64,000 bases of DNA from Eretmocerus hayati (taxonomy: Eukaryota > Arthropoda > Insecta > Hymenoptera > Aphelinidae). A program made the translations under genes and the position numbers. The DNA lies in the NCBI GenBank assembly GCA_029851415.1, contig CM056742.1, forward strand, positions 85,612,748 to 85,676,747, written 5' to 3'. The notes under the pieces were generated by a model, which was not told the DNA's origin, did not search any database, and saw only the letters and a program-made list of their open reading frames with translations. Below are positions 1 to 64,000 of this stretch, piece after piece. Every line of letters begins with the position of its first letter. The stretch's first letter is position 1.

Positions 1-2640
1 ATGCAGGATTGAAACGGCCTGGAAATGAGATTAGATCTAGTCTCGTAATTGGTGTTCATATGTCTTTTGTTAGCCCGGGCCACGACCGCCAAAATGAAGT
101 GCATCTTAATAGAAAGGTCGTGGGCCTTCCCTGCTACAAATGTTCGATTGGATTCGATTGAAAAACATCCAATCGTTCTGAATCTGGATTCTTATCGTGG
201 ATTTGAAACATGACTTTCAGGATTGAGGAAGATTGGAGTTCAATAACGATCAATGATGTTGATCATGATTCGAACAGTATAGACCAATCTTCACCAATGC
301 AGACTTTCCGCATTGAAAGTGAGATTGCCAATCAATCTTAATACTTACTGCCAGTATTCGGAATTCGATGTTCTATCTGTGTGAATGCTGATTCCCTTGA
401 TAGAATATCGCAATTCCAATCTGTGTCAATGCCGTAAAAAAAGCATTGACATGCTATAATAGGGTCGTATCTTCTTCAATCGATTCCAACACTGTTTTCC
501 AGCAATGGAAACATTAATATCTCAATCTGCCTCAATCGACCTCAATACTGATTGGAAGCATTGAAGTCCCTCCATCCTATTCATCTGAATCAATTTGAAT
601 GCTAGATATCAACATTGGAGATTCGAAATCCTATCTGCTTTAATCGATTCCAATACTGTTCTTCAGTATTCCGAACATCGAGAACTCAATCCGCCTCAAT
701 CGACCTCAATACTGACTTACAGTCATTATTACGAATCAACGTCTCTCATATACATCACTCACATGACAGCTGAGGTTTCAATACAATCCAATACTTATTT
801 TAATCATGATTGCATTAACATATCATCACATTACATAACTAAGCGCTATTTGGAGGTTCGGCCACTCATCAGTCTTATATAGGAACGGGAGAGATGGTCC
901 GTCGCTTGCGAGAAAGCAATCCCATGATATTTGGATGCAAACTGAGATGGTCATCGAAACGCCGAACATCGAGATCTCAACCCATTTCCATCGATCTCAA
1001 TACTGATTGTGAGTATTGGAGCCCTTATATCCTAAAAATCTGAATCGATCTCAGTACTGTCTTCCAGTATTGGGTAGATCGCTATCTCAATCCACTTCAA
1101 TCGATCTCGATACTGAAAGTAAGCATTAGAAACCTCATATCCTATTTACCTGAATCGAATTTAATGCTACATATCAGTATACGGGACTTGGAATCCTATC
1201 TGCCCCAATCGACTCCAGTACTGTTTTCCAGTATCGGAAACATCGGGTTCTCAATTCGCTTCAATCGATCTTAATCCTGCTTCTCAGCATTGCAGACCTC
1301 ATATCATATTTACCTGGATCGAATTGAATGCTGGATATCAGTATTGGGGACTTGGAATCCCATCTGCCCCAATCGATTCCAGTACTGTTCCTCAGTATTG
1401 GGAACATCGAGATCTCAGTGTGCTTCAATCAATGTCAATACTCATTTTCAGCTTTGCGGACCTCATATCCTATTTACCTGAATCGAATTAGATGCACCAT
1501 ATCAGTATTGAGGACTTAAAATCCTATCTGCCCCAATCGATTCCAGTACTGTTCTTCAGTATTCGGAACATCGGGTTCTCGATCCGCTTCAATCGATCTC
1601 AATACTGCTTTTCAGCATTGCAGACCTCATATCATATTTACCTGAATCGGATTAAATGCTGAATATCAGTATTGAGGACTTGGAATCCTATCTGCCCATA
1701 TCGATTCCGGTCCTGTCTATTCGCATTCGGAACATCGAGATCCCAATCCGCTTCGATCGATTCCAATACCAATTTCCAGCATCGCAGACCTTACAACCCA
1801 TTCACCCGACCGATAGCGAAACTCATGTTCAGGCCGTTCCAACTCTGCCCAGCAGTACTGAATTAGATTTTAATATCTAGAAGAGTTCAATATTGATTGT
1901 GAGTATTGAGAAAGATAGAATAACCATGCACCCACGACTCCAATTCGATCAGTAGTATTCATCTCGATTGGTCAATCACGCAATAAGTGATTGGGTCATC
2001 ATTCGAATTGACTGACGCAGGCAATTCAATGTTGCCTGGCATGATTCAGACCGATTGCAAGACTCGTCTTCAGGCCGTTTCAATCCTGCTGAGCAGTATT
2101 GGATTCGATTCAAATTTATGAAATCTAGGAGAATTCAATACTGATTGTGAAATTGAGAAGGATAGAATATTCATTAGGATGTCCGTTATTTCCCAAGTTC
2201 CCTCAATCACCCATGCCACCCCCACAACCTAACCATTTGGCGAATATTGCGAGGAAAAAATTTTCAGGGACCTAGGTGAAGTTTGAGTGCTGCCCCACCT
2301 GCAACGTTTTTTTCTTTGAAGTGTACCCTTCTAAATCGTGAATATAAGTATTGGGTAGATCGTCATCTCAATCCACTTCAATCGATCTCGATACTGAAAG
2401 TAAGCATGAGAAACCTTATATCCTATTTACCTGAATCGAATTTAATGCTACATATCAGTATAGAAAACATGGAATCCTATCTACCCCAATCGACTCCAGT
2501 ACTGTTTTTCAGTATTGGAAACATCGGGTTCTCAATCCGCTTCAATCGATCTCAATACTGCTTCTCAGCATTGCAGACCCCATATCATATTCACCTGAAT
2601 GAAAATATTCTAAAGCGTCCATAGTTTATCTTATACTGAA
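1..2640. repeat. Degenerate short-motif tandem array, ~164-bp unit
   Basis: The best preserved part (about 1000-1880) repeats with a ~164-bp period: the phrase GACCTCATATC recurs near 1295, 1459 and 1623, with diverged relatives near 1131 and 1788. Each unit holds several diverged versions of a shorter motif around CAATCGATTCCAATACTG and CAGTATTGG, so there is a nested sub-period. A second block, 2340-2620, carries the same motifs, and 240-870 and 1880-2200 hold more diverged ones. GGGCCACGACC (about 79) faces GGTCGTGGGCC (about 115), a possible hairpin at the left. The short ORFs here only read through the repeat and are not genes. Confidence 0.75.
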
Positions 2641-3768
2641 TCGTGTTTCCAGATTCTTACAAAGGGACTAATAAGCGGTTAAGGTAGTGTTAGCGGTACT
2701 CGAATTGACGCTCAGAAAATCACGAAAGTCGGCACAGTTGTAGATTAGGGTCTCAAAGTGCTTCAGTTGAAATTTCACAAGCCTTCAGAGTCGGGGGAAA
2801 AAATTATGAGCATTTTCGTAAAAGCCGTTTAACACGGCGTCTTATGGAGAATCACGAGTAGAGTGATACCTGACGCACAGATTTTCATGGCAGTGAATAC
2901 ACAGATGTAGGAATGCACAAAAAACACTCAGCAGTGATCAGATTGACGACCCAGAGCCTCAAAAAGAAGATCTGATCTCAAGTGTCACTCATTTCTGCGG
3001 TTTCGGGGTTAGGTTGTCGTCTGCTGCGTGCACTCACTATACCTATATCGCGGGCGGAAGGGAGTCAAGCGCGGGTATGTTCGGCACTTGACACATCCAG
3101 TACTGCTAATACTACCTTAAGCATGGCGAATCGGCCTTTGTCAGGTATGGCCCCCGGACTACTTTTCCCCAGTTTCTAACACCAAAGTGTGTGGGAAAGA
3201 AAGGAATATTAGGTCCCGAGGTCGCCTATAACTTTCATAACACCCTGAAACGACTCTATAAAAGGCTAAAAATCGATGTTCCATCAACTGAATCGCATTT
3301 TAACGCATCTCGATGGATCTTTCTGAAAATCTTCTGAAACATTAACAATTTGAAACAAAGTATTTGGGTATCCCCAACTCTTCATTTAGGCCCCAGAAAA
3401 AATTCTTGAAGACTAAAAATCAATTTTTCTCATAGAAATTGGCCGAGTAAACGGAAAATTCCAACGTGTTTGTCAGGAAAAAATACATCGGATATGGGTG
3501 TTTTCAGACTTTCTCAAGTGGTGGAAAATGGTCAAAATTGACGAAAATCATTTTTGAAGCAAATTCTGATGCAGTATTTAGCATCTCCTGCGCATGCGCG
3601 TCAATCTCCGCTCTTGAAACTATCTCCAACCGGTAGCCAGTGTAATTTCCTTCAAAATAACCACTCGGCAAAGTCAAATTGATGCATTAGAACCCGAGAT
3701 ATACCAATTTTTAGAGGGAAAAAAATTCAAGGTACAAATCCGTGAGGCGACGGTAAGCGTGGCGAGCC
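2641..3768. other. No recognisable gene
   Basis: AT-rich sequence between the repeat array and the large element. I see no coherent coding region. From about 3590 it resembles, at lower similarity, the inverted sequence just outside the right end of the element (about 27680-27810), for example around the TGCGCATGCGCGT stretch. This could be an older inverted duplication or related flanking repeat. Confidence 0.4.
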
Positions 3769-3771
3769 CAG
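3769..3771. repeat. CAG target-site duplication, left copy
   Basis: CAG immediately precedes the terminal GGGCCTTATTC of the left inverted repeat. The same three bases follow the right terminus at 27659-27661. Three-base duplications are typical of PIF/Harbinger elements. The usual target is TWA; I recall CWG targets for some subgroups but could not check this. Confidence 0.65.
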
Positions 3772-4847
3772 GGGCCTTATTCTAAAACGTTTTTCCCTCC
3801 GCGGGAGAAAAATTACCAAAAACCTCCTTACTAGCCAGGCGGGAAATTCGTCGGTCCGCAAAATTCCGCCGTTCCACCGTAAACAGATTATTTTGTGAGC
3901 AAACATGATTGTTCGTCTGCTACTTTTGGTTTCGCGTGAGATATTTCGTGTCCGAAATCTGAATCGGCTGTATCGATCAATCCGCGTAAGTGTTTCGACG
4001 CATGCAATGGAAGTCTGTTGGTTGCTTTAGTATAACTCTTGATTCAAGTTCTGGTGTTGAGTGCTGGTATTCAGTGATGGGACAAAGGCGGGATCTGCTG
4101 ATAAGGATCTGCTGTGGGTGGTGACTTGATGAAGGAAAGTAAAATGTCATCTGTATAATAGCATTCTCGCAAGTTCAACTCAGAAGACAGCCCTTGAAAA
4201 ACTTTTCTCGATCAAGCATGGATATGTGGAGCTGATCATAACCTGCATATTTCAAAGATATTGTTGTCGATGAGAGATATGCCTCTTGGTGACTCGGTTG
4301 AGCCCTCTTTTGAGATTCGATAGCTCCTTGACACTTGTTTGAATGCCAGGTGAGGACGCTAAATCTATAAACCTTCTTTCACCTTTTGCTATTTGTCTCA
4401 CTCGTGCACGTATACTCAAAAGTAATTGATTTGTTTAGCATTCAGGCTGCGTTAAGACTTGCATGGGTGAGTTTTTCTTTCTAGTATGAAAAAATTCAAT
4501 CATTGTAGTCCTCTACAGACTTGAATCAAATGTGCGTATACAGAGGCACATTACAAACTTGCTATTCAATTGACCTAGAACACAGCTCCAAAGAGCACTA
4601 ATTAGTTGAGCACTATTAGTTTTCCTTTTCAATCCAACGATCTAGACTTGGTAGGCTTCAAAGTGGCTTTTCTTCCACCAATGTTACTTTATATAACATT
4701 CATTTCAAATATTCTGGTTTGTTTACATTTTTACTCAATGGTACTAATCATTTCTTTATTTAACTTACAGTTGCAACACTTGGTGACAGACGCACAGTAT
4801 GCCAACAGTGAATGGAAATGTACGAACAAGTGTTGGAACAACCTCAA
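3772..4847 (+). repeat. Left long terminal inverted repeat
   Basis: It matches 26583-27658 in reverse complement over its whole length, with no net length difference and only about half a dozen substitutions seen by eye (for example CCCTCCG versus CGCTCCG near the end, TATCGATC versus TATTGATC near 3973, AGCTCC versus AATTCC near 4585). Similarity stops at ACCTCAA. Splice-like signals lie inside it: an ATG-started stretch ending in a GTAAGT donor, and a TTAACTTACAG acceptor at 4770. The arm may therefore act as a promoter plus leader exon. Confidence 0.85.
3905..3985 (+). other. Possible leader exon inside the left inverted repeat
   Basis: An ATG opens 27 codons (beginning MIVRLLLLVSREIF) that run straight into a consensus donor, GTAAGTG. 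The mirrored stretch in the right arm (27525-27445, - strand) is identical except that CGA becomes TGA, an in-frame stop. So it either codes only on the left or is an untranslated leader. Its position about 130 bp inside each terminus fits a first exon driven from the transposon end. Confidence 0.25.
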
Positions 4848-4969
4848 GAAAGTAAAGCTGTTGCAGGAGGCCTGGTGTTCGACTTCATCTGAGGGTTGCA
4901 AATGAAGTAGCTTATCAGAGTCAAGCCGCGAAAGTCATGGCTGATGAAAATTGCTTCAAGATGTACACT
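4771..4969 (+). other. Possible exon crossing the inner edge of the left arm
   Basis: The segment starts after a pyrimidine-rich acceptor (TTAACTTACAG) and ends at a GTGAGT donor. Its first 77 bases belong to the inverted repeat and the rest is unique to the left side. One frame is open for part of it (LQHLVTDAQYANSEWKCTNK). I recognise no domain. It could be a noncoding leader exon for the transposase unit. Confidence 0.2.
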
Positions 4970-5196
4970 GTGAGTTTAAACTCTGAATTTTTTCCAATTA
5001 CTGTTATATTTTGTGAGAAAAAAGCCACCAACTACTTTTTACAACTATTTTTCGCAGAAAGTGCAAGAATATTGGAAATTTCTGAAAGCACTGTAGATTG
5101 CGCTCTCACGATACCTTTTTCTATAAGTGCACTGTTGTCACGTCATATTAGCCCTCGCATTTACGCTAATTCCTTTATCATCATGATTTTATAGCC

Positions 5197-5271
5197 GCAC
5201 TGTTATAATCTAGCCTATCACAGCCGTCTACGCGTCCTTGGCGGCCGCGATAGGCTAGATTATGACAGTGC
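5197..5271. repeat. Short hairpin, 23-bp arms
   Basis: GCACTGTTATAATCTAGCCTATC pairs with GATAGGCTAGATTATGACAGTGC with one mismatch, around a 29-base GC-rich loop. It lies about 90 bp before the histone relic and could be a MITE remnant. Confidence 0.6.
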
Positions 5272-5362
5272 TAGCTGTAAAAACATATATGCACTTCTGT
5301 ACGTAATCTACTATTCTCATCAAAGGCTGCCATAGTATATCGATAAACATCATCTATTTTGC

Positions 5363-5650
5363 AAGGGCAACTACGCTAAACGAGTTGGTGTTGGAGGCCC
5401 GGTCTACCTCGACGCTGTGACGAGGTCCTGGAGTTGGCTGGTAACGCCGCCCGGGACAATAAAAAGGCCAGGATCATCTCGCGTCATCTCGAACTTGCCT
5501 TCCGCAATGACGAGGAGCTGAACAAATCGTCACCATCTCCCAGGGTGGCGCACTTCCCAACATCTACGCCGTCTTGCTACCCAAGATGACTCAAATCAAA
5601 GAAGTCTGAATTCCAGACCCGATATCAATCGGCCCTTTTCAGGGCCACCA
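5363..5650 (+). pseudogene. Histone H2A pseudogene with 3' stem-loop
   Basis: The translation matches the H2A histone fold in three in-frame pieces. 5363-5419 gives [19 protein letters not shown]. 5422-5526 gives the [15 protein letters not shown] region through NDEELNK. 5529-5609 gives VTISQGG, then [11 protein letters not shown], and a stop at 5607-5609. Two short deletions break the frame, at about 5420 (the LEYL part of the core helix) and about 5527 (the LLSG part). The N-terminal tail is absent. GGCCCTTTTCAGGGCC followed by ACCA at 5631-5650 is the canonical stem-loop of replication-dependent histone mRNAs. Its retention points to capture of genomic DNA, or of the unpolyadenylated transcript, rather than a poly(A) retrocopy. 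No function is expected of the broken gene. Confidence 0.9.
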
Positions 5651-7320
5651 AATTCTTTCAACGTTGAGACATTCTATGCATCTTACTGATCTATCATTGG
5701 TCAGAAGATCTCTACATCTGGTGCAAGCATCTTGTATAATTGATGCTGCACTCGGACAATATCGTCACCTTTCTGGAATGCAACTTGCGAGCCTTAGAAT
5801 GTGGATCCTATCGACGGCTGTCACCCACTGGAGAGATTGATATACCAGCACGATCATATCCCATGTGAGAAATTCGGACGATTATTAGTTGACTTGAGAA
5901 CAGTTGAGATTATTGGTATAGATGAATTGATGCTTCGCCTAATATCGACGTTCAAAAATATTTTCCATTATGTCACCGGACGATCTCTGGATTGCGCCAT
6001 GACTCAACCCAATTTATTTTCGACACTTTCGTATACGTTACGCCAATAATTTTCCTGGTTGCTCATTTTTACATTCGTAATCGTAGTCACGAAGGACGTG
6101 TTTTACACTAATATTGTTTAGAATATTGACTTCGGCATTTTTGTTGTGCTCACTGTCTGAAAATAATATGGAAATATTTCACTTAGATAATATCAAATCA
6201 CATCTAGTTGTAGCCATGTAAAAAATTGCTTGAGATCGAACAGATCACATTTGCGACCGTAATTGTCTGAATGTAAGAAAAGGCAGATGGAGATCTCTTC
6301 CAGAGTACTTGACTAGAGCGTTGAATGTTGTAGCCCCACAAAAAAATCCTCATGTTCTGCCAAAATTTGAGGTGACACCAGCGAGAACTATTTATTAACA
6401 ACCTGCCACATCGATCGACCAGAGAAGTTCATAACTTCCTATAAAAATCAAGTTTTCGCAGAATAAAGGATCTCTGGTTCTACTGAGGTCCTTGAGATTC
6501 GATTCAAGAGCAGAGGAATGGTATACAATTAATCGATTTTGAATTATCATAATGCAAAATCGAATGAGTAATGCAGTGTCGAATTTCAAAAAAAAGAATG
6601 AGTTTTATGGTCAAAAAATTTTGAAGAAATACATTCTGCGTCTATATCGCGAATCTTTATTGAGTTTCGTGGTCGGGGCCCTGCGATTGTTCTCTAATAT
6701 CAAGTACTCAACACCAAATATGCAGAACTTTAGAAAAACTTTCGAAATGTTGAAATGTTGTTTTAGATCTCGACGTGTTTACCGAAAAAATTTTCTGTCT
6801 TTACTTAGAAACGTTCAATTTTCAGATTTTCGACTTGGGACGGCCGTTTGGTCAACACCTGTCTTCCGAAGTTACAATCTGCGTTTGCTACGCTCAGCAG
6901 AAACAATGTGATTCAATTTTCGTCAACTCACGCCTGAGAACGAGCTACAACAGTTGCAAAATCGACCTCGCTATCTATACTTGCACACACACACACGCCT
7001 CTACACTTTTCAACGAGTATCCGTGTTTTTTGCATCTTGTGAAATTCTTTTCACTATTGCCATGATGACGATTAAATTATTCTATTTGACGTAGTCTGCT
7101 GTCTTACTCCGTATTATTCCTGCAAAGTGATTTCAGGATTAAAAATATAATACTTTTGACTTTTGAATATTCAACCGTTCTTCTGAAATTCACTAGGAAG
7201 GCAATTTTTCGACTGTTCGATTATGAAGTAATCAAATTGTATGTCATATGGAACAAATAATGATCTTGTTGATTATTTATCAGAGGTACTTCACTAATCA
7301 GCACCTACTTGTTACTTTAG
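5651..7320. other. No recognisable gene
   Basis: AT-rich sequence inside the large element. Several 60-120 codon open stretches exist, but none shows a family motif or paired splice signals that convince me. A short CA-rich run lies near 6983. Confidence 0.4.
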
Positions 7321-7753
7321 CACATAAGTATGGAACGATCTGGTATTGATCCGTATAACGCCTTCCCTCACGACCTTACCTTTGTTGGAGATTCGAGCTT
7401 ACCAGTGAGCACTATGATCACGGATCATCTTTCTCGAATTGGGATTATAAATTTGAGCGTCCCTGCATTCTTCATATTCTATATCATTCCAAAGCTTCGT
7501 TGGGACGAGCAGTGCTTTATTCTGGCAGGAATGAGAGCTGAGTTATTCCGTTATGTAATAACTGTAAGATATACCATTCAATGCGTTGACACGTCCGGAT
7601 AAGAAAGGGTATAAAGCTAATCAAGATTTTCAGATGGTAATTGCTTTGGTATTTTGGAGGCTGCTTATATCGGTGGATACTTTCACAAGTAACTGTGTTT
7701 GGCCTCGTTCGTACGAGTCTCAATCTCAAATAACGTCGTTCACAATTAAATAA
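7321..7753 (+). CDS. Hypothetical two-exon protein
   Basis: A stretch open from the acceptor at 7320 (ATG at 7330) continues 78 codons to a GTAAGA donor at 7564. A second stretch after TTTTCAG (7634) continues in phase to a stop at 7751-7753, giving about 118 residues. There is one hydrophobic segment in exon 1 (LSVPAFFIFYIIPKL) and another in exon 2 (VIALVFWRLLISV), so a small membrane protein is possible. I recognise no family. It lies about 700 bp before the transposase and could also be a 5' part of that transcription unit or chance. Confidence 0.25.
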
Positions 7754-8469
7754 GCCTCCAAAACACCGAAGTAACTTTTGGAAGATCTGTAATGTACATA
7801 CTTATACCATTCTGATCCAGAGTTCTGGATGCATATAAGAATGAGTTACTTCTGATCATTGCGAGAAATAGCGTACATGTGTCAGCTTCCGAATTTTTTG
7901 TACACGTCACTCACACGACTGTTAATTATGAAAATGAAAGGACCGAGGGCTACAGAACACATTGTGCTAAAGCTCTGGGCGGAACCAATTTTGCAGGTAG
8001 GTAGAGCATGATGAACTCATTGGTAGCTCCTTCGACTTCTTTTCATGTTTGTTCGATGCGCGATCTCTGGCTAGAGAACGATTTGACATATTGAATGGGT
8101 ATAAATCATGATATCCTCATTCACAAATTTTTACAGAGAAGCTTTCAAACACTTCATTTTATGAAAACCCTGTGAGTCTCTGCAAGTCTAAATACATACT
8201 CTGTTTCATAGTGCAAGATTTCTAGCGGAAACTCAACCTTCAAGAACTTCTCCGGAATTTTCTATGATTTTTCACTTCTTTTGATTCATTATGTCTAATA
8301 TACCTTACAAATATGAATCATCACGAATTAAATCTCATGCTCATATATACAGTCTGTAATACTACGTTAGTTCACATTGGATATCGGAAGATTCGAGAAG
8401 TACGAGAAGTGCACCGATCTTTCATTGTCTTATACTAGTGCGAAAGAGTTACCACTTGTGGAAGCAATC

Positions 8470-11400
8470 ATGCGGTTGTCCCTTGGATTGATATTGTGTA
8501 TCTTCACGATCTCGCCATTTAGTAAGTAGGATTTATTCAGAAATTCAAAATTCTTAATTGCTTTGAATTTATCGGGGATATTCATTTCTCCAAGTGGTCG
8601 AGTATCATGAAGATGTCTTACGAAACGGCTTTGAAGAGGTTATCAGCGAAGCATACGCTGAAGCTTGGAACCAAAACAACGATCGAGATCTCATAGACTG
8701 CTTTTACGAAACGTTAATAATTGAACAAAATGACGAAGATCTTCATGGTTTCTTCTTAGAAGCTATTACCGATGAGACAGAACACATGTTGATGAGAGAA
8801 AAGTCTTATAGATTAAGAATCACAAGGATATTCTTGCGGGACATATCAAATCCCTTCGAGACTGATTCTGAATCATTTCGGAGATATTACAGGTGAGAAG
8901 TACTCAAGATCATCAATATACTTGAAGTCTCAATCGTTAGAAAAATATGGAGCTCAACGAAAATCTTCATGCTCGAAAACCTTCAAATGAAATTTCAAGA
9001 AACATATCCCCTTCAATACACGGGTGTGATTTGACGAGTGTTGCTCTGAAATATCATCGTGTATAATACAATCATTTATTATTCAGACTCACGCCTCGAG
9101 CAGCCATAGAATTGATCGAGCTACTAGCACCTATGTTGTTATTGACGAAAGGGACCAAATTTCCAATCCATCTCCAAGTCCTGCTTGCCGTGCGTTTTCT
9201 TGCAGAGGGTATGTACCAGAAATGTTTAGGCCAAGACTTCAATCATCCAGCCAGTCAACCGGTAGTGAGCAGAATCATCAATAGAGTCATCGATGCCATT
9301 GTCACTTTGAAAGATAAATTCATAATTTTTCCTAGCACAAGCGAGGAACGGTTGGCGATCCAAGCTAAGTATGTAATTGACTACACGGCTAAGACGTTAC
9401 CCAATATTTTATACTCAAAAGATACTTTTTATTGAAGGTTCCAACGCACAATCAGAGTTACAGGAATTTTAGGCCTTGTTGATGGATTCATAGTACGGTT
9501 CCTAAGACCTTCACAATTTGAAGAAGCATACTTCAACTACAAAGAAGCAACGAGCATGAACGTACAATTGGTAGGTACACAATCCACGCGTTCTTTTCCC
9601 AACGATGAGGGTACAGATATTCATGATTTGAGGATAGAGTAAGTGTCTGAATTTACAAAAGTATATCTCAATTCTAGAATAGTGATGAATGTATTACACT
9701 GATGGGTATATTTTGTATAAAGTTGATGTAATTTTAATTAGCTTTCGATCAATATAGATCATTGTTCCCAACCTTACACTGTTGGTCTAATTAGCAGTGA
9801 CTTCGAATCATGAATCATCCTCATCGATGCAGCATAACTAAAATGAAAACTTTGACACCCATATTTTACATCTAGTAGCACACAACTATCCGATAAAAGA
9901 GTACAGTGACTTATTACGTGGGTGAACTCACATAAAAACCAGGATTCGTTCAGCAGCAGAGTCCATTCACAGCGCAGTCAACGTGGTTGATCCGATTTTC
10001 GATTGATAATAATCATTGTCGAATAGCCTTCTTTGGCTGATGGTTACTTGAATAAATGTCACCATCATAGAGGCCAGTCACGTTGTGACTCTCAAACTCC
10101 ACATTCTCAAACCCCGTCAAATTATCCCAACCATCTGCAAAGTGGAAAACTTTATTTAAAATACTCGCATGTAATACGTAACATCAGTTCATCATGATTC
10201 AAAATAGAACTGTAGAATTTGCAATATTTTCATCTTAGATTTGTGATGCTGATGGTGTGGTCAGAGGCTTGCGCATTTGTCCAGGAAGTAATAATGATAT
10301 TTACAATTGGGAGATGAGCCAAGCTCTACTTTATATGAAAGCTTTGAGAGGTGATCCAAAAGTAAGAATGGAAGAGGGAATCTACTACCTACTTGGTAAG
10401 TTTGATTCAATCAACCAAAGATATGAGGAAGTAGTTTCTGAATGTGAGTGAGTGGTATGATGAGTGGATACTCAAAAAAATTTTAGCTCCACTTCCTTTA
10501 GGAATAACGAGTAAAGAATAATGAATCAACAATATTTCATTCTCTAAGAATAGAACAAATCTGAAGTGAGACCTTCACAATTTTACGTAGTGAGAACCAT
10601 CTCAACTACCCTTGCTGGAGTATATACTATACTAGTTAACTTCTTTTGACTATACGAGTTATTTGAATGACTATTGAGGGTGATACCGTTCTTACCTTTC
10701 ATTGCTACACGATGAAACTAGTAGGGTGAGCTATTGTACGAACCACCTTGTCAATCCTCGTTAATCCAAGATATAGTCAAATGGAGTAAGTACTGGCAGG
10801 CTTTTGCAAATATCAAGAGCAATTATTCCTTGATGATCTTTCAAGACGTCTCAATGAGTCTCATCTGATTAACATAGTGAACGCTGATGTTGCTGGCTGA
10901 TGTCATGCAATGGAGCACCTCTTTATCTTGGATGAACATGACTAAGCTGAAACCTGCCAGACCTTAAAATAGAAGAATCACTATTGAGAGACAAGCATTC
11001 GTCATGATCATTTCGTATAAATTGATAAAGATGATTCTCATCACCCATTGGGAAATTGGTTTCCCCAATTTTACAATCAATTTACACTTCTTGATTAGGT
11101 TGTACATGATGTGGTTTATGTACATTTTTTTCAAATAAGGTGTATCCAAAAAGGAACTTGTAATCATTATTTTTACAGCAGATGCAGGCTACTCGCCCTC
11201 TACTGTCTTATTGACTACACCTACTGAGGGAATCACACCTGGGACGCCGATGGGAGAGTATTACAAAGAACATTGCACAACCAGAAGTCTCGTAGAGCGA
11301 ACCATAGGAGCTGTGAGCGGTGTTTGGAGGGCAATCAATAGAGAGAACAAGCTTCATTATACGCCAATAAAGGTTGCCAAAATTATAACCTCTTGTGCAA

Positions 11401-11648
11401 TCTTGCATAACTTCAGAAAAATGCATGGGTAATGGAACGATGATTGCAAATAGTATGGAATGCTAGATTATTATTATTAAATTTCATAGAATTGATTACT
11501 GCACTTCTATTTCAGACTTCCTGATCCAGAACAGACCCCAGAAACTAGCCCCTCCAAATCTTCTGAAACTGTGCATGAACTAAATGAAGATTACTATGCA
11601 GGTCTTGCTGAAAGGGATTTTATCGTAGACTACTTCTACAATAAATGA
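8470..11648 (+). CDS. PIF/Harbinger (HARBI1-like) transposase, seven exons
   Basis: The exons I infer are 8470-8521, 8595-8892, 9087-9368, 9438-9570, 10239-10395, 11179-11428 and 11516-11648. All introns are GT-AG and the frame holds throughout (about 434 codons; human HARBI1 is about 350). The DDE nuclease fold of Harbinger transposases is recognisable from ILGLVDGFIVRF (D226), ICDADG and PGSNNDIYNW (D275), ADAGYSP (D309), RSLVERTIGAVSGVWRAI (E347) and the closing helix VAKIITSCAILHN. A helix-turn-helix-like stretch (QPVVSRIINRVIDAIV) precedes it. The acidic catalytic residues appear to be present; the usual TH after the first DG is FI here. The first exon is hydrophobic and the least certain part; the frame stays open upstream to about 8442. 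It is convergent with the Myb-like gene at 13283-15212, as in autonomous Harbinger elements. Domestication as a host gene is an alternative. Confidence 0.85.
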
Positions 11649-13282
11649 TCAGTAAATAGTAGGTAAAATGCCAAAAGTATCTTACGGGTGTGCTGCCTAG
11701 TCGCCATACATACTCTGTCGAAATCGTTCTCTGAATTTGTGTGCTGAAGCATGTATCACCTGACACAACTCATCACGCAATGTTTGGCAGTATTTGCTGT
11801 CTTGGTTGTAAGATGCGTCAAAAGTTGTTCACTGTGCTATAATACACTGTAGCTCGTATGATATAGCTCTAGCCTTCTTCGAGGTATAGGCTAATCATCT
11901 GACATTGTCATCTTCTAATAAAAATGATATGAACATCACGCAGCTTTCTCTGAATCGTCGTTCTGGTTGGATAATTGATAAACTAAAACAAAATTATTCA
12001 CAGTTCAATTTCATAAATCGTTACTCCAAATACTTTTTGAGGAACTAACTACTCTAATGAAGCCACCTTGCAATTCAACGACACCTCCCTAAATAGGAAA
12101 GATATTGAGAAAAGAATCTTTACACCGAAGAAAGCAAAATTAGGATCAACGAGAATCTTTGATGCCTATGCGAGTGAACAAAATTGGTACTGCGTCAGTT
12201 AGTTGTAGTTTAGCAATATTGAAAGCACTAAAGCAGCGAGCTTGTGTTTTAGTGAGATATATCCATACTTCACAAAGTATACCTTGCACCATTCTAGTTT
12301 TGCATTCTTTACTACTTCACCTACCACAGTCTAGCTCTCAAGAGCTACAGAAAAGAACAACCAGGTTACTTAAACTAGTGACAAACATTTTTATTAATTA
12401 GCAATATTTGATCAACTACAATTACATAAATGGGGGAATGATACCATTTGATGATGCAGCACATGTTCAAACATACCAAGAAGACACTGGTGGACATAAA
12501 AACAAATGTTCAATATTATGCTGACTCTTAATTGTGATGAGATGAGGATCTTACTAAATTCATCATGAGTAGAATTTAACTTCATTTTGAGAATGAACAA
12601 TACATTTTATGATATAAATAACGGAAATTACATGTTGGATGGTACACGCTAGACCCATCACAAGAAAGATATCCTCATAATATTGGGATTTCGAGATTGT
12701 CATGATGATTGTCATGTATACCATTATTTCAGCAAAAGTTACGCAACTTATATATTAAAGACAGAATTAATGACAAAATGTAACAAGCATTATACAACTA
12801 AGAATTAGTTCCAGAGATAAATCCATGCGTTACCATCAAAACTAAGAGAGATGACAGTCGAGTGCAATATACCAGTGAGCATCAAGAATAGATGATAATC
12901 AAGTGCAATGAGAGTTAGCAATAAAGATGGATGATAATCAAGCGTGCAATAAGAGTTGGCAACAAACACAGATGAGAATCGAAAGTGCATTAAGGGTTAG
13001 CGAAATCACTCACCACTAATTTTTTGTTGCTGAGAAGTATTTCAAAGCGACTGAAACAAGTATTCATAATAGTGGACGATTCGATATTGAAATGATCATT
13101 GACACGTTTATCAGTATTTCAGCAAAGATGTTCAACTTACACATCTAAGGGCAACATCAAACTAGATGAAAAAATGTTACGAGTCCACTACTGAAAATTT
13201 AGTTCGACAAATAAAACCATGCATTACCCATCAATACAAATATAGGTGATAAATAAGTGCAATGAGAGTCTGAAAAAAACAC
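11649..13282. other. Intergenic gap between convergent transposon genes
   Basis: AT-rich, with no gene seen. It contains a minisatellite-like stretch and, at about 12690-13050, a diverged tandem duplicate of the Myb-like gene's 3' end, both listed separately. Confidence 0.5.
12835..13010. repeat. Minisatellite-like repeat, ~50-bp unit
   Basis: GATGATAATCAAGTGCAATGAGAGTTAGCAA-like units recur three to four times with spacing near 50 bp. A related unit appears again at about 13245-13275, just before the Myb-like gene's stop codon region. Confidence 0.55.
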
Positions 13283-15212
13283 TCACTTCTTCTTCTTGTT
13301 GCGCAAAAGTTCTTCAAAGCTTTCAAGATTCTCTTCTTCTTCTTCTACTTGACGATTGTCATTGTCAGCGACCGGAGCCTCCACCCATATAAAGGGTTGG
13401 GACTCTTGAAATCCTTCATTATTCATCTGCGACTCGTCGAACTCGTTATTTGTTGGGGCATTTCCGAGCCCTAATATCTGATGATCCGCTTGTGCACTCA
13501 ATCTCTTATTTATTTCGGAGGTACTTTCGGAAATATCATCCACTTTCGTCTCCACGCTCCTGATTATCTCGCTTTGATCATGGAACTTTCTATCTATATG
13601 TAACATGACATCTTCCAAGGCTTTTTTGAAAGCTTGGTGGAGTATATCTGCTGCTGTCTTCGGTGCATCTCCCTTGCTGGCCATGGGTTCTGAAAATAAA
13701 ATATTATAAGGTATAGTAACAGGTAAAAACAATTTTCCAGAGTGCAATAAGGGGAAAACTTACCTTCACTCAGAGATGAGCCTATGCGTGCATTCATCTT
13801 AGTGTATATGTCTATTTTAGCTTTTTTATCCAATTTTTTTAATGAAGTTGATGGGTCGATTGATGTACGCTCTTTTTTGATTGTCATTGAAGCAGTTTCA
13901 GCTTCTGATTCAGTGTCAAGACAAATACTATCCACTAGAAAGAAGATAAACAGTACAAAATTAATAACCCTTGATAAAGTTAACTTATTGGCCAGATGAA
14001 AATTCGAAGCGAGTTGGCAGATAATTCTTACATGTACGCTTCACTGGCCGAAGACTGTTAGTCGCTGTACGATTATGATCGCTAATGCTTCGATGACTGT
14101 TCACCTTCATCGATGAAGAAGAGGCTCCATTCGAGAGAGTTTTACCTAAGTTTTAGCAAGATGATTAATTTATGGACCATCAATGACAATTTCAAACATC
14201 AAAACTGGATTCCTTACTTGAGGATACACCGGTCGAAGTGGATCCTAATTGTTTCGTGGAATTGTTTGCACGTCGCGATGCAGCCTGGGCGAGGAGAAAA
14301 GACTTGTCGTCTTCACTATCAGATGAATCATCGTCTGGCATCTCTGGAGCAAAATGACAGTAATTAGTCAGCGCGAAATTCTCGTTATTCATAAAACATA
14401 TATAAATGAGAATTAATTCCCAAGTTGGAATGATATTCAAGATATGAAGATTGTTATTATTTTGATTAGACTATGAATAAAAAAAATGGACGGATGTAAT
14501 AGAGATGAGGAGCAAAGGAAAACAAAACTCACCTTGGCCACGAGACGCAGCAAACTTGATTGGTTTCTTTCCTTTTTTCTGGGAGAAGAATTGCGAAGCA
14601 GAACTCTTCAGTCGAGATCCATAATCTACACTTTCATCGTCGTCATCATCGTCTCCATCGTCGTCATGGTCATCATGGGCCTCGGCGTCACTCATTACGC
14701 CTCCCCAACTGATGATGATGTTGTACACTCTGCTGTGTAGCGCATCGAGAAATGCTGTCGAGCCTCCATTTCTATTCACATTTTTGAGGGTTCGTTTTAC
14801 CAAATCATCCCAAGTCTAGAAAGAATTAAAAGATAGTTGAATTATATTAAGAGAAGAATTTAGTTAACCGCCAAAAAAGAAAGCTGATTCTAACTTCATA
14901 AGGAGATTGACTCATATACAGAATATTATGACATACATTTTTGAGATGAGAGATACATGTTATGAGATACATATTACAGAAGCAAACTCTTGAGTTCAAA
15001 ACAGAAAGAGGATTATGATCAATTTTGAAATTGAAGAAACAAGAAATTACCTTGCGCCACTGTTTTCGTGAGCGTGAGGGCCAGGTTTTTTCAAGGGCAT
15101 TTGTCAACCTCTTCCACTCTCTCTCTCTCCTTTTAATGTTTTGCCGAATTCTAGATTGTTTTCAATGAATGAAACGACAATATCCAACTGCTCCTCAGTG
15201 GCATCGGCATCA
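13283..15212 (-). CDS. Myb/SANT-like Harbinger partner protein, frameshifted
   Basis: Exons in transcript order are 15212-15051, 14815-14533, 14343-14218, 14146-14032, 13934-13764 and 13689-13283, all with GT-AG borders and matching phases. The N-terminal part is a trihelix/Myb-SANT-like fold: TEEQLDIVVSFIENN, then EWKRLTNALEKTWPSRS, then KQWRKTWDDLVK. A long acidic run (DDHDDDGDDDDDD) and Ser-rich linkers follow, then a likely coiled coil (ALEDVMLHIDRKFHDQ) and an acidic C-terminus ending NKKKK. In Harbinger elements such a protein binds the transposon ends and helps import the transposase. An (AG)6 run at about 15117-15128 puts the two halves of the DNA-binding domain in different frames; five units would restore the frame. 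The start exon was not found; 15241-15356 on this strand is one open candidate. Confidence 0.7.
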
Positions 15213-17489
15213 CTGAAAAAGAAAGCAAATAAGAATTAATGAAGTTGATTTTATTGAAGATCTAGGTACACATAGGGTCGGGGGAAAAATTGGTAAGCTA
15301 ATTCAACGACGCCCTTCTTCCACGAATTTCTGAGGTCAAACTGTAATATTTCCAAGCGGGTAATTAGTTTAGCAATAAACATAAAAGAGCGTCACATATT
15401 CAGAAAGTAGAATCGTATACAAAAAATGGTTAATCTGATAAATCAAGTAGGCTGGTTGTACCTATCAGCCGTTTAAGCCATCAAGGCTCGCATAAAGAGT
15501 ACCTTAGACTCTTGTTCAAGTTTCAACCTCGAATAATGATCAAAGACTATTGACTATATCAAATGCTGTTCGTGGAAATGCTCAATCCTTGGTAAGAACT
15601 TCTTTCGTGCCTAAACAATATTGCTTCTGAGGAAAATGAGTAGGAGTAATGTGAATATCCAATTTATATTTTTCAAGACCTTTCTCTTGGACCTTACAAT
15701 TAGGAGTGCGGGGAAGAAGCTTTTGTGATTGCAGATATTGTGAATGAATTTTATGCCAATCACAGTTATTATCTCAACAGAGCAAATAAAATGAAAGATA
15801 GTAGTGATGAACTCATCCTGGCTTTACGTTTGTGGTTGGACAAATATCTTAGAAAACTGCTTTTACAAAACCTCATCAAGATTGCAAATTTCTTTCAAAT
15901 AATTTTCTCATGAGAATAAGAACTGAAAATGTAACTGATACTATATCGACAGTAATAAGCGATTACTCTGTTTAATGAGATTCTGATGTATTCTGATGTA
16001 ATATATTCCCCATGAAGAGTGTGTATGTACTCTACTCTCAGCGAGATTTTCTAATCACATGCCTCACTGTTTACATTTTCCTAGCTGTAGCCAGGCCTGG
16101 CTGGAGCCAATGTACCCAATCTCAATTGTATTTCTGATATTCATAATTTTCATCAGATTGCACGTCATTCGCGTGAATAATCACGAAATACGTATTTATC
16201 GATGAATTGAAATGTATATAGACTAGATTAGTTCATACATAGCCTAGAGATTGGAGAGACACTACTGTGACTTGGATGAATTTCCTTTCATGACTTATTT
16301 AACAAATTTTCAATATCTCAAAATCACACATTTGATTACTCTGATCTCATAAGTACACAATGATTTCATCTAGACTTTTATAATCACAATTTCTCTACAT
16401 GAATTCAGATAAAAATTAAAAGACTCGTTGGAAGCAAACGTTTCGCACTCAGTAGAAAGAGCTCGCAAAATTGTGAACATTGGTGATGCTCAAAGAATCA
16501 TCCCAAACAGCCGAGCTACAAGCAACGCTGAAATATAGTTCTGTAACAATCTGAGCATCGCAAAGTGCTGATAAATCGCATGGCACCTGGCGATGCCTCG
16601 GAAAATCTCTACGAAAAGCAGATTAGTTGAAACAAAGGAAAGAGACAGCTGACGATCATGATAATCAACGATTGAGCAACAGCTCGTGGCTCGCGACTCT
16701 TTTTTTTGTTCTCTAGCTTCAAATACCCGACAGAATCTGGCGATCCTCCGGTGGCTTTGCCGGCACTCTTGTGCACCTAATGCACGTATAGCTGCGATGT
16801 TTAGAATGCGAAAAAAGAGCCGTTTGAGTTACTTCAGCGTTCATCATTTGTTCACGAGTAGGCAATTTAGCGATTCAACTATCGAGAAAAAAGACTTGAA
16901 GCAGGATTTCGCGAATGCGTCGGAAGCGGGTTACAAGTATCAATGTCTTACACCGAATTTGCAAATGGCCGACTCATTGCTGCAGAGTTGGAAAGATATT
17001 ATTGGACACAAAAAATTTCACAATCGTATATCCTTCACGCGTGAACCGTTCGACACAGGGCTCAATTAGGTATCCTGGTTCTAGCGAGTCTATCGATTTG
17101 AGCAATTAATTCCTATGATTCGACTAGAATTGTTTCTTATGACCGGTGGAGAGAGACAGGCGAGCGTTGGCTCGGAGAAAGGTGGCTAGGCTTAGGTAGC
17201 TAATTCACCCACGCATTCCGAAATAGGGCTGAATCAAAGTTGATACTTACGACAAAAAAGATTTTCTTGAAGTCTTCAGAGGCTTCATAGTGGTTGAAAA
17301 AAACTGCAAAGCAGAGACTTCAGAGACAAAATGCGGGACCACGGGGCTTCACTGCGCTGGAGATTTCGACCGTTCACCAAGCTGTCGCTGCTCCAAGTCA
17401 GTGAACGAGTTTTGGCTCGGCAAGCGGCAACTTGCCACCGCTGGCGGAAGCTTGGTGAGCTCGGGGCGGGGAGGGCGAGCGCAGCGCCA
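15213..17489. other. No recognisable gene
   Basis: This stretch is AT-rich up to about 17130 and becomes GC-rich from about 17330. An open stretch on the - strand (about 15356-15241), after an ATTACAG acceptor, could be an upstream exon of the Myb-like gene. I see no other supported coding region. Confidence 0.35.
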
Positions 17490-18790
17490 CCGCTGAGGGC
17501 CACCCGAGTAGGAATCTGGTATGGCGCGCTGTACGTGCACGTCTGGGCCAAATACTGGCAAGCGCATGCCCGCCGGATCGGCATGTGTAATGCTCTTTGG
17601 CGCTTAGGCCAAACACGGCGCTCATATGGCGGGGGTATGATACTAACACCATCATGCGCTGCCGTTCATCGCTGTGCTTCGGCATGGCTCGCCGACTCAG
17701 CGCCGTTCTTGCGCTAAGAGGCAAAATGAAAATTGAAAATCTCGTTAGTTTTGGTTGGCAGATGAATCATCGAGTCATCGTTCTTTTTTCAGTTAATTGC
17801 TAATATAATTGAATTCGACAATTCTTCATGACGGCTACTAAATTGTAAGGAAGTTGGACTGATTTGAAAATGCTCATGCACTTTTTAAAATTTACTTCCT
17901 CCAGTTAATGTAAACCTTGAAGCTAGAGAATAATTCTTCTATAACCCGATGGATGATTCTGACGAAAGTGATCCCGCTTGCCAACTATATAATATGGATC
18001 GATCGATGCTTTCTTTGGGAATTGTAACGTCATACGAATTTCGAAGGATGATATTCTTTTGTGGAAATATTTTCTATTTATGATAGATTTTTAAAATAAT
18101 CTCACGCCTTCCTTCCATGCGAAACAACTCATTAGTTCTCGGAATGAGGCGTTTGAATTGCATTAAATTGTCTTTTCGGAGTTTCCGTAATATCAGCCTC
18201 CATGCAGCATAATGTAATATCACATGTTGTTACTTCATCACGAAAAATCGAAGAAATTGTCATGATTATCCCATTTAAGCAGTGGAAAGGGGCGAATGAT
18301 TCTTCGTGTCTCACTCGCGAGCAAAGATTTTTTATTAGGCTGAAATAGAGCACCCCAGAAAATTGATCGAGAAATAGGATCAGTTCTCATCAGTGACTCC
18401 CGATTCACTCGAATAAACTCATGATATCAGCCAATTAAAGAGTCGCCGAGTGCAAATTAGACTGTAATTATCACTCCACATTTCATATTCCATCCATAAT
18501 GATCAAAGATTCTCAAGAATAATGTGAAAAACATCCCCAAGTGCAACTTTCATTTTGCCTTTTGGTGCACGAACGGCGCTGAGTCGGCGAGTCATGCCGA
18601 AGCACAGCGATGAACGGCAGCGCATGATGGTGTTAGTATCATACCACCACTATACGAGCGCCGTGTTTGGCCCAAGCGCCAAAAAGCATTACACAGCCAA
18701 GTTTGGCGCAGACACTGAAAAACGGCGCGTCGAGTTCGGCCCAACTCTGCGCCAAGTTTGGATTCTTACTCGGGGCAGTGGCCACCACCT
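17490..18790. mobile_element. Foldback element with GC-rich arms
   Basis: 17490-17733 matches 18548-18790 in reverse complement. The shared core includes ATGCCGAAGCACAGCGATGA and GCATGATGGTGTTAGTATCA. The outer parts of the arms have diverged and contain repeated TTTGGC/GCGCC motifs. The ~815-bp loop is AT-rich and has no gene. The arms are far richer in GC than their surroundings, so both strands show spurious ORFs. I could not place the exact ends or a target duplication. Confidence 0.6.
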
Positions 18791-19247
18791 TTCTGTCTCA
18801 TACCACCTCATAATCCACTATTGTTTAAACAAATTCTCTGAAATTGTTTATGAAGGGCTCAAACTATTTTCCTAGAATAATTCAGTGGACTTCGAGCAAA
18901 AAAGATCTCTAGATATTTTTTCCTAAACTTGATCGTCTTCGAGTAATAGCAATGCCAGTTCCGCGACTTGCAACCCTCAATGCGGCGCTTTCATGAATGC
19001 ACTTAGAGTTGCAAGCCGCGGAATTGGCCATTCCCATTATTCGAAAACAATCAAGACTAGGATAAAATATCTGGAGATCTCTTCTGCTCCAAATTCACTG
19101 AATTATCTTGTGGTCTATTATAAATAATAATTATTGTGCAGCTCCTCGATTCCCCTTCTATATGTGACAATTTTCCAACCTGATGTTAACAGTGTGAAGC
19201 AAACAAAATAGTCCGGGAGACGTTGCCGCGGATGAGGTGCAACTGTA
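18791..19247. other. No recognisable gene
   Basis: AT-rich. A short imperfect inverted repeat around ATTCCGCGGCTTGCAACTC and its relative (18957-19035) is visible. No coding region is supported. Confidence 0.4.
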
Positions 19248-19249
19248 TA

Positions 19250-20169
19250 CACTACCGTTCGAAAGTTTCGTGCACGCCTAAAAAAAAAATTTCGATTTTG
19301 CTCACTCGACTGCTTGGATCTCCTTGGTCCAAAATAACTCTACTTGGGCTCATTTTGTAGCTTTTTCCAAGTAGCTTAAGAGCTGTTTGTTATTATTTCT
19401 GCGCAGCTCAATAGATTCTTGCAAAATCAATCTGAAGCCTTGTAGAGTTTCATGAAAATCGGGTCATTATGCAAACCTCTGCAAGTCTGGCGGAAATTGA
19501 TGGATTTAGATGATTCAAAAAGCACCTTAAAGTAGAAGTCAAGAGCTTTAAAATCTGTTTTTGAAAATTATTCTAGATTATTTCTGGTCTGAGCTGTTAC
19601 TGTTTTTGTAAGGAAAGATTTTTCTCGAAGAAGAGTCCCAAAAATCACAAAAGGTGACGAAATCGGGCTCACGGTGGCATTCCTCTGACTTTTCCAAGTT
19701 TTTCCGTGTTGTTGGTGAGAGGAACCAAGACCAGTGCTTACACTTGTGAAAAAATTAGTCCATTCATAATTTCTCAATGTCTGGTCTTTTTTTCAAGAAA
19801 AATCATCCTCTACAAAAAGTGTCATAGCTCGGACCAGAAACATACTAAAATAATTTTCAGAAACGGATTTTGAAGCTTTTGACTTATACTTTCAGATGCT
19901 CCTTGAATCATCTAGCTCCATCAATTTCCGCCAGACTTGCGAAGGTTTGCGTAATGGCCTGATTTTTGTGAAATTCTACAAGGCTTCAGATTAATTTTGC
20001 AAGAATCTATTGAGCTGTGCAGAAAAAATACCAAATATTTCTTAAAGTGCTTGAAAAAAGGCTACAAAATGAGCTCAAGTACAGCTGATTTGGACCAAGG
20101 AGATCCGAACAGTCGAGTGAGCAAAACCGAATTTTTTTTTAGGTGTGCACAAACTTGTGACCGGTGGTG
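19250..20169. mobile_element. Tc1/mariner-type palindromic MITE, 920 bp, TA duplication
   Basis: The outer ends CACTACCGTTCGAAAGTTTCG and CACCACCGGTCACAAGTTTGT (reverse strand) match, and TA flanks both sides (19248-19249, 20170-20171). The whole unit folds back on itself: arms of about 370-430 bp, for example TTGCTCACTCGACTG against CAGTCGAGTGAGCAA, around a short loop near 19620-19790. There is no transposase; it would be moved in trans. The CACTACCG...AAAGTTT end resembles Tc1-like termini and TA is the Tc1/mariner target. Confidence 0.75.
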
Positions 20170-21810
20170 TATACGTGCGTGCGAGCAGAGTTGTAAGAGA
20201 ATTAGAAACGCTACTTCACGTAGAATACCACTATACCAGCGAACACGGCTGCCAAATCCTAAGTTAGTTATTAATAACTGGTTGGTTTAGCGATTTGCAG
20301 CCACCTTACTAACCAAAGTATATCTTGAGATGTAATGAGATGTAAGTGAGATGGGCCATGGCCACGAACCATGAGGTGGAACCCAGATCACACTAAATTT
20401 GTCACATTTCCACCGTATTTCCAGCTTTTCCGCGAAAGAGAGCCGATTGGCCAAATCCGCTGTAGAATCGGAGAAGGGAAGCAAGGCGAAGTGTAATAAA
20501 TTTGAATTGCGTGGGTCCCACCACTACTCCCTTTCTCCTCTGGGCAATTGGTGGCCATCTTGGCTCACCCCCCTTTCTCCTCTGGGCACTTGGTGGCCAT
20601 CTTGGCTCACCCCCCTTTCTCCTTTGGCCTCCTCTCTCCTGCCTCATATTTCAGAGCGAGATTTCACCGGCAACAATTTGCGATTCTACACAAAATCATA
20701 TCTTCGAACAAGTACACATATAATTTAGATACAAATTCACTGACAAGTGAGTTCGTTTAATCTTCAATGAAAGCGTGGAAAGAACAACAACTCACATAGA
20801 CACGGACAAAGGGCCTCAAAGATGGGCCTCTCTTAAGTTTGGAATGCTTCATATAGAAAAAGAGCTACATACAATCCATAGATTTCCGCGAGAGGAATGA
20901 AATTGTTTGAGCATTTTTTAGATACAAGGATGTTTGTTGAAGAAAATATGCGATTAAATGGAAAAACCGACCAAAATTTTGCTGTCACAAAAACAAAGCT
21001 TTCTCTTTGGAGAAAGCAAAATAAGAATAATATAAGATGATTTGAATATGCGCTCTTCTAACTAAAAGAGGATAAAAATAATATTAAACTACTAGAAGTG
21101 AAGCTTTAAATCATAGAGGTACAGCGCACGAAGTACTCCACACACAAGGAAACAACATAAATTTATTTCGAGAATCACCAATCAAATTTTTTGTCAATCT
21201 GCTCGGAAATCCGACATAGACCTATTTGTTAACCCGAAAGCGTCCGTATAATACAATGACCTTATTTGAGAAATGCCTCCTCGCGAACTTGGATTAAATT
21301 GAGATCTTACTGAGAAAATTTCAGCCAGGCGAGGCAATTTACAAATTTCTTTGGTGAATTCGATATTTTCAAATTTGGATTAAGTTGCGGGTTTTAAATA
21401 ATTGAATCTCGCGGTGGCATAAGAGCTCTATCTTCGAGGGATCTACCCGGGTATTGCTCCTAGCATAACACTTTTAGGCTCAGAGAATAATCAAGCATAA
21501 TGCAAATCAAGCATAAAGAGGATAATCAGCCGTGCAAGTTACTTATTGATTTCAACCACCTTAATTTTGATTCCATTCTCATCAATAAGCTTCTCTTCGA
21601 TCGCAGACACGCGTACATGCCAAAGCAACGATTTTAGCATGCAGCCACGTCAGCAGATAAAAAAGAGTTGCATAATCGATTTGATTAACAAAAATAGTTC
21701 GAACGCTCATTGATTATCCGTGATTAATATACAGGGAGTTTTAATTAGAATATACGATATAAATTGCCACAGAGGATTCGCCCAGCTGGCGGAGAATGTT
21801 TCTTATGACG
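20170..21810. other. Mostly featureless, with a small tandem repeat
   Basis: No gene is supported. The stretch 20290-20520 is less AT-rich than the rest. A short tandem repeat at 20528-20640 is listed separately. Confidence 0.4.
20528..20640. repeat. 43-bp tandem repeat, ~2.6 copies
   Basis: The unit starts CCCTTTCTCCTCTGGGCA and ends GCCATCTTGGCTCACCC. Two full copies and one partial copy are present. It makes overlapping ORFs on both strands that are not genes. Confidence 0.85.
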
Positions 21811-22099
21811 TACAGTCCCTATACCATTAATAATGGAGCATGCATACCTATACTGATTCGGCGATAACTCCAATCTTCTCGGGTCTAAATTGGCGTTTAA
21901 AAAATAATTCTGAAGGTCATGAAAAGACCTCTCATAAATCATGTAAGACGAATATTCTTTCCAATTTTTTTAGTGGGTCCAAATCAATGATAAAAGTGGA
22001 AAAAAAATTTACTTCAATCAATCACTTGTCATTTTGACGGAGATAAGTCCATCAGAAAAATTCTTGCAGCATCTTGTAGGTCTGTTCAAGACCTACAAT

Positions 22100-22638
22100 T
22101 GGCTTTTTTAAAAATATTCTACGGCCTTTTTAAACCAAAATAGAGCCATTCTACGGCTAACATGTAACACATGCGAATCCGAGTGGCGCAGAGGTTTGAT
22201 ATTCTCAAGTTTCGATTTTTAATGCAAAAAAATCATCATCGAAAATGTTCAGAATACATGATTTCTAAGTAAAATTGTCTCAATTTTTCGAAAATTGAGT
22301 CAGAATTACTCTATAAGGTAACGAAAATGATTTAAAGGACGTTTTCTGCCCGAAACCGAGGTTTTCTCGTCAATTTTTGATTCTATGGACATTTAAATCA
22401 TTGTCGTCACCTTGTAGAGAAGTTCTGACTTCATTTCCGAAAAATTGAGCCAATTTTACGTACAAATCATGTATTCTGACCACTTCCGATGATGATTTTT
22501 TGCTTTAAAAATCGAAGCTTGAGAATATCAAACCTCTGCGCCACTCATCGACTATATGGATTCGCATGTATCACATGTTAGCCGTAGAATGGCTCTATTT
22601 TGGATTAAAAAGGTCGTAGAAAATTTAAAAAAGAAGCA
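22100..22638. mobile_element. Nested foldback MITE with tRNA-like A box
   Basis: The arms pair from GGCTTTTTTAAAAATATTCTACGG inwards to about 22330, and about 22400-22638 on the other side. TGGCGCAGAGG, present in both arms, resembles an RNA polymerase III A box, so a tRNA-related origin of the arm is possible. It lies directly beside the inner edge of the enclosing foldback. Confidence 0.6.
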
Positions 22639-23054
22639 AATTCTAAGGTAACTGTGCCTAGTTTGGCCCATTCAAGGTTTCCAATATATGCACCCGCAGA
22701 CCTTGCCGCGCATTTTTCATGATTGTTACGTTAAAATATGAGAAACTAACGTTCTGGACCTATCCTCAATGACCCGCGCATTTCTCACAACAAAAACGTG
22801 GTTATCGGCACTTTCGACTTCTTTTTAGTTGGTCACTAAAAGCTATGCCGAACAAAATTGATGTGATCAATTCCAGCGTACTTAAACTCATTTTCTTTGT
22901 CATTATCCCAACTTCAGAATACTTTTTGAAGAATTGCGAAATTCGATTTCTAGCAGAATCTACGTCCATATTACTAAAAAAGTGGAATGCTCCTTTCCCC
23001 CATAGTCTTTTTCCAAACTCGTTGTTCACTACATTCAAATACATCGATCTCACA

Positions 23055-23378
23055 AAGGGAGTCCGGAGTCTCTGGGTTCTGAAATCTCACCAAAATTTTT
23101 TTACAGTTTCGTACCACCTAGAATATGAAGATCCCAAAGTAAGTCTGTCAAATGGGCCTCCCGTTCAGAGCTACAGCCTATGACGTTAGCATTGCCCATA
23201 TAGGCCCATGTTAAAGAGTGATATATATAGATATACCAGCAATGTTGACGTTTCTAGCTGTAGCTCAGAACAGAAGGCCCATTTGGCAGAGTTGCTTTAG
23301 ATTCTTCATATTCTAGGTGGTACGAAACTGTAAAAATTTTGGTGAGATTTCAGGACCCGGAGACTCCGGACTCCCCTT
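23055..23378. mobile_element. 325-bp palindromic MITE, copy 1
   Basis: The ends AAGGGAGTCCGGAGTCTC and GAGACTCCGGACTCCCCTT pair, and the inner arms GTTTCGTACCACCTAGAATATG and CATATTCTAGGTGGTACGAAAC pair as well. The centre, TGCCCATATAGGCCCATGTTAAAGAG, recurs in copy 2 at 31900-32227, which shows a dispersed family. Confidence 0.8.
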
Positions 23379-24177
23379 GTCAGTAAAAAAATTTGAAAAA
23401 GGATAAAAAAAAGCTACAAAATGAGCTAAAGCACGTGTTATTTGGAGGTCTAGGAGCCGAAATATCCCGATTATACGAAAAACCCGTATAATCTCATGGA
23501 GATAGGCCTCTTTCCCACGTGGGCGAAAATTAAGAATACACTGTTGAAAACTCGCAAACAATCTTCTTTTGCAAAAATTGAGATATCTCGTCTCCAATTT
23601 ATTGGAATGGAACGTTCGTTAGCTCATTTTAAAGGTCTTGAAACAAGCTTCAATGTGAGCTCAAGTGTGTTGGAAAATATGGAGATGAATCAGGATGGCG
23701 AGCAAAAAAAAGTAGTGGGGGCAAATTAGGCACACTTACCTCAGGTCTTGGAAAGACCTACAAAATGCCACAAGAACTTTTCTGATAAACTCATCCCCGT
23801 CAAAATAACAGGTGATTGATTGAAGTCAATTTTTCCCCATTTTTGTCATTGATTTGGACACACTAAAAAAAAATTGGAAAAAATATTCGTCTTACGATTT
23901 GCAAGGTCTTTTCATGACCTTCAACATTCTTTTTTAAACGCCCTTGTAGACCCAATAAGATTGGAGTTATCGTCGAATCAGTACAGGTATGCTCGTTCCA
24001 TTATTTATGGTAGGGGCTGTAAGTTAAAAACTTAGCTCAAAATCGAAACTGTTCTGTACAAGAGTCACGATAACTCTATGTCAAAATGAGGCCACGTAAG
24101 AAGTCTTTGCAACCATTGAAATGACAGCAGCGAAAGGTAATTTACATCGAATTGACGGACAGTATTCTGATACTCAC

Positions 24178-25152
24178 ACAAACGAGAACCCGCACTCAGG
24201 ATATACTTCAAGGCCTAGTCCCGGTTGGCCAAAAATTTGGGCTATGCGAAGATCTTCATCCGCTACTTTAATACTCGGTTTGTTGTGTCCGGTTTTATTG
24301 AATGCCTTCAAATATTTGACACTTCGTAGCCTTCCATCGCGACGCATTGTAGTCCAGTACTGAAACATTTATTTAAAAAAATATATGTAACAGAAGAGAG
24401 GATCGTTAAGAAAGACAAAAAAACTGGAACCCGCGTGAGTGATCGTAGCCCTCTGCTGCAATCATAACTCTCCAAAGAAATCGGAGTCAGTTATGAATAT
24501 AGTCTGAGAGCAAGTATGAAGTGATGCATTGGCTTGCGGAAATAGATTAAATATATATTCAGTAGCATATTAGCCTCGATATCAGCAGTCCGTTAGAATC
24601 CGCACAATAAGATTGACAGATGCCTTTCTCGATATTATGTAAGAATCTTTGAACGATTTCAACATCATGCCTGATCTTATAGAATTACATAAGTGCTTAC
24701 TAAGAACGAATGAATTTGCATCAACAACTTCAATTTTGGAGCCGGACTGTTTACAAGTTACTGAGTAGATGTTTCAGCGTAAGTTTGCTGTGCTAATAAT
24801 TGTAGATATCGGAAAATCGAGTTGTCAAATATTTATGCAACTAAATGCACAGAGGAATCGCTTTTTGAAAATTTTTGGAGATGCTTGGTGATAATTCTCA
24901 CCCGGAACTCACTTTCATCCACTCTTTCCCATTTTTCTTGGCTGGTCCAATTTTGTTCAGTGTCACGGCCAATTTCTTCCACATGGCATGGCGCTTCAAG
25001 TTACCCCCACTACCAATTTTTGTAACTTGGCCTCTTGCGAATAGTGTATGTTTCTCGCAATAAGATATAAGAGCTCTTTTCTGGTCTAGCCCTACACGAG
25101 GTGACCTGGAATTCATCAGAATCTTAAAAACTGTATAAGTTACTGATATCAT
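24178..25152 (-). CDS. Zeste-type Myb/SANT-like DNA-binding gene, partial
   Basis: Two exons are visible: 25152-24913 (ending TGGATGAAA before GTGAGT) and 24359-24178 (after TTTCAG, ending before GTGAGT), in phase with each other. The joined product has the regulatory-zeste-like Myb/SANT fold found in many insect proteins: RVGLDQKRALISYCEKHTLF, ARGQV, MWKKLAVTLNKIGPAKKN, KEWMK then YWTTMRRDGRLRS. A Lys-rich linker and IAQIFGQPGLGLE follow. The upstream limit is uncertain (ATG at 25150, or an acceptor near 25117). Downstream exons, if any, were probably separated by the foldback at 21811-24021. It is a second candidate DNA-binding partner inside the large element. Confidence 0.65.
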
Positions 25153-25202
25153 TTGAAATTACTAGCGGAGTAATCGAATCAGTTGATAGATCAGTAGCTG
25201 AA

Positions 25203-25406
25203 TTATACCGTAGCAAAATACTGATCGACTATCGAAAGAATGGCGTAAATGATGATAGCAAAGTAACGCACAATGGCGATTTGATCTGTTAGATTGATGG
25301 GTTGAATTTGGAGTTTGGGGCGAAAGAAGAGTCGAGCAGCGGATACGTTTCCGATATTTTGAGTGTAACTTAAGAATCTTTCAATTTTATCCCCGTAATT
25401 CAAGTT
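25203..25406 (-). CDS. Hypothetical terminal exon with one membrane segment
   Basis: After a GATCACAG acceptor the frame is open for 67 codons to a TAA at 25205-25203. It begins NLNYGDKIERFLSY and ends with a hydrophobic stretch (IVRYFAIIIYAILSIV). It lies just upstream of the zeste-type exons on the same strand. I recognise no family. It may belong to the same transcription unit as a possible exon at about 26161-26010 that reads like a signal peptide (LCLIALVLYSCAS) but has a stop directly before it. Confidence 0.25.
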   Translation of the reverse strand, partial: NLNYGDKIERFLSYTQNIGNVSAARLFFRPKLQIQPINLTDQIAIVRYFAIIIYAILSIVDQYFATV

Positions 25407-26582
25407 CTGTGATCAGAGATTCGTGGTACATGCAAAAAAATATGAAAGAGTTGAGTCAATTTTATCCGTGATTGTGATGTTTCATTTATGATTCTTCGAT
25501 AAACTCTCTTTGTTTAAAGAAATCATGGATGCAGAAATATTCGTACCATTCTACTTTTACATTGATTTTTGAAAGAAGCAATCGTAGCATAATTATTCAA
25601 TTTACTCCTTGATGAGCTTGAAAAATTGGACGCTGCGTATATACGATCCTGATCGTACATCTCGTTGTTTTCTCTATGAAATTTATACAAATTCCTGATT
25701 ATTGAAGCGAAAATCTCTCTGTAGACTTGAATTTCGATTTTTCTTCATTTGCCATAAATTGAAAACTATTAGGGATATGCATAGAAAAAAATGAACTAAT
25801 TCATGAAGAATTTCGAGTAACAATGAGAATAAACAAATCGATATTATGAATCTCAAGGATTTTCACGCCAAAATTAGGGAACGAGGACTAGCTCTCAATT
25901 CATTATATGAGAAATAATGCACGGTCTGTGAGCACGAAAAAATGATGTCCCACAAACGAAATTCTGCAGCTCTACACGACTGATCAGAGAATGAAACCCG
26001 AATAAGGGACTGACCTCTTCTTCTCTCGAATGCTGATTTTTCTCCTGGCCTGACGACAACGCATGACTGATCGCATCTCTATCGTCGGCTGTCGAATTTT
26101 TTGGCTGGTCAACATTGGTGAATGATGCACAGGAATAGAGAACCAGCGCAATCAAGCACAATCAACGATGATCAAGATGATGCAAGTTCCTGTCAAGAAA
26201 AAATCGAAATACATTGAGTCAACATCTTCACTGCAATAACGGCGATTCCTACCAAGACGTAGGATCTCATTGAAAGATGCAGATACCAGCTGCAAAAAAA
26301 CTTTTACTAATACGTCGTTGAGACATACAATTGCGGAACATCGGATTCACCAAAGAATTGACACTGTCCCAGTTCGTTAACACATCAAATTGGAATACAT
26401 CAATGAATAAATCCTTTCGAAAAAGGCTGTTTGTTGTGACTCGAGCAACTGATCAAAATTGAAGCAAATTGTGAATAGTAACAATAGGTTCAACCTCTTT
26501 AGGCGTTAGAGATGGACCGTCGACCGACGGTAATAACCCCTATGCGGATTCTAAACTTCTGATTGGTTTGATATCAATTGGT
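25407..26582. other. No well-supported gene
   Basis: AT-rich. About 26161-26010 on the - strand is an open, signal-peptide-like stretch ending at a GTCAGT donor, but it lacks an ATG and follows an in-frame TGA, so I do not call it a gene. Confidence 0.35.
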
Positions 26583-27658
26583 TTGAGGTTGTTCCAACAC
26601 TTGTTCGTACATTTCCATTCACTGTTGGCATACTGTGCGTCTGTCACCAAGTGTTGCAACTGTAAGTTAAATAAAGTAATGATGAGTACCACTGAGTAAA
26701 AATGTAAACAAACCAAAATATTTGAAATGAATGTTATATAAAGTAACATTGGTGGAAGAAAAGCCACTTTGAAGCCTACCAAGTCTAGATCGTTGGATTG
26801 AAAAGGAAAACTAATAGTGCTCAACTAATTAGTGCTCTTTGGAATTGTGTTCTAGGTCAATTGAATAGCAAGTTTGTAATGTGCCTCTGTATACGCACAT
26901 TTGATTCAAGTCTGTAGAGGACTACAATGATTGAATTTTTTCATACTAGAAAGAAAAACTCACCCATGCAAGTCTTAACGCAGCCTGAATGCTAAACAAA
27001 TCAATCACTTTTGAGTATACGTGCACGAGTGAGACAAATAGCAAAAGGTGAAAGAAGGTTTATAGATTTAGCGTCCTCACCTGGCATTCAAACAAGTGTC
27101 AAGGAGCTATCGAATCTCAAAAGAGGGCTCAACCGAGTCACCAAGAGGCATATCTCTCATCGACAACAATATCTTTGAAATATGCAGGTTATGATCAGCT
27201 CCACATATCCATGCTTGATCGAGAAAAGTTTTTCAAGGGCTGTCTTCTGAGTTGAACTTGCGAGAATGCTATTATACAGATGACATTTTACTTTCCTTCA
27301 TCAAGTCACCACCCACAGCAGATCCTTATCAGCAGATCCCGCCTTTGTCCCATCACTGAATACCAGCACTCAACACCAGAACTTGAATCAAGAGTTATAC
27401 TAAAGCAACCAACAGACTTCCATTGCATGCGTCGAAACACTTACGCGGATTGATCAATACAGCCGATTCAGATTTCGGACACGAAATATCTCACGCGAAA
27501 CCAAAAGTAGCAGACGAACAATCATGTTTGCTCACAAAATAATCTGTTTACGGTGGAACGGCGGAATTTTGCGGACCGACGAATTTCCCGCCTGGCTAGT
27601 AAGGAGGTTTTTGGTAATTTTTCTCCCGCGGAGCGAAAAACGTTTTAGAATAAGGCCC
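26583..27658 (-). repeat. Right long terminal inverted repeat
   Basis: Reverse complement of 3772-4847, 1,076 bp, no net length difference. Its outer end reads CGTTTTAGAATAAGGCCC before CAG. The leader-exon-like stretch is mirrored at 27525-27445 but carries TGA in place of CGA. The near identity of the arms suggests recent insertion or recent homogenisation, in contrast to the decayed histone relic inside. Confidence 0.85.
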
Positions 27659-27661
27659 CAG
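27659..27661. repeat. CAG target-site duplication, right copy
   Basis: CAG directly follows the right terminus GGCCC, matching 3769-3771. Confidence 0.65.
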
Positions 27662-27989
27662 TAATGATTGGATGCTCATATTTCCACTTTTGCTACATGG
27701 AATTGACTTTGGCAGGGGGTAATTTTGAAGGGAATCGCGCGGGCTATCATTTGAGAATAGTCGAGAACCCAGAAATCACGCGCATGTGCAGAAAATATTA
27801 GCAGTTGATTGTCTATGTGGCAAGATTTTCACGCTTATTGTGGTGTAAGATAACCAAGATCCACGTCCGCGTTGTTCTCGATTCCATAATTCCCCAATCT
27901 CTGTGATCTCCTCATCCACACGATGAGATACTGGATGAATTTACTAGATTCTCCTGAAAATTCTAGGGACTTTATAAACACAGGTGGTG

Positions 27990-28700
27990 ACCAAATGAGC
28001 AGACCGGCTGACCCAGGGTCAGTACCGAGTACCGGCCCGTATATTCCGTATAAAGCATGAGTGTAGAAAAGGTACAACCTTGTTCTGTTACCTTCTTCAT
28101 GACCGCAAGGGGTACATTGTGTCCCGGGGTGTGACGACCCTCCGGCCCCAGTTACTGGGACACCGTAGCCGGGCTTAGGCCCGAAGCCGGTGGGGAGAAG
28201 ACTGGTCCTGAGACTGGCGCTCGGTACTTTGACTTCTCCCGAAAATCCGCAAGGGGGGTTGGGGCATGGTGCCTCATCCCTGGAGTCTGACGAGCTCCCA
28301 GCCCTATTCATCGCCCGCCGGAGCGAGGAGACCGCACATCTCCATCCGGCACCACGGGAATGGGTGAGTCTGGGGACTCGTATTGGAATCGCCCTCGTGC
28401 GATAACGATGCGAGCCCGAAAGACTCATTCATCATTCCGAGGGACTCCCTGGGCTCTCAGAAAGCCTAGACGAGTCCCAAAACCCCCCACCGAGGGGTGG
28501 GCATCGGCCTTGTGCTAAGGGCTGAGCCCAGAATTCGGTAGTCGGGGAGGAGGACTGAGTCATCATCGAGCCTGGCTTGGTGTTGGCCACCCTCCAAACC
28601 GACGCGCTGGCAGGGCGTATCCCTGCCCCGCGCCCATGGGGGCAAGCCGGGGTGAAGGTGAAAGACAGGCACCCGGGATATAAAAGTTAAATTCCTGTCA
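27990..28700. other. GC-rich block of unknown origin
   Basis: This block is much richer in G and C than its surroundings and has many CpG steps. Two long - strand open stretches (28428-27835 and the 3' half of 29014-28466) run through it, but their Pro/Ser/Arg-rich products show no motif I know and probably reflect base composition. TTACCTTCTTCAT at about 28090 recurs as TCACCTTCTTCATATA at 28700, so the block may be framed by a short repeat. The 5' region of a non-LTR element or a captured CpG-rich segment are possible sources. Confidence 0.4.
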
Positions 28701-29014
28701 CCTTCTTCATATATACTAGCGCTTTTGCCTACCTCACTAGCACTCGTCCGGATTATTCTCCACGATGTGCGAGAGGTGCACAATTTATCCAATTTCTCCA
28801 TAACCAATCCGGGATTCCGCGGGATTGGTTCGATGTTTATTCGACCCTCATGATCCGTTGAAGTTCTGGAAATTTCATAAGTTCCCGGCATATATTCATG
28901 AATGAATGGTACAACGGCGGAATGATGATGAAAAAGAGGATGTTGCTCCGCATGGGGAGAGTTATGTTCGATTTCGTTTCGATATTGTTTTGAGTAAAGA
29001 ATCATTTGTTCCAT
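28690..29014 (-). pseudogene. Possible decayed envelope-like or retroelement ORF
   Basis: About 108 codons of a - strand open frame (which continues into the GC-rich block) carry the pattern NPGLVMEKLDKLCTSRTSW. This loosely resembles the N-terminal region of envelope-like proteins of insect errantiviruses and BEL/Pao elements. No protease, fusion peptide or membrane anchor could be placed. This is a weak pattern match only. It reads in the same direction as other broken - strand stretches upstream. Confidence 0.25.
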
Positions 29015-31899
29015 TTGGTATGTGTATTTTCTCTCTTATGAAAAAAAATGTTTCGGGCATATCTGAGGGGCTTCCAGTGTGAACCGTACATCTGGTCTTT
29101 ATCAGAGTTGCTCAAGCTAGCTGTAATACATAGCGTGCTGGTAATGCTAGAACCGGAAATATGACGTATGAGTATTTTTGATTATTATGTGGTGGGCGTA
29201 GTTTCTCTTTTAGCTTTCTGGCAGTTGGTCTGTCACTTAGTTCGGCTATGTAGTCCCTCCAGGTTGGATGTTCCCGTTCCGGCGGGTGTCGGGTCAGAGA
29301 TATGAAGCAAAAAAGTGATTTGTTCGACCGAGTTATTGGTCATAATTTGATTAACAAAGGTTTTGATAATCCGAGCTTCGTGTAATCTCCACTATTATTG
29401 AGGGAAGTCATTGGATTTTCTCGCGCTCTGCTGCAGGGAGGAATCTTTGCATGTGCAACGTCCTCTCCTTCTTGCTGCTCACTGATAGTATCGTCATTCA
29501 TCAATAGGCCAGGTATGTGATGAGGAAAAAAAGACTTCTATTCATTTTATGTCGTGGAAAGATAATTGGAATTTTTTGGATGATACCGTAGATTTCTATT
29601 TACCTTACATAATCCCGTGCGCGTGCTATTCCAATTTTGGTTTCATCAAATATATGACTTTGTACCATTTGTGCGTCCGCAGTTTATTCCCATTCTATAT
29701 GCGTTCTGGCTCTCTTGGTGATCAAATACTTTGTTACTCAGTCATAGTGTTCTCTGAGAGAAGAAGAACGAGGAAAAAATTTTTTTCTGCATTCTTGTCT
29801 CACTTATTATCTTAAAAAACTCCCATCCTTTCTTCTAGGGTCCTGGATTCTATTTTCGAATCATCGCTACAACTTATCTCATAGTCCATGAGGCTGTGGC
29901 CCGGCTCCCGAGCTGCCTCAATTCCCGATTTTCCGTTGGGGATCCGCCCACAGGAGCTGGTGGTTTGACTGGATAAGGGCAAATTTCTGCGGGATGGCCA
30001 AAATTTGCGTTTAAATACGGGGATGCTTCTTGAGTCCGGATATAGGGTCTGGTAAATTGTTAATAAGCTGGAACGATCGAGAGTCATGGTACTCTAAATT
30101 CCCTAAGTTTTTCTTATTCCATCATCCAGATCTCTATTTGACGAATAGAATTGAGCTCCTGAGGTTTCTCTTTCAATTAGTGGTCGTTTTTGGTGTTCAA
30201 GCTTCTCTTGAAGCGGAAACTCCGTATTGTGTTGTTTCATCTGATTGAATTTCGGCATACAAAACTCAACAATCAGTGGTTGCTGATTCTTACTTTTTTT
30301 TCTTTTTGTTTATTATGTATCGCCTATCTCATTGAATGTCTTCTCTGTCCCTTTATTGAAAGACTTCTCTCTGGTGAAACTACGGGCGTTGCTTGTTCGA
30401 TTATTCTTTTGGCTAGATGGGAAAAATTCCGAGGAATCGCTAAACTCGATGGGGCTTCGTATAAAGTTGAATGTCAGTGAATGTTGACCTTCGACTTCAT
30501 CTTTGGATTCATGTCCGGTTGTATAACGTTCGTATATGATGCTAATCTCTTATATAGAACGCAGATTAATTGAAGAAATAGGCATCGAGATTCTCGATAT
30601 TTTATTCGTGAGTGGAGCGTTGTAAATGTGGATGTGCCTACCCATATATTATGTTTTACTACAAGTCCGACACTGTATACAAAAAGAGGTCCTGATTTCG
30701 CTCCAATGAATAACATTATGTCAAGAATTTGTATATTTTTCTTCCTGAAGGTCCCCCTTATATCATTTTCCCATCGCTCTATCTCTTACGCTACGTGTTT
30801 GCCATACCCGATCCAATCAATTTGCAGGCTAAGCTAAAAGTTAGTATTCCTTGAATTTCTCTGTTTTTAAGCTTCATTTTTGGTTCTGAACTCTGATGTT
30901 TTCCTTGTGGATGAATAATTGGTAACAACTAATGATGATCGTGAGAATCATTTCGATTGAACTATTAGAATCATTTTGTGTGAAAATTTTTCTATGCTAT
31001 TCAATTTATCAATTTTGATCAATGTATTAATTTTCAATTTTTAACTCCACTCCTTCTCATTAGGGGGTTTTGAAGTCTTATATAATTCCATTTTGTCCCA
31101 ATTTGCTTTGTGCCACACCATATATAAGAGATTCTCATACTTATGTCCAGTACCAAAGAAATTCTTTCGGTGCCACTCGTAACCTGATATTCTGGTTTTA
31201 TGGCTACAATTCTCAACCAAATTCTTCATATTCCTGTGAAAGTATTCTTGGGGGTCTTCTGGATAGTATGACCCATTCATCCTCCTGTATTGATCATTTT
31301 CAGCCCGTATCAGCCTTTGAAATTGTTATTATTTTTGATAGTCCTGCTTAGGAACGAATATTTTTCAGGATGATTCACAATTTTCTCAAGAAGCAATTAT
31401 CTGATTCTTTCCAAACGTTATGATCTGATTTCAAATTGAATGAGCTCTTGAGATACAAATCTGTAAGGTTTCATCTTAATCCGTAAAAAAAATTCTTGAT
31501 CTTCCCATTTACATCAACGGATTTGTTCAGAAACCTGCCATTTTCTGTTAATTTTATCCTAATTTTTGTTCTCAGAAATTCAATCTTGATCCAATCTCCT
31601 CAATTCTTGGTGTCAGAGTCCATGTCTCTACCTACTCCAAGATAGTCAAGGTAGCTCGTTCATGTATAAAGTCTGTTAACTAACTCCAATTTTGACTTTT
31701 TGAAGTTAGCTCATTTTTGCTCAGAATGACTCGAACTTATTCACCCCTGTGATATCAAATGTTTTTGATCTAGACCTCTGAATTTTTGCATGTAAAATCT
31801 GAATGATAACGTCAACAATTATCATTTGCAGATTTTCGTGCGAATTCAGAAAAATGATCCACAAATCATTCTCCTAAAAGTTGTTTCTTTGAAACTAAC
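29015..31899. other. AT-rich region with broken - strand reading frames
   Basis: Several - strand stretches stay open for 40-100 codons with coding-like composition, then hit stops or frameshifts: about 31320-31041 (contains EDPQEYFHRNMKN, WHRKNFFGTGHKYE), 30087-29812 and about 29800-29540. They share one direction with the envelope-like stretch at 28690-29014, so a heavily decayed retroelement or other captured coding sequence is possible. I recognise no domain. Confidence 0.25.
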
Positions 31900-32227
31900 A
31901 AGGGGGGCCCACGAAATGCGGGTCACCAAAGCTCACCAGACTTTTTTCACAGTTTTGTACCACCTAGAATATGGAGGATCCAGAGTAACTCTGTCAAATG
32001 GACCCTCCGTCCGAAGTTACAGCCTATGACATTAGCATTGCCCATATAGGCCCATGTTAAAGAGTGATATGAATAGATATACTGACAATACTGACATTTT
32101 TACTTGTAGCTCTAAACAGGAAGCCCATTTGATGAGATTACTCTGTATTCTTCATATTCTAGGTGGTACGAGACTGTGGAAAAATTTTGGTGCGATTTGG
32201 TGACCCGCACTTCGTGGGTCCCCCTTT
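31900..32227. mobile_element. 325-bp palindromic MITE, copy 2
   Basis: AAGGGGGGCCCACGAAATGCGGGTCACC pairs with GGTGACCCGCACTTCGTGGGTCCCCCTT. The inner arms and centre (CACCTAGAATATG, TGCCCATATAGGCCCATG) match the copy at 23055-23378, while the outermost ~30 bp differ between copies. Confidence 0.8.
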
Positions 32228-33655
32228 TAAGTCCATTTTGTCATGGGAACGAGTCAATAAAAACTGAGAAGTTTGTGCTCTCCACCCTGTTATTTTGATC
32301 ACTTTCAAACTTTGAAGTCTACTTTAGCATGTACTTGAGCAAATGTATGCACAGTTACAGGGTTCTATATGTGTTAGTTTCAGAATGTGGTTCTTAGAAC
32401 CTCTCCAATACAATGTGTTCATGTGCTGTTATCTCAATTTATAATAATGCTTGTCCTTACTTTGTTTTGCAATCTAGCCGCTTGAAATTTTGGGAATGAA
32501 AATGTCAAAAACTCCTTTTGGTGCTTATACCTTATATTGTTGTTTTCTGTGATCAAAATTTGAGATTTCTTTTTATTACTCATAAAAATTTGTTAGTGCA
32601 GTGACCTAACAATTCTATGTGATGGAGTTCATTTAAAATGACTCATAACTACTTCATGCAAGCTGAAATTTTTCAGAGTGATTTGATGAAAAGGGGTAGA
32701 AGAAAGGAGGGGGACGAAATGCTAATTTATATTGAATAACAATCGTGTAGAATGAATAACGAGTCGAATTGAGATCGGGTAGGAAAAGTTGAACGGATCT
32801 GGAATCTCTCCCATGAGAATGACACGGAGGAAAGATAAAAGCGCTTATCGCATACGAGCTCCCAATGCTGGCTGTATGTAACGCACACAAAAGCACGCGG
32901 GCCAAATTTGCTTGTGCGTGAGGCGCGATAAGCGCTCTTTGCGCGCATCAACTATGCTTTAACATGCAACTCTCACAGAAGCACCACGGCCAAAATGCGT
33001 GCGTCCGTGTGACTCCGTTGGATATATACGCGTGGTTATAGGACGGCCGTTCGAGTCACTGCTTACGCGTATGCTTATAAGCTACCGTGCTTGATGCTTA
33101 GAGATTCATTTTCTATGCGATGCTCCACGGGTTGGAATTATAGTGCGGCTATATCGTGGAGTGTAAATCCCGTACACAGACATGGATGTGTATTTCACCG
33201 CTTGACACCTAATCCACACTACGGATCGGGAGAATTTACTACAAGACACATTAGAACACCCTTATTACACACATAAGTATCCATACAAACACGTATTCAG
33301 TCACTTCGTTCCCCCCACCCAGTCCGAAGTCGAGAGAACGGACGAAATTCGAGTAAAAGTACCCCAAAAAGTCAATCCCAGAATTTTGAGAAATAAAGTC
33401 AAAAAACACAGAAATCGATGCGTATAGCTATGAAACTTCGTAGATAACCTCTGAAACTAACTGTTTCCACCTATTTTATTGCCAAAAAGAAGTTAGTGAA
33501 GCGAGAGATTCGATTTTAGACATTACAAAATTTCATCGAAAAGTACATGGAAAATGCGTACTTCAGCCTTTGAAGTTGTTACTAGGACATGAATTTTGAG
33601 TAAACCACCACTATAAGTGTTGATCATCATCACGAATCTACATAGTTATGTATAG
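32228..33655. other. No recognisable gene
   Basis: The stretch is AT-rich on the left and less so at 32870-33300. Open stretches are short and lack motifs. Confidence 0.4.
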
Positions 33656-33930
33656 CAATACCCAGACGGCAACACAGCTCCCCGAGAATTGTCGAGAAGT
33701 CCCCAAAGAAACTTTTGCACAGCTCTCGTGAGAGTTCCCGGGGAACTCCCAGGAAACCGTCAAATTTCCAGCTCAATTTAATTCCGCAGAGTTGACCATA
33801 AGCACCCTGGGGGTTTCTTAGTTATTGCGATAAAGCTCTCAGAGATACTCCCCGGGAATTCCCTGCTAGCTCCCCGATAGCTTCGCGAAAGCTCCGCTGT
33901 GGCGCTGACTCTCGATCAGCTCCCCGAAAG
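33656..33930. repeat. Short-motif tiled repeat (AGCTCCCCGGGAA type)
   Basis: Variants of GCTCCCCGAAAGCTC and AGTTCCCGGGGAACTCCC recur in both orientations through this 270-bp segment. The edges read CAACACAGCTCC on the left and GCTCCGCTGTGGCG on the right, similar to the CACACAG/CTGTGTG termini of the 45032-47114 element. It is probably a short relative. Confidence 0.5.
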
Positions 33931-35397
33931 CTCTCCAAATTTCGAATACATCAAAATTCTTCTCCGCATGTTGATGAGAGCTATAAATATTGCGTTAATA
34001 AACTCAAACGCCTCAAAATATTTGACCGGAAAATACACGATTCCTGAACGAGAACTAGCACTGAGATAATCGGTGTGGGAGATTTTAGTCAAGTTCCTTA
34101 TCGCAGTATGCGTAAATTCCATTTGATGTCATATCTGAGAGAACTCGGAGGGCAGGAATTGGTTCGATAGCACAAGCATCGCTCATAACCGTGCTACATA
34201 ATTTTGTCGCTGGCTGTATCTTTTTCACACGCGTCTAGTGTCCGTCGTCTTCGGCTTCTGACTTCAGGCTTCCCAGCCAAGGGTGGGTGACATCTGATGA
34301 TTCAAAAAATTTTAGTCTGCTTGATGTTTACATTTTTCCAAGACCAGTTTTAGCAATCAGCGTTTAACCAAGTTCGTGACTCGAAAATTTTTGCGAGTTA
34401 GGATCAAAGGAAAAACTTTCAGGGAAACTGATGTTCGTCCTGCACCTCCACAATTTCAGATAATTAATTCATCCAAATTATGATCATTACAGGCTAATTT
34501 TTATCGTGTTTACTATGGCATAACCTCCAACATTTGTTAAAGCGTTTGCAGTTTGCAAGAATGAATTGAGCTTAGCAATGAATTGAGCCTGGCAAAATAT
34601 TCATAATTTTCTCGAACTCTCTGATTCTTTGTGGATCAATTTTTCTGACGCAGGCTGATGACGAGGCGTGGTCGAGTTTTGTCAACGGAGATGTTGCGAT
34701 TGCAGTACAAGTTGCGCAGAAAGAGAGCGGTCGAGAGTCTAGATGCTGCATAATGGCTCGCCTGTCGCAAAATTTCGATGATGTGAAGAGCAGCTACCAG
34801 CAAAACTATCCAAGCCAATTCGGAGATAAAATTTGATGCGGAAATGATAGGTAGTTGTCTATGAACAGACATCTGCTAGACTTGAATCTGAATTGTCTAG
34901 CTGAATTCTGCGCAGCAAAACCTCGAGATTCTGACCAATTTTTCTTTGAAACCCGAATTCAAAATTTCTCATACACATGCACCATTTGATGACAGCTTTC
35001 CATACTCGGTAGGTTCTAGTTTCATTAACATGAGGTCCATGACAGTTTCGTTTGAAAATTACGATTTTTGATCCGTTATTCTGATTAGAATAAAAGCTAC
35101 AATTCAATATCAATTCAATATCTTTGTAATACTTCTCATTAGGAAGAAAATGAGAGTGAAAAGTTATCACCTTTAACTCAGATTTACTCTAATCCTACTG
35201 CAGAATCCCTGTATCAAACTTAAATCTCTCAATTGCAACTAGATAATAGATTGTTCCAAATTTTTAAATCTTTTTCTGATGCGTGCATTAGTCCTGATGG
35301 ATGCTTGCTCAAACAAGCAAAAAAACCATATGAAATAATTCACACGGTCATATCTGGAGAAGCTATGCGGAAGCCATCTATCGGAGCTTTAGCACAA
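33931..35397. other. Mostly featureless AT-rich sequence
   Basis: Apart from the receptor-like exon candidate at 34640-34870 (- strand), I see no gene. Confidence 0.4.
34640..34870 (-). CDS. Possible gustatory-receptor-like exon
   Basis: After a TCTAGCAG acceptor an ATG-led frame runs about 75 codons. It has a hydrophobic helix (ELAWIVLLVAALHIIEIL), then SRLSTALFLRNL and TRPRLVISL, before a GTCAGA that could be a donor. The order of helix, polar segment and leucine-rich exon end recalls the penultimate part of insect gustatory receptors. The signature final exon (a TYhhhhhQF motif) was not found nearby. It could be a chance frame or a receptor fragment. Confidence 0.2.
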
Positions 35398-35605
35398 GCT
35401 ATTCGGGAGTTTCAATAAAGTTCCCCGGAAATATTTCCAGAACTATCCGGGAGTGTTTGAAAGCTTTCCGGAAAGCTTATGCGGGAACTAATGAAGCTAG
35501 AAATTTGACGTTTCCCGGGGAACTCCCCAAAAGCTATGTGGTATTTCCTATAAAAATCCCGTGGAAGTCCCCAATAATAATCTTGCCCGCTGGGATAGTT
35601 ATCCA
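35398..35605. repeat. Short-motif tiled repeat (TTCCCCGGAAATATT type)
   Basis: TTCCCCGGAAATATTTCC, CTATCCGGGAGT, CTTTCCGGAAAGC and CCCGGGGAACTCCCC follow one another here. It is the same style of sequence as 33656-33930 and as the arrays at 45-47 kb and 58 kb. Confidence 0.5.
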
Positions 35606-35624
35606 CGTGAATCTAAGCGTCAGA

Positions 35625-36190
35625 ATTGAAATAGGAACATCTTGAGGAGAAAAATGCAAGTTTCCAACACGAAAAACAGTCGTATGCGTAATTTCAAATT
35701 CCTCATCACAGAATTCGAAGGTACATATGGAATAGGGAAAGATCAATTGAGTGACATCATATTCTGAAGAGGAACCGATCGAGAGATACAGAAAAGCAAT
35801 AGAAAAATTTTTAAGACCGAGATATTATGTAATCAAAATTTCACCCAAAAAGTTGTTATCGGAACAAAAATCGAGTGCGTATTTTTTCATAAATCAAACA
35901 ATCCTGATACTACCACGTCAAAAGTTTGTATAGACACTCTTCAAGGTATATACACTACTAGAATTAAAACCCACTGATACCTCAAAAATTCTCGAATCAC
36001 CACAGAGGAGTGAAAATCCATTAAAAATTCAATTCTTCATGTGTAAAAGAAGGTACTCAAAAAATCATCATTACTTGGTCAATTGTCACCCAACTTAAGC
36101 ATACAATAGCTTAAATTGAAGCTCTTCTTGAGTGCTATCAGCTCATTTGATTGGGGAATTCGAGAAGAGCACAAAATTCCAAGAATTCAA
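35625..36190 (+). repeat. Diverged interspersed repeat, copy 1
   Basis: Aligns along its length with 37060-37610 in the same orientation. Shared anchors include AAGACCGAGATATTATGTAATCAAAATTTCACC against GAGACCGAAATATTACATGATCAAAATTTCACC, CATAAATCAAACAAT, and ACTTGGTCA. Function and class are unknown. Confidence 0.65.
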
Positions 36191-37059
36191 AGTCAAAAAT
36201 CGTCAGTCTCTATAGTCAAAAGAGCCGTACGACGAGTAAAAACACCCCAAATTTCGATACCCAATCATTATAGAGTTTTTAACATTAGTTCAGAATCGAG
36301 ATGTTCAACTCGTTTGAGAAAGAAAAATATTTCTCGTCGTTGATGAGAGATATTTCCACAATCGCAAGCGATACAAATTTTGTAGTACTATGCCGAATGA
36401 TAGTTATATATAGTACGCTTATCGTATACGAGGAAACGAAGAAGAAGCAGTGAGAGAGACTGATAGATGCCTAGGCAATGTCCAAAAGTCACCAGCCTCG
36501 GAACTCGTTCAAAACGAGGCTGGTGAATTTCAAGCGCGCCAGTATCTGGGGGCACTGGGAAGAATTCAAACGTAAAGTAGGAGTAGGATGAACTTCCCTC
36601 AGTGGATTGCTATTTCAAGGATAGTTATAGTCAGATGAGCTCAGCGTGGTGGCAGCACCGATTGGTGCACATATATCACATGGACAGTTGCATTATTCAT
36701 ATCAGTTGTTTATTGCACTAATTATCGTCACCATTCTGATCGATACCGATCATCATATAAACTTCCCCATATTTAGCGCAAACATTCGGACAAAAACACT
36801 GACCAAAAATTCATCTGTCTCACGGCATGCTCGGAAATCAAGTGAAGATTCATGCCCATTCCTTTGCACAAAAATACTTCATGAAAACTTCAAGCTACAT
36901 ATCATTTCAGTTAATTTCCATAAGACAAAACTGTTGACCCACTGCATCGACAGATTCTCATTGGTATTTCCGTCAAACGACCTCTGTAAACATTTATAAT
37001 TATGGCGAATTCATGAACTAAGTGTTCTAATAATTACGAACACCACTAGGAGTCTCAGA
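36191..37059. other. No recognisable gene
   Basis: AT-rich, between the two repeat copies. It contains a small LTR-like fragment (36636-36685). Confidence 0.4.
36636..36685 (+). repeat. Fragment resembling the Gypsy LTR edge
   Basis: GCGTGGTGGCAGCACCGATTGGTGCACATATATCACA closely matches GCGTGGTGGCAGCACCTACTGGTGCACATACATTACA at about 48340-48377, the edge of the Gypsy element's LTR. This suggests a second, truncated copy of the LTR. Confidence 0.5.
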
Positions 37060-37610
37060 AACGGAATCGGAGCATTTCAAAGGGGGAAATGCAGGTCTTC
37101 GACCTGGAGAACAGCTATATGCGAAAATTTGAATTTCTCATCTTGGAATTGAAATTTGCGTATGTAATCACAAAATATAGGAGGTTTAACATCATACTTC
37201 GATGAAAAACTAACAGTAGAGGTCCGCAATTGAATAGAAAATATTTGAGACCGAAATATTACATGATCAAAATTTCACCTAAAAAGCTGCCGTTGGTACA
37301 GAAATGAATGTGTATTTTGTCATAAATCAAACAATTTTCATGACATCGATGTGGGAATTGGTATGAATACTCTCTAAAATGTATTTCACCAGAATCGAAA
37401 TCGACCGACAGCCAAAAAATTTTCAAGCCCTTACAGTGGAGTCAAAATCAATGTAAAATACGGTTATCCATATATAAGCGAGAGTACGCGAAAAAGTACC
37501 ATAACTTGGTCAGTTTTCATCCGATTTTGATGTTCAACATCTCAAATTCAAGGTATCTATGAGAGCTATTAGACCATTTTTTGGAGAAATTCGAGAAGAA
37601 TCAAAATTTT
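37060..37610 (+). repeat. Diverged interspersed repeat, copy 2
   Basis: Partner of 35625-36190, same orientation, spaced about 1.4 kb. The region ends with ACTTGGTCAGTTTTCATCCGATTTTGATG, which reads like the edge of a dispersed element. Confidence 0.65.
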
Positions 37611-38060
37611 GGAAATTTTCGTTGTTTAAAGTTCACATTTTCACCGTTTCGAAAAAATCATTTGTCATGCATTTTTAACCAAAATTTTGTATAGTATTTT
37701 GTCCGAAAATATTATTAATGAGTTAAACCTGAGATTTTAAATCGAATCCAGAAGGGAAGAGTATTTCTTGTGGCTCTCGGAACACGTGTCAAATAATGAA
37801 AAATGGTCCCGGTGGGAGCATTTTGTGTGCATTGCGGTGCAAGTTTCTGGATCCCTGGAAAAACATCCAATCGAGCTGAAATTTTGAAGGTGAGGTCCTC
37901 GCATGATAATGTTGATGACCCACTGAAAATTTTGTGGAACTTTTGAAAATTCCGGTTCACAGGAAGATTTATAGCTCGTGCCTGTGACGCGCTCTCGATG
38001 TAGCTGCAATGCCCCCGAGACTGTGCGTTTGTATCTGTATCTCGGTGTAGACCTATATAT
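37611..38060. other. No recognisable gene
   Basis: AT-rich. The two overlapping - strand open stretches of 80-90 codons have no motif. Confidence 0.35.
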
Positions 38061-38062
38061 TG

Positions 38063-39092
38063 CCCTACTGAAAGAGGCCGAGTCGGTGACCGAGACGGTT
38101 GACCGAGTCGGTGTACGGAGTCGGTGACTGTTTCAGTTTCCCGACTCGGTCACTTCGCATGGAATGGCCCCAAATGCCACGAAACGAACAATAAATGATA
38201 AATTATCGTCAGGGGTTAATAGAAAAATTAAAAAAAAATAGAAAAAAACATGCCCGGCTATTTTCACAATTTTGACGCGAGTGGGGTTCGAACCTGCAAT
38301 CTCTTGATTACGAGTCCAAGCACATGTGCCGGGGGCCAGCGAGACATGTTACGAGAGAGGGTTTAGTGAGCGTACTTGGAGTGTGACTCATAGGAAGTAC
38401 CTAAGATCTGTTTATCATCAGTTTTATCATGAGTTGATCATAAACTCTGGCGCCAGAGCACTGAGTCAAGCCGTAGCTAGGATGGGACTTGGATTATTTC
38501 TAGATCTGGCTGCTTGACCGAGTCGGTTGACCGACTCGGTCAACCGAATTCAAATTTTCACGGAAAAGCAACACGCATAGGACTTGGAAATTTCCGAGAT
38601 TTGGCTGAATAACTACCGACACGCTACACCGACTCGGTCAAGCAGCCAGATCTAGAAATATTCCAAGTCCCATCCTAGCTACGGCTTGACTCAGTGCTCT
38701 GGCGCCAGAGTTTACGATCAACTCACGACCAAACTGATGATAAACAGATCTTAGGTACTTCCTATGAGTCACACTTCAAGTACGCTCACTAAGCCCTCTC
38801 TCGTAACATGTCTCGCTGGCCCCGGGCACATGTGCTTGGACTCGTAATCAAAAGATTGCAGGTTCGAACCCCACTCGCATCAAAATTGTGAAAATAGCCG
38901 GGCATGTTTTTTTCTATTTTTTTTTAATTTTTCTATCAACGTCTGACGATAATTCATCATTTATTGTTCGTTTCATGGCATTTGGGGCCATTCCATGCGA
39001 TGTGACCGAGTCGGGAAACTGAAACAGTCACCGACTCCGTACACCGACTCGGTCAACCGTCTCGGTTACCGACTCGGCCTCTTTCAGTAGGG
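38063..39092. mobile_element. 1,030-bp foldback element with TG duplication and tRNA-like arm
   Basis: The ends CCCTACTGAAAGAGGCCGAG and CTCGGCCTCTTTCAGTAGGG pair exactly, and TG flanks both sides (38061-38062, 39093-39094). The arms (~450 bp) are nearly identical and carry many GACCGAGTCGG blocks. Each arm holds a tRNA 3'-half-like sequence: CTTGGACTCGTAATC (anticodon-arm-like, loop CTCGTAA) followed by GCAGGTTCGAACCCCACTCGC (T-arm/B box). No complete tRNA is present because the 5' half is missing. CTCTGGCGCCAGAG is a perfect palindrome within each arm. The loop (about 38515-38640) has no ORF. Confidence 0.8.
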
Positions 39093-39094
39093 TG

Positions 39095-41029
39095 TGGCCC
39101 CCACCAGTGCGCCTGCTATTAATAGCTCATATACTACAATTTTCGTTGTCATTCAGTTTTCGTCGCATGTTGGCCCTCTCTCTCTTTCTCTCTCTCGTTT
39201 GAATAGTAGTCAGTATTCAAGTGGACATTATGTCTTGATGGCTCTACCAGTGTTGTTATTGTTATTGTTCAGGACCAAATTTTGGGATTCCGCTTATCTT
39301 CGATGGGAATCTTTTTATCAGGAGGATCTTTGTGAGATTTTGTATTGGATGAGTATTGAAGCAAATGAGCCTGCATATAATTTGATACTTTGTGAAGTTT
39401 TCTTCCTAACTTTTCAGGTTAACGGGGGCAAACAGGCAGTGAGCACTCAATCAGTATAAATTAAGTACAATGGCTCGTTCGACCCAGAAATTGATATAGT
39501 GTTCAATATACTGATCCTATGATGACGAAATTCTCTTCATCGTCTTGTTTTTCTCACTGATTGAACTTGGTGAGGCATTCACTTTTGATCTGTTCTCCAT
39601 GTTTCCGGAAATGGTCCTAACAAGCCTAGCCTTCTATGCTTCATATATCATGGGAATGAATAGCAAGAATTGAGATTCTTTTGCAATCTGTTCAAGCATG
39701 TTTGTAAAATATCCCTTTTTCAAATAAGTATGATGTGAAAAAAGATTGCATGACAGTGTTTTGGATACCTTGTGATCTTTCATCAAGTTTTCAGGCCACA
39801 CTAGTGTCAATGGGAGGATTGGTGATGAACTTGTGTATAGTTTGGTAAAGGAGCTGCTGAAACCCAAGCTTGCCCTGACTGTGAGAGGTTAATCAACTGA
39901 AATATGTTCTAGTATATTTCAGGTGAGGTCAATACATATGTTGGTCCATTCTCATGTATTGTGGGTAGTTCACCCCCAGTGAATATTTCTGTTGCTCGTT
40001 TACGCTTAATTTTTATGGGTAGGCTGAATGCTATTCTCCTAATATTTAACTTTGTTGTAGGTGTAAAGGGACTATGTACTTTTTGATGTGTATTATCGTC
40101 TAATGCATGTTGATTGGTGATTCGACTCTTTGACTTCAGCTGTGAGTATAATCCTAGACATATTGTCTGTCTTTTTCCTATACGTTGACTAACATCAATT
40201 CTTTTCCTAGGCTGTTGAAGTTATCCTATCTGTTATTGAGGGCCTTATGTGATAAACAGTGACTATATGGATCATATACAGGCTAATATTATAAGGTAGT
40301 TATTTTCTGTGATTTTCTTGGTTCTCAATATCCCAATAGGTATATTAGGATCTACTCAAATCTGGCTAGAGGATGGACCTTGGATTGGGTATTTGCTGAC
40401 ATTTCAACTCATTCAATTCAATTTTAACTATCCGAGAGGTTATGATGTGTGAAAGCAAATTTTGACATTCAAATGTTGGTTGAGACAGTCAATTTCGAAA
40501 AGAGGACTTGTTGTCTCCATACTCTGGATTTTCTTGAATCTTAGCTCGAATCAAAGATCAAAAGCTCTTGATCGAATGTACTGCAGTTTTTTTATATCGA
40601 TGGATTATTGCATGTAGTTAGTTCTTCCTATAACTGTCCATTAAGGGACTGACATGCTTTTGATTATTGATCTATGATCTACCATTGTTTATAAGGAATT
40701 GATACTAAAGTAGACATTCGTTTTAGAAATAGTGTGCTCTTGGATTCCCTATTGTAATTTCTAGTGTTTGTAATCTTTTCTGTGATTTTTCAGATGTACT
40801 ACATAAAATTTACCTCGTCTTAGGTTCTCCTGCCAAACGGTAACAGGTGTGTCATATGATATGCCCTCAAATTTTCCTACCTACTGTTTTCATTATATGA
40901 AAAATTATAAAAATTACATTTTCAGCTAAAGGATAATGCAGATCCCGACATTCCCACTCAATCACTCTGATGCTGTTTTTGCTTGTTCTTACGAATGGTT
41001 GTGTTAGATCCTCAGCAAACTTATACATG
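39095..41029. other. No recognisable gene
   Basis: AT-rich, with a short CT-rich run near 39180-39200. No frame carries a motif or convincing splice structure. Confidence 0.4.
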
Positions 41030-41205
41030 GGCTCTTATGAAGAATCGCTCACTCTATCCGTGAGAGCGGGTGTGCGTTATACACGGGTACTTATGAGGAC
41101 CTGCTCACTCTATTTGTGAGAGAGCGTATGCGTTATACACGGGTTCTTATGAGAAGCAGTGCACTTTGTCCGTGAGAGCGCGTGTGCGTTATACGTGGAT
41201 GAATA
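41030..41205. repeat. ~59-bp minisatellite, three copies
   Basis: The unit runs from CTTATGAG through CTCACTCTATCCGTGAGAGCG to TGTGCGTTATACACGGGT. Three copies follow head to tail with small changes, and the last ends at TTATACGTGG. Confidence 0.85.
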
Positions 41206-42685
41206 TGCATGCTATCTCTTGCCTCAGGCTTTGAGTCTGAATGTACATTGGCTTCACATCGCCGTCAATTCAGATGATTATATGCGTAAGGGCATGTTAA
41301 TGCGGTCTTAGTGACTCTTGCATGGATAACTACGTACTAACGGAACAAGAAAGATTCTGCTCTGGGACTCCTTGTGCCGAAATATTTGTACATGATCATT
41401 TTGATTGATACCTCTATATCCAGCGATCGTATATGAACGTAATGCATCTTTATGTATTTTTATACCATCGCGAAAGATGCATAAATGCGCGCATAAATTG
41501 CTGTCGATTCTGTTTTGACTGAACGGAAGAGATTGACATGCAGCCGGGACTACTGCCCTTGGAAGTTTCGAGACTGTAGTAATACTTTGCATGACTTATA
41601 TTTGCGAGAGTGCGCTCATCACAAGGCCTATTGGTGTTGTGATATATCTGACCTACAGCGTATATGGTGTGAGATGTATGGATACTATTCGTCGTAAACA
41701 GGAATTCACAAAGATCCTATGTATGTTTCATAGTGTATGTTTCCTATGTATGTGAGTAGTTCCACTTCTTCAAAATTAATTATGATTCGCCTAACACTCT
41801 ATTCCAATTGGTTATTATTATTTTCTTCTTATTCTACTGTGAAAGTTTGAACGGTCATATGTATGAGGAATCAATGCTCATCAGATTCCGTGATGACATT
41901 GGTGCGTACACCATGGATCGAGATGTAAGGGAAGTCAAAAAAAATTCTGGGCATTTCCACAACTCATGATTCTAATAATGGATTAATCACGTGGACTTTC
42001 TGTCATTCTGTTATCAAATTCATTTTCATATCCGGAATTTTTCAGTAAACATTGAGTTGAAATTCCGAATTACGACAAGCAATATTGAGCTAAAGATCAA
42101 TTTTATCGAATTTTTGAACTTCCTTTTCACTTGATTTATCAATATTCGATAGCGATGTTGATGTCTGGTGGAGAATTGAAGATCTGCTCAACTTTTGTAG
42201 CCATGGGAGAATATTCTCCGAATGGTCATCTCCGGTTTGGTATCTTCAAATTTTCAATGTGAGATTAATTTTTGACTGTGATCACGGATAGGTGAAAATC
42301 TGAAGTGGGACAGACTTTCGTGAACTAGAAGAAGTCATTTTCTTTTCTCCATGATGAGGAATTTTGGGCATTTCATCCGGCTCATTCATACGATGGAGGC
42401 AAATTGCGTATTCTGTTCTCTGGTTCTTAAGAGAAGATCGAATTGTTTCGAATCGCGTTTAACAAACTCAAAGAATAAATTGCAAAATGAACGAAATATC
42501 CCTGCATTCCGAAAGTAACTCATCAGCCAGTGTTCGGTTAGTTCTCTCAAAGGGCATTGATCCTACTCTCATTTCGATAGGATATAATACGATGTTCTAT
42601 CGCGAAATAGCAAGCCTTATATTTTTGTATCTCACTACTCTGAAGGTTTCGTTATTCAGGAAACAGGAAATTGAGTTAGTTTTTG
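41206..42685. other. No recognisable gene
   Basis: AT-rich. Short open stretches only. Confidence 0.4.
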
Positions 42686-42843
42686 TTAGTATCTAGAATG
42701 ATGGCTATCTATCTGACTCTCAACCAATTCTTCGTAATAACGAAAGTATGGGAATTTCGTTCTTGAGACTATATTCCCCCTTTTTCCCTGGTGATCACTC
42801 ACGTCCATCATTATCCGAAAGAACGTCCATGGTGTCCTTGGAG

Positions 42844-43063
42844 GATGCTTTTTCCTTACTTGTACTCTAGAGCCGGTCTTTCTGGGAACGTTTCCGTGGC
42901 ACTTTTGTGTCATCATCCCGCAAGTAGTCGTGGCAGTTCCACAGGGATCCGTGAGTGTTTTCGATTTTGCCAGTCCAGTTTGCTGTATTAGACAACGGCC
43001 TGATTGACAGTCTGAACGACTTGCGTGAATCAAGAGAAACGCCAACATAGCAGATTTTATCAT
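42844..43063 (-). CDS. Candidate small secreted peptide exon
   Basis: A true ATG opens MIKSAMLAFLLIHASRS, a plausible signal peptide, followed by a cysteine-containing stretch (DCQSGRCLIQ, DPCGTATTTCGMM, QKCHGN). A GTAAGG donor follows SRVQ at about 42867. If unspliced, the frame continues to 42686. An overlapping frame is also open, so this is a guess from the signal peptide and cysteines alone. I recognise no family. Confidence 0.25.
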
Positions 43064-44308
43064 CTTTCTTTTGACAGTTATATGGAGGCAATAGAGATTG
43101 AGATATTAAGACGTACATTTTGCTGTACAGTAATCATCATAGCGATTCCTCAAAATTCTCAATCAACTTTGGTGAGACTAGTGCATCCACACTCGACTTT
43201 ATTTCACGTATGACCATACGAGTTTGTTTCTGAATTGTCATGCTTGCGTGAAAAATGGATTGATACTACTTACGTCCAGCGTATTTTGTGCAAACATATC
43301 ATACGTGTGGAAAACAATGGCGTGTGCGAAATTACTTTCTGCCAATTTCATTTTTGACTAACTTCCCATTCACAATAGTCACTTGAGTGTGAACCTCTGA
43401 AGTGCTGAGAATTACAGCTGACAGTTTCGATAAATTGTTCGGAAGAGTATAAATGAGGGCTGATAATGTTTCACTTCAGCTCATTATTTCTCAATATTGG
43501 ATTTTTCATTCGACTTTTCATTCGAAAATTATGGTGCCGAAGACTTTGGACTTTCACAATTCAATCAATTGATCCGTGGCTCATGAGCTATATTCGATGT
43601 TCACGTTTCCGTTTTATCATGCTTGATCATTCGTGGCGTCCATGAGCTGAGCTTTTTTAAAAAAGCAATGCGTGAATTTCTCATTTCAAGAGGCATAAAG
43701 GAGTCCTGTAGTAACTTCTGTTAGAAAAACTTTCGAATTATCTCTGACTGGTTCTCAAAGTAGGAGGAAAATAAGAACGGGGGATCGTGAGTTCATTCAA
43801 AATTCATATTGGCGGGTGTTATGTGTGTATACTACTTCTGAGATGCGAGTTTACGTTATCAAATGCGTGGGTTTTGTCGCTCTGGTCGCGCAGTTTCTCG
43901 GATGCTTACATTGAGGCTGGATTTGCTGACTATCTTCTGCACTCGCTCAGAATATGTGTCATGGCTCTACTATCATTTTGACGTACTCATTTTATTGAAG
44001 CAGAAATCGTTCTGCGTCATTCTGTGCTCCGATTCTTGAATCTATTGCAAGATATTGGATATCAAATGATCATGTATATTTAGGTGTGTGTCAAAACAGA
44101 GTGCCGGATGTTGTCATGTTCAAATTTGAAATATCCATTTGTTGAATGATTTTATTCAATACATGGATGTATGTTGCACTCTGATCCAAAATGTTTCGAG
44201 TAATTTTGATTTTTCGGTCATTTCATCCATTGAACCTGAAACTCTGTTCTCAGGTATTCCATTACCAATCGTTTTTGTACAAATGAAATTCCCTGGCATG
44301 GATTTGCA
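43064..44308. other. No recognisable gene
   Basis: AT-rich, and no coding region is supported. The R1-like element ends abruptly at its right edge. Confidence 0.4.
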
Positions 44309-44700
44309 TCAAGAGTTGAAATCCCCCGCTACTATGGCGAGGCCTCTCCACTGTCTCAGACTATCCTCGAGTTCCCGCAGTTCCCGAAGAAAGTCATTCA
44401 TCAGTGCGTTCGGTGAGTAGTAGCAGCTATACACCGCTATATCGCCGATGACTCTTCGGACGAACCCCGACCCTTTGGTCGGTTTCTTTGTCTCTTTCAT
44501 GGTTCCATTCCAGACTTGGATGGCTGATCCCCTCCCAAGATCTCTCGTGGTTCGTGGTCGCTCTTCTCGGGAATGGATATTCTGCTCGGAGATGATGAGA
44601 ACGTCTGCTCCCAGTCTTGAGGCCTCTGCCTCAAGTAGACTGTGGGCATCGTTGCTCCTGCGAAGATTTGCTTGCAGGAAACTAGCCGTCTTTGCGCCTT
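44309..44700 (-). pseudogene. R1-like LINE ORF2 fragment (APE endonuclease)
   Basis: The frame reads FLQANLRRSNDAHSLLEAE, ADVLIISEQN, GSAIQVWNGT, VYSCYYSPNA and LAIVAGDFNS. This is the N-terminal half of the apurinic-type endonuclease of R1-clade retrotransposons, including the catalytic Glu of ISEQN and the GDFN motif. After GDFNS a stop follows and similarity is lost, so the rest of the endonuclease and the whole reverse transcriptase are missing. The start overlaps the end of ORF1 in another frame, as is usual for the clade. Confidence 0.85.
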
Positions 44701-45029
44701 TTCCGGCCCTTCCATACTGCTCGCGCTTGCTGATAGGCCTTGCAGCACTGCGTGCCTGACCAGTGTTCGTGATCCTCTTTGAGGGCCTCGCAGTTCAGAC
44801 ATTTCTGCTCTTCGGTTGCACATGCTGCTGCTATGTGGCCTTCTTCCCCACAGTTGAAGCAGCGTTTCGCCCCCCTCACCTGTGGCTTGTCACACTTTGC
44901 GGATAAATGCCCGTATTGCAGGCAGTTGTAACATCTCGGGATCCCGCCTTTTACCCGGACCCGCGCGTTAACAAAGTCTACCCGGACTTTCCCTTTGGTC
45001 AACACTCCTTTAGCAAGCCGCTCTGGCAG
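44682..45029 (-). pseudogene. R1-like LINE ORF1, 3' part with zinc knuckles
   Basis: From LPERLAKGVLTKGKVRVDF the frame runs through three Cys-His knuckles: RCYNCLQYGHLSAKC, RCFNCGEEGHIAAAC and KCLNCEALKEDHEHWSGTQC. It ends KGRKRRKDG and a stop. This is the nucleic-acid-binding C-terminus of the Gag-like ORF1. Its upstream part lies at 47115-47340, separated by the insertion 45032-47114. Confidence 0.9.
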
Positions 45030-45031
45030 TG

Positions 45032-47114
45032 CCCACACAGCATTGAAATATTTCAAAGAACGATTAAGGGAAATATTTCATTGCAATCTCCCGGGAATCT
45101 TGCAGGGATATTGCAGGAGATATTTCAAAATGTTCCGTGGCAATATTTCAGAGGAAGCTTCCCGGAAGCTCCCGTAAATATTTCAAAGAATCTTACACTC
45201 AATATTTCAGTCTATAATATTCCATCAGGACGAGGCCCCAAAATTTTCTGGAGGGTTTGCTAGCCTCTACGGAGGGCTACATTTTGAGACCAGATTCAAA
45301 TAACATCGTTCTTGCAGTTCTTTTAGGTTGGGAAATCTTCAAAAATTCTATGATGGATTTTCAAAACTCACCACGTTCTGATACTTTATAAGGAGCACTT
45401 TGTGGCTGTGAGTTATCCTTCTAACTCATGATATGAAACGTACCACTTTGGATTGAGCTTGGAAAATTAATTTGATTCTGGTTTTCATTGAATCAATAGA
45501 TTTCGGGAACATTTCAAGGAATTCCTCTATAAGTAAGCTCTCTGCCACTTAATTGCACCTAATGAAATTGAAAACTTTCTGAATACATTCTAAAAGGTTC
45601 CAAAAATATTTATAGGAATTATTTCACCGGTAATCTTTTAGAAACGTTGCACTGAAATATTGTTAAAATCTTTACGAAAGCTTTCTGGAAGATTTCAATG
45701 CAATATTCTTAGGAAGAATTTCCGCGAAATTTTTGTACGATATTGAGATCAATGAAATATTTCATTACAATCTCCCAGGAACCTTGCAGGGATATTGCAG
45801 GTGATATTTCAAAGTGTTCCGTGGCATTATTTCAGAGAAAGCTTTCCGGAAGCTCCCGTAAATATTTCAAAGAACCTCACACGCAATCTTTCGGAAACCT
45901 TGCACTGAAATATTTCTGAAATATTCACGAAGCCTCCGCTGTGATATAGGCTCATTGAATGCCTAACTTGTTCAAATTTCTTTTGAATTTAGGCTAATCA
46001 CGAGTCGTCGCATGTAAATAAAGCCATCATAATGATAGGTTTGTGGAAGCTCTCTGACTGATTCCGTACATATTTCTTGGGAACATTCCACAGGTAATGT
46101 CCCAGGAATCTTGCACTGAGATATTGTTGATAGATCCTCGCAAGCTCCCTAAAATCTTTCAGAGCAAAAGTATGTGACGAGGTACTGCATATTAATACAG
46201 AAAACCGTTACAACCGAGGTGAGAACATATTATACTGTTAAAGTATTGCGAGGAGTAATTCTTAACGACTTGAATCTGTGGGATATGACACAGAAATATT
46301 GCGGTGGAACATTCTGGGAATCTTTCAGTAACATTGCAGTGAAAGATTGTAGGAATCTTTCAGAAACATTGCATTGAAAGGTTGTAGGAATCTTCCAGAA
46401 ACATTGCAGTGAAAGATTGTAGGAATCTTCCAGGAATATTTCATTGGAAGATTCTGTTCCCGATAGATGTCGCATAACACACTTTAGTTCTCAAATTTTT
46501 TTGTTTTTGGGAAACTATCTATCAGGAAATTTGATGGTAGTATCAAATGATCTGTCATGTGTGATAACATAGCCAGGACCAGCTATGCATAATGGTCTGT
46601 AAATGATACGTGAGAATTATTTGAAGATGCGTAAAGGCTTTCTCGCAAGCGTTCACAATAGACGCTGGTTAGTATGTAAGACAGGAGGACGGCTTATCGG
46701 TTAGGTGTCGCGTACATCGAAGAGTTCATAGAACCTGGATGAATCTAACGTGGAGCTTTGGATTCAACGTCACAATGGAGTTGAAGTACGAGTCAGAATG
46801 ATGAAGTCGTGCATTAGAATGATTAAGAATTTTATCAAGCAAAATATGGATTCCACAGACAGAACAGTAACGCATATATTTTTGTGAGATTTCATGAAAT
46901 ATTGCAGGAACGTTTCACTGAAATATTTCAATGAAATGTTTCTGAAAGCTTCCCGAAATATTCCCGGCAATATTTCATGAAATCTTGCAGAAAGGTGTCT
47001 GAAGTGGGACATATCTTTATTGAGGGAAGCTTTCAGTGAAATCTTTCTGAAAGATTCGCGGTTTTTCCTGAAAGCTTGCAGGAAGGTTTCTGAAAGATTC
47101 TCATACTGTGTGGG
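45032..47114. mobile_element. 2,083-bp insertion with CCCACACAG termini, tiled with short motifs
   Basis: It starts CCCACACAG and ends CTGTGTGGG, with TG before it (45030-45031) and TG after it (47115-47116). It sits inside the R1-like ORF1: removing it with one TG lets the frame run from VAVIT straight into LPERLAKG. Much of the interior is tiled with variants of GAAATATTTC, CTTGCAGGAATATT, GGAAGATTGTAGGAATC and AGCTTCCCGGAAGCTCC in both orientations (45040-45230, 45600-46160, 46290-46470, 46890-47110), separated by AT-rich unique stretches. No transposase gene is seen. Confidence 0.75.
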
Positions 47115-47116
47115 TG

Positions 47117-47340
47117 TGATCACCGCGACCTGGGTACCCCTGTATCCTGGGCGGATGGTCCTGACCGTGATGCTGCCCGCATGCTCTGCCCCGAGTTCCT
47201 TCACGAAGGCTTCCTTGACTTCCTGGAGTGTACTTACGTCGTCAAGGTCAAGCACTTCCAGCGTGACCGTTGGCGAAAGGCGCCGTATCTCTCCGGCGTC
47301 CTCAATCACCCGAATCACCGCAATCAGAATCGAAAGAGAG
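47117..47340 (-). pseudogene. R1-like LINE ORF1, 5' part
   Basis: Reads RVIEDAGEIRRLSPTVTLEV, DDVSTLQEVKEAFVKELG, RTIRPGYRGTQVAVIT, typical of the region preceding the zinc knuckles of R1-clade Gag-like proteins. It is interrupted at VAVIT by the 45032-47114 insertion and truncated on its 5' side near 47340. Confidence 0.85.
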
Positions 47341-48185
47341 AATTTCGATAGGTAGTCCTGAAAATCTCATCCAGAAGGTCGCTCAAAAGACGTTACCTTC
47401 ATCATGGAATGTAGATGGGATAGATGTTGAAGGACAAACGGGATTACAAATATTATCGTGGCAAAATGCAAATCGAGAAAATTCGCCGCGAAAGGATAAC
47501 AATCCCGGACATAATGAAAAACAAGACAGAAGCACATCGGAAATTAGTTGGGAAGAGTACAAACGCGCGAGATATCAACCGATTGTAGACTTGGCGCGAT
47601 CAGAATTACCCGGAAGCAATGGTTATACAGATGGATCAAATTTTAGGGAACACCAATAGGTCCTGAGCATGAAATGAATCAAAACAATACTGGAACCCCG
47701 AAGTCGAATCCCAATATGAATCGCACATGGCTAGAGATGCTAGATAACGATGTCGATATGAAAGAGATATCATCCGAATCCCAATGGTACAATGAGTCCG
47801 AACTTGGAAAACTTAGGGACGAAATGCCCATTCCACTGACAGCGCCAGAGAATTCAAGAATGTTGGATATGGAAGAAATTTCATCTCTCAATTTGTCGGA
47901 AAATTGTATGGATCAAACTCAAGTTCAATCGTACGATTTTGCAATTACGAAGAACATGGAGAATGCGCGGAACCAGATAGAATCCACAAAAGGTACGTAA
48001 ATATCTCAGGTGATGGAAATTGCTTGTTCCATTCTCTCATCAAAATATTTGGTTGGAAAATCACACCTGCACGATTACGAGAAGTTCTCTTGTACAGTGA
48101 ATTTTTACCAGATTGCGCGGATCCCTTAGAAGCACTAAGAATTCTCAGTTCCAAAAATAAGTATGGTGACGCATGTAATGTTTGA
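47341..48185 (+). pseudogene. OTU-like cysteine protease relic
   Basis: Three + strand pieces in changing frames look like one decayed ORF. They are 47341-47656 (polar, charged), 47674-48000 (acidic, NRTWLEMLDNDVDMKE) and about 47990-48185. The last contains NISGDGNCLFHSLIKIFG followed by TPARLREVLL and ADPLEALRILSS. GDGNCLF with the Asp and Cys of the catalytic triad is the hallmark of OTU-family deubiquitinating proteases. The frame ends before the expected catalytic His. OTU domains occur in cellular proteins, in retroelements and in several RNA viruses, so the source cannot be fixed here; an integrated viral or retroelement fragment is plausible. Confidence 0.6.
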
Positions 48186-48388
48186 GTGATGTGCGAATAA
48201 TTGGAATCGCTCATCACTATAACTAGATTAGTATATTGTAATTTGAGGATCAATTATTGGTTCACATATTACTCGTGAGCTTACACTGCTCGCGCCTTCG
48301 CGAGTATCAGCTCGCTACCCGATTAACTCTATACGCTCACGCGTGGTGGCAGCACCTACTGGTGCACATACATTACATCTCCTTCTTT

Positions 48389-49617
48389 TCAAGTAACACA
48401 ATCATCCAAGTACGTAGGGTTTTCCACAACTCTTCCGTATCTACTAACAGGTCTATTGACTTGGGTTTGGTCAATGGCACTTCGGTTTGACGGATAAATG
48501 GAAGGTTGATCTAGATCATTGCGTGCGATGTCGTTTTGGTTGTTCTGATGTTCATTTGGTTCTACATTTCGATAACTAGTAAATTTTGATCTCATTCTGA
48601 AATGTTGCCCCTTGTCTGTATTCAACTGAACTCTATTCCTCGTTATTACATTTCCATGTTCATTGTTCATTTCGTACGATCTTGGATTATTTCCTTTCTC
48701 CATTATTATTGCCGGTCCCCATGTTTTATCATTTCGGAATCTCACCCAGTCACCCTCGCTCAACTGCGGCAAGTCTTTGCTGATCACGTCATGGTACTTT
48801 TTCTGTTCCAGTTGTCTCTCTTCTAGTTTTTTTCTGAACTCTGGGCAGCTTTTACTAGTTTCGAAAAATTGTGGTAGGACACCTTTAACATTTCTACCAA
48901 ACATGGTCTTGTTAGGTGATTGGATCTCATTTGATACAGGCATGTTTCTTAATTCAAACAAGGCTAGAAAAGGGTCTTTGTTATCATAATAGGCTTTTTT
49001 CATTACCTTTTTCACCGTTTGTACACATCTTTCTGCCATACCATTACTTCTTGGGAATCTTGGACTCGACGTGACATGTTCAGAATTCCAACTTTTACTG
49101 AATCTCTGAATTCCTGAAAATTAAAGCAAGGGCCGTTGTCCGATTGTACAATATTTGGTACTCCTAGTCTGGAGAAATACTACTTCCGTGCTAGTATCAC
49201 TGACATAGAGGTTTCATCTTTGAGCCATTCAACTTCAGTATATTTCGAGTAGTAGTCTATAACAACGATATGTGCTTTTCCATCCACGTAAAATAGGTCT
49301 ACTCCTACTTTTCCCCAGCTTGCATTTGGTATCTCACTCGGAATCAAGCTTTCTTTGGTGTTTTGCCTTTGAAATTTGGCACGCGGGTCGCATTTGGCGA
49401 TTATGTTTTGAATGTCTCGTGTAATACCCGGCCAGAATACGATTTCCTTAGCTCTCATTTTTGTCTTTCCCATGCCCATATGATTATAGTGCAGTTTTTC
49501 TGAAAGTTCTCTCCTCAAGCTATTCGGAACAATTATTCTGTCATTGTTATATAAAAGTCTTTCATGCTCAAGAATATGATTTTGATACGTATGAAATGCT
49601 TTGCAAGTGTCAGGCAC
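48389..49617 (-). pseudogene. Gypsy integrase, frameshifted
   Basis: It begins with the H2C2 zinc domain (LHYNHMGMGKTKM, then KCDPRAKFQ, where the second Cys of the motif is Arg). The core follows with GVDLFYV and VVIDYYSKYTEVEW, then NIVQSDNGPCFNFQEF near 49130, where the frame shifts before SSPRFPRSNGMAERCVQT. The C-terminal part has LSEGDWVRFRNDKTWGPA, the usual GPY/F-like region in which W-GPA is recognisable. The zinc-site change and the frameshift make it inactive. Confidence 0.9.
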
Positions 49618-49635
49618 ATCTTTTATTTCAGAGGG

Positions 49636-50737
49636 TCATTTTGCTCGAATCAATTCTAAGACTTCTTGCAATTGTGTATCGGCTTTTGTTTCTCCTATGT
49701 ATTTTTGTTTCATCTTATCGTCCATGTGTCCTGCTAAAACAACATTTAGAATCTGAATATTCATATCCTCACACTCGCTTGCTTCTCTTAAGTGTGCTCT
49801 TGATAACGTACCTGCTATGAAAAGTTCTTTACCCGGTGTATATTGTACTTTCAGATCATATCTTTGAAGACGCATACGCATTTTTTGCAATCAAATTGGT
49901 ATGTCACATAAGCTTTTACTGAATATTGGAATTAATGGTTTATGATCGCTTTCTACTATCGATTTACATCCTCCTATGTACTGATGAAATCTTTCACAAG
50001 CGAAGACAATTGCGTACATTTTTTCTTCAATCTGCGCCCAGTTCCTTTGACTTTGAGTGAATGCTTTCGACGCATATGCTACCGGTGAGTTACGTTGCAA
50101 TAGCACCGCACCTAGTCCTGTGCTGCTTGCATCTACGCTTGATTTACACTCTAAATTTGCATCATAATATTGCAACACAGGTGCTATTGATAGAAACTCT
50201 TTGATTTCTGTGAGAACTTTATCATGGACCTTTGTCCATTCGAACTGTACGTCTTTCTTCAAAAGCTCTTTTAGCGGAAGCGTCACAACCGACTCATTTG
50301 GTACAAATTTAGATATATATGTGAGCATGCCAAGCAATCTGTCTACATCATTTGCGTTCTTTGGTTTTTCCATGTTTTGAATTGCTTCTACCTTTTGATT
50401 ATCAATTTTCAATCCTTCTGCTGTAAAAATATGACCCAAAAATTTGATCGATGGTTTCTTAAACTCATACTTCTTTAGATTGAACTTTACATTCTGTTGA
50501 AGGAATTTGTAAAAATGCATTTGAAGCATCGATCCTACTAAAAACTTTTGCACCCTTCATTTCTGTAGCCAGTTCTTCAAACGTTGGCACTTGGGTGGGG
50601 TGTCTGAGTAAATTTTCATTCAAATCTACGGGGTCAAGCACAACACGAGTTGATCCGTCCGGTTTTCCCACTATTAAAATTCGGTGCACGAACTCTGTGG
50701 GTTCGGTTTCTTTCACCATTATTTCACTTTGTTTCAT
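49636..50737 (-). pseudogene. Gypsy reverse transcriptase and RNase H, YxDD region deleted
   Basis: RT fingers and palm start are seen in RILIVGKPDGSTRVVLDP and KVFSRIDASNAFLQIP. The sequence then jumps near 50490 into NVKFNLKKYEFKKPSIKFLGH, so the palm segment carrying YxDD is missing. The connection domain and RNase H follow (SVDASSTGLGAVLLQ, AYASKAFTQSQRNWAQIE, ESDHKPL). A TGA stands between DIPI and LQKMRMRLQRYDL (about 49890), probably from CGA. IAGTLSRA replaces the usual IADTLSRA. Confidence 0.9.
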
Positions 50738-52160
50738 GAAGTCTAATTGATCTTTGAGCTTGCTCAGTCATTTGAATGGTATTCTACTTCCACTACATAT
50801 TTTACCTTTATAATTTGGCTTCAAGCAAAATTCATATTCATCGTCACTTTTTTCTATACCCTCAAAAACATCATAATAACTCTTCATCAACAAAGCTGTT
50901 CCATCACTGTTTTCTTTTACTTCGTGTATTCTCTGTACCAAATTTAATCTCTCTAAGGTGGGTCTTCCGAAAACGGGTACTCCCGGATTTTCTGCTTAGT
51001 AGAATTCAATATTCCACTGCTTGTTTTTCAAAAGACAATCTAGGTGAACTTCTCCTACGATTGGGATTGGATCGTTTGTGTACGACGTTGGGAACGTGTT
51101 AACCGTACAATTGGGTACTAGTTTCGACAAATCTTGCTCACATATGACATTTACATCCGCTCCACTATCCAATTTAACATTCACATTTTTGCCCGTCTTC
51201 ATTATTGTGATAGTTTCATACCAATTATCAGTGATGCCTAATATTCCCAATTTCCTATCGTCTTTAATTACTCCTACATGGCCAAGCCACGTGGCTTCTT
51301 TGGATTCTTCACTTTGATCACGACTCTGATCAACTATCACATTCACTTGCTCTGAACCACACACTCTTTGAAAATGGCCCATTTCATGGCACAAATTACA
51401 CTCCATGTTTCACGCTGGACACTGCCCGTATCTGTGGAGCCATCCGCATCGGCCGCATGGCCTGCGCTGCTGCTGCTGTGAAGAAGCTGTCTGTTCCTCG
51501 GCCCGTTGTGCACGCAACTGCTGCGATGAGCCGTCATCGCCCTGCCACTACTGCTGCTGGTTTGGCACAGGTGCGTTTATCCTTCTGTTGATGCCTCTGC
51601 TGGTTTGCACGCCATAACCTCTATTTCCTCTAATGATATCCACCTGTTGGATCGTGTTCTTTTTGAGGGATTCCTCTTGCTGGCGCACCATTTCTGCTAT
51701 GCGACACTCATTTATACATCGCTTGAGATCAAGCTTTTCTATTGCAAGTAGTTCCGGCCTCAGCTCGTCATCTGTTGTTCCAATAATAATTCTATCTCTT
51801 ATCAACCCATCCTTCAATTCACCAAACTCACAATTTAGGCTCAGCTTTTCCAAATCTGTGAGAAATTCATTGAACGGTTCATCTGTACTTTGCGCTCTCG
51901 TGAAAAATTTATGTCTACACATGATTTCCTTTTTTCTTGGGGCGCAATACTCAGCAAATGCTTTCACTACTTCATGAAATTCCTTCTTATCATCATCTGA
52001 TAGTTCGAACGTTCTGTATCTTTCTTGGGCTTCTTCTCCCAACGAATTCAGTAGAATTGCAATTTTTACTTCATCTGCTTCTTTATTACTCTTCGAAGCG
52101 ATCACGAATATATCGAAACTATTCTTCCATTTATTCCAGTTCCCTGAGACATTAGACGAC
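50738..52160 (-). pseudogene. Gypsy Gag and protease
   Basis: Gag starts around SGNWNKWKNSFDIFV (about 52150) and includes AQERYRTFELSDDDKKEF, EYCAPRKKEIMCRHKFF and DRIIIGTTDDELRPELL. A CCHC knuckle CNLCHEMGHFQRVC follows at about 51400, and the aspartic protease motif VKLDSGADVNVI at about 51170. The linker to RT (RPTLERLNLVQRIHEVKE, KSYYDVFEGIEK) is present in a shifted frame at 50990-50740. Breaks lie near 51540 and 50990. Confidence 0.9.
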
Positions 52161-52175
52161 TAGAATGATAAACGC

Positions 52176-52757
52176 ATGAGAGCTGGAACAATTAATATAG
52201 TACATGTCGATACAAGGGTATAAACCTCAAATCGCCTTCAAGTGATAGGATGTCCGGCTTGACCCGCAGGCGAGGGTCCGGATCATCACGATGATGCGGA
52301 GAACAAGTTTGACTTCCGTGTATTGCACTAATTCTTTCTAGAGGTGTGAGTAGAAACCGGAAAACTGTGCGCAAAATACACCATTACGCACAGAGTATTT
52401 TTCAGTGCGAGTGTGTCGAGTTTGGTTGTGCTTCCCGAGTGATTGTTTTCGGCTTGAGCCCTGTTGAAGTTCCAAATTATCATGAGTACGGGAGAAAACT
52501 TCACACCCGAAAGTCGAACTACATGTTCGATTCATTAAGCGTAAGGTGAGAGAAAACTTCCGTGCGTCAAGTAGTGCTTTGTCCATATTCGATCGAAAGA
52601 ACATTTTTTCCGCAATTTTCCAATGTTTGAAAGCCTACAAAATTGCGAAAAATAATTTTCGCTCGTCGCACATGAGGTTCCCCGCTTCCGAATGATCATT
52701 TCAACCCTCGCCTCCGGCTCGGGCCGAAAACCGATCGCTCAGAAGCGAGCTACAACC
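52176..52757. other. No recognisable gene
   Basis: May contain the 5' LTR or leader of the Gypsy element. No primer-binding site was identified with confidence. Confidence 0.35.
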
Positions 52758-53138
52758 TTATGAACTCGGCGCGAAATATACTATATTGCTCTGGGACTCA
52801 TTAATATTGTGACTCTCTACCTTCACTGAATCGACTCCTTGCTCGCATAACAGATTGCGCCCACGAAGACTTTTCATCAAATCTTGAACACTTTTTGCTT
52901 TCTCTTTCCAGCTTGTCTGTCTACGGTTAACATTTCGTATTGTCTTCGATTTCAATTTTGCAAACTCCAGAAAGAGATACCATTTCTCATCACTTGTGAA
53001 ATCTTCTCTGCTCATCCAGTGACAAACACTTCCGATGTGAAATCTATATCCCTTAGTTTTTTCATCTCTTAGCGCCTCAGTCGCACAGATTTTCTCGGCC
53101 TCTGTATTATTGTCGTTCACAGCTCCATCGCTTTTTCA
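52758..53138 (-). CDS. Hypothetical charged protein or exon
   Basis: An open frame of about 127 codons without an ATG at its head begins KSDGAVNDNNTEAEKICATE. It continues HIGSVCHWMSREDFTSDEKW and RRQTSWKEKAKSVQDLMKSL to a stop at 52758. The Lys/Glu-rich, evenly mixed composition looks coding. An in-frame TGA lies just upstream. It could be an exon or a piece of a decayed element; I recognise no family. Confidence 0.35.
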
Positions 53139-53390
53139 TTTGAGTAAAAAAGAGGATATAATATTAAAAATGCACGAGCTAGAGGAATGATTCTCATATG
53201 CTATATCTTCATTCCAATGACTTTGCAATTCACTAGGGCGACCATCATTCACATGCGCGTTTATGACCCCATATAACTTACCAAAATTGAAACATATCAG
53301 AAGTTCAGGAGTGAATAATATTTGAATCGATCAGTTTTATCTCATGGAGGATTATTCTCACAGCTCCTGACAATGAATCTAAATACAAAA
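53139..53390. other. No recognisable gene
   Basis: AT-rich spacer before the Copia fragment. Confidence 0.4.
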
Positions 53391-54945
53391 CTAGCCAGGA
53401 CTCACCTTTTATCAAGAAGCCATGTCCAGCTCAGAGGAGGAATATTGGATCCAGGCCACAAAAGTTGAGTATGATGCTATCATCAAAAATAATACTTGGT
53501 CTCCTTGTAATTTGCCAAGCAGAGCTACCCCAATTGGTGTACGCTGGGTCTTCAAGAAGAAAACCCTACCAGATGGAAAAACTGGATACAAAGCCAGAGT
53601 AGTAGCAAAGGAGTATACCCAAGTCGAAGGAGTAGATTCCTCTGACACGTATGCTCCTGTGGTAAGATTTGTTTCATTGAGACAATTTTTGCTTTCGCAG
53701 CTAAAAATAAGTTACAGGTTTACCATTTCGACATCCAAACTGCTTTCCTTCATGGAGAGTTAGAGAAAGGAGTGTATATAGAACAACCAGAAGGTTTCCA
53801 GATAAAAGGATCTGAAGATAAAGTTTTGAGGTTACACAAAGCTCTCTATGGAACAAAGCAAGGTGCTAGAACATGGAACAAGAAGCTTGATGAAAAACTC
53901 AAGAAAATGAATCTAAAACAGTCAGATTATGATAGATCTATTCACTATCGTATAACGAGATCAAAAATTTTGATAGTAGCCATATTCGTTGATGACATTC
54001 CAGTCTTTTCGAACAGTCAGTTACTCATTGATGAATTCAAGACTCTTTTGGAAAATGAATTACCTGTCAGAAATTTAGGTCCAATTCAGAAATTTCTAGG
54101 CATCAACACAACCATTGATTTGGAACAAGGTATTGTACAATTAGATCAAAGTCATTATGTTACTCAAATTCTAGAAACGTATAAAATAGCAGATCGTAAT
54201 AGTGTTACTACCCCAATTGAGATAGGATATGATTTCTCTCTTAACCCCTCAATTACTCAAGAAGAATTAGAATATTTGAAAAAGGTTCCTCACAGAAATT
54301 GTTTGGGTGCAATTCAATACCTATGTCAGGCAACGAGACCTGATTTATCTGTTGCAGTTAGTCTTCTAAGCAGGTTCGACAACAATTACCAAACTAAGCA
54401 CTGAAACGCTCTCAAAAGGGTGCTCAGATATCTAAAAGGGACCAAAAATCTAGGACTGACCTATTCGCTTGATGGAAATTTTCAGATAATTGGTTATTGT
54501 GATTCAAGTTATGCCAATGATAAGCAAACTACTAAGTCAATGTCAGGATATGTCTTTGTACTACAAGATGGAGCAATATCCTGGAGATGTAAAAAAACAA
54601 GATAAAACAGCAAGGTCAACAACAGAAGCTGAATATTATGCTCTAGCCAATGCCACTCAAGAGGCTATTTGATTGGGAAACTTGTCAAAAGAGCTAATTA
54701 TTAAAATTGAAGGTCCAATAGAAATCAAATGCGACAACAAGGCCACCATAAGCTTTGTGAAGAATGCCAACTACAGTCCACGTACAAAACACATTGATAT
54801 TCAGAATCACTTTGTGAAGGAGAATATAGAAGCCAAGATGATTAGTCTAAATCATGTGCCATCATAAGAAATGGTAGCAGATTGCCTTACTGAAGTGACG
54901 GCATTTCCAGAACTGGACACTTTCCTGGAGTGCATTAATCTTAAG
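53391..54945 (+). pseudogene. Ty1/Copia reverse transcriptase-RNase H, 5'-truncated and broken
   Basis: Begins at FYQEAMSSSEEEYW and follows the Copia pol order. RT is seen in GVRWVFKKKTLPDG, YKARVVAKEYTQVEGVD and, in a shifted frame from about 53690, FDIQTAFLHGELEKGVYIEQ. Next come LHKALYGTKQGARTW and VAIFVDD, where the Y of YVDD is F. RNase H is seen in LKGTKNLGLTYS, GYCDSSYANDKQTTKSMSGY, RSTTEAEYYALANATQEAI and TKHIDIQNHFVKE. Breaks include the frameshift near 53690, a TGA at 54402-54404 (expected Trp), a frameshift near 54595, a TGA at 54670-54672 and a TAA at 54865-54867. Gag, protease and integrase are absent. Confidence 0.93.
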
Positions 54946-56143
54946 TGATAATTGTGATTTTCTGATGTAGAGAGCAGTGACCGTGGCTTTTTTTGTTATC
55001 CTTTTGAATTGTATTTTTGCCTTCAGCAAACTCTGATTAATTGTGAGAATGAGAATTGGTATTTTCGATATCTTGCGATTCAATGATTCTAGATTCTTCA
55101 GTTGATTTTTTGGTTTATTTTGAGATGATGCATTCAGTGATTCTTGATGATTGTTGAACTTTGAATTGGGCCAGGATGTTATAATATTCAATTCACGTTT
55201 ACATATAATACTGAATGGATATATATATATATATATATGTTCTTGGCGCAACGCGCATGCTCGCAAACTAGCTCTTGCCGTCGTCGTGAAATCTCGGTTC
55301 TCGTTTCTCTCGCATTAGTACAGCATCGACAGCTGACGAGCCCGAGTCGACTGCTCTCGCTACTCTCATGTATATACACTAGAGTATATTGTTACATTAT
55401 TTACAGCATAACCCAAGTTGTATGGTTATTGCTTAGCCTCACCCAAAACTCTACTTCACGTCAGCACATCCACTTGCCCTAAATACAACATAGATGCAAT
55501 GGAAAAAATGCGATCTCGACATCTAGATTGCCCGAAAGAAAGTGGTCAAGCTGATGAACAGGAATAACCAAGTGCAACTATAACTATTCCCCACAAGGGA
55601 TGCCAAAATGTTACGACCCGGGCGGAGGGCTCGGGGTAACGAATAAATTATTTGAGTTCGTGGGAACAGCTTACGGGCGGACTGCCCAGTTGCACTTACC
55701 TATTCTCTGTTATTGCGTTGATGTATATATATATATTGCTGGTCTCTGGTTGCGTATGAATATCCCAGATTGAGAGATATTTGTTTATCAAAATTAGATC
55801 AAATGAATTGTAGTTTTAAAGAAATGATTGAAGTGATTTTAGGAATTTGGAATGTAGATTTCAAAAGTAATAATTGATTGAATTTGGATTTTTAGAAATG
55901 ATCAATTTGACTTTAATGGTTTCAATATGGATGAAATATTTGATCGTAAAATCTTCAGAAAATAATAGCGTCTAATTAGCAAATGAGTTTTGGATTTATT
56001 TAAACCAAATTATAATGTCTTGAACAAAATATAGAACCTTAATATCTAAATACAATTTGCGTGACTTAAAATTAGACGAACTTACAGAACTACTCGAGAG
56101 ATGATATTCTTCGAGGCAGGAACTGATAAGCAGGTGAGAGCAG
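54946..56143. other. Non-coding, with a TA microsatellite and LTR-like segment
   Basis: A (TA)n run lies at about 55219-55239, with a second short one at about 55722-55735. TGTTACGACCCGGGCGGAGG at 55609, preceded by a purine-rich CACAAGGGATGCCAAAA, looks like the start of a Gypsy-type LTR. Its end was not found. No gene is supported. Confidence 0.35.
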
Positions 56144-56265
56144 ATTCGGAGCTGGCCCTTTACAGCTGAGGCGGATAACGTCGGCCTACTTTTTGACGGA
56201 GAGCGAATTCGGAGCTGGCCCTTTACAGCTGAGGCGGATAACGTCGGCCTACTTTTCGACGGGAT
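56144..56265. repeat. 63-bp tandem duplication
   Basis: ATTCGGAGCTGGCCCTTTAC to GGCCTACTTTTTGACGG is repeated almost exactly from 56207. It generates a repeated peptide in a - strand frame that I do not consider a gene. Confidence 0.9.
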
Positions 56266-56495
56266 CAGGTCAAGCTTACGTGTCCGCACTTTTAACTTGA
56301 CTTTTTCGTGCGTTTTCTACGCGCACTTAAGTGAGTGATTAAGTGAGTTTTGAGACGTACGTAGCCACTACCGGGCAGAGCTTTGTCACAGACTAAATCG
56401 AAGAATGAATGTTGTTGTTCCAATTTATACGTGCGGACACAGGTTAATTTTGATGATTCGACTGAAAAAATGATTTTGAAAGTGTTCTACTTTCG

Positions 56496-56517
56496 ATTGT
56501 AACACATGTGTTACAAT
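56496..56517. repeat. 22-bp perfect palindrome
   Basis: ATTGTAACACATGTGTTACAAT reads identically on both strands. It shares the half-site TGTTAC/GTAACA with the larger palindrome 35 bp downstream. Confidence 0.9.
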
Positions 56518-56551
56518 GCTGGCAAAGCTCTTTGTTGAATTTCTCATGGTC

Positions 56552-56583
56552 TGTTACACATGTTACATGTAACATGTGTAACA
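56552..56583. repeat. 32-bp perfect palindrome
   Basis: The left half TGTTACACATGTTACA is followed exactly by its complement. The subunits TGTTACACATG and CATGTAACATGTG repeat the motif of 56496-56517, so this may be a cluster of binding sites or a transposon hot-spot. Confidence 0.9.
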
Positions 56584-56654
56584 TCCAGTTATTGGCTAAT
56601 GCTTTGATTCTGCTGATTTACTGACCTGCTTATACGTTCTCTGCTGATCAAGTC

Positions 56655-56690
56655 GAAATAATATTTCTCCACGTTGAGAAATATTATTTC
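56655..56690. repeat. Hairpin, 15-bp perfect stem
   Basis: GAAATAATATTTCTC, a six-base loop, and GAGAAATATTATTTC. The stem resembles the GAAATATTTC tiles of the 45032-47114 element. Confidence 0.85.
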
Positions 56691-57109
56691 AACTGTTGCG
56701 TCGTCTGGGACGCCACACCCCTTTACAGCATTTGGATAGTAATAAATTACAGTATCTACCTAAGTTCGACTCCCAAGACTCCCCAATAATTCCAGATATT
56801 TCACAATGAGCACTCTCAGAGAGGAGAGTAGTCTATTCGATGTTGATTGTTACATCAGTAACTGTGTTACCTGAAATGATGTAAGTGACATAGCACTTTG
56901 GGATGAAAACAAGACTGTGGATGGCACTGACCGAATATCAATTGTTGATTCTTCCATACTCTCAGTCATAAGTATCAGGTAATTCCTTCTCCTCTCTTTT
57001 ATCCTCAGGAAATGTTGTTACAAGTTATATGTAATGAATGTAGTGATATTATTCTTGCCTGTAGGTGGGATGAAGCGTTTATTCATCCACAAATCCATTT
57101 TTCAAGGGG

Positions 57110-57510
57110 ATGATAGATTGCCCATCTTCTGCGTATGCACAAGCAATAGAATTTCTTGAAGCAATCCCATTCAGAGGTGGAAAACATTCCTTTCCAAATG
57201 ATTACGCCCCAAGTCCATGCATTTTCGTGAGACTAGCAACGTTTGGGAGATCACTGGATCTCAGTAACGATCGAGAGGTAGGTTGGAGGCACTCGAGTTA
57301 GCAATGGGGGAGATCCACATACGATGGCATCCGCCTCCTTGCGACTCTATCCCCGACCTTGATTGATGGAATTGACTATGCCAAGACCTTAAGCGGAAAG
57401 AAGTGTTTGGGATCCTCTTTTCCTGAAAGATTCAACATTCCTCATCAAATATCAAATCCTCGAAGACAAGAAGATTTGAGTTCCTGAAGAATCAATTCGC
57501 TCGGGTTTCC
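57110..57510. other. No recognisable gene
   Basis: A 63-codon + strand ORF (57110-57301) has no motif and no supporting context. Confidence 0.3.
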
Positions 57511-57512
57511 AG

Positions 57513-57553
57513 AAGCTGTCGCGTGAAATAGTGGATATTTCACGCGACAGCTT
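57513..57553. repeat. Hairpin, 17-bp perfect stem
   Basis: AAGCTGTCGCGTGAAAT pairs perfectly with ATTTCACGCGACAGCTT around a seven-base loop. There is no run of T typical of a polymerase III terminator next to it. Confidence 0.9.
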
Positions 57554-57949
57554 TTGTGACCTCGAAATATCTCCACAAAACTGACTGGGGTGAAGTTCTC
57601 CAAGGCCTTCCGAATGCCGCGAATTCAATTCTTGGATCCATCATTAGATTCGAGGGATATGAATCTCATTGACGAAAATGACACGAATCTTCTCGTTGGA
57701 GGTGATCTAAAAGGATGTAGTGAGATGCGTTCTGGATCCGGGGAGAATCTCTATGAAGCTTCATAGATGATAAGAAATTTATATTTCGTATCTTGAAATC
57801 AAATCAGTCGGGAATCTGATACATGGCTCATCCATGTGAGTCTATTCCTTGTAGGACTTATACCTCCATCACCTCACAAACAGAGCAGTGCAATAAGTCG
57901 CGAGTTCGACGGTTGATAGAGCTCTCATTCTCAAATGTCGCGAATTCGT
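57554..57949. other. No recognisable gene
   Basis: No coding region is supported in either strand. Confidence 0.4.
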
Positions 57950-58254
57950 CATCATGATGGAACACTGCCTCCAATATCGTAGAAACATGTGGATAATATT
58001 TTTTTCACAGAATATTGCATGTAATCTTCCAGAAATGTTGCACGAATCTTGCAGAAATATTTCAGTGCAAGGTTGCTGGAAGATTGAGGATGGAATTCTC
58101 TGAAATATTCCCGGGAGCTCACGGGAAGATTACTCCGAAACATTGCAACGGAACATTATGAAATATTTTTTGCAATACCCCTGCAAGATTACCGGAAGAT
58201 CACACTGAAATATTTCTCTGAATCTTCCTATGAAATATTTCCCTGCTGTGTGGG
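57950..58254. mobile_element. Short-motif tiled element with CTGTGTGGG end
   Basis: Tiles such as TCTTGCAGAAATATTTCAGTG, GGAAGATTACTCCGAAACATTGCA and GATTACCGGAAGATCACACTGAAAT fill the segment. It ends CTGTGTGGG at 58246-58254, the same terminus as the 45032-47114 insertion. The left terminus was not recognised. Confidence 0.6.
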
Positions 58255-58549
58255 TAGGAGTGCTTGCTCAATCACGCTCTGGGGCACTTGACAAGTTCCA
58301 TGAGCTACACGAAGAGGATCTGCGAGTTAGGACTGATCAGTTGAAAGTTGTGGGCTTCAAGCCAAAAATTTCACACATCCGCCATGATTAGTTGATCTTC
58401 AGCGAATATGCCCTGATCTTCTACATCACGAATCCCAGTTTCAAGAAGTATCGAAAAGATCGGAGTAGCGATCCCAGCCTTGATACTCGGTCCACATTCA
58501 TCGATCAGAAATGGAGCATACAGTCCCTCAGATTCATAATCTATTACAG
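58255..58549. other. No recognisable gene
   Basis: Immediately precedes the transporter-like exon. No upstream transporter exon was recognised here. Confidence 0.35.
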
Positions 58550-58728
58550 GGTCGGGATGATACTGCTCTCCCTCTAGTAATCTTAGGAACTATATCAATC
58601 ATCGGCGGAATAACGGGGCTCAGACTACCAGAAACGTTGCACGAGAGACTCCCTGAGACATTAGAGGAGGGGGAAGAGTTTGGTCAACATTGGACATGCA
58701 GAGATTGCTGGTATCCAAATATTCCGAG
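58550..58728 (+). CDS. Organic cation transporter-like (SLC22) exon
   Basis: Between a TCTATTACAG acceptor and a GTCAGT donor, a frame reads RDDTALPLVILGTISIIGG, then ITGLRLPETLHERLPETLEE and GEEFGQHW. This is the last membrane helix and cytoplasmic tail region of organic cation/carnitine transporters (SLC22 family, major facilitator superfamily), where LPET-x(5)-LP-T-EE is characteristic. The exon has no stop or frameshift. No other exon of the gene was recognised within the window, so it is either part of a gene with very long introns or a lone duplicated exon. Confidence 0.7.
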
Positions 58729-58807
58729 GTCAGTCATTGTACACAATCATGTAACTTCAACATTCATATTTCAGTCAAGTATATCTAGATACTTCAGTTG
58801 GAGATAC

Positions 58808-59213
58808 CGCATTCACTCGTGTATAAGACGCACCAAAAAATCAGTTTTGAGCTCTCCAAAACAGGGGTGCGTCTTATCTATGGGTGCGTCTTATCTATAG
58901 GTGCTTAATATTTTCTGTGCGGCAAATCTGTTGGCAGCACTCGTGTATAAGACCGTGATTCCTCTCGAGAGGTTTCTAGTCTGATTTCGAATAATAGCGA
59001 ATGTTATACCTAGAGTGGACAATAAATGTATTGTGATATTTTTGAATGAATCTCTATTGTCTTTCTTTTCCCCGGTTTCATCTGAAAATTTTCACTTCGA
59101 GCCTCAGTAAACCGGGGGGCGTCTTATCTATGGGTGCGTCTTATCTAGGTCCTTATTATTTCCCGATTTTACCCCACAAAAGTGAGGTGCGTCTTATACA
59201 CGGGTAAATACGT
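58808..59213. mobile_element. MITE with GGTGCGTCTTAT repeats
   Basis: The left end CATTCACTCGTGTATAAGACGCACC and right end GGTGCGTCTTATACACGGGTAAATACG pair. GGTGCGTCTTATCTATGGGTGCGTC occurs again inside both halves. There is no ORF. The family is dispersed in many animal genomes in my recollection, but I cannot assign the superfamily. Confidence 0.7.
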
Positions 59214-60720
59214 TAAGTCCCTCCATGTTGGATGACCTGGTTCATAATTAGTGCCACGAGATAAGGAGCTCAAATCTCCACAGAGTAAATAGTTGAGTTG
59301 ATTAGTGACTTCAGTGGGAGATATGGATTTAGAGCAATGAGAGTGTGAGCTAATTACTTGGTTGGTCAGAGCAGTCTGTCGCAGTGAGGCCCGTTGTCCA
59401 TGGTGATGGGTCCGTGACGCGGGATTGCGCTTAGGTGAGAAACGGGTGAAGCTCCGTCGGAAAGCTGACGAGGAGGAGCGCAAGCAACCGGCTTGGAACT
59501 CACCACGTCACATCGGTGCCTGACCGAATTCTTGCATCGTCCCGATGCGATGACCTATACATATAATCACAACTGTGGCCTTTTGAATGACCTTCATCAA
59601 GTCATATGGTTCAGATCATGTATCGGTCATGTGTTGTGATAGCATTCGTGGAAGCGAGTGTGTGGTAGTTGTAGCATATGCATGGAATCATGTGAAAGTG
59701 AGAGATCCATTGTCCATGTGTTTTGCGTTCACAGTTTTTCTATCGCAGACTCTCTCTCGGGTAGTGGTTTCTTGCTTGAGTATCTCCTGGATCCAATCCC
59801 GGATTCACAGGATGTGAATCTTCACAGTATGTTGATTAGAAGTATGAAAATATCTGATAAAAGTTTCCAGGAATATCATTGATGTCTCCTCCGCTGCATG
59901 TATAGTTGATCTGACCTCAGAATTGGATTCAGATGGCACATTTGAGTCGGGGTGATATATTTGAATCCTCATTCTAGCTCGTTATCTCAATCGGGGCCTT
60001 GAATTGATCATGGCCATGTTCACGGGCGTCCAAATGTTCGAAGTCATGTTCGATTTTGGATAGGTCAATTGGACCAAGAGCTCGCTCTTGGCTCGAAACT
60101 CATCAACGAGAGTTCCTGCACATACTTGGCAAAACTTCGAAGAGTACGAATCGGTGTCACACGAATTGTCATTCAGATTCAGATGGTAGTTCATGCAATC
60201 GCAGCCGATGACCCCGCTTGGGCTAAAAGGGCGAGATCCGGCATTTCGTGACATTCAATGAGGAAATGGAATAGAGGGAAGTATGGGTATAATTTTATCA
60301 AGAAATAAGAATAGAGATAGGATTTGTAATGGATAAAGGGCTCGGAAAGAAGTTTTCGCGAGTGTAAGAAGTCGTATGAGTTCGGGAGGAATTAATGGGA
60401 GGAAATAAGAGTGTTGCGCGCATGCGCGGACAGACGGTGCCCATCAGTGGAAATGAAGTTGTGAAGAGGGGATGACTTGATAGGATGAAAAATAATAAAA
60501 GGTCCATTGGTTCGGCTGAGAGAGTGAAATGGAATTTTGTGTAGAGGAGGTAAGATAATAGGTTGGCAAGAGTATGAATGTTTGAGAGTTTCAATTATGT
60601 TGAAAGTTTTGAATGGAAATAAATGGTAAGGAATAGTAGTGTGACGCGGAGGGGGGGGGGTTGAGTATGAATCCATGAGATTTGGTTCTGTACACGGTGT
60701 TGAATGGGAATGAATGGGAA
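59214..60720. other. No recognisable gene
   Basis: Unremarkable sequence between the MITE and the LINE 3' end. A (G)9-10 run lies at about 60650-60660. The open stretches of 70-110 codons have no motif. Confidence 0.4.
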
Positions 60721-60993
60721 GCAATGAGATTGATTGATTAATTGATTGAAAGTTTATTGAGGCTTTGGGGTTAGACCCTATTTAGCCCTGTTGAGTGATA
60801 TGAAATAGTAACAATATTTACACAATAATAATAATTAATAATGTTGAATATATAAATACGTATAATTGTAGATATATAGATCAATATCGGATAGTAATAA
60901 TTGCTAACAGAGGTTCACATAGAGGATACAATACTCAGAGCAGTATAAACAACCGTAAATGCTCAGACTTATGTTAGTTTATTTGGAAATGCA

Positions 60994-62763
60994 TCAGATT
61001 TCGGATAGAAGCTTAGACAGTACTGATTCTTTAACGACTGGGTTCAGTAGTAGCCCATCTCTGGTAGTCCTCAATCGCCAACTCAAAACCTCTTCACGGA
61101 GTAGAATATCACGAATCTTATTCTTGAAACCCTGAGAGTGTTTTAAGTCGAATACTGTATCCGGAGCTTTGATATTTATAAACGCTGATGCTGTGATATG
61201 GAAAGAGTTTTCCATGGTCTTAGTTCGCGGAGTTGCATACAGAAGAGTCCCGGGCGTATTTCTGGCTGAGCTACGTAGGTCGGCTGCTTGAGACCTGAGT
61301 TTGAAATACTTAGCTAGGTAAGCGGGTTGTTTTGACGAGATGATGTTAAAGGCAAGTGACGATAGTAGATACTTCCGACGGTTCTCGACGGAGAGCCAGC
61401 CAAGCGCGAGGCGGTAGGGCGTCACAGGCGCTGTCCAGGGTATATTACCGTAAACGAAACGAACACACGCATTCATGAGGCGATGGAGTTTCAAGTTTTG
61501 TTCATCTGATACATCATTATAGACAGCACAAGCGTAATCAAAATAGGGAAATATGAGTGTCTCAACAAGACGATGTTTGAGGTTCTGATTCAGAGATTTT
61601 TTGTGAAACCTCAATGTGTAGAGAGAGCCATGCACGCGACTGCATAGTGAATTTACGTGTTTTCTCCAACTTAGATTAGATTGAAGCTGGACCCCAAGAT
61701 CAGTAACTTGGTTGGATAGAGGGATATTGACTCCATTGATAATCAGAGGTGGCAAATTTGATGACTCAATGGAACGTGTGAAAGCTGAGCTCCCAAGCAC
61801 AATGAATTAAGTTTCATCAGGGTTGAGTTTGATTGAATTTGAACGAGCCCACATAAATACTCTATCAGCGTCTTCACACAGTAGGCGAATATGATCATGT
61901 AGGTCAACTGGTCGGCACTGAAGATAAATTCGGGTGTCATCTGCATAAATTCCATGTCGGGTATGACAAAGAATTCTGGGTAGATCATTTATAAATTTGG
62001 TGAATAAAAGGGGACCTAGAACACTCCCTTGCGGGACACCTGCGAAGGTTCTGATGGCCTCGGATGGATTACCATTTTCATCCCGAACAGACTGTCGTCT
62101 CCCTGATAGGTAAGTCGCAAACCACCTAATGACGGTGTCGCAGTAGTTGAGTGAACGGAGTTTTTTGAGGACTAGCTTGTGTGATACAGTATCGAAAGCC
62201 TTTGAAAAGTCAAATAAAATAAGTGCAGTAACTAAACGCTGGTCGACGCCATGGTGAACTTCTTCAGTGAAGCCCAAGAGGGCAGTTTGAGTCGAGTGGT
62301 GTGATCGAAACCCCGATTGGTGTTCGTCAAGCAGGTTATTCTTTGTTAAATATGATACTAATTGTTTGTGTATGATACGTTCAAGGAGTTTCGAAATTTC
62401 AGATAATAGGGCAATAGGGCGGGTGTCTGATGGCGAGGAGGGAGAATGACATTTCGCGAGTGGAATGATGGTCACTATTTTCCAGCAGTCAGGAAATTCC
62501 CCAGTTTCTACTGAAGCGTTGAATAGGTCGATCAAATGCGTCCGAAGAGTTGGGTGAGCTGCTTTGAGCATAGTAGTGCTAATCGAGTCAGATCCAGAAC
62601 AGTTTTTAGTGGCTTTCACAAGGGCTTGATCTACATCCTCACCAGTGATAGGTTGGAATTTTAAGGAATCTGGGATCTCAGTTTTTAAGGGTGTAGTTAG
62701 AACCTCAGAAATATCAGAAGAATGAAGCGATGGTGTTTGACAGGAGATGACAGAAGTGAGCAT
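60994..62763 (-). pseudogene. LINE ORF2: reverse transcriptase and C-terminal domain
   Basis: RT motifs in order are TRPIALLSEISKLLERIIH, DEHQSGFRSHHSTQTALL, ILFDFSKAFDTVSHKLV, FAGVPQGSVLGPLLF and GIYADDTRIY (the YADD active site is intact). The thumb NSIKLNPDET then meets a TAA at 61806-61804 (probably from CAA, Gln) and continues as FIVLGSSAFTRS and VNIPLSNQVTDLGVQL, on through CVRFVYGNIP to the stop at 60994. The C-terminal ~260 residues are typical of CR1/Jockey-type ORF2. Confidence 0.93.
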
Positions 62764-64000
62764 TCAGAGCATCTGAAGAGAAATATCGCAGTGGGGAGGG
62801 AGGTTTTGGTGGAGTGACGCCCATGCTCCCTAGATTTCGCCAGAGAGACTAAGAATCAGCTGCTTTATCAAGTAAAGAAGACAGGTACTCAATTTTGGAT
62901 GTGTCAATTCTGTTACTCACAGTTGAGCAAAGATTCCTATACTGTAGGATATCAGAAGTTTTTTTATATAACTTTGCACGCCTGTAAGCAGCGTCTCTTG
63001 CGGACATGAGGGAACGTATATCAGCTGAGACCCACGGCTTCTGCTGAGCGCGTATCGTTATATTTTTTATTGGGGCGCAGTAATCAAAACATTCAAGCAG
63101 ACTTCGTGATAGGGAAAGAGCAGTTGACGAGACATGAGGTTGTGCGGAATAAGTTGGATCAAGGCATGCTTCCTTTGATTGGCTCAGTCTCAGTTCTAAG
63201 TCAGCGTGAAGGGCAGCTTTATCTAAGTTTTTCAAGTTTCTCGTTGAGATGATCTTAGGCTGAACCGCGAGTGACGGAAGATTAAATTCAAGTGAGATTA
63301 AGTCGTGGCCTGCTGCAAAGGGCACTTCAGTCTTATTGTAAGAGCGGACAAATCTCAAAGAAGGAGCAATAAAAAGGTCAAGCCAAGTGTCATTACTGAA
63401 GCCATCTGCATGGATAGTATGATGAGTAGGTTCAGATGGGACAAGTTCGAGGCCATGTGTTAGAAGAAGGTCGCGGAAGTAGTTCGAATCCTGATGTTCT
63501 CGGTGCATTGGAAAATTGAAGTCACCAGTTATAATAAGATTCGGATAGCTAGATACATATTTGTTAATGTTGTCAAATAGTTCGGTAGGATATGCCGCAT
63601 GCGGACAACAATATACGACAACTACAAGGACTTTGATACATTCCCATTTGACTTCTTTAAACATAAATTCGGGTGTGCTGTCGAACTGGGGGTCGGCGCA
63701 AGCTATAATCCTGGATTGGTAACAGTTTTTAACATAGAGACCTACCCCTCCTCCCTCCTTGCGAGCACGATCGTGATGAAGAGAGTCAAAGCCCTCGAGT
63801 GCGAAGATAGAGGTGGATCTACCTGGCTCAATGGAAGTTTCACTCAACGCGATGGCATCGACTGAGTTGTGTAACGTTGAGAAGAATTCAAGATCATTGA
63901 AATGTGTTGCTAGGCGGTTTATGTTACTGTGACACAGTGTAAAATAACGCTTTGAGTTTCGGGCGTATGTCTGAGCAAGTGATTTTCAGATTTTTTGTTG
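62764..64000 (-). pseudogene. LINE ORF2: APE endonuclease, incomplete at window edge
   Basis: From the window edge the frame reads FTLCHSNINRLATHFNDLEF and DAIALSETSIEP (catalytic Glu). It continues KEGGGVGLYVKNCYQS, NLIITGDFNFPMH, THHTIHADGFSNDTWLDLF and VPFAAGHDLISLEF (catalytic His). After DKAADS a TAG at 62851-62849 stands where Trp is expected. The linker (SLWRNLGSMGVTPPKPPSPL) leads to a frameshift near 62765 into the RT frame. The frame is still open at 64000. Confidence 0.93.

Follow-up and report, generated by a model that had tools for sequence, protein, structure and literature searches.

A 23.9-kb NuwaI-type PHIS DNA transposon with 1,076-bp terminal inverted repeats in Eretmocerus hayati

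Within PHIS, transposons of the NuwaI group duplicate a CWG target and usually have terminal repeats that begin with GGG, and the NuwaI repeats reported so far span 12 to 61 bp, a descriptive range rather than a group criterion (PMC4482050). PIF/Harbinger elements in the strict sense duplicate TWA (PMC4482050), and about 93% of PIF/Harbinger families have repeats shorter than 60 bp, with a reported maximum of 1,042 bp (PMC4482050, PMC9710019, PMC9179366). The MtPH elements of Medicago reach 25,288 bp with repeats and duplications, the longest of them holding two nested insertions (PMC2213677). Giant cut-and-paste elements of Ectocarpus belong to other superfamilies (KDZ, EnSpm, and Sola-1), Harbinger not being named among the giants in the part of that report cited here; their nested insertions are generally common to copies, so these giants kept moving after the insertions had arrived (PMC12477816).

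We analyzed a 64,000-nucleotide stretch of the E. hayati genome (contig CM056742.1; the window), in which the initial annotation had described one giant Harbinger-like element with two inverted 1,076-bp arms, few differences between them, and CAG on both outer sides. Arm alignment bore out this outline.

3769 to 3771, no strand: left target-site duplication CAG, flanking the outer arm end
3772 to 4847, plus strand: left terminal inverted repeat, 1,076 bp, starting GGGCCTTATTCTAAAACG (arm alignment, terminus scan, genome search)
26583 to 27658, minus strand: right terminal inverted repeat, 1,076 bp (same evidence)
27659 to 27661, no strand: right target-site duplication CAG, flanking the outer arm end

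The arms align with 9 mismatches and 0 gaps (99.16% identity), and their outermost 24 bp show no difference. Without the duplications, the element is 23,887 bp long, of which 21,735 bp are interior. A single arm searched against the whole window (BLASTN, E ≤ 1e-3) matched the two arm positions only, and the 18-bp terminus, allowing up to 3 mismatches, occurred in the window at the two outer ends only, with 0.03 expected from shuffles. An exact match to the terminus was not found in viral_contigs. Seven of the nine arm differences lie within 424 bp at the inner end (binomial 0.023, with the boundary picked post hoc), a clustering that we dropped as too weak.

Searching the genome with the arm (E ≤ 0.001) gave at least 16 matching stretches, among them the window pair, a second inverted pair of full length, a lone full-length arm, and pieces that are shorter and diverged. 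Four of the five full-length arms found fall in the two pairs and one is unpaired. The second pair bounds a copy of 14,729 bp located on a different chromosome (C4:80259377-80274105) that lies in the opposite orientation, with 1,076-bp arms and its own 3-bp duplication, CTG/CTG. This C4 copy is colinear with the window over 17718 to 27658 (99.41%), 8382 to 10010 (99.39%), and 3772 to 6948 (98.84%); it keeps transposase exons 1 to 4 and lacks two blocks.

6949 to 8381, no strand: block missing from the C4 copy (copy alignment)
10011 to 17717, no strand: block missing from the C4 copy, with transposase exons 5 to 7 and SANT-like gene 1 (copy alignment)

A second full-length 23.9-kb copy was not found in the genome arm search. 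The flanks of the window and C4 copies are unalike at the borders (2 kb on each side of C4 compared), the sole matches at E < 1e-3 being 35- to 97-bp pieces (74 to 86%) of a dispersed hairpin repeat; a segmental duplication is therefore not indicated within 2 kb on each side of C4. When the window flanks were joined, the two halves of such a hairpin repeat met (71% inverted match), and the joined flanks aligned with its unbroken relative next to the C4 copy with scores of 114 to 124 versus at most 42 in 100 shuffles, the loop with the site being too diverged to read CAG. The search for arm-only nonautonomous derivatives, which had been suggested as a check, yielded an 817-bp derivative with both termini and CTG/CTG (C2:5956422-5957238). 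Diverged relatives on C3 and C1 each lack one recognizable end; the C3 relative has its right arm-interior junction at the same place as the window element and also contains 12891 to 15171.

Coding sequence for both proteins that the initial annotation had reported, a DDE transposase and a Myb/SANT-like protein, was found in the interior.

8470 to 11648, plus strand: transposase gene, seven exons, 434 amino acids, DDE_Tnp_4 (spliced frame, Pfam, paralogue alignment)
8470-8521, 8595-8892, 9087-9368, 9438-9570, 10239-10395, 11179-11428, 11516-11648, plus strand: transposase exons, with introns all GT-AG
13283 to 15218, minus strand: SANT-like gene 1, tail to tail with the transposase, upper limit approximate (protein match)
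24177 to 26115, minus strand: Myb/SANT gene 2, three exons (26115-26015, 25105-24913, 24359-24177), 159 amino acids (PF13873)

The transposase, searched without its first 17 residues, matched DDE_Tnp_4 (PF13359) at E = 4.3e-22 and 78.9 bits (cut-off, 24.8). It carries the triad D226/D275/E347 in alignment with four paralogues, has no differences from QAD02_013430 over residues 1 to 255, and is apparently intact. A 129-amino-acid piece of Myb/SANT gene 2 scored 31.0 bits for PF13873 (cut-off, 21.7), and frame 24901-25158 alone scored 20.8, under the cut-off. The gene 2 protein is one residue apart from QAD02_008457. Three proteins that came up as relatives in protein comparison map to other members of the family: QAD02_008457 to the C4 copy, QAD02_000836 to the C3 relative, and QAD02_017614 to the C1 relative. 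For the same family, P0010 (C4 copy) scores 30.6 bits and P0011 (C1 relative) 20.0, below the cut-off. SANT-like gene 1 has a last-exon piece identical to QAD02_013432, and its putative SANT region is broken by a frame change within a run of GA at about 15.1 kb. Because of this frameshift and a weak SANT match (E = 0.078, under the cut-off), the autonomy of the window element is uncertain. No PDB relatives were found by sequence. The left-arm frame with its continuation beyond the arm resembled 7tm_7 (E = 0.00029; 20.7 versus a cut-off of 26.6), with no match for the left arm alone or for the right-arm frame, and frame 25866-26078 resembled DUF4685 (E = 0.00079, below the cut-off). With 64 frames tested, these gustatory-receptor (7tm_7) and DUF4685 matches are leads only.

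The target duplication is CWG at all three loci where both ends were found (CAG/CAG in the window, CTG/CTG at the C4 copy and the 817-bp derivative), and GGGCCTTATT, a GGG start, stands at both ends of all three elements. The window element also has the PHIS-type DDE transposase (PF13359) and the second gene with a Myb/SANT domain (PF13873) that are traits of NuwaI. A TWA duplication was not found, CAG and CTG standing in its place. By duplications and GGG ends, the element fits a NuwaI-type PHIS transposon and not strict PIF/Harbinger; the earlier PIF/Harbinger-like assignment thus holds as Harbinger kinship within PHIS and not for the strict group, with which the element shares the transposase superfamily and the Myb/SANT partner and from which it differs in the TWA duplications (PMC4482050, PMC9710019, PMC9179366). 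Described NuwaI elements are alike in CWG duplication, GGG ends, DDE transposase plus Myb/SANT protein, and animal host. They are unlike it in their 12- to 61-bp repeats (1,076 bp here) and mean autonomous length of about 4.5 kb (23.9 kb here); the window element has two SANT-like genes, and its host is a hymenopteran, whereas no hymenopteran is among the NuwaI hosts of the survey (PMC4482050). The NuwaI range may reach Hymenoptera. The Medicago elements are comparable in length, unlike in being from a plant and in having TTA/TAA duplications and short repeats (14 to 25 bp for autonomous elements) (PMC2213677). Size and arm length had both been called unusual; neither alone is unprecedented, given the 25,288-bp Medicago element and the 1,042-bp PIF/Harbinger repeats, and their combination is the outlier.

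Extra cargo had also been proposed for the interior, in which we recognized the following.

5197 to 5271, no strand: short MITE-like hairpin, ends not established (inverted-repeat search)
5348 to 5600, plus strand: histone H2A pseudogene, truncated at the 5' end and broken into three pieces whose frames differ (protein match)
5626 to 5672, plus strand: histone 3' UTR stem-loop RF00032, 35.2 bits versus a cut-off of 34 (RNA family match)
17584 to 18695, no strand: 152-bp inverted pair at 92% identity, probably a nested element, with ends not established (inverted-repeat search)
18877 to 19106, no strand: hairpin spanning about 230 bp, probably a nested MITE, also in the C4 copy (inverted-repeat search)
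19248 to 20171, no strand: TA-flanked nested element, ends TACACYACCG..., also in the C4 copy, which we take to be mariner-like (termini and flanks)
21813 to 24019, no strand: TA-flanked nested element, ends CAGYCCCTA..., also in the C4 copy (termini and flanks)

The H2A pieces show 71 to 89% identity (E = 2.7e-25) to a fly-type H2A, and the region has an approximately 79%-identical counterpart in the C1 relative. The right half of the 152-bp pair (18544-18695) lies within the part common to the C4 copy, and the element at 21813 to 24019 holds palindromes at 22094-22645 and 23049-23383. Nested transposons total 3.1 kb or more, perhaps 4.5 kb, and those common to the window and C4 copies therefore travelled along with the element. 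What remains of the cargo proposal is an interior enlarged by nested transposons; the confidently recognized host sequence is the H2A pseudogene, not working cargo.

Almost certainly, the window element is a single 23.9-kb cut-and-paste DNA transposon of the PHIS superfamily and of NuwaI type, which went in whole and duplicated CAG at its target. Its inverted arms, single outer termini, matching duplications, colinear C4 copy that includes the nested transposons, arm-only derivative, spliced transposase with triad, and Myb/SANT protein all support a single unit. The initial reading of one giant element is upheld in particular by the C4 copy, with its equal arms, own CTG, and 98.8 to 99.4% interior identity. 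Alternatively, two related elements in opposite orientation might enclose host DNA, the whole never having moved together. The nested insertions and H2A pseudogene are in keeping with such a composite, as is a 21,696-bp Medicago stretch with repeats and duplications that is a mosaic of two related elements and a nested retrotransposon (PMC2213677). However, the termini stand at the outer ends only, and a second site has the same arms and interior order, with a CTG/CTG of its own and other sequence next to it, which refutes a composite for the shared parts and makes it very improbable overall. We give the same slight weight to an older nonautonomous giant into which an ordinary 7-kb Harbinger-like element, with the transposase and SANT-like gene 1, had inserted. 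The two genes do form a compact tail-to-tail block (8470 to 15218), much of it missing from the C4 copy, but the C4 gaps spare transposase exons 1 to 4, mismatch an inserted unit, and resemble internal deletions, and the C3 relative holds 12891 to 15171 too. Moreover, a scan of three regions for short inner termini with 3-bp duplications gave 0 hits at ≤1 mismatch, while recovering the real ends, and at ≤2 mismatches gave 2, 1, and 1 hits (shuffles, 0 to 4, 0, and 0), none with CWG or TWA.

Long inverted repeats are prone to misassembly, so that fold-back or mis-joined reads could create an inverted copy. The assembly was built from 693-fold HiFi coverage at 0.01% heterozygosity, as given in the part of the report cited (PMC10482854). 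With inverted arms at two independent loci and private differences in each of the four arms, we regard an artefact as next to impossible. An equally negligible chance attaches to a Maverick/Polinton or other virus-like giant, similar in size and repeat length, since Mavericks have a 6-bp duplication, protein-primed polymerase B, retroviral-type integrase, and capsid genes, whereas here the duplications are 3 bp at three loci, the transposase is of PHIS type, and polymerase B, integrase, ATPase, and capsid families (Pfam) had no match in any of the 64 stop-to-stop frames of ≥70 amino acids.

For this single NuwaI-type transposon, by analogy with its family, the Myb/SANT protein would bind the ends and assist the transposase, which would cut at both GGG ends and join them to a CWG target. 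The nested transposons and H2A pseudogene probably enlarged the element before its last move, and an internal deletion would have cost the C4 copy SANT-like gene 1 and the 3' half of its transposase. Similarity between the two arms of an element may be maintained by one serving as template for the other, plausibly when the gap left by excision is repaired. Arm divergence within an element is 0.84% in both the window and the C4 copy, and the C3 arm differs from these four arms by 3.7 to 4.0%. Seventeen sites vary among the four; polarized by the C3 arm, 16 of them are changes private to one arm, and at site 967 the derived letter is common to both left ends. This pattern suggests that the arms hardly differed immediately before the window and C4 copies parted and that the two-arm state is older. 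Arms within one element thus seem to have been homogenized, the two-arm history being read from one diverged relative (C3). We rejected dating the insertion by arm identity, the 4%-diverged C3 relative sharing the right arm-interior junction and the arms within elements differing by only 0.84%; because the arms look homogenized, their identity does not date the insertion. The near-identical arms had been taken to imply recent movement. Recent movement stands, because a nearly identical shortened copy sits on another chromosome, and arm identity as its proof does not.

In a long-read genome assembly, the locus offers an animal PHIS element that is giant and whose ends are exceptionally long, together with an arm-only derivative and a recent deletion derivative with the same nested transposons. 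Two questions become testable, whether longer ends compensate for element size and how the arms of one element stay alike, and the locus warns against arm-based insertion dating. In the parts of the reports cited, larger PIF/Pong/Harbinger elements move less well (PMC10288884), and for Spy, which is also a PHIS group, long repeats were suggested to facilitate binding by the transposase (PMC11304231). A speculative reading, which we think rather unlikely, is that the kilobase ends serve a function and are maintained: the arms would be recopied from each other again and again, and their length, with many more Myb/SANT binding places, would offset the size-related loss of mobility, so that the giant, its nested transposons and host gene pieces included, could keep moving whole. 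As a separate observation, cited alongside the maintained-ends reading, the C1 relative has an inner inverted pair whose members are 97.8% alike and each about 79% identical to the window.

The two arms of the element, at 3772-4847 (+) and 26583-27658 (-), are inverted copies of 1,076 bp apiece that differ at nine positions (six transitions and three transversions) with no gaps, and CAG abuts the outer side of each arm, as the initial annotation described. The element is 23,887 bp long. Allowing up to three mismatches, its 18-bp terminus occurs nowhere in the window besides the outer ends (shuffle expectation, 0.03).

We searched the E. hayati assembly (692,130,109 bases in 17 contigs; PacBio HiFi, 693-fold coverage, and 0.01% heterozygosity as published in PMC10482854) and found at least 16 stretches matching the left arm at an E value of ≤0.001. 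Four of the five full-length arms are in inverted pairs, and the fifth is single. The further inverted pair and the arm-only derivative for which the initial annotation proposed looking were both present.

Copies and relatives of the element in the same assembly (C1 to C4 are contigs; coordinates covered are those of the window)
C4:80259377-80274105, opposite orientation: second element (C4 copy), 14,729 bp, 1,076-bp arms, flanks CTG/CTG
C2:5956422-5957238: arm-only derivative, 817 bp, both termini, short related ends, flanks CTG/CTG
C3: diverged relative, ~94% identity, covering 12891-15179, pieces of 16575-17479, 23518-27658
C1:7396606-7403286: diverged relative, 67 to 90% identity, carrying QAD02_017614 (Myb/SANT gene 2), a fragmented arm, and an H2A segment
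C2:16.6, C2:125.3, C3:1.5, C1:115.2, and C2:191.9 Mb: further arm pieces, compared with the element only

The C4 copy is colinear with window positions 17718-27658 (99.41%), 8382-10010 (99.39%), and 3772-6948 (98.84%) and is without blocks 6949-8381 and 10011-17717. For the parts common to both copies, it decides that this is one element. The single giant element first proposed holds for the shared parts, with the same arms and a colinear interior at C4. We also scanned three regions for alternative 14-bp ends starting with A or G only and bearing equal 3-bp duplications, using four simple block shuffles per region for comparison; as a control, the scan picked up the true ends. At one mismatch or fewer, there were no hits in any region. 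At two or fewer, there were two, one, and one hits by region, the last two exceeding the shuffles (0), and none had a CWG or TWA duplication.

The transposase gene encodes 434 amino acids in seven exons, with GT-AG at all introns, and matches DDE_Tnp_4 in Pfam (E = 4.3e-22). A protein search returned seven proteins: its own gene, four paralogues in which D226, D275, and E347 align (overall identity, 33 to 46%), and two weaker matches from JGI and ENA. QAD02_013430 is identical to residues 1 to 255, and the C4 copy has exons 1 to 4 only. Myb/SANT gene 2 (159 amino acids, three exons) begins ~0.47 kb inward of the right arm and matches PF13873 at 31.0 bits (cutoff, 21.7); all three exons are present in the C4 copy as QAD02_008457. 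Both proteins that the initial annotation had placed between the arms were thus found. The transposase gene and SANT-like gene 1 are arranged tail-to-tail, as is also described for Harbinger of Ectocarpus (PMC12477816). A 133-amino-acid piece of its last exon is identical to a portion of QAD02_013432, and its annotated model begins downstream of the putative SANT exons, which in the window require a frame change inside a GA run; with XX placed at the shift, the SANT match is weak (E = 0.078). QAD02_000836 sits inside the C3 relative. By analogy with the family, the transposase and the Myb/SANT protein would carry out transposition; in zebrafish Harbinger3_DR, the Myb-like protein is described as binding a subterminal motif and interacting with the transposase (PMC9710019).

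As described in PMC4482050, PIF/Harbinger elements proper duplicate TWA, whereas the duplications here are CAG, and CTG at the C4 and C2 loci. NuwaI elements are characterized there by a CWG duplication, a usual GGG start, and a DDE transposase with a Myb/SANT protein; the hosts given are 16 animal species, none hymenopteran. However, the repeats reported for NuwaI are 12 to 61 bp and autonomous elements average 4,462 bp, in contrast to 1,076 bp and 23,887 bp here; PIF/Harbinger repeats of up to 1,042 bp are recorded in the same source. Medicago elements of up to 25,288 bp are reported in PMC2213677, one 21,696-bp case having proved mosaic. The word Harbinger does not occur in the giant-transposon review PMC6431247 or in the main text of either E. 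hayati genome paper (one being PMC10482854), and among the open-access matches listed, no title or abstract start mentioned a giant NuwaI element or Harbinger in E. hayati.

Two nested elements (19248-20171 and 21813-24019), each flanked by TA, account for 3,131 bp. They lie in the part common to the C4 copy and so predate the separation of the two copies. Three more inverted pairs would raise the nested content to about 4.5 kb, leaving some 19 kb, ~4 times the NuwaI mean. An H2A pseudogene (5348-5600) is followed by a histone stem-loop. We compared every stop-to-stop frame of 70 amino acids or more (64 in total) with Pfam; taken singly, only the transposase frame at 11139-11429 exceeded a cutoff. 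Frame 4606-4902, spanning the left arm's inner end, has a weak likeness to insect chemosensory receptors (7tm_7, E = 0.00029, under the cutoff).

Near-identical arms had been taken to imply recent movement. The arms are indeed near identical, but their two-arm state is older than the split from the C3 relative. Over 1,076 sites, the window pair and the C4 pair each have 9 differences, and arms of the two elements differ from each other at 7 to 10. The C3 arm differs from each of these arms at 40 to 43 of 1,069 sites. In the adjacent interior (24030-26582), 11 of 2,553 aligned columns are mismatched with C4 and 119 of 2,562 with C3. The C3 relative has the right arm; no left arm was found in 59 kb of sequence retrieved from the side where it would lie. 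Its right arm-interior junction is the same as the window's, in one aligned stretch, which places the two-arm state before the C3 split, yet the paired arms of the window and C4 elements are much closer to one another than to the C3 arm. The simplest reading of these limited data, from a C3 copy without one end, is that one arm was copied onto the other after the C3 split; we infer that such copying would occur during gap repair. The H2A segment of the C1 relative is present twice, as an inner inverted pair (758 bp, 97.8% identical) covering sequence just inside the left arm in the window, which hints at the same arm copying together with a longer or shifted repeat there.

Directly at the borders, the window flanks are unlike the C4 flanks, of which we compared 2 kb on each side. 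Their matches at an E value of <1e-3 are 35- to 97-bp pieces (74 to 86%) of a dispersed hairpin repeat, lying 39 to 183 bp away from the window element and 55 to 434 bp away from the C4 copy.

Diverged halves of the hairpin repeat, one each side of the element (an unbroken related repeat adjoins the C4 copy)
3588-3683: one half
27703-27791: other half

Joining the window flanks produces an inverted pair (91 bp, 71%), so the element apparently sits in the loop of a hairpin repeat. The joined flanks aligned with the intact related repeat next to the C4 copy with scores of 114 and 124 (both orientations), versus at most 42 in 100 shuffles. This supports a single sequence having once stood at the site, the target bases themselves being unreadable. 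Hairpin loops are possibly favored as targets, with two loci only to judge from.

A satellite-like tandem array of ~164-bp units occupies 465-2600, left of the element. At 28099-28150, Rfam reports the insect-specific flavivirus 3′ UTR repeat Ra (41.9 bits; cutoff, 41); the stretch is GC rich with antisense open frames, two of which had no Pfam match at the thresholds used, and the Rfam match may be due to chance. A near-perfect 1.03-kb palindrome (38063-39092, 91.6% by BLAST), also outside the element, resembles a fold-back element or a long hairpin. The neighborhood is rich in transposons: 48389-54404 and 60994-63985 contain relics of LTR elements (RT RNase H; Copia-type RVT_2) and a LINE relic (RVT_1 plus endonuclease).
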